From positions 1-30,027 of IMG/VR virus record IMGVR_UViG_3300009285_002030: DNA of 30,027 nt. The stretch is one strand, 5' to 3'. The stretch comes from a virus. Shown here in pieces: positions 1 through 30,027 of this stretch. Position 1 is the stretch's first letter. The number at the start of each line of letters is the position of its first letter. The notes under the pieces were generated by a model that was not told where the DNA came from, made no database searches, and saw only the letters and a list, made by a program, of their open reading frames with translations. The position numbers and the translations under genes were made by a program.

Positions 1-324
1 CTGCTTGACCCTACCGATGATATGAAGCGGGTGGCGTTCTGTGGTTGCGAGAGTACCGTTGAGATTCCCGCCTTTTCCTCCAATCCCGTCGCCATGCTCC
101 AGGTGATTGAGCGGATACAAGAGCATCAGACCAAGATACTCATTGAGATTGAGCAGGGCTACGACTCTGCCTATTGTCGAGTCCGCATTTATGACCCGCT
201 GGGAATCAAGGTGATTGGGGAGGGAACGGACACGACAAAATGCGTTGAGGGAAAGAGGCCTCCCTTGAACATCTGCCGCGCCGTCTGCCTCGCTGCCCTC
301 GCCGCACTGAAGGCGGGGGGATGA
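1..324 (+). CDS. Phage ABA-sandwich-like protein, 5' end outside window
   Basis: The reading frame is open from the first base, and the first ATG (position 22) has no ribosome binding site, so the gene most likely begins upstream of the window. About 107 residues are visible. The pattern FSSNPVAMLQVIERI near the middle and NICRAVCLAALAAL at the end resembles the small phage ABA-sandwich family, in which an 'S.d...a..vve.l' helix and a C-terminal 'a.icraal.al' helix are conserved. Those proteins are common accessory genes of tailed phages and have no known biochemical role. The next gene starts 7 bases downstream on the same strand. The family assignment is from memory of the pattern and is moderate; that it is a real gene is more certain. 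Confidence 0.6.
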   Translation: MLDPTDDMKRVAFCGCESTVEIPAFSSNPVAMLQVIERIQEHQTKILIEIEQGYDSAYCRVRIYDPLGIKVIGEGTDTTKCVEGKRPPLNICRAVCLAALAALKAGG

Positions 325-331
325 TGCGGAC

Positions 332-907
332 ATGACCCCCGTCTGGTTCATCCTCCTACTCTTGTGCGCGAACAGCGGCGCGTCAGTCGTCTTTCTCGCC
401 AGCCGCAACTACCCCTGGGCGCTGATTTACGCCGGGGCGGCGCTCATTCAAGTGGGCGGTGTTTTCTGGCTCAATCTCGGAGATTCCTATGCGGGCTCTG
501 CACAAGGATGGGGACACGGAAAACAATATGTTGGCTCAAAACAGCGAACAAACCTAGGGAGTCTGAATCAACCACTCACGGAATCCAAGATCGGTTTTGA
601 GCGTCCTCCAAATTATATTTCCTCTCGCCAACCGAATGGTCTGAAACCCAAAGACTTGATTGGCGTGCCGTGGCTTGTTGCATTTGCTCTACGCATGGAT
701 GGCTGGTGGTTACGGTCAGATATTATTTGGGCGAAGAAGAATTGTATGCCCGAAAGCGTTCAAGATCGTCCCACGCGCAGCCATGAATATCTCTTTTTAC
801 TCACGAAGTCTCAGCACTATTATTACGATGGCGACGCCATTAAGGAGCCAGCGATTTATTCCGTCGCAGTACGGATATATCACAACACGCACCGATCTAC
901 AACATGA
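332..907 (+). CDS. Chimera: small membrane protein fused to a DNA methyltransferase fragment
   Basis: The 191-residue product has two unrelated parts. Residues 1 to about 47 contain two hydrophobic segments (VWFILLLLCANSGASVVFLA and WALIYAGAALIQVGGVFW), like a small phage membrane protein. From LNLGDSYAG onward it matches the interior of N6/N4 DNA methyltransferases: GLKPKDLIGVPWLVAFAL, GWWLRSDIIWAKKN, MPESVQDRPTRSHEYLFLL, and YYYDGDAIKEP. The fragment lacks the upstream catalytic TSPPY/DPPY motif and the downstream FxGxG SAM-binding motif, so it should not be an active methylase. After KEPA the frame drifts into an unrelated 15-residue tail. The junction falls at FW-LN, where both parent families plausibly carry a Trp-Leu, which suggests recombination at short homology. 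It may be a dying remnant or a repurposed membrane protein. Confidence 0.6.
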   Translation: MTPVWFILLLLCANSGASVVFLASRNYPWALIYAGAALIQVGGVFWLNLGDSYAGSAQGWGHGKQYVGSKQRTNLGSLNQPLTESKIGFERPPNYISSRQPNGLKPKDLIGVPWLVAFALRMDGWWLRSDIIWAKKNCMPESVQDRPTRSHEYLFLLTKSQHYYYDGDAIKEPAIYSVAVRIYHNTHRSTT

Positions 908-967
908 ACCCCATCACTGGCGTGTGCCGATGCCGGTTCGATTGCTTGCCATACACTGGAAGAAACG

Positions 968-1354
968 ATGACCAAGTTGCACCGCAAGAAAGCGACCGCC
1001 ATGCGCTACCAGCTCTGGCCGGAGTTCTCCAAGCGGATCCGGGTGCGGGACAAGCGGTGCCTGGTTGATGGTCATGGATTCGGGGTCTGCGGCGGCGTCT
1101 TGCACGCCTCGCATTTTTATCCGAAGGGCAGCCACCCTTTGCTTATGCTGTTTCCCTTGAATTGCTGTGCGATGTGCGCCCGCCATCACTTATTTTGGTG
1201 GCATCGCAATCCTGTCGAAGCCTGGCAATGGTACGTCCACGTCATCCCCCACACTTGGCGTGATCAACTGGAATGCATGCGGATGAACGCGCTGGGACGC
1301 AAAGGCATGACCGAAGCGGAGCTGCGTGCGGAATGGGAGGCGTGGGGGATATGA
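968..1354 (+). CDS. NinG/Rap-like HNH-type recombination protein
   Basis: The product is 128 residues. Its core LHASHFYPKG, then NCCAMCARHHLFWW, then HRNPVEAW has the spacing of the phage NinG family: a Cys pair upstream (KRCLVDGHGFGVC), an H-x-S-H-F metal-site histidine, then N-x-x-A-x-C-x-x-H. Lambda NinG (Rap) is a structure-specific endonuclease acting on recombination intermediates, and a similar role in phage recombination or replication is inferred here. A GGAAG ribosome site lies 6 bases before the ATG. The last 33 codons (from 1253) are repeated at the end of the small gene at 1683-1853. It is short relative to lambda NinG, so it may be a minimal form; the HNH residues look intact. 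Confidence 0.72.
   Translation: MTKLHRKKATAMRYQLWPEFSKRIRVRDKRCLVDGHGFGVCGGVLHASHFYPKGSHPLLMLFPLNCCAMCARHHLFWWHRNPVEAWQWYVHVIPHTWRDQLECMRMNALGRKGMTEAELRAEWEAWGI
1253..1354 (+). repeat. Copy 1 of a duplicated gene 3' end
   Basis: This is the end of the NinG-like gene, from TWRDQLE to AEWEAWGI plus the stop codon. It pairs with 1752-1853 and is collinear over 34 codons. By eye, 28 of the 33 residues are identical, with differences mostly at third positions plus five replacements. Confidence 0.85.
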
Positions 1355-1378
1355 CATGCACCTTTTTGGAGAGACGCA

Positions 1379-1474
1379 ATGCCTACTGACCCGGTGTTTA
1401 CTCTCACCTTAAACAAACAGACCTGGCTGGTGCGTGATGCGGAAGACTACGGCACGGATCGGGGGAGGAAATGA
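1379..1474 (+). CDS. 31-residue hypothetical protein
   Basis: The ATG at 1379 follows a good ribosome site (TTGGAGAG, 6-8 bases upstream). The 31-residue product starts MPTDPVFTLTLNKQTWLVRD and is polar with a short beta-like centre. Its TGA overlaps the ATG of the next gene in an ATGA arrangement, a sign of translational coupling. I do not recognise it. The ribosome site and overlap argue that it is translated. Confidence 0.5.
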   Translation: MPTDPVFTLTLNKQTWLVRDAEDYGTDRGRK

Positions 1475-1686
1475 GTCATTCACGATTAGCGATTAGCGCT
1501 ATCGCGCTGGAGGCGCTTGATCCGCAGGATTTTAAGTGGCTCACCCTGTCGGACTCCTATCTCACCCAAGTGATTCGCCATGCGAACCTCCTCGGTCTGG
1601 AAGGCCGCAAGATCACGGAGATTCTTGGGGTGCAGGAACAGTTTGCCACTGGCCAGCGTTATATCGACTTCCGGTGTGAGCCATGA
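1471..1686 (+). CDS. Hypothetical protein (71 aa)
   Basis: The ribosome site GGGGGAGG lies just before the ATG at 1471. The product (MSHSRLAISAIALEALDPQD...) is a soluble 71-residue protein with a helical N-terminal half (AISAIALEAL) and a central LSDSYLTQVIRHANLLGLEG segment that could form a small helical bundle. I recognise no family. It is coupled at both ends by 4-base overlaps (with 1379-1474 and 1683-1853), which places it in one translational unit with its neighbours. Confidence 0.6.
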   Translation: MSHSRLAISAIALEALDPQDFKWLTLSDSYLTQVIRHANLLGLEGRKITEILGVQEQFATGQRYIDFRCEP

Positions 1687-1853
1687 CCCCCCACCCACCC
1701 CATCGTGTTGACGTGCTACGGGACGGGGAAGGTGGACGTGAAACCCTTCAAACGTGGCGCGACCAACTCGAAGCCATGCGGATCAACGCGCGGGGACGTA
1801 AAGGCATGACCGAGTCTGAGCTGCGCGCCGAATGGGAGGCGTTGGGGATATGA
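1683..1853 (+). CDS. 56-residue hybrid ending in a copy of the NinG-like C-terminus
   Basis: The ATG at 1683 overlaps the preceding stop (ATGA). The product is 56 residues: about 23 residues of unrelated, Pro- and Gly-rich sequence (MTPHPPHRVDVLRDGEGG...) followed by TWRDQLEAMRINARGRKG and TESELRAEWEALGI, which copies the last 33 residues of the NinG-like protein. There is no HNH core, so nuclease activity is not expected. The copied tail is rich in charged helix-forming residues and may be a protein-protein contact. Both the reading frame and the stop survived despite nucleotide divergence, which hints at selection on the peptide. Confidence 0.6.
   Translation: MTPHPPHRVDVLRDGEGGRETLQTWRDQLEAMRINARGRKGMTESELRAEWEALGI
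1752..1853 (+). repeat. Copy 2 of a duplicated gene 3' end
   Basis: Second copy of the 34-codon segment described at 1253-1354. It runs from TWRDQLE to the TGA stop and here forms the last part of a 56-residue protein. Confidence 0.85.
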
Positions 1854-1887
1854 CGCTTTCCCTTGAAGCCCAGGCTGAGTTGGTGCA

Positions 1888-1995
1888 ATGGAAAAGTATA
1901 ACGGCCTAACAAACCTCATATGGGTAGTGAGCATGGCTGTCTTAGGATATGCGTGTCTGTTTACCGCAATCTTCCAACTTATTCTTATTCCATGA
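1888..1995 (+). CDS. 35-residue single-TM membrane peptide
   Basis: The ATG at 1888 opens a 35-codon frame (MEKYNGLTNLIWVVSMAVLG... ending FQLILIP). Apart from the first eight residues it is almost entirely hydrophobic, so it should be a single transmembrane peptide with a short cytoplasmic N-terminus. Its stop overlaps the next ATG as ATGA. No strong ribosome site is visible. Such mini membrane proteins are frequent in phage accessory regions (holin-like or superinfection-related), but no role can be assigned. Confidence 0.5.
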   Translation: MEKYNGLTNLIWVVSMAVLGYACLFTAIFQLILIP

Positions 1996-2348
1996 GTGAC
2001 CCCACAGTAGCACAGCAGGAGGTAGGTCAAGTCGCTACTCGTAAACACTATCGTTTATGGCTGTTTCGACGCTGGTGTTATATCAAGGCTGTCCGATGGT
2101 GGACAGAGCCTCTCGCTTCAAGGATTCACCAATGGACAAAGTGGGCTGCCCAACCGACGAGGGAGCAACCAAAATATCTTCCACGATGGTTTAGGCGATG
2201 GTGTGCTGGGCTAACGAATGCTGCGTGGACTCACGTGTGCGGACATGATTTATTCTATAGCTTCAAAATTGGATGCATCTATTGGTGGCCTCGATACGCT
2301 AAACATGCTTTGGGCTTACTTGAGATGAGGGAAAGAGGAACGCCATGA
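1992..2348 (+). CDS. Trp/Arg/Cys-rich hypothetical protein (118 aa)
   Basis: I place the start at the ATG at 1992, which overlaps the stop of the preceding membrane peptide; an upstream ATG at 1920 is in frame but lies inside that gene. The 118-residue product is unusually rich in Trp and Arg, with repeated clusters such as RLWLFRRWCYIKAVRWW, PRWFRRWCAG and CIYWWPRYAKHALG. The clusters look like amphipathic or interfacial helices that would bind membranes or nucleic acid. No known family is recognised. The end overlaps the start of the acyltransferase-like gene by 4 bases. Confidence 0.55.
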   Translation: MSDPTVAQQEVGQVATRKHYRLWLFRRWCYIKAVRWWTEPLASRIHQWTKWAAQPTREQPKYLPRWFRRWCAGLTNAAWTHVCGHDLFYSFKIGCIYWWPRYAKHALGLLEMRERGTP

Positions 2349-2842
2349 CTGACCTAACCCCCTATCTGGCCGCGGTGCGGACATCGATAACGCTCGTTCC
2401 GATCTCACTTAATCAAGCGAATGAGTTTGTCAGAAAACTGCATCGTCATCATCGGCCTGTGGTGGGGCATAAGTTTAGTATCGGTGTTGCAACTGGGCCG
2501 ACAACTCTTGTTGGAGTCTGCATTGTCGGGCGACCGATTGCACGGCATTTCGACGACGGTGAAACATTGGAAGTCCTCCGTACGGCGACTGATGGAACGA
2601 AAAATGCCAACTCAATGCTCTATGGAGCCGCGCAACGCGCAACGTTCGCTCTCGGTTATCGTCGGCTGATTACTTACACGAGAACCGACGAGTCAGGTGC
2701 GAGTCTGAAAGCCTCCAACTGGCGATGCATCGCACGGCGTCCAGCTCGATCATGGAAATTGGCATCGAGGATGAGACCACGTCAGGAAACAACCGAACCA
2801 TTCGAGCGATTCCTTTGGGAGATAGTCATATGTCCGACTTGA
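2345..2842 (+). CDS. XF1762-like GNAT-fold acyltransferase
   Basis: The 165-residue product matches the pattern of the XF1762 family, GNAT-like proteins common in phages and mobile elements: NQANEFVRKLHRHHRPVVGH, then FSIGVA, LVGVCIVGRPIARHFDDG, LEVLRTATDGTKNANSMLYG, ALGYRRLITYT, and GASLKASNWRCI. These cover the substrate helix with its paired His residues, the central beta strands and the acetyl-CoA-type loop. The substrate is unknown. The first 12 residues (MTDLTPYLAAVR) do not belong to the family. They duplicate the start of the next gene at 2830, so this is a graft of a foreign gene start onto the enzyme. The ribosome site is AGAGGA. Confidence 0.72.
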   Translation: MTDLTPYLAAVRTSITLVPISLNQANEFVRKLHRHHRPVVGHKFSIGVATGPTTLVGVCIVGRPIARHFDDGETLEVLRTATDGTKNANSMLYGAAQRATFALGYRRLITYTRTDESGASLKASNWRCIARRPARSWKLASRMRPRQETTEPFERFLWEIVICPT

Positions 2843-3012
2843 CCCCTTACCTGTCCGCGGTGCGTGAGCAGCTGGCGAAGGTCATCTGCGATGTGGCTCC
2901 ACACCTTGAGCAGCATTGCCTTGGACTGGCTGAGCAATTCCGACAGCGCGCTACAGGAGAGAAAGGAATGGCTGATGGCCTAACACTTTCTGTGGAGGAA
3001 AAGGATGAATGA
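2830..3012 (+). CDS. Hypothetical protein (60 aa), source of the duplicated DLTPYL start
   Basis: The ATG at 2830 follows a GGGAG ribosome site and overlaps the end of the acyltransferase gene. The 60-residue product (MSDLTPYLSAVREQLAKVIC...) is predicted largely helical, with LAKVICDVAPHLEQHCLGLAEQ as an amphipathic segment and an acidic end. Its first 12 residues are nearly identical to those of the upstream gene (10 of 12). I do not recognise a family. The following gene starts inside its last codons (ATGAATGA). Confidence 0.55.
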   Translation: MSDLTPYLSAVREQLAKVICDVAPHLEQHCLGLAEQFRQRATGEKGMADGLTLSVEEKDE

Positions 3013-3472
3013 ACGCACGGCGTGGCTCCGCACACGGTTTGCGGGCATTTTGAAAAATCACGGGTTTGCAGTCGTCGAAGACGCCCCGGTGATTTTTGAC
3101 CTGACCGAGGCCCAAGGTGTGCTGTGTCGATGTGCGGCGAATAAATGCGGCCCGCATCGCTGTTGGCCGTCTTGTGTGGGGTGGGGATGGTTCGGCATGG
3201 CGTTAGTGTATATTGTGTTCTTTTTGACCGGCACGTATCAAGATAATCGTCAAGTGAGAGGGGAAATTGAAACCGCGTATCAACGCATGTTGGATGCGGC
3301 GGTGAAACATGAAGTAGCTCCCATCCAATCAGAGTTGTCCGCCTGGAAGGAAGCACGCAAGAAAGAATGGAGCAATATCTTGTCAGATTGGACGGGGAGG
3401 GACATCTCTGACGAGGAGTCGACGCAAGGAGTAGAGCATCTCCGACGAGGAATCTCTCCCGACAACCGTTGA
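3005..3472 (+). CDS. Hypothetical protein with central TM segment and charged C-terminal helix
   Basis: The 155-residue product has a Cys/His cluster at residues 41-57 (CRCAANKCGPHRCWPSC), then a transmembrane segment (WGWFGMALVYIVFFLTG), then a charged helix of about 80 residues (NRQVRGEIETAYQRMLDAAV... and SAWKEARKKEWSNIL) likely to form a coiled coil. The Cys cluster could bind metal, or it may be the remnant of a fused small protein. The architecture resembles an envelope protein with a helical stalk, but no family is recognised. The ribosome site is GAGGAAAAGG, and the start overlaps the preceding gene. Confidence 0.55.
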   Translation: MNERTAWLRTRFAGILKNHGFAVVEDAPVIFDLTEAQGVLCRCAANKCGPHRCWPSCVGWGWFGMALVYIVFFLTGTYQDNRQVRGEIETAYQRMLDAAVKHEVAPIQSELSAWKEARKKEWSNILSDWTGRDISDEESTQGVEHLRRGISPDNR

Positions 3473-3484
3473 GGACGTGACATT

Positions 3485-3691
3485 ATGGGGGTCGTTGCGT
3501 GGGTCGTGGTGGTCGGCATATTGAGTGCGTGGTGGGTGTGGCGGTTTGATCTGCCTGATCGTAACCCTTTTTTGATTCTTCGGGTTTACCGGCTCGTGGT
3601 GTTGGGGTTGTGTCTGCTCTTCGTGGCTGTCTTGTATAAGGCAGTGGTCTATCGCACCGAGCTTCGCTTTGTCATTCAGTCCTGTCGATGA
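3485..3691 (+). CDS. Small protein with two TM segments
   Basis: The 68-residue product has two hydrophobic segments, VVAWVVVVGILSAWWVW near the start and LVVLGLCLLFVAVLYKAVV in the second half, separated by a polar loop (RFDLPDRNPF). Size and topology are compatible with a class II holin, but the sequence carries no diagnostic motif and the recognised lysin lies far away (27318), so the role stays open. Its stop overlaps the start of the next gene (ATGA). Confidence 0.55.
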   Translation: MGVVAWVVVVGILSAWWVWRFDLPDRNPFLILRVYRLVVLGLCLLFVAVLYKAVVYRTELRFVIQSCR

Positions 3692-3960
3692 CATGGGAAG
3701 ATTTACCGGCCGGCTTGGTCGATGCTTTTCGACAAGAGGCGTTTTCGCTCAAGGGGGAAGGAATCCTGATTGTGAGACTTTCAAGGGGGAGCTTTCGGGT
3801 GTCCTCTCAGGCGGGAAGTTTTTTCGCTAAACTGTATGACCGGCTCGACGATCTGATCCGTCATCAGACAAAATCTGATGTCCTCGTCATGGTGGGACGG
3901 GTGGACAAAGCAGGAGCTCCCATGTCACCCCAAGTCCAGATCAGGGAGTTTGGGGTCTAA
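3688..3960 (+). CDS. Hypothetical soluble protein (90 aa)
   Basis: The ATG at 3688 overlaps the preceding stop. The 90-residue product (MTWEDLPAGLVDAFRQEAFS...) shows alternating strands in the centre (GILIVRLSRGSFRVSS) and a helix (AKLYDRLDDLIRHQ), so it is probably a small alpha/beta protein. No family is recognised. It ends one base into the following lipoprotein-like gene, consistent with co-translation. Confidence 0.55.
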   Translation: MTWEDLPAGLVDAFRQEAFSLKGEGILIVRLSRGSFRVSSQAGSFFAKLYDRLDDLIRHQTKSDVLVMVGRVDKAGAPMSPQVQIREFGV

Positions 3961-4250
3961 TGTGGCGGGCGGTGATCTGCTTACTTATTGCGGGGTGTTC
4001 GCCGCCACTTGATGTTGGGAGTCTGCCGAACGGACGGTTTCGGGAGTATGAGGAAGCGCCAGACGCCTGGGAAGCGTTGTGCACCGGCGGGCGCTATCCG
4101 TTTGTGGCTGGGGAGTTGATTACACACGAAGATGCCCTGTGGCTAGACCAGGTCTATGCCTGCCCTATGGGGTGCGCTGCTCCTCAGGCTGGTGACGTCA
4201 ACGCTCGGTGTGAAATGATTGTTCGGCTCTCGCCCTGGGAGGGATTTTGA
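3960..4250 (+). CDS. Putative phage-encoded lipoprotein (96 aa)
   Basis: The product begins MWRAVICLLIAGCSPP: a short positive n-region, a hydrophobic stretch and an LIAGC lipobox, so cleavage before Cys13 and lipid attachment are predicted. The mature part contains five further cysteines (for example ALCTGG and ACPMGCAAP). Phage lipoproteins of this size are often superinfection-exclusion proteins or outer-membrane spanins, but there is no Rz partner overlapping it, so I do not name one. It is the last gene of the left rightward block and faces the leftward operon. Confidence 0.55.
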   Translation: MWRAVICLLIAGCSPPLDVGSLPNGRFREYEEAPDAWEALCTGGRYPFVAGELITHEDALWLDQVYACPMGCAAPQAGDVNARCEMIVRLSPWEGF

Positions 4251-4306
4251 GACGCTCGCCACGAGTCACCTCGTACGGGACCCACAACCCACGCCCTGGT
4301 CGTCCC

Positions 4307-4465
4307 TTAGCTCATCTCCTTCTTCATCATCCGTAACAACGCCTGTTTATACCCTTCTTTCCCCGCAATGTTTCGTCGAAACGACTCATAGACCTCAATT
4401 TCTCCATTCTGAAACTGGACAAACGTCTTGATGATCCGTCGGACCTTGGGGGTGCGGGGGGGCAT
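4307..4465 (-). CDS. Hypothetical basic protein (52 aa), leftward operon
   Basis: Leftward frame whose ATG (4465) abuts the stop of the upstream gene, so the two are probably co-translated. The 52-residue product (MPPRTPKVRRIIKTFVQFQN...) is basic and ends in a helix rich in Lys and Met (YKQALLRMMKKEM). No family is recognised. It is the last gene of the leftward cluster, 56 bases from the end of the convergent lipoprotein gene. Confidence 0.5.
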   Translation of the reverse strand: MPPRTPKVRRIIKTFVQFQNGEIEVYESFRRNIAGKEGYKQALLRMMKKEMS

Positions 4466-4660
4466 CTAGTTCTTTCCTTGTGTCAGCATCGCATCGGCTA
4501 GTTCGTAGGCATATTTCGCTAGGGTTGCATTGGTCATTGTGCTGATTTCGTGTTGTCGTCCTGCAATGATCCCTAACAAGGCTTTTCCTGCAAACCAATC
4601 ACGAAGAGACATTCCCTTCTGTTGGGCGTGGGTTGGCTGGGTAGTGGGCGTGTCGGTCAT
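4466..4660 (-). CDS. Conserved phage-type protein, MSLRDWFAGKAL motif (64 aa)
   Basis: The product is 64 residues. The core MSLRDWFAGKALLGIIAG followed by AKYAYELADAML is a recurrent pattern in small proteins of phages and prophages, typically 'SLRDyFAgqAL...' then 'A..aY..ADAML'. Function is unknown. The N-terminal 15 residues are Thr/Gln-rich and probably disordered. An internal ATG at MSLRDW could be an alternative start. It lies in the leftward operon, and its stop codon directly abuts the ATG of the next gene. Confidence 0.65.
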   Translation of the reverse strand: MTDTPTTQPTHAQQKGMSLRDWFAGKALLGIIAGRQHEISTMTNATLAKYAYELADAMLTQGKN

Positions 4661-4736
4661 GTTTGCCCCTCCGCGTGGGTGATGGCGTCGGCCATAATCA
4701 CCAATTCAGGCGCGACACAAATTCATACGTTTGCAT
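4657..4736 (-). pseudogene. Possible frameshifted small gene (MQTYEF.../...APELVIMADAI)
   Basis: On the leftward strand a strong ribosome site (GAAGGAGG) precedes an ATG at 4736 that encodes only MQTYEFVSRLNW before a stop. In another frame the same DNA reads APELVIMADAITHAEGQT, and its stop overlaps the ATG of the 4466-4660 gene (ATGA). Read together as MQTYEFV-APELVIMADAI..., they would form one small protein. This looks like a frameshift that split a gene, or a sequencing error. A programmed shift is less likely because no classical slippery heptamer is visible. Confidence 0.3.
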
Positions 4737-4792
4737 CGTACCTCCTTCGCCCTGGGGCGGGTTAGCCTTTCCACACTTCCAATCGCCATCGG

Positions 4793-5002
4793 TTATGGTA
4801 ACGTAGTTAACGCATCAAGACGAAACCGATCCCCGACTGCTCCGTCTTCCATACCATTGAGAAATTGGTCCACTTGGCTACTATCTACAAACGCTATCTT
4901 TTCTTCTGCTTCTCTAGCCGTCCATACTCGTTTATCTCTTCGTCCATATTGATACCCTAAAACAAAGGGATCGACTACTCCAAACAAGACTTGTTTATTC
5001 AT
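4793..5002 (-). CDS. Conserved hypothetical phage protein (69 aa), leftward operon
   Basis: A CGGAGGG ribosome site precedes the ATG (5002). The 69-residue product contains LGYQYGRRDKRVWTAREAEE, then KIAFVDSSQVDQFLNGMEDG and GDRFRLD. The motif pair 'GY.yG..dk.wt.e.a' and 'FLnGmeDGl.GDrFRL' looks familiar from small phage-encoded proteins of unknown function. It is predicted alpha-helical and soluble. Rightward readings of this stretch are shadows. Confidence 0.6.
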   Translation of the reverse strand: MNKQVLFGVVDPFVLGYQYGRRDKRVWTAREAEEKIAFVDSSQVDQFLNGMEDGAVGDRFRLDALTTLP

Positions 5003-5025
5003 CGACTTACCCTCCGAGGTTGGGG

Positions 5026-5169
5026 TTACTCTTGCTCAATGTTCTCTGACTGACAATGATGGCATGACGGCGTCTCTTGGCACTCCTGACAGACCTTGCC
5101 GGATAAGTCTTTGCCATCCCACCATTCACCACACGCCATACACATTCCATTGACCTGTTCGGTCGTCAT
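5026..5169 (-). CDS. Small zinc-ribbon-like protein (47 aa)
   Basis: First gene of the leftward operon. The 47-residue product starts MTTEQVNGMCMACGEWWDGK and has three CxxC knuckles: CMAC, CQEC and CHHC, the last including two His (PSCHHC). This is enough for one or two zinc sites, so a nucleic-acid or protein adaptor is plausible. A G-rich stretch (GGAAGGGGGTGG) upstream can serve as ribosome site. Its transcription probably starts at the leftward promoter 5212-5240. The family is unknown. Confidence 0.6.
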   Translation of the reverse strand: MTTEQVNGMCMACGEWWDGKDLSGKVCQECQETPSCHHCQSENIEQE

Positions 5170-5191
5170 CGCTTTCCACCCCCTTCCTTAG

Positions 5192-5219
5192 TTGTCTGCT
5201 CCACTGTGTCAAGTATACT
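5192..5219 (+). promoter_or_regulatory. Possible rightward sigma70-type promoter for the packaging/virion block
   Basis: TTGTCT (5192-5197), 16-base spacer and TATACT (5214-5219). The -10 is good and the -35 is fair. Its -10 overlaps the -10 of the leftward promoter because AGTATACT is palindromic. A weaker alternative, TTGTAT with TAGACT at a 17-base spacing, lies nearer the small terminase gene. Confidence 0.4.
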
Positions 5220-5240
5220 AGCCTAGCCTAGCCATGTCGA
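5212..5240 (-). promoter_or_regulatory. Leftward sigma70-type promoter
   Basis: Read leftward: TCGACA (-35, 5240-5235), exactly 17 bases, then TATACT (-10, 5217-5212). Each hexamer matches consensus at 5 of 6 positions. The spacer consists of three direct GGCTA units (TAGCC on the plus strand, 5219-5233), a possible operator. It lies 43 bases upstream of the first leftward gene. Confidence 0.6.
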
Positions 5241-5385
5241 GGATTATTTTATGATGAAGAGAAAAAAGTTTCGCCCAAAAGATTCTCAAGAAATCCCTTG
5301 TATTGCTCCTCGATCTCTGCTAGACTTTCAGTAACGTATCATCCTGCCTTTGGGCATCCTGAGCGTTCACGCTGTTGGAGGTGAC

Positions 5386-6006
5386 ATGACTCAGGAGCTA
5401 TCCGAGATTCCTTCCCAAGACTTGCCTCCTCCCTCTACACCACTGGTTCTTGGGGTTCCAGCGCCGCAAGGTTCAAGCATAGCGCCTACGGTCATACAGG
5501 ATGACCCGTCGGGAGCTCGTGTCTCTACGGGCGCGCCAGTCCCTGTTGCTCAGGGAAAAAACATTTCCGCCCGCCGATCCCGCTGTGGTGCCTTCAAGCA
5601 CCGATTGAAACCTACCCAAGAAGCATTTATCAAGCACTATACTGATCCGACAAGTCCCACGTTTGGGAATGGGACGGAAGCGTATCTTCAAAGTCATCCG
5701 ACCTGCGGGAGTCGGCAAGCTGCTGGAGTTCGCGCTTACGAAACCGTAAGGAACCGTCACGTGCATGCGGCTATCATTGAACAGGCCAAGCAGTTGAAGT
5801 TTGGGAAGGATGAGGCTATTGAAGGTCTCGTCTGGAATATCCAGACCTCTCAAGACCAGGGAAAACTCGCTGACCATCGAGAAGGGACGAAGGTGTATCT
5901 CCAAGCTACCGGTAACTGGAAGGAAGTACAAGAGATCACCCACCTTGAGGATGCCCAAAAGGACGCAATCCGTCGTACTGTCAGTGAGGCTCTAAGAAGT
6001 AACTAA
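5386..6006 (+). CDS. Terminase small subunit-like protein
   Basis: The ATG at 5386 follows a perfect GGAGG ribosome site, so I prefer it to the in-frame upstream TTG at 5350. The 206-residue product has a Pro-rich, probably disordered N-terminus (1 to about 60). It then shows LKPTQEAFIKHYTDPTSPTF, GNGTEAYLQSHP, ETVRNRHVHAAIIEQA and a helical C-terminus. 'LtpkQe.FI..Y' and 'GN.tqAYl.aHP' are the helix-turn-helix signature of small terminases, which recognise the packaging site and load DNA onto the large subunit. It lies directly before the large terminase, as expected. Confidence 0.75.
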   Translation: MTQELSEIPSQDLPPPSTPLVLGVPAPQGSSIAPTVIQDDPSGARVSTGAPVPVAQGKNISARRSRCGAFKHRLKPTQEAFIKHYTDPTSPTFGNGTEAYLQSHPTCGSRQAAGVRAYETVRNRHVHAAIIEQAKQLKFGKDEAIEGLVWNIQTSQDQGKLADHREGTKVYLQATGNWKEVQEITHLEDAQKDAIRRTVSEALRSN

Positions 6007-6128
6007 CTACCAGAGGTTGTGTTTGGGAATGAAACACCTGTCTACTACTCTGATGCAACGCTCTCTAGCAGATAGACTTACACCTAAAATCCTATTAGAC
6101 GGACTGTATATTATAAGACATTGTGAGC

Positions 6129-6353
6129 ATGGAACGGCTTGACGCGGCGCTAGCCTGGGATGCGTGGATGAGGGTGAAAGGTTGGGAGTTGCCCCCCCAC
6201 CCCACCGCATGGCGTCCCTCTCTTGATTCATTAGACCCCCAAGACGCGGGCGAAGCAAAAATGAGCCTCAGCGACCCCCAACACCCGCGACTACCAAAAT
6301 GGGTAACGAGTTCACAGGGAAAGCCCTCCCACAGACATAAAACAACGCCGTGA
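6129..6353 (+). CDS. Hypothetical protein (74 aa) upstream of the large terminase
   Basis: The ATG at 6129 (or GTG at 6123) opens a 74-residue frame: MERLDAALAWDAWMRVKGWE..., a Trp-containing helix followed by a Pro/Ser-rich tail with LPPHPTAWRP and HPRLPKWV. No clear ribosome site is visible. Its stop overlaps the GTG that could start the terminase (GTGA at 6350). The 122 bases before it (6007-6128) are AT-rich with no gene and no convincing promoter. The product is not recognised, and it could be a non-coding spacer. Confidence 0.4.
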   Translation: MERLDAALAWDAWMRVKGWELPPHPTAWRPSLDSLDPQDAGEAKMSLSDPQHPRLPKWVTSSQGKPSHRHKTTP

Positions 6354-6361
6354 GAAGGCGC

Positions 6362-7903
6362 ATGTTAACGACTGAACAAGAAACCCAAGTCCGAACGTTT
6401 ACGACCTTGGGGCGGAATTTTTCTTTGTTTTGTCGAAATGCGTTGGGGTATAGCGACATGATTGGCGAGCATGAAGAACTGTGTCAATTCCTCCAATCCC
6501 CAGGGACTCGCAAGCTCATCCTCATGCCGCGCTACACCTTCAAAAGCTCAATCTGCACCATTGGGTATAGTCTGTGGAGACTCACCCATAAAGACAATCT
6601 TCGGATTTTGCTCTACTCCGACACGAATGAGAAAGCCGAAGGGTTCTTAAACGAGATCAAGAACCACCTCTTAGGGATGAAACCTCAATCCGCCTTCCGT
6701 AAAATCTATGGAGGGTGGGAAGTCGATCCCAAGCGCGGGGTGTGGAATCAAGCGGCGATTGTCATTCGTCCGCGCACCAACGCCCAAGCCGAACCCTCCA
6801 TTGACACCGCCGGGATTGAAACCTCCAAAGTCGGCAAGCACTACGATCTCATTATCTTTGATGACATTGTGAGCGCCCAAAATATCACGACACGAGAACA
6901 GATGGATAAAGTCGAAGACTGTTACAAGAAAGCCCTCTCGCTGCTTCGACCGGGAGGCGAGGTCTTAGTCGTCGGTACTCGCTGGCACTTTGGGGACTTG
7001 TACGGACGACTCTTAGCGCAACCTGGGGCGTCGGGATTCCACACCCATATCCGCAAAGCCGAAGTCGATGGGGAGTATCCGTTTGCGACGCAGGGAAGCA
7101 CCCCGCTCACCAAAGAATTCCTCGCGCAACAGCGGGCCTCGCAAGGCAGCTATTTGATCTCCTGCCTCTACCAGAACAGTCCCGTCGATGACGAGAATGC
7201 CATCTTCAAAGCCAGTGACTTCCGCTTCTACACCCAACGTCCTCAGGGACTGTACATCACCTGTGCGGTTGATCCTGCGATCTCGGAAAACTCCGGCGCG
7301 GATCAGAGTGCGATCACGGTCGTTGGCGCTGATAGCACAGGAGACTGGTATCTCCTGGACGTCGTCGCAGGACACCTCCTGCCGGACGAACTCATCGACC
7401 AGATCATGCGTCTGCATACCCACTGGCGCTTCAGCGCCTTTGGGATTGAAACCAACGCCTTCCAACGGATGTTGCGTCGTGATCTCGACCGTCGGATTGA
7501 TCTGGAGCGCCAACGTGATCCGAGATTCCACTTGTTTCACATCGAGGAGTTCACCGGCACGTCCGCGAACACCAAAGAGATGCGGATTCGCGCTTTGCAA
7601 CCCTACCACGAACGGGGGGCCATTAAATTCCCTGGGGAGCAATTAGAGCTGCTGACAGGACACTGGACGGAATTGGCCTACCAAATGCTCCAATTTCCCC
7701 GCGCCCCACATGACGATATAGTCGATAGCCTTGCGTATCATGTCAATATCTACCGCAAGGGCATGCAAGACGCGCCGCCAGAAGAGTTGCCCTATAGTTC
7801 GGCGGCCTGGTTTGAGCGGGAACAATACAAGAAAACGTTGCGAGTGCGGGCCCGGTTGCCGAGGTGGTCTCGGCCGCCCATCCCGCAGTTGGCGTTTAGT
7901 TAG
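6362..7903 (+). CDS. terL: Terminase large subunit (packaging ATPase/nuclease)
   Basis: The product is 513 residues from ATG 6362 (GAGAAGG just upstream); an in-frame GTG at 6350 would add four. The N-terminal ATPase has a variant P-loop (LILMPRYTFKSS, about residues 53-63), Walker B LIIFDDIV (162-169) and the coupling motif GTRWH (205-209). The C-terminal RNase H-fold nuclease shows CAVDPAISE (Asp304), FGIETNAF (Glu363) and PHDDIVDSLAYH (Asp451/Asp452), the expected acidic triad. The enzyme cuts concatemeric DNA and pumps it into the prohead through the portal. Length and motif order are typical of phage large terminases. The P-loop has F-K-S-S instead of G-K-T/S, a deviation seen in parts of this family. 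Confidence 0.93.
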   Translation: MLTTEQETQVRTFTTLGRNFSLFCRNALGYSDMIGEHEELCQFLQSPGTRKLILMPRYTFKSSICTIGYSLWRLTHKDNLRILLYSDTNEKAEGFLNEIKNHLLGMKPQSAFRKIYGGWEVDPKRGVWNQAAIVIRPRTNAQAEPSIDTAGIETSKVGKHYDLIIFDDIVSAQNITTREQMDKVEDCYKKALSLLRPGGEVLVVGTRWHFGDLYGRLLAQPGASGFHTHIRKAEVDGEYPFATQGSTPLTKEFLAQQRASQGSYLISCLYQNSPVDDENAIFKASDFRFYTQRPQGLYITCAVDPAISENSGADQSAITVVGADSTGDWYLLDVVAGHLLPDELIDQIMRLHTHWRFSAFGIETNAFQRMLRRDLDRRIDLERQRDPRFHLFHIEEFTGTSANTKEMRIRALQPYHERGAIKFPGEQLELLTGHWTELAYQMLQFPRAPHDDIVDSLAYHVNIYRKGMQDAPPEELPYSSAAWFEREQYKKTLRVRARLPRWSRPPIPQLAFS

Positions 7904-7931
7904 TAGTTAGTAGAGAGAGTAGGAGGAACGC

Positions 7932-8078
7932 ATGGCGGACGATGGAGAGAAAGTACGCGCGAAGCACGCTGAAGAGACGGCGCAGAAAGCGCGGAACGCA
8001 GAATTAGCGCGTCGAGCGGTGGTGAAGAAAGCCCAAGACGCGGCGGAGAAGACCGCCTATCGACCCCTGGTAGGCTAA
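7932..8078 (+). CDS. Small charged helical protein (48 aa)
   Basis: A strong AGGAGG site lies before ATG 7932. The 48-residue product (MADDGEKVRAKHAEETAQKA...) is Ala/Lys/Glu/Arg-rich and should be one long helix. Its TAA overlaps the ATG of the next gene by one base. It sits between terminase and portal, where small head-completion or assembly factors often lie, but no function can be shown. Confidence 0.55.
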   Translation: MADDGEKVRAKHAEETAQKARNAELARRAVVKKAQDAAEKTAYRPLVG

Positions 8079-8482
8079 TGCCGACGTTGGAAGCCATCAA
8101 GTCGGATCGACGGTTGGATCAAGAAGGCCAAGCAGCCTTTGTCCTTCGCACCCAAGAGCGGATCGCGCAGATGCGCGAGAAACTCGCCCGTGGCATGGAA
8201 CCCAGGACGAAGGACAACCCCCTCCAAATCTCGGCGGAGGCAGAGCAAGCACTCATTGAGAGTGAGATCGCGCGGTTGGACGGGGAACTCGATATGCGCT
8301 CTCAGGGCGTCTCTCAGGGCGCCTCTCAGGGAACTCCGATGACCCCGCAACCCTTCCAAGAGACGACGAACGCCTTAGTCCTGATGATGGCTCGGTTGAA
8401 AGAGGAGCTGGCTGAGCTGACCGCCAAAGTGAAAGGGATGGATGGAGCTGTATCCGAGCCTCAAACCCCTGCCCACACCTGA
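8078..8482 (+). CDS. Coiled-coil protein between terminase and portal (134 aa)
   Basis: The 134-residue product is mainly helical: residues 1-75 (ERIAQMREKLARGME... EQALIESEIARLDGELDM), then a short linker of three SQGx units (75-86), then a second helix LVLMMARLKEELAELTAKVKG with heptad-like leucines. It is probably an oligomeric assembly protein. The start is fixed by the TAATG overlap with the upstream gene. The family is not recognised. The 3' end overlaps the next small gene in another frame. Confidence 0.6.
   Translation: MPTLEAIKSDRRLDQEGQAAFVLRTQERIAQMREKLARGMEPRTKDNPLQISAEAEQALIESEIARLDGELDMRSQGVSQGASQGTPMTPQPFQETTNALVLMMARLKEELAELTAKVKGMDGAVSEPQTPAHT
8300..8335 (+). repeat. Three 12-base units (TCTCAGGGCGYC)
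   Basis: Three in-frame tandem units encode SQGV-SQGA-SQGT, a flexible linker between the two helices of the coiled-coil protein. The units are nearly identical in DNA, which suggests recent slippage expansion. Confidence 0.8.
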
Positions 8483-8585
8483 GAAAGTCAACGTCAAGGA
8501 AGGCAAGCCGCCTCCAGGAGCGGTGCGGCAACGCACCTACGAACGCCAGTGCTTTCAGAAGGCGTTTGCCAAGTTGATACGTTGA
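8442..8585 (+). CDS. Small basic protein (47 aa), overlapping frame
   Basis: The ATG at 8442 lies inside the preceding gene in another frame and opens 47 codons: MELYPSLKPLPTPEKVNVKE..., then AVRQRTYERQCFQKAFAKLI. It has a Pro-rich N-terminus and a basic helical C-terminus. No strong ribosome site is present, and translation would be coupled to the upstream gene. It fills a stretch that would otherwise be non-coding, which supports it. The family is unknown. Confidence 0.5.
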   Translation: MELYPSLKPLPTPEKVNVKEGKPPPGAVRQRTYERQCFQKAFAKLIR

Positions 8586-8653
8586 TACGACGAAAAGACC
8601 GTGAGCGACTGAGCCGTGTATCCGTTGGATGACATCCTCGCAGAGCTTAAGTC

Positions 8654-8681
8654 GAGGAACGAGGAACGAGGAACGAGGAAT
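8654..8681 (+). repeat. Tandem Shine-Dalgarno-like array (GAGGAAC x4)
   Basis: Four contiguous 7-base units GAGGAAC, GAGGAAC, GAGGAAC, GAGGAAT. Each contains a Shine-Dalgarno core. They lie immediately before the GTG of a 19-codon leader frame and 56 bases before the portal start. Confidence 0.85.
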
Positions 8682-8741
8682 GTGAGTGTTGTGTTCGCAC
8701 GGGTTGACCACCAGCAGTTGACGAACGAGGTACGTGCATGA
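8682..8741 (+). CDS. Possible 19-codon leader peptide of the portal gene
   Basis: A GTG at 8682 directly after the tandem GAGGAAC array opens a 19-codon frame (product MSVVFARVDHQQLTNEVRA). Its TGA overlaps the portal ATG as ATGA. This layout suggests ribosomes load on the array and pass to the portal by coupling. An ATG at 8680 in another frame is followed at once by a stop. The peptide is not recognised, and the portal also has its own weak GAGG site. Confidence 0.4.
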   Translation: MSVVFARVDHQQLTNEVRA

Positions 8742-10678
8742 TTTCGCTTTCGGCTGACGAACTCGCCCGCTGGCGGGCGGAGATTGATTTGGGGGCGGAA
8801 TTCCGTGACAAGGAATTCGGCACCTACCGGCAAGAATCGCCTGGGAGTCCTCCCACCACCACGCTCGCTGGAAGGAATCTGGACTATTTCGAGCAGGGGG
8901 CGCGTTGCGATGACGCGACTCCTCCGCTGAACATCGTCTTCCCCATCGTCAAGAATGTCGTCGCCACATTGTTCTTCCAGAATCCTCGCGTGACCGCGAT
9001 CCCGGAGTTTAAGAGCGACACGGCGGGGGAGGATGCGTTCTACGTGAGCGAACTCCTCAACCGCGACCTACGTGACCCGATCCTTCGCATTAAGGAAACA
9101 GGGCAGTTGGCGACCTTCGATGGGTATGTCCTGGCGTTAGGCGTCGTCAAGATCGGCTACTCCACGGAGTTTGGCGCTGACATTCTTCCGACCAAGGGGG
9201 AAGACCACAAACGCTTTCGAGATCGGATCAAAGCGGGAATGCAGCAAGTCCTCGTTGTGTTGGGGGTTAAACCCCCCAAACCCGTGGAGACCGAACCCGA
9301 CCAGGTGCAGGCGGAAGAATCGATTCGTTCGGAACACCCCTACATCCAATGGGTAAGCGATTTTGACTTCGTGAAAGACCCACGCGCCCGCGACATCTAC
9401 GATGCCCGCTGGGTGGCGCAACGAATTCGTCGGACGGTGGGAGAAGTGAAGCGTGACCGTCGCTACGGGTCGGCAAAGCAGGAGTTACAGGTGGAAACCC
9501 TGGATGATCCCCGCGTCACCGAGTCCTTCATTGAGGACTTCCAAACCGTGGATATTTGGGAAGTCCACTATAAGAATCTCGACTCCCCAACGGGGATTAC
9601 CACCCTGACGTTCGCCGCCACCCAAACGCAGACGAAACCGTTGATGCACGACCACAATGTCTATGACTTAGGGGGGTGGCAATTTGAGGAGTTGGCGTTC
9701 AACAAGCACGGCCATCGCCTCTACCCCATCTCGACTCTCTCGGTCATTCGTCCCCTCATTGACCGGATCAACTCCTCCTTTGATGCGGTCTTGGAACAGG
9801 TGGATAAGTTCCAAGCCAAAATCGCCTACAACGAACGAGTCACCGCTGATGGACAAGTGGCGCTGGATGCCTCAGAGCTTGGGGCGCGTGTCAAAATCGA
9901 AGGCCACGATGATGTCCGTGGGGCGATTGCCGTCATCTCGATGGAACAGGTGAAGTCTGACTTGTTGGTCCTCATCAACCAAGTCGTCGATTTTGTCATC
10001 CTTATCACAGGGTTGACCCGCGCACAACTGACCGGGCTCACCACCGCGAACACCGCCACCGAAGCCCAAATCGGCCAATCGGGACAGAATCTTCGGCGCA
10101 CGGATGAAGCCAATCTGGTGGGGGCATGGTTCAATCGGGTCATCACGAAGTATTGGCGCGCGAAAGCGCAGTTTCAGGACTTAACGGCAATTGACCTTGT
10201 GAAAGACACGGGTCTACCTGACCCGCAGACGGGGATGATGCAGACCCAGTGGTATCCCGCGATTGACGAACAGCGGGCGGAGCGTTTGAAAGCGAGCCGC
10301 TTCCGCTTTGATTTGGAAGTCTCCTCAATGCAGAAGCCGAACTTGGAAATTATCAGAGCGCAGTTTGAGGGCTTCATGCGCGCACTCATGGAGCCGATTG
10401 TGACGCAAGGGTTGGCCCTGGATGGCAAGCGCATCTCTGTGGAGGAGGCCATCCGCCAATGGAGTCGGTTCTTTTCCGAATACGGCCTCCAAGACCTAGG
10501 GAAGTTGGTCGTGCCTATCCAAGACCCCGCCATGCAACAAGCGCTCTTGAATTATGGTCAGCGGTCTGAACCCGCGACCGGTGGGACGAACGGGGGAGTC
10601 AATCCCCCGTCCATCAATCGGGCGAATCTTGTCTCAGCGGCGGCCGGCGAGCGGGGACAGGGGGCGAGTCCCGTATGA
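8738..10678 (+). CDS. Portal protein
   Basis: The product is 646 residues, the usual size for podovirus-type portals. It lies after the terminase and before scaffold and capsid. Visible features include NIVFPIVKNVVATLFFQNPR near the N-terminus, a wing region with acidic and polar loops, the long helices LYPISTLSVIRPLIDRINSS and FDAVLEQVDKFQAK, and the helix QVKSDLLVLINQVVDFVILI followed by TGLTRAQLTGLTTANTATEA, resembling the stem and tunnel-loop region. The C-terminal 60 residues are Gly/Pro-rich and disordered. The protein forms the dodecameric DNA channel at the capsid vertex and docks the terminase. The assignment rests on context, size and these helices; only one cysteine is present. Confidence 0.85.
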   Translation: MISLSADELARWRAEIDLGAEFRDKEFGTYRQESPGSPPTTTLAGRNLDYFEQGARCDDATPPLNIVFPIVKNVVATLFFQNPRVTAIPEFKSDTAGEDAFYVSELLNRDLRDPILRIKETGQLATFDGYVLALGVVKIGYSTEFGADILPTKGEDHKRFRDRIKAGMQQVLVVLGVKPPKPVETEPDQVQAEESIRSEHPYIQWVSDFDFVKDPRARDIYDARWVAQRIRRTVGEVKRDRRYGSAKQELQVETLDDPRVTESFIEDFQTVDIWEVHYKNLDSPTGITTLTFAATQTQTKPLMHDHNVYDLGGWQFEELAFNKHGHRLYPISTLSVIRPLIDRINSSFDAVLEQVDKFQAKIAYNERVTADGQVALDASELGARVKIEGHDDVRGAIAVISMEQVKSDLLVLINQVVDFVILITGLTRAQLTGLTTANTATEAQIGQSGQNLRRTDEANLVGAWFNRVITKYWRAKAQFQDLTAIDLVKDTGLPDPQTGMMQTQWYPAIDEQRAERLKASRFRFDLEVSSMQKPNLEIIRAQFEGFMRALMEPIVTQGLALDGKRISVEEAIRQWSRFFSEYGLQDLGKLVVPIQDPAMQQALLNYGQRSEPATGGTNGGVNPPSINRANLVSAAAGERGQGASPV

Positions 10679-10681
10679 GCT

Positions 10682-11008
10682 ATGAGCAAAGCCTACGTCT
10701 TTCTGAACGACATCGACACCTCCCACGTCGCGGTTGATAAGCGTGAGTGTTGGATGCCCCACAGCGGAGCATACTTCGATCCCGTCATGCGGCAGACCTT
10801 TGACTCCCGCACGAAGAAACGCGCCTATCTGAAAGCCCACGGGATGCGGGAGTGTGGAGAGCTGATCAACCCTGAAAAGCAGATTGGGGGGAGGGAGAAA
10901 ACGAGACGCAATCCCCAGCGCGCCGCGATTCGGCAATACCTTGATTCCTGTGGAGGGACGGAAGGACTCTTGAAGCGGATTCAAGAAGGGCGAGGACACT
11001 TTTTGTAA
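10682..11008 (+). CDS. Small hypothetical protein after portal (108 aa)
   Basis: The product is 108 residues: MSKAYVFLNDIDTSHVAVDK..., then KRAYLKAHGMRECGELINPE and a basic tail (GGREKTRRNPQR) ending in a helix. The segment 'F.s...yLk.hGm.e.Ge..np' looks like a small zinc-less domain frequent in phage head operons, but I cannot name it. It starts 4 bases after the portal stop. The position suggests an assembly or head-completion role. Confidence 0.6.
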   Translation: MSKAYVFLNDIDTSHVAVDKRECWMPHSGAYFDPVMRQTFDSRTKKRAYLKAHGMRECGELINPEKQIGGREKTRRNPQRAAIRQYLDSCGGTEGLLKRIQEGRGHFL

Positions 11009-11034
11009 CGAGTAACGAGAACGAGGAGGGAGTC

Positions 11035-11202
11035 ATGCCGGCAGGCGGATCGTATGGGAACAAAGCGTTGGCAGGGGAAACGGCAACGACGTTGAAGCGG
11101 AGTCCCGCGACACGGGTGTCGTACATCAATACCAAACGGCAGGTCAGGACAAAGGAGGCGTCCCAGCACTTCGGGCACGTCAAACCCTTGCCGAAGCCCT
11201 AA
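11035..11202 (+). CDS. Small basic protein (55 aa)
   Basis: A GAGGAGGGAG ribosome site precedes ATG 11035. The 55-residue product (MPAGGSYGNKALAGETATTL...) is Gly/Thr-rich at the start and basic at the end (YINTKRQVRTKEASQHFGHV). The upstream 25 bases carry repeated ACGAG units like those before the portal. The family is unknown. Confidence 0.55.
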   Translation: MPAGGSYGNKALAGETATTLKRSPATRVSYINTKRQVRTKEASQHFGHVKPLPKP

Positions 11203-11208
11203 TCCCTA

Positions 11209-11343
11209 ATGCCAAAGGCGATGGAACGCCTGCTCAAAGCAAAGGCGCGGAAGAAGTTTGGTTCCACAACGTCTCAGCGGGCAAGGGGCTATATCTACGG
11301 GACGCTGAGGAACACGGGTTGGCAACCTAAGAGGGAACGATGA
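11209..11343 (+). CDS. Small basic protein with YGTLRxTGW motif (44 aa)
   Basis: The 44-residue product is MPKAMERLLKAKARKKFGST... followed by RARGYIYGTLRNTGWQPKRE. The motif 'YvYGTLRkTGWkP' recurs in tiny basic phage proteins of unknown function, often near structural genes. Net charge is strongly positive. The stop overlaps the following ATG. A nucleic-acid or capsid-contact role is possible but unproven. Confidence 0.6.
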   Translation: MPKAMERLLKAKARKKFGSTTSQRARGYIYGTLRNTGWQPKRER

Positions 11344-11480
11344 AGAAGCCGCGAGACAGGATGCCCCGTCGATTTCAAAGATTGGACCGCTACCGCCAGC
11401 GTGACCCTGAGTGGATCAGCAACGAGATTCATTGGATTCTGACGGCCACCCAACAGGAGTGGAAACGGGGAAACCGATGA
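11340..11480 (+). CDS. Small basic protein (46 aa)
   Basis: The ATG at 11340 overlaps the preceding stop (ATGA). The 46-residue product (MKKPRDRMPRRFQRLDRYRQ... ending ILTATQQEWKRGNR) is Arg-rich at the N-terminus and helical after it. The stop overlaps the next start. I do not recognise it. It belongs to the chain of coupled mini-genes between portal and scaffold. Confidence 0.5.
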   Translation: MKKPRDRMPRRFQRLDRYRQRDPEWISNEIHWILTATQQEWKRGNR

Positions 11481-11668
11481 AGCGGCCTACCGATTGGAAC
11501 ATGAAGAAAATTAACGAGTGGTTTCAGCGTTCGATTGACAAGGAACGCGCTCGATTCACCAACATGCCGAAACCTCACACAGGCGGTTTGAGCGTCCCAG
11601 AGAACTTCAGCAACTTCGCGCCACCGATCGTCTCATTTGGGAAGCAAGATGCCCGTCGTCACCGTTAA
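11477..11668 (+). CDS. Small hypothetical protein (63 aa)
   Basis: The start is taken at ATG 11477 (ATGA overlap); an in-frame GTG at 11411 lies within the previous gene. The 63-residue product is MKRPTDWNMKKINEWFQRSI..., with a basic helical first half and a Pro/Phe-rich tail (VPENFSNFAPPIVSFGKQ). The next gene begins inside its last codons. The family is unknown. Confidence 0.5.
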   Translation: MKRPTDWNMKKINEWFQRSIDKERARFTNMPKPHTGGLSVPENFSNFAPPIVSFGKQDARRHR

Positions 11669-12110
11669 CGTCCCAGAGCCGAAAACCGATCCGATGTTAC
11701 GGGGACTCCTCCAAGAGTTTCGGAGTGTCGCCAACGCTCTGCGTGGGCTGAAAACCCCGAACGAGGAAAGCTCCTCGAAGGCGCTCCTCAAGGTCTCTCG
11801 ACATCAAGATGTCCTCCTGCGGTCGGTTCAGCGCATGATGGTGATGATGGCCGCGATGGTGCAACAAAGTTCGCACGATCAGCCGATGCACTCGACGATG
11901 GAAGAGTTGAAGTCCAGTCTGTCGGGATTCGCAAGCGACCTCAAGGACGCCCTGCGTGTTCAACCGACGCATCCTGCTCCCCGCGTGACGGTGAAACCTC
12001 AGATTACCGTGTCCATGGGTGGAGTCACGAAGCGACTGGATAGCTTAGAACAGGCGTTGGTCAATGCCACCATGCGTTCCCGCAATCGGACGTTTGGGAG
12101 CAACTATTGA
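11649..12110 (+). CDS. Hypothetical helical protein (153 aa)
   Basis: The start is ATG 11649, with a weaker in-frame TTG upstream. The 153-residue product begins MPVVTVNVPEPKTDPMLRGL and contains long helices rich in Met (LLRSVQRMMVMMAAMVQQSS and STMEELKSSLSGFASDLKDA), then a beta segment PRVTVKPQITVSMGG and a final helix. The Met/Leu heptads suggest oligomerisation. The location before the scaffold suggests a head-associated protein, but no family is recognised. It overlaps the next gene by one base. Confidence 0.6.
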   Translation: MPVVTVNVPEPKTDPMLRGLLQEFRSVANALRGLKTPNEESSSKALLKVSRHQDVLLRSVQRMMVMMAAMVQQSSHDQPMHSTMEELKSSLSGFASDLKDALRVQPTHPAPRVTVKPQITVSMGGVTKRLDSLEQALVNATMRSRNRTFGSNY

Positions 12111-12460
12111 TGTCCAAACTGTGGACGTGGTTGAGGTGGTTGAGTGGGATGTTCTGTGGCGTGCTCCTAGCGTCCTTCGCCTTACAAGCCAGAGCAGGGA
12201 ACTTCCCAGGAGAACAGCCGGTCTATAGTCGAGACCAGGGTCGGCAAACCCTCTTGTTTTATGTCTCTGGTGGAAACGGGAACGGCAAGGTCGAGTATAT
12301 CTGCACGGCGGATGCCGGAATCACCGCAACTTCCGCACGATGGCAGATTGCCAAACTCGTCTATGACGGCAGCAATCGGGTGTCCACCGTTACGTGGGCG
12401 GGGGGGACGGATAACTTTACCAATGTCTGCTCCGACAGGGCGTCGTTGACGTACTCCTAA
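12110..12460 (+). CDS. Virion-type protein with signal peptide (116 aa)
   Basis: The ATG at 12110 overlaps the previous stop. The first 30 residues (WTWLRWLSGMFCGVLLASFA, then LQARAG) look like a Sec signal peptide with a likely cut after ARA. The mature domain contains LLFYVSGGNGNGKVEYICTA, then WQIAKLVYDGSNRVSTVTWA, then GGTDNFTNVCSDRASLTYS. The 'W.i.k..YDgsnRvt.vtwa.g...f...w.dRasl.Y' pattern is familiar from small beta proteins in phage structural operons. The mature part has exactly two cysteines, compatible with one disulfide. Export of a structural protein is unusual, and the same feature recurs in six other genes here. Confidence 0.65.
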   Translation: MSKLWTWLRWLSGMFCGVLLASFALQARAGNFPGEQPVYSRDQGRQTLLFYVSGGNGNGKVEYICTADAGITATSARWQIAKLVYDGSNRVSTVTWAGGTDNFTNVCSDRASLTYS

Positions 12461-12555
12461 TGCCTTCAGGTCAAATGATCACGACTTGGAACGCCCACAC
12501 ACGCACCAGACCATCTTTTCTTAAGAAAAAGGGTAAGCAAAAGAAACGCAAGTAA
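12460..12555 (+). CDS. 31-residue highly basic peptide
   Basis: The ATG at 12460 overlaps the preceding TAA by one base. The 31-residue product (MPSGQMITTWNAHTRTRPSF...) ends in a run of Lys/Arg (LKKKGKQKKRK). No ribosome site is evident, so it would rely on coupling. Such lysine-rich mini-proteins can bind DNA or RNA, but the function is unknown. Confidence 0.4.
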   Translation: MPSGQMITTWNAHTRTRPSFLKKKGKQKKRK

Positions 12556-12719
12556 GTTTTCGTCGCGTCTGATCCACGCGACACCAGCAAAAGTTCTCGG
12601 CGGCTGTTGGGAGCCCAACCTCCTGACCGTCGCCTTTTTGTTGGCCTCATGGATCGTGGATGCCCCGCCCCTTCATCCAGGGCAGGACGTAGCCGACTCG
12701 TCACGGCAAGGAGGAAGGC
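12556..12719 (+). terminator. Structured non-coding gap with possible intrinsic terminator/attenuator before scaffold
   Basis: This 164-base gap contains two hairpins. GTCGCGT (12562-12568) pairs perfectly with ACGCGAC (12576-12582). A second structure has outer pairing GGCGGC (12599-12604) with GTCGCC (12629-12634, one G-U) around an inner GTTGG/CCAAC stem, followed by TTTTT (12635-12639), the layout of an intrinsic terminator. The strong AAGGAGG scaffold ribosome site follows at about 12708. No clear promoter is visible. Confidence 0.4.
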
Positions 12720-13589
12720 ATGGAAGACGCAGAAGGTCGGGAGATCTATGGCAACGCGCCTGGATGGTCTGACAAGCAGACCGAGCAGGCTCCCGATAAG
12801 GGCGCTCTAGGAGCTTCGCCCACTCCAGGTGTCGAAGCCGCCCCACCAGCGGAAGTGTCTCAGGAAGAGACGCTATCTCAAGAAGCCGGTTCGGAGCAGG
12901 CACCTCCGTCAACTAGTCCACCCGCTTCAGGAGATGTGCCGTTCCACCAGCATCCGCGTTGGATTGAACGGCAGAAGGAATTGGAGGAGACTCGGAAGCA
13001 ACGGGACGATGCGCTTCGTCTCGCTCAACAGGTGGTGGAGCGAACTGCCCCCATCCAACCAGCATTGGCTCAGCCTCAAGTTGATCCCTGGGCACCGTAT
13101 GTGAGCCAGCAAGACCCAGAAAGCGCGCGGTTTTGGACGAATATGCGCGACTTGGTGCGCCATGAACGGCAACAGGCCAAGCAAGAGGCGGTGCAGGAAC
13201 TCCAACCAGTCATTCAGGCGGGGATGGAGAAGCTGGCGATGATCGATCTGCGGGACTTCCGTAATGAGAATCCAGAGATTTCGCCTGGGTCGCAGGAAGA
13301 ACAGCAGATCGTCTCGTACATGGAAGGGCGGGTGGATGGGATGCGTCATCCCCTGGAAAGCGCGAAACGGAATGTGTTGTTTCCTCGGTTGACCACCGAA
13401 GTCAAATCCTACAAAACGAAACAGGCGGCGATCCCAGGGAAACGAGCTGCCGCTGCGTCTGAGTCGTCCTCAGGCATTCCGCAAACGGCGGGACTGCCTG
13501 GGAGGTCGAGGTCAACGCAAGAGGTCGCTGCTGAAATCATCGACAAGGGCGGCACCATGCGGGACGTGGCGAAAGCCATCTTTGGGTAG
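12720..13589 (+). CDS. Scaffolding/head assembly protein
   Basis: The start ATG 12720 has an AAGGAGG site 5 bases upstream, among the strongest here, as expected for a highly produced protein. The 289-residue product is acidic, Gln/Glu/Pro-rich and Cys-free. It has a disordered first third (QEETLSQEAGSEQAPPSTSP), long helices (RWIERQKELEETRKQRDDAL and RHERQQAKQEAVQELQPVIQ) and a basic C-terminal segment ending TMRDVAKAIFG. These are hallmarks of phage scaffolds, which template the prohead and leave before packaging. It directly precedes the major capsid gene. The assignment is by context and composition rather than a conserved motif. Confidence 0.75.
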   Translation: MEDAEGREIYGNAPGWSDKQTEQAPDKGALGASPTPGVEAAPPAEVSQEETLSQEAGSEQAPPSTSPPASGDVPFHQHPRWIERQKELEETRKQRDDALRLAQQVVERTAPIQPALAQPQVDPWAPYVSQQDPESARFWTNMRDLVRHERQQAKQEAVQELQPVIQAGMEKLAMIDLRDFRNENPEISPGSQEEQQIVSYMEGRVDGMRHPLESAKRNVLFPRLTTEVKSYKTKQAAIPGKRAAAASESSSGIPQTAGLPGRSRSTQEVAAEIIDKGGTMRDVAKAIFG

Positions 13590-13609
13590 CCAAACGATAG
13601 GAACACGCT

Positions 13610-14572
13610 ATGCCAGCGAATACGAGTATGCAGGTGACGGGCTGGACAGCCCAGGCATCGCGCACCAACCCGAACTTCGGGGATGAGGTCTTTGACGGCA
13701 TCTCAACCAACAATGCGTTGGTCTGGGTGTTGCGTCAACAGGGCAATATTAAGGTCACGGAAGGTGGACGGACGTTCACCCACCCGCTGCACTACGCCCT
13801 GAATACGTCATTCGCCGCGCGGGCGCACGATGCCACCATTCCAACACCCGATCCGCAGACCCACACGCACTCAGAATGGAATGTCCGCGTGATTGACGGA
13901 TCGATTACCTTGTTCAGGCTGCACCAGGCGATGAACCAAGGCAAGGCCGTGATCCTCAAATACTTAGAGGAGAAGAAACAGTCCGCCATCGTCTCCATGA
14001 CCGAGGTGTTGGGAGATCAGTTGGTGGATGGGACGGGCAGTGATCCGTCCTGGGACTCGACGGAAACGATTGCCTCCTCCACGAACACAACCACCGTGGG
14101 AGGGATCGCGGGATCGGATGCGACGTGGCAGAACTACTCAGCCGCGACAGGGGGAGCGTTTAACACCAGCAATAACGGCATCACCGCATGGGACTTAGCG
14201 GTGAGAGGCACGACCTTCGGCAACCAGAGCCCAACCGTGATCTTCACCACGTCAGCGATCTTTGGACTCTACTACATCAGCCAAGCGGGGAATATCCGCT
14301 ACTACAACGAGGAACTGGCCGATGCCCATTTTGAGCACTTGAACTTCGGGCGGCGACCGGTGCTATGGGACGACAACATCGATGCGGGACTCACCAACTT
14401 CATCAACACGCGGTCACTCTGGCTGCAAGTCTTGCGCCAGGGCAACCTCGTGACGACGGAGTTTATCCCGTCCTCGAACCAGTTGTCCGATGTGGCCTTG
14501 ATGTATCTGTTCGGCAACCTCACCACCGGCAACCGCCGGACGCAGGGTGTGGTCACCGGCCAAACCAGTTAA
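13610..14572 (+). CDS. Major capsid protein
   Basis: The product is 320 residues, cysteine-free, directly after the scaffold. Features typical of this HK97-fold-type coat family are an N-terminal arm, an E-loop-like segment VWVLRQQGNIKVTEGGRTFT, a spine-like helix KAVILKYLEEKKQSAIVSMT, a Gly/Ser/Thr-rich loop (STNTTTVGGIAGSDA, residues about 160-172), and a C-terminal beta region (NFGRRPVLWDDN, NTRSLWLQVLRQGNLVTTEF). The recurring 'W.lqV...q......F..ss.q...v......gnl....rr.qgv..g' end is common in coat proteins from uncultured phages. Identification is by position, size and this pattern. Confidence 0.85.
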   Translation: MPANTSMQVTGWTAQASRTNPNFGDEVFDGISTNNALVWVLRQQGNIKVTEGGRTFTHPLHYALNTSFAARAHDATIPTPDPQTHTHSEWNVRVIDGSITLFRLHQAMNQGKAVILKYLEEKKQSAIVSMTEVLGDQLVDGTGSDPSWDSTETIASSTNTTTVGGIAGSDATWQNYSAATGGAFNTSNNGITAWDLAVRGTTFGNQSPTVIFTTSAIFGLYYISQAGNIRYYNEELADAHFEHLNFGRRPVLWDDNIDAGLTNFINTRSLWLQVLRQGNLVTTEFIPSSNQLSDVALMYLFGNLTTGNRRTQGVVTGQTS

Positions 14573-14584
14573 GAGGAGATGACG

Positions 14585-15097
14585 ATGCGTAAACTACTCG
14601 TACTCGCCCTCCTCTTGGCAGGGAGTGGCGTGGCGTGGGCAGACTCGATTCCAACGGTGGTGAATGAAACGTCTCGGAGTCCTGTCTGGACAGTCACGGT
14701 GTTTAACGATAGTGGAGCTACCCTCACGTCGGGGGATGTGGTCGTATGGGATCAGGCCGATGCGGACTTTACGTCCGAAGGCAATCCCTACGTCATTACC
14801 TCGACGACCGCAGATGATCCGTGGACAGCCGGGGTGATGCAAACGGCCAGTTGTCCTGACCAATCGCTTTGCGAGATTATCGTGTACGGCATCGCAGAGC
14901 ATGTGTTGATTGATGATGCAACGGATGCGGCTCCCGTCGATACGGCGGTGGGGATTTCTCCGACCAATGCAGGGAACGTCAGTAGTTACGCGTCAGGGGC
15001 CGATACCTGTATGTTGGGTATCGTGTTGGATATGGAAGCCACTGATGGCGTCGATAACGCTCCTGCACGGGTGTTCGTGAACGTCAGTTGTGATTAA
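14585..15097 (+). CDS. Decoration-like protein with Sec signal peptide (170 aa)
   Basis: The AAGAGGAG site is best spaced for ATG 14585 (an ATG at 14579 is in frame but abuts it). The product begins MRKLLVLALLLAGSGVAWA with an A-x-A cut before DSIP, a textbook Sec signal peptide. The mature part is beta-rich and acidic, with NDSGATLTSGDVVVWDQADA and TSTTADDPWTAGVMQTASCP, and a 'GdvV..d......gv' pattern seen in decoration proteins encoded next to the capsid gene. It contains four cysteines (SCPDQSLC, DTC, VSC), compatible with two disulfides. The location after the capsid gene suggests a head decoration protein; the signal peptide instead suggests export. Both cannot be settled from sequence. 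Confidence 0.65.
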   Translation: MRKLLVLALLLAGSGVAWADSIPTVVNETSRSPVWTVTVFNDSGATLTSGDVVVWDQADADFTSEGNPYVITSTTADDPWTAGVMQTASCPDQSLCEIIVYGIAEHVLIDDATDAAPVDTAVGISPTNAGNVSSYASGADTCMLGIVLDMEATDGVDNAPARVFVNVSCD

Positions 15098-15100
15098 GGG

Positions 15101-16222
15101 ATGAACGTGCGGGAGGTCGGCTGGCTGATTTTCCTAGTCGGCCTCCCGTTCGCTCATTTGTTGTTTCGTCCCCATTTGGATATTTGGCATGGGCAGGCCG
15201 TCTGGGCGCAAGGGTGGATCATCACGCTATTTGCCCTTTCACTAGGGAGTGAATCGAAACCCCTCACCCCCAACCGCCCCCTGGCGGCGTTTGTGGCTTG
15301 GATCGGACTGATTACGCTCTGGGCGTGGGTACACACCATAATCAAACAAAAGATTTACCCTGTCCCCATGTTGCAAGGGGTCGGGCACCTGCTCCTTCTG
15401 GTGATGGTGTACTCTGCGGCTATGACGACGTGGACGACGCGCTTTGTCGGACACCTGACGCGGTGGATGGCCTATATGGGAATCGTCGTGCTTCTCTACT
15501 GTGGGTTGCAACTCCTCAATCTGGATCAATTTTTCACCCAATTAGATACGTCGATCAAACGCGATGCCCTCGTTGGGACGGTGGGAAATCCTTCCCACCT
15601 CGCAACGCACCTCTCGCTCCTCTTGCCACTATGCTTGTTATGGACTCCGTGGTGGAGTATCGCCGTCATTGGGGTGTTACTGATGACCCAATCGTTGGGT
15701 GGGCAAGTGGCGGCGTTGGCTATCGGAGCATGGTGGGTGTGGCATACTAATCGACGATGGCTCTGGGTTGTGGGGCTCTGTGGGCTGGTTGGTGGTGTCT
15801 GGCTTCTCACACATTTGGATTCATTTAACCCCCACGGACGCCTCAAGGCATGGGGCATGTTCTACCAGATGTTCCAACAGCGTCCGATTACGGGGTTGGG
15901 AGCAGGTTCGATCATGGAATTTTCCCGTACCATTACCGATGGGACAAACTTTTTCTTTGGGTGGCGTCACGTACACAATGAGTTTTTCCAAGCCGCGATT
16001 GAGTATGGGGTGATCGGGGTAGGTTTCATTGGATGGATGATGTGGGAACTGGTCGGGAGTCTCAGACGCCTCCACAAAACGCCTTTGGTTGTGGCGCTTT
16101 CTGCTATTTTGATCGCGTTTGGGATGAATAGCCTCGTGAACTTCCCCGCCCATTTGTGGGTCACGGGGAGTTATGCGTTCGTGGCGTATTGTGGGTTGCG
16201 AGTCCTTGCGGAGGGTACGTAA
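15101..16222 (+). CDS. O-antigen ligase/polymerase-like membrane protein (Wzy_C superfamily)
   Basis: The 373-residue product is an integral membrane protein with roughly ten hydrophobic segments. Family landmarks: GTVGNPSHLATHLSLLLPL (159-177), a periplasmic-type loop with GRLKAWGMFYQMFQQRPITG and GLGAGSIMEF (246-274), and HVHNEFFQAAIEYGVIGVGF (290-309). These match the G-N-x-(N/S)-x-L-A, 'gR...W......i...P..G.G...f' and 'HN.fl...vE.G..G' signatures of WaaL ligases and Wzy polymerases, which join or elongate surface polysaccharide on the periplasmic face. A role in changing host O-antigen is inferred. Its position inside the virion operon is unusual. AAGGG abuts the ATG; GTG 15107 is an alternative start. 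No glycosyltransferase neighbours are present. Confidence 0.8.
   Translation: MNVREVGWLIFLVGLPFAHLLFRPHLDIWHGQAVWAQGWIITLFALSLGSESKPLTPNRPLAAFVAWIGLITLWAWVHTIIKQKIYPVPMLQGVGHLLLLVMVYSAAMTTWTTRFVGHLTRWMAYMGIVVLLYCGLQLLNLDQFFTQLDTSIKRDALVGTVGNPSHLATHLSLLLPLCLLWTPWWSIAVIGVLLMTQSLGGQVAALAIGAWWVWHTNRRWLWVVGLCGLVGGVWLLTHLDSFNPHGRLKAWGMFYQMFQQRPITGLGAGSIMEFSRTITDGTNFFFGWRHVHNEFFQAAIEYGVIGVGFIGWMMWELVGSLRRLHKTPLVVALSAILIAFGMNSLVNFPAHLWVTGSYAFVAYCGLRVLAEGT
16210..16222 (+). promoter_or_regulatory. Ribosome site pointing to a non-standard AUU start
   Basis: GGAGGG (16210-16215) lies 7 bases before ATT at 16223, the first codon after the O-antigen gene's TAA. There is no ATG, GTG or TTG at the correct distance in the downstream gene's frame, so this site decides the start. 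Confidence 0.6.
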
Positions 16223-17212
16223 ATTCCACTCACCACGGCGGATGAAATTCGGGACAACATTGCGAGTACAGTCAGAGAAACGCAGCTTAATGCGCTGCTC
16301 TTGACGTTCATCAATCTCACGGGGTTGGAAATCCATCAGTTTTGGCCCTGGACGTTCCTGCGGAGAAAACAAACTTTTCCAACTGTCGTCGATCAAGAAA
16401 ACTACAACCTCGACTCCGAAATCGACCGTATTGCCATCTTGCGCCAAATCTCCACCCCCACCCGCCTCACTTACGTCCCTGATTTGCTCTTCTATCAGCT
16501 CGTCCCCAACCCCGAAGACATTGGGAGTGGTCCACCACGCTACTACCGGCTGTGGGAAGAGACGGGGTTTTCAACCAACCTCGCCGCCGACGATACAATC
16601 TATGTCGTGTCCTCCTCGACCTCGGATGGATCAGCGTTCAACGTCCGCGTGGTGGGGAGAAATTCCAGCGGGGAAGTGGTGGTGGAAACCCTCATCCTCA
16701 ACGGGACGACCAACGTGACGAGTACCACGACGTGGGATTCGGATGGGTTGATGCAGATTTCCAAATCCGCCGCCACCACGGGGACGATTTCCTGCAGGCG
16801 CACGACAGAAGCGACCTTGCTCTCGGAATTGGAACCTGACAATCTTGCTCCACGGTTTAAGCGCCTCTCGCTCTTTCCTATTCCCTCGGCGGCGGTCACG
16901 ATGTACCTGGAATACTTTGAGCGGTATCGCTACCTCGTCCACGATACCGATGTCCCCCAAATCGACGCGCAGTGGAACTGGGTCTTGCGGGAAGGGGCGC
17001 TCTCAAAAGCCTGGGAGTATAAACAGAACGAGCAGTTGATGCTCGCCCATCGGGCGATCTTTGAACAAGGCTTGATTCGGATGCGTGAACAAGACAGCCG
17101 GAATGTCGATTATGTGCCCGTCCTTCAACCTCGACGACTGGTATCTTCCATCGTGAAACGCTACGCTGACTCGATCAGCAACAGCTTCCCCGTCTATGGC
17201 GTTGGGGCGTAA
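16223..17212 (+). CDS. Head-to-tail adaptor/connector-like protein, probable AUU start
   Basis: The frame is open from the upstream TAA. The first plausible start is ATT 16223, 7 bases after GGAGGG; the next candidate, TTG 16301, would remove 26 conserved-looking residues (PLTTADEIRDNIASTVRETQ). The product is then 329 residues. Residues 1-115 and 200-329 (PRFKRLSLFPIPSAAVTMYL, WNWVLREGALSKAWEYKQNE) look like the helical/beta adaptor of short-tailed phages. Residues about 117-195 (DTIYVVSSSTSDGSAFNVRV, GEVVVETLILNGTTNVTSTT) form an inserted immunoglobulin-like beta domain, probably exposed on the virion. It follows the head genes and overlaps the tail gene by 17 bases, fitting a connector role. 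The adaptor name is inferred from context. Confidence 0.65.
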   Translation: MPLTTADEIRDNIASTVRETQLNALLLTFINLTGLEIHQFWPWTFLRRKQTFPTVVDQENYNLDSEIDRIAILRQISTPTRLTYVPDLLFYQLVPNPEDIGSGPPRYYRLWEETGFSTNLAADDTIYVVSSSTSDGSAFNVRVVGRNSSGEVVVETLILNGTTNVTSTTTWDSDGLMQISKSAATTGTISCRRTTEATLLSELEPDNLAPRFKRLSLFPIPSAAVTMYLEYFERYRYLVHDTDVPQIDAQWNWVLREGALSKAWEYKQNEQLMLAHRAIFEQGLIRMREQDSRNVDYVPVLQPRRLVSSIVKRYADSISNSFPVYGVGA

Positions 17213-19073
17213 CTATGTCAGGATTGGCCTCCTTACTGGCCTGTGCCTTCTGGCTCGGGTGGTGTTGGCCGCCGAATCCGTTACCTATCCCCCCCAAGGC
17301 ATTCAAGTCTTTCTCGGTCTTGATGACACCTCTGCCCCCACCCAAGTCCAAGATGGACGCGCTCAAGATATTCAAAACGTCACCTTGGACGCGGGGGCCA
17401 TGCGTCAACGGTATGGGATTGACCTCGTGCTTACCCCCGACAGCACCAACGGATTGGAGATTGGGGACACCCTCGATATTCAAGATGAAGCCTTCTGCGC
17501 GGTTACGGGCGTCTACTATACTAAGTTCTCTTCAGGTACTGAACGAATTATCGCCACCTGTGGAAGCCGGTTCTATTTCCTTAACGGCACGACGAGTTGG
17601 GATCAGGTTACAGGCCCAGCCATTACGGGAGGTCAGAATAATCAGTTCGTCTTTACCGTGGCGTTGGATAACATCATCGGTACCAACGATGTCGATACGC
17701 CCTTCCAGTATGACGGCACGACGCGCACGAGTGTCGGTTTTACAGGACTCGCCAATGCCGTTCAGAACGCAAAAACCGTCGCCTTCTTTAAGAACTACCT
17801 CATCTTTGGCAACATCAAAGAGAATAGCGTGGATCGCGCCACGCGGATTCGTTGGTCGAACGTCGGGACGATCAACACCTGGACAGACGATGATTTCGTC
17901 GATCTTGGAGCGCTGGCAGGACAAGAAATCAATGCCTTTGCGGAACTCTACGATAATCTCTACGTCTTCCTCACGGATTCGATCTATCGAGTCAGTTTAG
18001 TGGGAGGCGCTGATACCTTCCAAATCAGCAAAGTCACCGATGACATCGGCTGTATCGCCAAAAACAGCGTCCAAAGCATTACGCTCACCAATGCCCAAAA
18101 TGGCTTGGTCTTTCTGGACAAGGATAAAAAGGTGTATTTCTTCAATGGCATCATCGCCCAGAACATCGGGACGCTTATTGAAACGACGTTGGATGTCCTC
18201 TCTGGGACGCGCTTGCAGTATGCCGTCTCGACCGATACGAATGATGACTATCTTCTCTGCGTCACCTCAGGCACAGGCACGACCAACAACCTCTGCCTGG
18301 ATTTGGAATACAATCTGGGGGAGTGGTCAAAGCATACCAATATCCCTGCCAATGCTCTTGCCCATGTCCTTGATAACAACACGACCGATCAAGACTACTT
18401 TGGGAGCTACAAAAGTTTGGTCTACCAGCTGGTGGATACGAGCAAGCGAGATGACGTGGGCTCTGCCACGGGGACGGTCACTACCGTCAACACCTTCACG
18501 ACGGACACCGCCTCTGGACTCACCGTGCTCTACACTACGGCGGCGACCTACACGACTGGGGCGTTGGTGGGGGCTCCCATCGAACTCATCGGTGGAACGG
18601 GGGCAGGACAAGTAAACACGATTGCAGACAATACCGCGACGGGTTTGGTCGTGACCGATGCCTTTACGACGACTCCCGATAGCACGACGACCTTTGAAGT
18701 CGGAGCCATTGATAGCTTCTACACGACCAAATGGTACGACATGGGAGACTCCGCCCGCCTCAAGCATTTCGGGGAGGTCTACTTTTGGGCGGAAGCGGAT
18801 GTCTCCAGCACACATAGTCTGTCCTATGCGACCGATTTTAGTTCCGATGTCTCCACGCTTTCACTGGCGCTCTCGTCTTCGACCAGCGATGCGATTTGGG
18901 GCAGCGCGGTGTGGGGGGTCGCGCTGTGGGGGGATGTGGAGGATGTGTTTCGCCAAGCGAAGTTGGAAGCCCAAGGGCGGTATGCCAGAGTGAAATGGGC
19001 GGAAGATGATCCGCAAGAAACGTTTCACATCTATGGATGGCTCTGGCTTTATTGGCGCGGCCAGAGGAACTAG
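17196..19073 (+). CDS. Beta-propeller tail/stabilisation-like protein with signal peptide
   Basis: The product is 625 residues from ATG 17196. The N-terminus (RIGLLTGLCLLARVVLA before AES) looks like a signal peptide. The mature part shows repeating propeller blades: TERIIATCGSRFYFLNGTTS, DNIIGTNDVDTPFQYDG, KTVAFFKNYLIFGNI, EINAFAELYDNLYVFLTDSI, GLVFLDKDKKVYFFNG and DDYLLCVTSG. This layout matches P22 gp10-like stabilisation or T7 tail-tube-B-like proteins, which form the distal tail. Residues about 423-502 are an inserted module (TASGLTVLYTTAATYTTGAL, GTGAGQVNTIADNTATGLVV) of a type seen in many phage proteins. Five cysteines are in the mature part. No clear ribosome site is visible, and the start lies inside the adaptor gene. 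Confidence 0.75.
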   Translation: MALGRNYVRIGLLTGLCLLARVVLAAESVTYPPQGIQVFLGLDDTSAPTQVQDGRAQDIQNVTLDAGAMRQRYGIDLVLTPDSTNGLEIGDTLDIQDEAFCAVTGVYYTKFSSGTERIIATCGSRFYFLNGTTSWDQVTGPAITGGQNNQFVFTVALDNIIGTNDVDTPFQYDGTTRTSVGFTGLANAVQNAKTVAFFKNYLIFGNIKENSVDRATRIRWSNVGTINTWTDDDFVDLGALAGQEINAFAELYDNLYVFLTDSIYRVSLVGGADTFQISKVTDDIGCIAKNSVQSITLTNAQNGLVFLDKDKKVYFFNGIIAQNIGTLIETTLDVLSGTRLQYAVSTDTNDDYLLCVTSGTGTTNNLCLDLEYNLGEWSKHTNIPANALAHVLDNNTTDQDYFGSYKSLVYQLVDTSKRDDVGSATGTVTTVNTFTTDTASGLTVLYTTAATYTTGALVGAPIELIGGTGAGQVNTIADNTATGLVVTDAFTTTPDSTTTFEVGAIDSFYTTKWYDMGDSARLKHFGEVYFWAEADVSSTHSLSYATDFSSDVSTLSLALSSSTSDAIWGSAVWGVALWGDVEDVFRQAKLEAQGRYARVKWAEDDPQETFHIYGWLWLYWRGQRN

Positions 19074-19075
19074 TC

Positions 19076-19384
19076 ATGCGACGGATCCTAATTGGGGTCT
19101 TGGCGGGTATGGTGCTGACGGCGCCGCCGTTGGGGGCGTTGCGCTTTGCGCGTCCTCCCACCTTCACGGAATGGAACAGCAATACGTTTACGCAGTTGAA
19201 CGATGTGCTCCTCCAAATTTACAATGTCGTGAATGGGAGATACCAAATGGATATTGTCACCGTTGATCCCGACGGATCGCGCAGAGGGAAGATAGGCGAA
19301 GCGGTGTTCTTTGACACGGGGACGGATCAGTTGTGCGTCAACGCAGACGGTGGAACGACCTGGAAATGCGTCAACGTAACCTAG
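19076..19384 (+). CDS. Small fibre-associated protein with signal peptide (102 aa)
   Basis: The ATG at 19076 lies 2 bases after the tail protein stop. The first 21 residues (MRRILIGVLAGMVLTAPPLG) have the n-, h- and c-regions of a Sec signal. The mature part includes FTEWNSNTFTQLNDVLLQIY and a C-terminal DTGTDQLCVNADGGTTWKCV, a motif that also occurs at the ends of tail-fibre subunits, with one cysteine pair. It overlaps the next gene by 19 bases. It is probably a short tail fibre or a fibre attachment protein; the exact role is unknown. Confidence 0.6.
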   Translation: MRRILIGVLAGMVLTAPPLGALRFARPPTFTEWNSNTFTQLNDVLLQIYNVVNGRYQMDIVTVDPDGSRRGKIGEAVFFDTGTDQLCVNADGGTTWKCVNVT

Positions 19385-20202
19385 CCATTTTGGTCTGTTT
19401 AGCGGTAGGGTGTTTCGGAGCCGCTCCCTCCCGCACCTGTACCTATACGACGGGAGCGGTGATTGAAGCGAGTTGTGTCACAGAAAATGAAGATAATATC
19501 TTTTCTTGGGGACAAGCAGGCGTGGACAATATCCGTAACAACGCCGTCGAAACCGCTGATATTCAAGACGCCGCCGTGACCGCCACGAAGTTGGGGACGG
19601 GAGCCGTGACCACAACGGTGATTTTAGATGGGACGATTACGGCAGACGATCTCAACGCCACGCTGACCTTTTCTGATGGGGATTTGATTAACCTCAATGC
19701 CATCAATGTCTCTTCCACCGAAGGACTCATTCTGCCTCAAGCGACCTCCTGTACCTTAGGCACCTCTGAAGGCCAAATCTGTTGGGACACGAATGACGAT
19801 GTGCTTTTTATTGGAGATGGAACAACAGCGCGCGGGCAAAGTCAGCATGTGATTATAAGCGGAACAAGAGATTGCACTGCTGCTGGCGGTTCTGTTGCTT
19901 ATACAGGGGCAGGATTTAAGCCCACAGCTCTTTATTGCATTGCAAATGTAGGTTCGGCTGTCGGTCAAACATCATGGGGACTTGCTGTCGGCACTACAGG
20001 GAAAACTATAGAAGATGAGCATTTTGCGGCAGCCGGACGATACGCCCTTCTTTCAGACATTATTTCGTTGTTGGGCCCAACGTCAGGGGATCGCTGTTCT
20101 GCGTCTGTTTCAGCTATGGGCGATGACGGATTTACGCTTTCCTGGGTTAAAACAGGTACCCCGACAGGAACGACTGACTTTTCCTGTATGGCGATGCGCT
20201 AA
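19366..20202 (+). CDS. Tail fibre-like protein with signal peptide (278 aa)
   Basis: The start is taken at ATG 19366 (MRQRNLAILVCLAVGCFGAA), which gives a signal-like N-terminus; LAVGC is a poor lipobox. The mature protein has DNIRNNAVETADIQDAAVTA and TKLGTGAVTTTVILDGTITA, the repeating 'd..I.n.av.taDI.d.aVt..Kl' pattern of phage fibre stalks. A globular C-terminal domain follows (VIISGTRDCTAAGGSVAYTG to TTDFSCMAMR). Eight cysteines are present, largely in near pairs (TCTYTTGAVIEASC, SCTLGTSEGQIC). Phage tail fibres recognise the host surface. The C-terminal domain appears more AT-rich than the rest, from about 19850, which suggests a horizontally acquired receptor-binding tip. Confidence 0.7.
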   Translation: MRQRNLAILVCLAVGCFGAAPSRTCTYTTGAVIEASCVTENEDNIFSWGQAGVDNIRNNAVETADIQDAAVTATKLGTGAVTTTVILDGTITADDLNATLTFSDGDLINLNAINVSSTEGLILPQATSCTLGTSEGQICWDTNDDVLFIGDGTTARGQSQHVIISGTRDCTAAGGSVAYTGAGFKPTALYCIANVGSAVGQTSWGLAVGTTGKTIEDEHFAAAGRYALLSDIISLLGPTSGDRCSASVSAMGDDGFTLSWVKTGTPTGTTDFSCMAMR

Positions 20203-20213
20203 TGGAGGGAAAC

Positions 20214-20567
20214 ATGTGGGTGTTCTTTATCTTATTCGCAACTCCTGTCTTTGCGGATCAGGTGTGCCTTGACAGGAAGACAGGGAAGCTGATCGAATAT
20301 CAGTCAAAAGCTACTCCAGGAACTTGCTTGAGAAATGCAATATCCGCCGGGTATACAGAAGAAAACGTCGAAGAAAGGCAAGTAAGCCTAGACGAATGGG
20401 CATATATCAAAGAAGAGCTGGTGGATAAGCCTGAGCGCGAAGATAAAGAAGCGAAAGAACAAGCAAAAGAAATTAGGCGCGATCAAAAAGAGCAGTCAAT
20501 ACGAACCAAACTCGGCTTATCAGCTAAAGAGTTTCAAGACCTTAAAGAAGCGTTGGGAGTGCATTAG
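20214..20567 (+). CDS. Small exported protein with coiled-coil C-terminus (117 aa)
   Basis: GGAGG sits 6 bases before ATG 20214, so I prefer it over ATG 20202. MWVFFILFATPVFA before DQVC is a short but clear signal peptide. The mature part has two cysteines (DQVCLDRKTG and PGTCLRNAIS) and then a long charged helix (KPEREDKEAKEQAKEIRRDQ) ending SAKEFQDLKEALGVH. The end pattern 'irtKLgls..efqdLKeAL' recurs in small proteins encoded beside phage fibre genes. It may be a fibre chaperone or attachment factor. Function is not proven. Confidence 0.6.
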   Translation: MWVFFILFATPVFADQVCLDRKTGKLIEYQSKATPGTCLRNAISAGYTEENVEERQVSLDEWAYIKEELVDKPEREDKEAKEQAKEIRRDQKEQSIRTKLGLSAKEFQDLKEALGVH

Positions 20568-20631
20568 GCGTGTCATTCATAACTCTTCAAACTCTTGTCG
20601 GGGGAGGATTGGCTCTTGGCAGTAGGGGTCA

Positions 20632-20949
20632 ATGCTTTGCGTGAAACGGGATAATTTAGGACGGATTGAGGCGGCGTTGGAAGTCCGCTTGGTAAACGAA
20701 GCCGGCTGCCTTGACCCCGAAGGCCGTTGGGCGTTCGTAGAGCAGATAGAAGTCTCACCAGGTTGTCATGTCGCCGCCGCCTGTCGATATTTTATAGACT
20801 ACTACGCGACGTGGATGCCCACGGCGAACTGGTGCTATTGGGTGAGACGCGATAAGACCGGGACCAAGATTCATGGGTCATTCTCGCGACCACAAGTGGA
20901 ACGGTTTGTCAACCAGAGGAAAGGGGGGATGGCGAATGCGACGGTATAG
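20632..20949 (+). CDS. Hypothetical protein, possibly GNAT-related (105 aa)
   Basis: AGGGG lies 5 bases before ATG 20632. The 105-residue product contains GRWAFVEQIEVSPGCHVAAA, then RYFIDYYATWMPTANWCYWV and RRDKTGTKIHGSFSRPQVER. The pattern 'g..aw.eqleV.p......ir.fi......P.a..cywvRRdK...k' resembles a shortened acetyltransferase-like domain found near phage fibre genes, where such proteins may modify virion or host proteins. The N-terminal half of a normal GNAT domain is missing, so activity is doubtful. It ends 14 bases into the next gene. Confidence 0.55.
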   Translation: MLCVKRDNLGRIEAALEVRLVNEAGCLDPEGRWAFVEQIEVSPGCHVAAACRYFIDYYATWMPTANWCYWVRRDKTGTKIHGSFSRPQVERFVNQRKGGMANATV

Positions 20950-22003
20950 TTGGCAGTGGCTGTGGGAGGACGAAACGGGCGGTGGTGGTTCCGACCCCCA
21001 ACCCGCCCAAGTGATCCCCGCGCCTCCAGCCCCAGACGTGAGGGAAACCTCACGAGAAAGCCTCGAAGCCCAACTGTGGGCCAACCCCCAACTCGTCGCG
21101 CAGCAGGTGGGCTTGCAGCAACAGTACGGACTTCCGTTAGCTCAATCTCAGGCGGATATTCAAGCCCGAATCGCTCCCCAACTGGCTCGCAGTCAATTTG
21201 GGATTCTTTCTGAACAAGCCCCCCTCTTTCGCGCGTTATTGGAACAGCAATATCCGGCCCTCTCCCCCCTCTCCCAGCAAGCCACGCAGGGGATTACTTC
21301 TCCGACGGGGCTCACGCCTGCTCAGCAAGTCGCTCAAGATCAAGCGTTGGCTGCGGCACGAGGGCGCATTCCCACGCAACTGACGGACGCCTTGGGACAG
21401 CAAGCCCTCCAACAGTTCCAGAGTCCGACGGGCCTCACCCCTCAACAACAAGCCGCCCAGGAGGCCATTCGTTCACGAGCCTTTGAACAATCCGAACGAG
21501 GGATTCGGACGGCGGCAAATGTTGGAGGGACCCTGTACGGCGGTCGGCGGGAGTTACGGGAAGACCGCGCTCGGAATGAACTCGCCCAAGGGTTTGCCGT
21601 CCAAGACATTGACCTCCAGAGACAGCAACGGCAGGAAGCGCTCAGTCAGCTAACACTGGCTCAACAGTTTGCTCTCCAGGGCGCACAGACGGGTCAGCAG
21701 TTCGGCCTCCAAGATGTGGGGGTGCAGCAACAGGGGAGGCAACAGTCCCTCCAAAATCTCATCTCCCTGTTTCAGCTCGCGGGCTTGCCCGTCCAGCAAT
21801 TCAACGCCCCCCAACCCACCGTCCCAGGGTTTGGGCAGAGCCCCGTGCCAGGCGGGGATTCCCTCTACAATGCCCTCGTCCAAAACCAGGGGAACTTTGG
21901 GATTATCCCTGGGATGGCAGGGAGCCCAGGGGCTGGGCCAGGGCTTGCTCAAGCAGGCATTGGAGCCGCAGGGATGATTGGGGCAGCAGCGCTTATTGCT
22001 TAA
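20936..22003 (+). CDS. Gln-rich internal virion/ejection-like protein (355 aa)
   Basis: The start is ATG 20936, after a GGGGGG-containing ribosome site. The 355-residue product starts MRRYSWQWLWEDETGGGG, then Pro-rich, then a long Gln/Ala/Leu helical region (VAQQVGLQQQYGLPLAQSQA, DLQRQQRQEALSQLTLAQQF), then a Gly-rich hydrophobic C-terminus (AGIGAAGMIGAAALIA). The unit SPTGLTPxQQxAQ occurs twice (near 21296 and 21425). Coiled coil plus a hydrophobic Gly/Ala tail is typical of podovirus internal proteins that exit with DNA and form a channel across the envelope. No cysteine is seen. The assignment is by architecture and position. Confidence 0.65.
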   Translation: MRRYSWQWLWEDETGGGGSDPQPAQVIPAPPAPDVRETSRESLEAQLWANPQLVAQQVGLQQQYGLPLAQSQADIQARIAPQLARSQFGILSEQAPLFRALLEQQYPALSPLSQQATQGITSPTGLTPAQQVAQDQALAAARGRIPTQLTDALGQQALQQFQSPTGLTPQQQAAQEAIRSRAFEQSERGIRTAANVGGTLYGGRRELREDRARNELAQGFAVQDIDLQRQQRQEALSQLTLAQQFALQGAQTGQQFGLQDVGVQQQGRQQSLQNLISLFQLAGLPVQQFNAPQPTVPGFGQSPVPGGDSLYNALVQNQGNFGIIPGMAGSPGAGPGLAQAGIGAAGMIGAAALIA

Positions 22004-22809
22004 TGGGCGAATTACTGATTGCCACCAAACAGTTTATCATTGACATGACGCAGTCGCATTCCCGTCCAGTGCTTTTGTGGAGTGGCGGGAAGGACTCGAT
22101 GGTCTTATTGCATGTGCTCCGCTCAATGAACCTCTTCTGGCCCGTGATTTTGTATCGCAACAATTTCTTTCCACATAAGTATGCGTTTATTGATCGCATG
22201 ATACGAGACTGGCGCTTAACGGTCTTTGAGTACCCACCGCTCTCGATGGGACTGAAACAGAAGAACGGACAAGTAGAGATGGTGTCATTTTACAACATTG
22301 GTGCTCTACTTCCCCTGCACCTCCCGACAAATATGCTCCCAGTCGATAGGGCGTGGGACTGGCAATGTGGCATTGAACTCTTGAACCGCCCCAAGGGGAC
22401 GATGCAGTTTCCGTGGGATCTGCTCTGCGTCGGACACAAGAGTTGTGATGAAGATATTACCGAAGGAAAGCTGACGCTCCATACGGCTATTCATCACATT
22501 GAGCAGGGGCCAGATGTGATGTTTCCCCTTCGAGATTGGACGCATGACGATGTGTGGCACTATACTGAGCAATATCATGTCCCTGTCCAAGAGACGCGCT
22601 ATGAACACACCACCGCAGGATGGCGTGAGCGAGAGGATAAGACCTATAATCCAGATTGCACCCCGATTTGTATTCGCTGTCTTGATAAGCGGTTGGAAGG
22701 GGACGTGGACTGCCCCTTGCTTGGGAAAACGATTCCCAACATCAGCCGCCAGATCGCCTACCTTCCCGATCATGGACTAACGTATTTTGGGGAGCCCGTT
22801 CATGCTTGA
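22003..22809 (+). CDS. PAPS reductase-like PP-loop protein
   Basis: The ATG overlaps the upstream TAA (TAATG). The 268-residue product has the PP-loop SGGKDSMVLLHVLR starting at residue 27, then the typical strand order with LLCVGHKSCDEDITEG and FPLRDWTHDDVWHYTEQYHV (the 'P...Wt..dVw.Y' motif of PAPS reductase-like enzymes). Cysteines at 219, 223, 226 and 237 (CTPICIRC, then C) could bind metal or an iron-sulfur cluster. Members activate substrates with ATP or reduce PAPS or APS; phage members are widespread and their substrate is mostly unknown. It is co-transcribed with a methyltransferase and an AdoMet decarboxylase-like gene, overlapping the former by 8 bases. Sulfite reduction for the host or a base or RNA thiolation are both possible. 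Confidence 0.85.
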   Translation: MGELLIATKQFIIDMTQSHSRPVLLWSGGKDSMVLLHVLRSMNLFWPVILYRNNFFPHKYAFIDRMIRDWRLTVFEYPPLSMGLKQKNGQVEMVSFYNIGALLPLHLPTNMLPVDRAWDWQCGIELLNRPKGTMQFPWDLLCVGHKSCDEDITEGKLTLHTAIHHIEQGPDVMFPLRDWTHDDVWHYTEQYHVPVQETRYEHTTAGWREREDKTYNPDCTPICIRCLDKRLEGDVDCPLLGKTIPNISRQIAYLPDHGLTYFGEPVHA

Positions 22810-23512
22810 ATGCACGACCGATATGGAATATGCGGTTTTTGAGAATAGCCAATGCGTCCTTAAAGATGTGACGGATGCCATCCTGGGATGCTATACGGCG
22901 CTGTCGGTCTTGCATGGGGAACCTATCTTCGAGGCGTATCAATTAGGCCCTACAAGCGAATCTCATGTTGAGCAGTTGATGCAAGGCATCGTCTTTCCTG
23001 TTGGCGCAACCGTTGTGGATGTGGGATGCGGGGTAGGCACCGTCACACGCCTCCTGCAAGGCTGGCGTCCGGATTTACGATGTTTGAATCTGAATCTCAG
23101 TCTCGCCCAACTGCGCTACTGTAAGCATCCTCTCATCAATGCCGATGGTCACGCCTTACCACTCATGTCTGCGTGTGCGGATGTGGTGTTCTTGCTCTAT
23201 GTCCTGGGGTACGGGTTGCTCGAACCCTTCCTACGTGAGGCAGCTCGGATTACCAAACCTGGCGGGGTACTGTGCATCTATGATCTCTGGAGCATCCACC
23301 CGCAGCGATTTCTTCAGCAGACGGGCTATGCCTCCCATCATCCTTCTCGCGTGTTGGATGTCGCTCAGACCGTTGGGTGGACACTCACGCAGGAAGTTGT
23401 CCCCCAAACGTATCCATCAAACTTTTTCCTTCAGGATATGGGGAAAGAAAACTTCAACGCGCTTTTTGGTGATTGTCATCCAGCACTCTATCGTGGGGTT
23501 CGCCATGCCTGA
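22802..23512 (+). CDS. Class I SAM-dependent methyltransferase
   Basis: The start is ATG 22802 with GGGGAG 7 bases upstream. The 236-residue product has motif I VVDVGCGVGTVTRLL (71-85), an acidic-strand region (CLNLNLSLAQLRYC), motif II/III NADGHALPLMSACADVVFLL and the post-motif REAARITKPGGVLCIYDLW. This is a UbiE/Methyltransf_11-type Rossmann fold, usually acting on small molecules or lipids rather than DNA. There is no DPPY-type motif. The N-terminal 60 residues may bind substrate. It overlaps both neighbours by 8 bases, so the three proteins are probably made together. The substrate is unknown. Confidence 0.82.
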   Translation: MLECTTDMEYAVFENSQCVLKDVTDAILGCYTALSVLHGEPIFEAYQLGPTSESHVEQLMQGIVFPVGATVVDVGCGVGTVTRLLQGWRPDLRCLNLNLSLAQLRYCKHPLINADGHALPLMSACADVVFLLYVLGYGLLEPFLREAARITKPGGVLCIYDLWSIHPQRFLQQTGYASHHPSRVLDVAQTVGWTLTQEVVPQTYPSNFFLQDMGKENFNALFGDCHPALYRGVRHA

Positions 23513-23891
23513 CCCATTTGGCTATCAACTGCTTGTCGATTGTTATGACTGTCAACCCCCAGTCTACGACAGCATTGATGCGTGTCATGCCTTCTTATTG
23601 GAGTTAGTAGATGTCTTGGGCGTGAAAACCCAAGCGCCCCCGTTTGTCTTTCAGACCGATGCTGTACGGTTTCCAGACAAGGCGGGGTTGAGTGGATGGG
23701 TGCCCTTAGTGGAAAGCGGGATTCAGATTCACACGATTACGCCAAAACGGTTTGTATCGCTCGATGTGTATAGCTGTCGACACTTTGAGAGCGCCACAGT
23801 TCTCACGGTGGTACAGCGGGGTTTGGCTCCCAGCACGATTCATCATGTGTTGCTTCCCAGAGGCGAACAATTTAATGAGGAGGTGGTGTAA
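23505..23891 (+). CDS. S-adenosylmethionine decarboxylase-like pyruvoyl enzyme
   Basis: The product is 128 residues. The core GYQLLVDCYDC... then SGWVPLVESGIQIHT and VSLDVYSCRHF aligns with bacterial AdoMet decarboxylase (SpeD). Glu70-Ser71 is the self-cleavage site that makes the pyruvoyl group, and His76 and Cys91 follow at +5 and +20, exactly the spacing of the catalytic Ser63/His68/Cys83 in the well-known Thermotoga enzyme. The normal HTWPE loop is HTITPK here, so residues that hold AdoMet are changed. Decarboxylated AdoMet feeds spermidine synthesis, but some homologues act on ornithine or arginine. Processing is predicted; the substrate is open. It overlaps the methyltransferase by 8 bases. 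Confidence 0.78.
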   Translation: MPDPFGYQLLVDCYDCQPPVYDSIDACHAFLLELVDVLGVKTQAPPFVFQTDAVRFPDKAGLSGWVPLVESGIQIHTITPKRFVSLDVYSCRHFESATVLTVVQRGLAPSTIHHVLLPRGEQFNEEVV

Positions 23892-24613
23892 TGCCATACA
23901 TTCTTCCGACGCCAGAACCTGACCGACGAGGGGAAGCCTATGGACAAGCGATTCAGCAAGGAGTCAAGGGGCTCTCAGACCTCCTCCTCCAAGCTCTCCT
24001 CTCTGGGCAACTTGGGCAACTTGGGCAAGTTCCCCAACAAACCGTCGCTCCCACAGGCAATATCCAAGGACTTCAACTTCCCGGTGGACAGCAGTTTTCC
24101 GGTACACCCCAAGCCGCCCAACGACTCCTCCCTGACTATATTCGCAACCTGCAATCGCGGGTCAACGCGGGACAACTACCCGTGGGGGGCTTGCCGACGG
24201 GGTTTGGGGCGACGCCGACAGGCCAATCGCGGATGCGGTTGTTGCCACCGTTGACGCGACAGGTACAGCAAACCCAGTTGCAATCAGCACAAGAAGAACT
24301 GGCTGATCTTCCACAGAAACGTGCTGGAGAAAAACTCAAGCAGGATGTCTTGAGGTCGGGACTCGAACGAGAACCGCTTGAGCGGGCCGTCCTGTCTGCT
24401 CGTGCTGACGCAGCCAAAGCCCTCGCTCGTTCACGAGACGCCGAAGCGAAGCTGTTAGAGAACGTGACGGGGCCGATTTCGATTCAGGAAGCCAAGGGAC
24501 TTATTGAGCAGGCGAGGAAATTGGGTCGCTCGGATAGCGAAATCTTGGCTGAATTGCAGAACGACCCATCTCTCTCGCCAGAAGTCAGACAACAACTTCT
24601 CCAGGATTTCTAA
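23891..24613 (+). CDS. Internal virion-type protein (240 aa)
   Basis: GAGGAGG precedes the ATG, which overlaps the previous stop. The 240-residue product has a Pro/Gln/Gly-rich N-terminal half (LLLQALLSGQLGQLGQVPQQ; PGGQQFSGTPQAAQRLLPDY) and a helical C-terminal half (LQSAQEELADLPQKRAGEKL; SARADAAKALARSRDAEAKL). It ends with a small SPEVRQQLLQDF helix. Composition resembles the 20936 protein, and it is followed by the largest internal protein, so a DNA ejection complex is likely. No cysteine or signal peptide is present. The family is not recognised. Confidence 0.6.
   Translation: MPYILPTPEPDRRGEAYGQAIQQGVKGLSDLLLQALLSGQLGQLGQVPQQTVAPTGNIQGLQLPGGQQFSGTPQAAQRLLPDYIRNLQSRVNAGQLPVGGLPTGFGATPTGQSRMRLLPPLTRQVQQTQLQSAQEELADLPQKRAGEKLKQDVLRSGLEREPLERAVLSARADAAKALARSRDAEAKLLENVTGPISIQEAKGLIEQARKLGRSDSEILAELQNDPSLSPEVRQQLLQDF
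24005..24031 (+). repeat. Three 9-base units (GGGCAACTT)
   Basis: GGGCAACTT, GGGCAACTT, GGGCAAGTT in frame, encoding repeated Gly-Gln-Leu/Val within the linker of the internal virion protein. Confidence 0.75.
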
Positions 24614-24619
24614 CCACTC

Positions 24620-27130
24620 ATGGGGCTTCGAGAATTAGCCCAGGCATCATCCACAGAACCCTCGGCGGCTTCTGTCGCAGGACAATCCTTTCTTGAACGC
24701 CTTTTTCTCTCGCTTGCTCGAACGGGGCCGATGGCTGGCGAATCCCAAGAATCGTTAGAGCGCTATAGTCCCGTCTTGCGTCAAAAGCGCCTTGCCCAAG
24801 AACAGTTGGAAGCCAATCGACTCGCGGCACGTCTTGGTGGCGGGGCGGGGCAGTTGGTGGCTGATCTCCCCGCGTTTCTCTTGGCTGGAGCGACAGCGGG
24901 TCGCGCCTTAGGAGGTGGACTTCGAGCCTTGGCAAAAGGACGTGCCGCTGCAAGGGTTGCGAGAGTGGCAGGGGAAGTGGGTGGAACGCTTGGGGGTGCT
25001 GAAGTCTTAGCAGGAGCGCACCCAACACCGCAGTCCGTGGCTACCCAGACGGCGATTGGAGCGATTGCTGGCCCAGTCATTGGGGAAGCGATCAGACCGC
25101 TTGCGCGTCAGATTCAGGCCAAAGGACTTCGGAGTTTGGCGGGAAAGGTTGGCGGGGGACTTCTAGGACAGCGATCTACACAACTTGTTGAACGCGCCAT
25201 TCCTGATGAGTTGCTTACTCCTGTGCAGCGTGTCACGCGGGCGCTGAAGCAAGCCAAGTCCTTAGAACGCCAGCAAGCCAACATCTACCATGAAGTGCGA
25301 TCAAAACAAGCGGGAGCGATTCAAGCGATTGGACAAGATATTCCTGGGGAGGCGGGATTTCATGCTCAACTGAGTCAACTGCGCGGGAAACTCCCAAAGG
25401 TAGAGTTTGAGAGTTTGCGGCAAAAGATTCCGCAGGTGGATATTGACACCATCTTTACTCAGGTTGAGGCGACGGAAACACTTGCCCCCTTTCAACGGAT
25501 TAACGCCAAAATCGGATTGGCGAAGCTCTTTGGCGCTGAAGGGGGAGCTGTCCCGACGAAGAGCGAACTCCGATTGCTTTCCCAAGTTTTTCCACCAGAG
25601 TTTATTGACACCGTCTTGGCGAAACGCCCCCTGACCCAACGGCTGTTCAGTTTTGGAGTGGATGCGCTCAATCTTCCAAGAGCCATTAAAGCCTCAACGG
25701 ACTTCTCCGCTCCACTGCGTCAGGGAATCTTTTTCATTGGTCGTCCCCAACAGTTCCTTCCTGCGTTTACGAAGATGTTTCGTCAATTCTTCAGCCAACG
25801 TGCCTACCAAGGACTTCAGAAGGACATCGCTGCTCGACCGACGTTTCGCCTCATGCAGGAACACAATCTCGCCCTCACGGATATTCTCACTGGCTCAGAA
25901 GAACAGTTTTTATCCCGAACGGCAGAGAAACTCCCTGTATATGGGCATATTATCAGAGCCTCGAATCGTGCTTACACGGGGTTTCTCAACAAACTCCGCG
26001 CCGATGTGTTCGATGATCTTGTTGGAAAAGCCTCACAACAAGGGCTGGTAAAGGACAACCCAGAACTGGTGCGACAAATTGCGGACTTCATCAACAACGC
26101 GACTGGTCGTGGAGCACTCCCTGGTGGGCTGGAACGGTCAGCTGCTCTCCTGAATGGAGTGCTTTTTTCTCCTCGCCTATTGGCGTCTCGATTGAACCTC
26201 CTGAATCCCATGTTCTATATCGGACTCCAACCCTTTGTCCGGCGGGAAGCCTTGAAATCGCTGCTGTCATTTACGGGAACGGGCATGAGTGTTCTGGGGT
26301 TAGCCCATCTAGGAGGAGCCGAAGTTGGGATTGATCCGCGCAGTACCGACTTCGGGAAGATGAAGTTCGGCAATGCCCGATACGACATTTGGGGTGGATT
26401 CCAACAGTATTTGGTTTCAGCGGCTCGTTTGTGGACTGGGGAACAGGTGAGTTCAACAACTGGACGAGAGATTGTGCTAGGCGAAGGGTTTAAGCCGACA
26501 ACCCGTTTGGATATTCTCACGCGACTGGCGATAGGTAAATTAGCTCCTGTCCCAGCCTTTGTGGGGAATCTACTCCGTGGGCAGACATTCGTTGGACAAG
26601 ATATTAGCGTCCCAACAGAAGTAGCCAATCTCTTTATCCCTATGGTCTTGGATGACCTTTACGACCTCTCACAAGAGAGAGGGACGCAAGGTATCTTTAT
26701 GTCTATTCCAGCCTTCTTTGGGGTGGGAATACAGAACTATGGGGATGTCATCCCTATTGCGGAGAAAACGCCTTCAGGCCGATTGACCATTAAGTTTCGC
26801 CAGCCTCCAGGGGCCGCGGAGTCTTTCATCAATCGGATCATGGGGACGCAAGTCTCCACCGTTCCACCAGAATTGCGTCCTGGGTTAGTACGGGAGCATT
26901 TTCAAGAGTTGCAACGGAAGGTGGAAACCGAGAAGACAAAACGGCTTGTCCTAGAAGATGGACAGAGCCGTCAAGTTGGAGAGACGATCATTTTTCTACA
27001 GGGTGGGATCGTTAAGACAAAGCCGTTGGTTCGTATCCCCAGACTCAAGAATCGTGTCGAACGGCAGATGGGGAATGTGCAGTTTGCGCCATCTGGTCAG
27101 AGGCGTGGATTGCGAGCATTGGTGGAGTAA
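24620..27130 (+). CDS. Large internal virion/DNA ejection protein (836 aa)
   Basis: The product is 836 residues, the longest complete gene here. Residues about 65-155 are Gly/Ala-rich and hydrophobic (LGGGAGQLVADLPAFLLAGA, VGGTLGGAEVLAGA, QTAIGAIAGPVIGEAI), fitting membrane insertion. The rest is mostly helical (RALKQAKSLERQQANIYHEV; FLNKLRADVFDDLVGKASQQ) with a hydrophobic SFTGTGMSVLGLAHLGGAEV segment. The C-terminal 80 residues are basic. Size and mixed membrane/helix character match internal core proteins of short-tailed phages (for example T7 gp16 or P22 gp16 types) that leave with the genome and build the trans-envelope conduit. I see no lytic transglycosylase motif in it; the cell-wall hydrolase is a separate gene at 27318. 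The assignment is by architecture. Confidence 0.65.
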   Translation: MGLRELAQASSTEPSAASVAGQSFLERLFLSLARTGPMAGESQESLERYSPVLRQKRLAQEQLEANRLAARLGGGAGQLVADLPAFLLAGATAGRALGGGLRALAKGRAAARVARVAGEVGGTLGGAEVLAGAHPTPQSVATQTAIGAIAGPVIGEAIRPLARQIQAKGLRSLAGKVGGGLLGQRSTQLVERAIPDELLTPVQRVTRALKQAKSLERQQANIYHEVRSKQAGAIQAIGQDIPGEAGFHAQLSQLRGKLPKVEFESLRQKIPQVDIDTIFTQVEATETLAPFQRINAKIGLAKLFGAEGGAVPTKSELRLLSQVFPPEFIDTVLAKRPLTQRLFSFGVDALNLPRAIKASTDFSAPLRQGIFFIGRPQQFLPAFTKMFRQFFSQRAYQGLQKDIAARPTFRLMQEHNLALTDILTGSEEQFLSRTAEKLPVYGHIIRASNRAYTGFLNKLRADVFDDLVGKASQQGLVKDNPELVRQIADFINNATGRGALPGGLERSAALLNGVLFSPRLLASRLNLLNPMFYIGLQPFVRREALKSLLSFTGTGMSVLGLAHLGGAEVGIDPRSTDFGKMKFGNARYDIWGGFQQYLVSAARLWTGEQVSSTTGREIVLGEGFKPTTRLDILTRLAIGKLAPVPAFVGNLLRGQTFVGQDISVPTEVANLFIPMVLDDLYDLSQERGTQGIFMSIPAFFGVGIQNYGDVIPIAEKTPSGRLTIKFRQPPGAAESFINRIMGTQVSTVPPELRPGLVREHFQELQRKVETEKTKRLVLEDGQSRQVGETIIFLQGGIVKTKPLVRIPRLKNRVERQMGNVQFAPSGQRRGLRALVE

Positions 27131-27132
27131 TG

Positions 27133-27300
27133 CTACCTCCAGTAGGCCAAGTTGTCATCATCACGTGGCCCAGCGTTCGGGTCGTAGATGTTCTCAACTG
27201 GTTGAGCAAGCCACAACACAATGACCACGAAACCGATGAATAGGAGTAAGGCAACCCATAGGTTTGTGGGTTTGGACGCAAACAAGGGATCGGAGTTCAT
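27133..27300 (-). CDS. Leftward single-TM membrane protein (55 aa)
   Basis: On the leftward strand AGGGAAAGG precedes ATG 27300. The product MNSDPLFASKPTNLW... has one strong transmembrane span (WVALLLFIGFVVIVLWLAQP, about residues 15-34), then an acidic polar tail (VENIYDPNAGPRDDDNLAYW). It exactly fills the only gap in the rightward block: its stop is 2 bases from the end of the 836-residue gene and its start is 17 bases from the lysin gene. The polar tail after a single span resembles pinholin-like or spanin-like proteins, but neither can be claimed. An in-frame ATG at 27327 would overlap the lysin. Confidence 0.6.
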   Translation of the reverse strand: MNSDPLFASKPTNLWVALLLFIGFVVIVLWLAQPVENIYDPNAGPRDDDNLAYWR

Positions 27301-27317
27301 CCTTTCCCTATACCCCC

Positions 27318-27773
27318 ATGCCCTCACCTAGTCAAGCGAAGAAATTCTCCAAAGCCGCGATGGTCTTATTGCGAGAATCCGCTGCCGAAGGGCCGGAAGG
27401 AATGGAAATGGTCGCGGATACTTTCTTCAACCGTGGACAGACACGGAAACTGCCCTTAGATGCCGTGGCGACCCAATCGGCGCTCAATAAGAAAGGCGTT
27501 CGGGTGTATCAATACACGGGTGCGGGAGACCCCAAGTTGGAAGAATTCTTTTCCCGCCAACCCTTCATCCTCCAAAACCTGGCTGAAGAAATGGTACAAG
27601 AGCGTCTGAACCCCAAGTACCAACCGAAATATCCTGGGCTAGAAAATTTTGTCACCCAAGACCTCTTCGACCGACGGTTTGCTCCCGATGTGTCCGAGTG
27701 GGTACGACAATATGAGAAGGTTGGCCAAGTGGGGAATCACGTGCTCTTGATGCCACCCAAGAAGAAAAAATGA
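27318..27773 (+). CDS. SleB-like cell-wall hydrolase
   Basis: The start is ATG 27318; the 151-residue product has no signal peptide. MVLLRESAAEGPEGMEMVAD followed by TFFNRG matches the SleB/CwlJ hydrolase signature 'EA.gEg.eGm.aVa.vi.NR', with the Glu of AAEGPEG as likely catalytic acid. The end KVGQVGNHVLL matches the terminal 'iGnH.Fy' strand. These enzymes cleave peptidoglycan as lysozyme- or transglycosylase-like lysins. Here it could be the endolysin or a virion-carried enzyme used at entry; the position between internal proteins and the fibre favours the latter, and the adjacent leftward membrane gene could favour lysis. It ends in PPKKKK and overlaps the fibre gene by 4 bases. Confidence 0.7.
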   Translation: MPSPSQAKKFSKAAMVLLRESAAEGPEGMEMVADTFFNRGQTRKLPLDAVATQSALNKKGVRVYQYTGAGDPKLEEFFSRQPFILQNLAEEMVQERLNPKYQPKYPGLENFVTQDLFDRRFAPDVSEWVRQYEKVGQVGNHVLLMPPKKKK

Positions 27774-30027
27774 GGTGGCTCGTTCTAGTGCTGAGTCTCT
27801 GGTGTAGCGTGGCGTGGGCTGACACGACCTTTGAGATGAACCCTCTTACCAGTCGTTTAGACCTTGTGCTGGATAACACCGCCCTTGGCAACGCCACCGG
27901 CCTCACGATCGCCATGACCAACTACGTGGACTGTGGCATTCTCACGACGGATGCGGCAGGAAACTTTGAATGCGGGCCCGCTCCCTCAGGCACAGGCGAT
28001 ATTACAGGTGTCACCGCAGGAACAGGATTGACGGGAGGCGGGGCGTCTGGCGATGTGACCTTGAACGTTGGGGAAGGATTGGCGATTGATGCCGCCGCGG
28101 ATGCCGTGGCCTTTGATCCGACCGAACTCTTAGGGTCTCAGACGTTTGGGGATGCGTCTACTGATACGATTGTCTGGACATGGAATCGAGCCACAGGGAC
28201 TGATCCGACCGTAATCTTTGGGTCTGAGACAGTGACTGGACAAATTGTGGCTGCCTCTATAGGGTTTGAAGTCAATGGGGAGCGGGTTACGGATTGGACA
28301 GGCTCAGGGATGTCGATTGTGGCAGGAGCCCTGACATCCACAGGGGGCGGCAATTCCTTCGAGACGATTGCGGTGCCTACGGGAGCGAGCGTGGTCGCGG
28401 ACTCCTCCACCGACACCCTCACCATCACCGAAACGTCCTTCCTGACCATTACGGGCACCGCCGCCACCGATACCATTGACATTACTCAGGTGACGACGGA
28501 TCTGGGGACGGATGGGTTGATTGCGGCCAATGCGGTGGCGCTCACTACCGACACGACCGGCAACTATGCCGCCGGCGATGCCGAGGCCGGAGCCGCCTTG
28601 ACCGGCGACACCGCGACTGCGTTCTTTTCCTTAGGCACCCTGGAGCATGAGCGCGGCGGCTTGGAAGCGGATGTCTCAGCCTATGACGGTCTGATCGGGA
28701 TTACGGGGGGAGCCGCCTACAATCAAACCGGCACCACGACCCAGATCATCATCTTCGATGGGGCAGGCGCCCCCACGTCTGCGGCCCTATCTGGTCAAGC
28801 CACGATGACGAACGGGGGCGTTGTGACGGTGTCTGATCTGACCTGCACGGGATGCCTCGGCACAACGGAGATCGCTGGCTTGGACATCTCCGCCGACACC
28901 AATCTTACCGCAGGAGACAACCTTACCCTTACAGATGATGACCTTGATCTTGATGCTGCTGTGACTATCGGGACTAGTATTTCCTCGCCGATCTTTGCCT
29001 CCACGACGGCAGGGGTCGCCGCCGCAGGGATTCTGCGCTTTGCCAATGCGGAAAGCATTAACTGGGAAGCTGCCCCTGCTGGGACGGATTGCACGCTCTT
29101 GACGGATGCCTCTGAAGTCTTGACTTCCTCCTGCGTGTTTACGGCAACGGGCGGGATCACGATTGATGCGACGACCGAAGGCAATATCGAGACGGCGATA
29201 GATACATTAGGCAATCTGACCTCGGCTTCAGCCTTAGCGACAGTTGGCACCATCACAAGCGGAACATGGAGCGCGGGAGTCGTCACCGCTGATGCGACTG
29301 ACCCGGCTGACGCGGGAGCTATTCGCTTGGACAATGCAGAGGCTATTGCCTGGGAAGCGGCACCGGCAGGGACAGATGTCACGTTACTTGTTGACGCAAG
29401 CGAGGTCTTAACTGCTAGTGGCGTGTTTACGGCTACCGGCGGCATTACCATTGACGCCACCACAGAGACGAACATTGAAACGGCGATAGATACGCTTGCG
29501 AACTTAACCGCTGCGTCCGCGCTTGCCACAGTCGGAACGATCACAACGGGAGCTTGGAATGCGGGAGCTGTTACGTCAAGCGGGTTAATCACAGGAAACG
29601 CCAACCTTACTGTTGGCAATGGGGTCAGCGCAGGCACCGTGACGTTCCTTGAAGGGAGCGGCGGCGGGTCGAACTTCAAGGCGTTTGTTGCGCCTGCCGC
29701 GATCACGGCAGACACCACGTGCACCTTTGAGAACGATGCGAACTTCATTCCGGATTCGTGCGTCGGCAACGGCGTCGATGATGGCGGGGCTGAGACGAAC
29801 AGCCTGGAAGTCCTCACGACGGGCATCGCCAGCACTGAAATCCCCATCGGGACAGCGGCCGATACGGTCGTCTACGCCGCCATCTCCGGCCAGTCCACGA
29901 TGACCAATGCCGGGGTGATGACTAATACCGATGTGACGTGCACCGACTGCTTCAATGCCACGGAAATCGAGGATATTTATACGCTCAATGCCGGCGATAC
30001 CATCACGGGTGCTGTGACGATCAATGA
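27770..30027 (+). CDS. Long tail fibre-like protein with signal peptide, 3' end outside window
   Basis: The frame is open from ATG 27770 to the window end (over 750 residues). MRWLVLVLSLWCSVAWA before DTTF is a clear Sec signal peptide, almost the same end (VAWAD) as in the decoration-like protein. Next comes GDITGVTAGTGLTGGGASGD, a stalk motif common in phage fibres, then Gly/Thr/Ala/Asp-rich beta-repeat sequence. Two internal repeat types occur: a 97-residue tandem (from 29030) and a block at residues 341 and 706 (SGQxTMTNxGV...TCTxC). Ten cysteines, all in close pairs, are visible. It likely forms a trimeric fibre or adhesin; receptor specificity is unknown. Alternatively it could be a cell-surface adhesin carried by the phage. 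Confidence 0.72.
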   Translation, partial: MRWLVLVLSLWCSVAWADTTFEMNPLTSRLDLVLDNTALGNATGLTIAMTNYVDCGILTTDAAGNFECGPAPSGTGDITGVTAGTGLTGGGASGDVTLNVGEGLAIDAAADAVAFDPTELLGSQTFGDASTDTIVWTWNRATGTDPTVIFGSETVTGQIVAASIGFEVNGERVTDWTGSGMSIVAGALTSTGGGNSFETIAVPTGASVVADSSTDTLTITETSFLTITGTAATDTIDITQVTTDLGTDGLIAANAVALTTDTTGNYAAGDAEAGAALTGDTATAFFSLGTLEHERGGLEADVSAYDGLIGITGGAAYNQTGTTTQIIIFDGAGAPTSAALSGQATMTNGGVVTVSDLTCTGCLGTTEIAGLDISADTNLTAGDNLTLTDDDLDLDAAVTIGTSISSPIFASTTAGVAAAGILRFANAESINWEAAPAGTDCTLLTDASEVLTSSCVFTATGGITIDATTEGNIETAIDTLGNLTSASALATVGTITSGTWSAGVVTADATDPADAGAIRLDNAEAIAWEAAPAGTDVTLLVDASEVLTASGVFTATGGITIDATTETNIETAIDTLANLTAASALATVGTITTGAWNAGAVTSSGLITGNANLTVGNGVSAGTVTFLEGSGGGSNFKAFVAPAAITADTTCTFENDANFIPDSCVGNGVDDGGAETNSLEVLTTGIASTEIPIGTAADTVVYAAISGQSTMTNAGVMTNTDVTCTDCFNATEIEDIYTLNAGDTITGAVTIN
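28790..28875 (+). repeat. Fibre block SGQATMTN...CTGC, copy 1
   Basis: Encodes SGQATMTNGGVVTVSDLTCT then GCLGTTEIAG. Pairs with 29885-29970, about 365 codons downstream. The CxxC-like pair is kept in both copies. Confidence 0.7.
29030..29575 (+). repeat. Tandem 97-codon repeat in the fibre gene (two copies)
   Basis: Copy 1 starts at 29030 (ILRFANAESINWEAAPAGTD) and copy 2 at 29321 (IRLDNAEAIAWEAAPAGTD), a period of 291 bases. Both continue with DASEVLT, VFTATGGITIDATTE, NIETAIDTL and SALATVGTIT. DNA identity is lower than protein identity, so this is not a very recent duplication. Cys pair at GTDC/SSC in copy 1 is GTDV/ASG in copy 2. Confidence 0.85.
29885..29970 (+). repeat. Fibre block SGQSTMTN...CTDC, copy 2
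   Basis: Encodes SGQSTMTNAGVMTNTDVTCT then DCFNATEIED, the counterpart of 28790-28875. Confidence 0.7.

Follow-up and report, generated by a model that had tools for sequence, protein, structure and literature searches.

Textbook tailed phages are assembled wholly in the cytoplasm. The coat proteins of filamentous phages (Inoviridae) use signal sequences, and their assembly is completed at the envelope. No tailed phage is known whose exterior is completed, and possibly given a sugar coat, outside the cytoplasm. In bacteria, the pilin-tfpO/pilO and comP-pglL/pglS pairs place the gene for a membrane ligase of the Wzy_C family beside that of an exported protein. In 21 of 31 bacteria pglL is the neighbour of its acceptor pilin gene, and PilO glycosylates pilin though it has no PglL_A-type motifs (PMC3643930). 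Phage-borne Wzy_C proteins are represented by seroconversion genes, namely D3 wzy-beta and the VarioGold O-antigen ligase (PMC9658991).

Here we analysed a 30,027-nucleotide stretch of viral DNA (the window; IMG/VR record IMGVR_UViG_3300009285_002030), in which the predicted outer virion proteins carry Sec-like signal peptides and the inner ones do not. Its relevant features are as follows.

8738..10678, plus strand: portal protein without signal peptide (weak phrog_1216 match, gene position)
12110..12460, plus strand: small protein of 116 aa, predicted exported (signal peptide 12110-12196, MSKLWTWLRWLSGMFCGVLLASFALQARA-G; one conserved cysteine pair in the mature part)
12720..13589, plus strand: scaffold-like protein between portal and major capsid protein, without signal peptide (gene position only)
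13610..14572, plus strand: major capsid protein without signal peptide (phrog_9953, 1.3e-27)
14585..15097, plus strand: predicted exported capsid decoration (cement) protein (signal peptide 14585-14641, MRKLLVLALLLAGSGVAWA-D; AF2 model and PDB matches)
15101..16222, plus strand: membrane glycan ligase of the Wzy_C / WaaL-PglL superfamily, 373 aa (Pfam PF04932, WaaL fold)
16223..17212, plus strand: SU10-type adaptor without signal peptide (PF24175, 9.6e-10)
17196..19073, plus strand: predicted exported tail nozzle/hub protein, phrog_3287 (probable signal peptide 17196-17270)
19076..19384, plus strand: small protein, predicted exported (signal peptide 19076-19138; 16/16 relatives)
19366..20202, plus strand: tail-fibre-like protein, predicted exported (signal peptide 19366-19422; PHROG 892 tail fibre, 1.1e-5)
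20214..20567, plus strand: small protein, predicted exported (signal peptide 20214-20255, MWVFFILFATPVFA-D; no basic n-region)
27770..30027, plus strand: fibre-like protein running off the window, predicted exported (signal peptide 27770-27820)

Sec/SPI signal peptides were called with a rule-based script that looks for a basic n-region, an uncharged hydrophobic core and small residues at -3/-1 near the start codon. The original prediction had named seven open reading frames with Sec-like signals (12110, 14585, 17196, 19076, 19366, 20214 and 27770); all are present at those starts, and the rule accepts 7/7, as against 0/16 of the other window proteins tested. When the seven N-termini were shuffled with their composition preserved, the observed score was equalled in 0 to 2.6% of cases. 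A positive n-region, ascribed to all seven, is borne out by the rule overall but not for 20214, which has no basic residue ahead of its core; homologues of this protein in two relatives (L002, L013) likewise carry signals, that of L002 beginning MRYVMM. The signal of 17196 is also atypical, with an Arg inside the core region, whereas the nozzle signals of its relatives are textbook. Plausible ribosome-binding sites are found at 14585 and 20214. The protein at 19366 is probably cut before APSRT, and comparison with relatives indicates ATT at 16223, in place of TTG 16301, as the probable start codon of the adaptor.

The division between outer and inner proteins is conserved. Across about 20 related genomes, scored by the rule with the remainder judged by eye, the cement, nozzle, 19076 and fibre (19366, 27770) families have a signal peptide in 70 of 75 cases by rule and in the other 5 by eye: 18/18 for cement, 16/19 for the nozzle (3 more by eye), 16/16 for 19076, 14/16 for 19366 (2 more by eye) and 6/6 for 27770. 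For the 12110 family the count is 4/6 by rule. In contrast, the inner families have none among 80 (major capsid protein 0/18, portal 0/14, adaptor 0/19, scaffold 0/17, gene 20873 0/12). In the annotated structural modules of nine related complete phages, the rule gave 4 weak matches among 108 coding sequences. The signals persist in relatives down to about 30% identity, and the first 18 residues of the nozzle keep their signal character though the median pair is only 18% identical. Two distant relatives (L042, L043) have a decoration-like gene with a signal peptide and a nozzle without one. No conserved alternative ATG lies between signal and mature domain in the nozzle and cement families, so a cytoplasmic isoform of either protein is unlikely.

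Cysteine content provides independent support for export, with 8.8 to 22.4 cysteines per 1000 residues in the exported families versus 0 to 5.0 in the inner ones. The scaffold-like family has no cysteine in any of 16 homologues, and the mature part of 19366 has 7 as counted. In the 12110 family, cysteines go with the signal peptide: there are exactly two in each of the five members that have it and none in the two that do not (L002, L009). The cement protein has 4 or 6 cysteines in GC-rich relatives; odd counts in many AT-rich cement homologues count against the reading favoured below. Taken together, the conservation, the signal-free inner proteins and the cysteines strongly support the original claim of export confined to the outer parts, and export by way of signal peptides is well supported at the level of sequence. 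Cleavage of these signals is likely.

How firmly these proteins can be called virion-type differs between them. Firm assignments are those of 14585 and 17196; the fibres are likely virion proteins, and for the small proteins 12110, 19076 and 20214, whose mature parts contain no recognised virion domain, the label is unproven. For 14585, the AF2 model (pLDDT 84) has the fold of a capsid decoration protein: its top PDB matches are capsid decoration proteins with Z up to 13.0, and those of the mature protein include Pam3, T1, HFTV1, TW1, P74-26 and lambda gpD. The match to Pfam Phage_cement_2, at 19.7 bits, is below the gathering cut-off of 24 and begins at residue 30, past the signal peptide. 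A search of the mature cement protein against cultured phages gave no match. The nozzle at 17196 belongs to a tailed-phage virion family (phrog_3287, 9.1e-30), with an alignment running from residue 33 at profile position 5, again past the signal peptide, and it sits downstream of the PF24175 adaptor. It also matches 9nwi_Y (E 3.9e-6), a structure of six chains that bears the name capsid and scaffold protein.

The first reading had overlooked one neighbour, the ligase gene at 15101-16222, which separates the decoration gene from the adaptor gene. Its product matches Pfam PF04932 at 1.5e-11 (44.7 bits, gathering score 31.7), and its fold matches WaaL (7tpg) with Z 23.5 over 335 residues, the closest solved fold among the chains listed, which did not include the oligosaccharyltransferase 9rmk. 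R247 and the H290/H292 motif are invariant in 13 relatives, and the Arg and His-Asn in 17 distant relatives; the second Arg (PglL R224) is, by eye, apparently not conserved. A wider phage ligase profile matches the oligosaccharyltransferase 9rmk (E 1.5e-12) more strongly than WaaL (2.8e-7), while the profile of the window's own subfamily does not separate the two (1.8e-5 and 2.4e-5). The PglL_A motif (PF15864) gave no match in this protein at E up to 1, and inspection of the alignments by eye shows differences at most of the PglL-specific residues that PMC3643930 lists. NCBIfam gave a sub-threshold match to an exosortase-linked ligase in one relative only. Among cement homologues, a signal peptide is present in 16/16 and a ligase lies within 300 nt downstream in all 15 that were testable. 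We propose that the 15101 protein is an O-oligosaccharyltransferase acting on the exported decoration protein, to which it may transfer glycan. An N-x-S/T-G turn in the cement protein was considered as a glycosylation site but set aside as evidence: though conserved, it lies inside the region matching the general Phage_cement_2 profile and is thus not discriminating. No acceptor site was identified.

The pairing of a ligase with a decoration-like gene is a feature that generalises across phages. We surveyed 57 non-redundant phage Wzy_C genes, picked regardless of signal peptides. The gene immediately upstream carries a signal peptide in 51 of 57 cases, compared to 70 of 570 (12%) other genes; the 51 include two small lipoproteins (L011, L030) and one doubtful case (L080) that the rule accepts but that were left out of the partner families. 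One further upstream gene (L067) was missed by the rule and has a signal peptide by eye, and five Wzy_C genes (L051, L086, L090, L093, L096) have no such partner. Half of the ligase and partner pairs (24/48) overlap or lie no more than 20 nt apart. The families recombine, with one ligase cluster found beside five partner families and one partner family beside three ligase clusters. In nine of ten cassettes checked, PHROGs recognise a major capsid protein one to three genes upstream; these proteins belong to at least five capsid families. These patterns suggest that the adjacent exported partner is the glycan acceptor. In other cassettes, the fold of most partners is not recognised. Pfam and PHROGs searches of ten distant partners returned just a weak Phage_cement_2 match and, for L082, one PHROG of unknown function, and profile searches with two further partner families turned up no solved structure that was convincingly related.

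Searches yielded neither a host nor a cultured phage carrying the cassette. The nozzle profile found only four weak Rhizobium loci among genome contigs, one partner family had no match in 398 genomes of the phylum of Rhizobium (a search without a positive control), and four different cassette ligases had no match in cultured phages at E 1e-3 or 1e-4. An Rfam search returned no match. No earlier report of exported, ligase-paired phage virion proteins was found in the open-access literature searched, which leaves most subscription journals outside.

The reading we favour, with somewhat better than even confidence, combines Sec export of outer parts, glycosylation of the decoration protein by the adjacent ligase, and joining to heads at or after breach of the inner membrane. 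A DNA-filled head would be built in the cytoplasm from major capsid protein, scaffold, portal and adaptor, while the host Sec pathway would export the decoration protein, nozzle and fibres. In the oxidising periplasm, the exported parts would shed their signal peptides and form disulphides, and the Wzy_C protein would move a lipid-linked host glycan onto the decoration protein, as PglL/TfpO do with pilins. Outer parts and heads may then join as lysis opens the inner membrane, or shortly after release, and the virion exterior would be finished outside the cytoplasm. The original step from export to non-cytoplasmic assembly holds on condition that the virion contains these same gene products, as it probably does. 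The sequence is compatible with several routes, with joining in the periplasm, at the membrane, after lysis or with the envelope. Late addition of the nozzle counts against this scheme, since packaged DNA is normally sealed by it while still in the cytoplasm and another seal would be needed.

Alternatively, the Wzy_C protein may be a host-surface modification enzyme, an O-antigen polymerase or ligase that alters LPS against superinfection, with the export of virion parts real but unrelated. The precedents of D3 and VarioGold (PMC9658991), the WaaL-like fold (Z 23.5) and the lack of PglL_A agree with such a role. However, the gene sits in the head module instead of a moron locus, a signal-peptide neighbour accompanies 51 of 57 such genes, and the pairing outlasts exchange of either partner; the five partnerless genes show what an unpaired gene looks like, and the VarioGold table itself has a signal-peptide protein beside its ligase (PMC9658991). 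We regard this role as unlikely. The hydrophobic N-termini could instead stay uncut, holding outer parts at the inner membrane for head docking or remaining in the virion as membrane-active segments. The atypical signals of 17196 and 20214 would fit this, but most of the N-termini have A-x-A-like sites and low sequence conservation, as in cleaved signals, the cysteines point to the mature domain itself crossing the membrane, and such a segment is missing from the inner-virion proteins that would have to pass membranes during infection, which makes retention improbable.

It is quite improbable that the exported proteins act outside the cytoplasm before lysis, masking receptors or acting as decoys against rival phages, with virions built from copies that escaped export. 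Exported fibres could bind receptors, and the signals are compatible with this, but the window has a single gene per protein, the nozzle and cement families have no conserved internal ATG after the signal, and neither protein has an evident use as a receptor mask. It is scarcely credible, and already contradicted, that chance or wrong starts created these N-termini by reading through non-coding or overlapping sequence: although a permissive rule takes 9 of the 86 window reading frames of at least 100 aa (real and spurious pooled), the signals are conserved to about 30% identity, two of the starts have plausible ribosome-binding sites, and the inner proteins are signal-free.

If outer parts cross the periplasm, assembly would partly need host Sec and perhaps the disulphide machinery, and its last steps would fall at lysis or later. 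A reason for this periplasmic route would come from the paired ligase, namely access to lipid-linked glycans with which to coat the particle. We consider it an even chance that this is a widespread mode of tailed-phage morphogenesis, in which head-surface proteins, and here also tail proteins, are Sec-exported, glycosylated in the periplasm by a phage ligase with host glycan, and joined to DNA-filled heads during lysis to yield particles coated in host-type sugar. Such a coat would have consequences for phage stability, adsorption and recognition in nature. The cassette consists of two adjacent genes and recurs by several unrelated capsid families, which provides a direct rule for finding it.

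Compared with known systems, the window shares the predicted fold and post-capsid gene position of its decoration protein with Phage_cement_2, T1, TW1, Pam3, HFTV1, P74-26 and lambda gpD, but the 14585 family adds a Sec signal peptide, 4 or 6 cysteines (in GC-rich relatives) and a downstream ligase gene. The order of SU10_adaptor followed by a phrog_3287 nozzle is that of P22/T7/SU10/LUZ24-type tails; unlike 17196, cultured nozzle homologues from Pseudomonas, Pelagibacter and Roseobacter phages begin directly at the domain, without a signal peptide. The virion is unrelated to that of Inoviridae, as the window phage has a tailed-phage head, portal and packaging. While the D3 and VarioGold genes are described as moron-like and acting on host O antigen, the window ligase is encoded within the structural module, with a decoration gene as its neighbour. 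Finally, in contrast to the pilin and ligase pairs, the phage partner is a predicted capsid decoration or other head-module protein, and the predicted ligase is without PglL_A and most PglL-specific residues.

The structural module of a short-tailed phage occupies the right two thirds of the window, an uncultured virus record of 30,027 bases, with fibers and internal proteins following the nozzle-type protein. The genes are listed by start position:

6350, terminase
8738, portal (weak match and position)
12720, scaffold-like protein
13610, major capsid protein (MCP; phrog_9953)
14585, decoration protein
15101, Wzy_C ligase
16223/16301, SU10-type adaptor
17196, nozzle-type protein (phrog_3287)

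For the adaptor gene (16223-16301), the probable start is an ATT codon, 78 bases ahead of where gene callers put it; adaptors of relatives begin M-A/P-L-x-T, and the window reads I-P-L-T-T-A-D-E at the same point. Also within the structural region (22003-23512), a class I methyltransferase comes after a PAPS reductase-domain protein. By eye, the product of 27264-27773 resembles cell-wall hydrolases (MVADTFFNRGQ), with a weak match to the phrog_938 endolysin. Elsewhere, 2345-2842 weakly matches the Mom DNA-modification family (E 0.0017), and 3960-4250 encodes a small protein whose N-terminus resembles a lipobox (MWRAVICLLIAGCSPP) and which may be a lipoprotein, for instance an outer-membrane spanin.

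The original prediction assigned Sec-like signal peptides to seven virion-type proteins and none to the inner proteins. Both parts held under a home-made rule for Sec/SPI calls, with percentages drawn from metagenomic relatives: all seven proteins were accepted and none of 16 others tested, the recognizable domains starting downstream of the signals. The twelve best relatives are syntenic with the window and carry N-terminal signals at the same place, with differing sequences. Across about 20 relatives, the rule found signal peptides in 70 of 75 proteins of the outer families (cement, the decoration protein family; nozzle; 19076; 19366; 27770), the remaining five having clear signals by eye, and in 0 of 80 inner proteins. 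Median pairwise identity over the first 18 nozzle residues is 18%, and mature nozzle domains of relatives share 45 to 81% identity with that of the window. Predicted signals are confined to outer parts.

The virion-type identity of these proteins stood in part. The model of mature 14585 (pLDDT 84) shows a predicted decoration fold; its best solved matches are the capsid decoration proteins of Pam3, T1, HFTV1, TW1, P74-26 and lambda, along with related head and tail fiber domains of phi29. The nozzle, assigned to phrog_3287, has a profile matching PDB entry 9nwi, a six-chain protein named capsid and scaffold protein (E 3.9e-6). Protein 19366 is fiber-like by PHROG and 27770 only from its repetitive composition, while 12110, 19076 and 20214 received no assignment.

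By sequence, 15101 belongs to the Wzy_C family, with invariant Arg and His residues and a WaaL fold spanning the whole protein (Z 23.5); in relatives, too, its gene lies between the decoration and adaptor genes. A search of viral contigs that used only the ligase as query, without regard to signal peptides, yielded 61 non-redundant genes (<85% identity), 57 of them away from a contig edge. The gene directly upstream encodes a signal peptide in 51 of these 57; the corresponding figures are 12% for the remaining genes of those loci and 9 of 43 for the genes directly downstream. These loci are related rather than independent, and in clusters at 30% identity the upstream signal-peptide gene is found in 9 of 14. 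A separate search for cement homologues gave the signal and the ligase together in every testable case. In half of the pairs, partner and ligase genes overlap or lie close together, and the partners form eight sequence families recombined among ligase clusters. Nine of ten candidate MCPs upstream were recognized (phrog_9953, 371, 1005, 3437, 133/4523, 1328). In two AT-rich relatives (L011:6715 and L030:414), cement and ligase are separated by a small lipoprotein gene (M-R-x-I-L-L-I-L...GCA).

Nine related complete phages without this ligase-partner cassette gave four weak signal matches among 108 structural-module genes, and four nozzle homologues from cultured phages begin directly at the domain, with no signal peptide. 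What cassette phages share in general is an exported decoration-like partner; the window's family extends export to nozzle and fibers, given that the nozzles of cassette phages L042 and L043 carry no signals. Exported fiber-like proteins recur in the distant cassette phages L041 and L049, where the tail region has series of additional signal-peptide proteins (L041 7995-13389, L049 12955-16945) that suggest an independent extension of export to tail parts.

Cysteine content provides evidence independent of the signal calls. Cytoplasmic virion proteins of these phages avoid cysteine, but exported families do not. The 12110 family offers a natural experiment: in each of the five members with signal peptides the cysteines number exactly two and occupy matching positions, whereas the two signal-less members (L002, L009) have none. 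In GC-rich cement homologues the cysteine count is 4 or 6; counts in AT-rich ones are irregular, a weakness of this evidence.

We propose that the exported outer parts would have their signal peptides cleaved and form disulfides, that the ligase would transfer a glycan, and that the outer parts would assemble onto heads as the inner membrane breaks down or afterwards. Late joining is feasible, because in several model phages decoration proteins and tail parts can be added in vitro to heads already formed. In a head that lacks its nozzle, the signal-less adaptor is the candidate seal that would retain the DNA.

The ligase profile from the wider set prefers the solved oligosaccharyltransferase 9rmk (1.5e-12) over WaaL (2.8e-7), and the 9rmk match takes in a first-half motif around G-x-x-G/N that is unaligned in the WaaL match. 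A profile restricted to the window's own subfamily does not tell the two apart, and the window ligase lacks the PglL_A motif and does not qualify as a member of the PglL family; PilO likewise lacks this motif (PMC3643930). Taken together, the context points to an enzyme working like an acceptor-paired oligosaccharyltransferase. In the gene table of VarioGold, a cultured Variovorax phage, an O-antigen ligase adjoins a signal-peptide protein outside the structural module, and its authors regard the two as moron-like (PMC9658991). The ligase and its upstream signal-peptide gene in the searched loci follow the pattern of two genes that function together, like that of pglL and pilin genes (PMC3643930).
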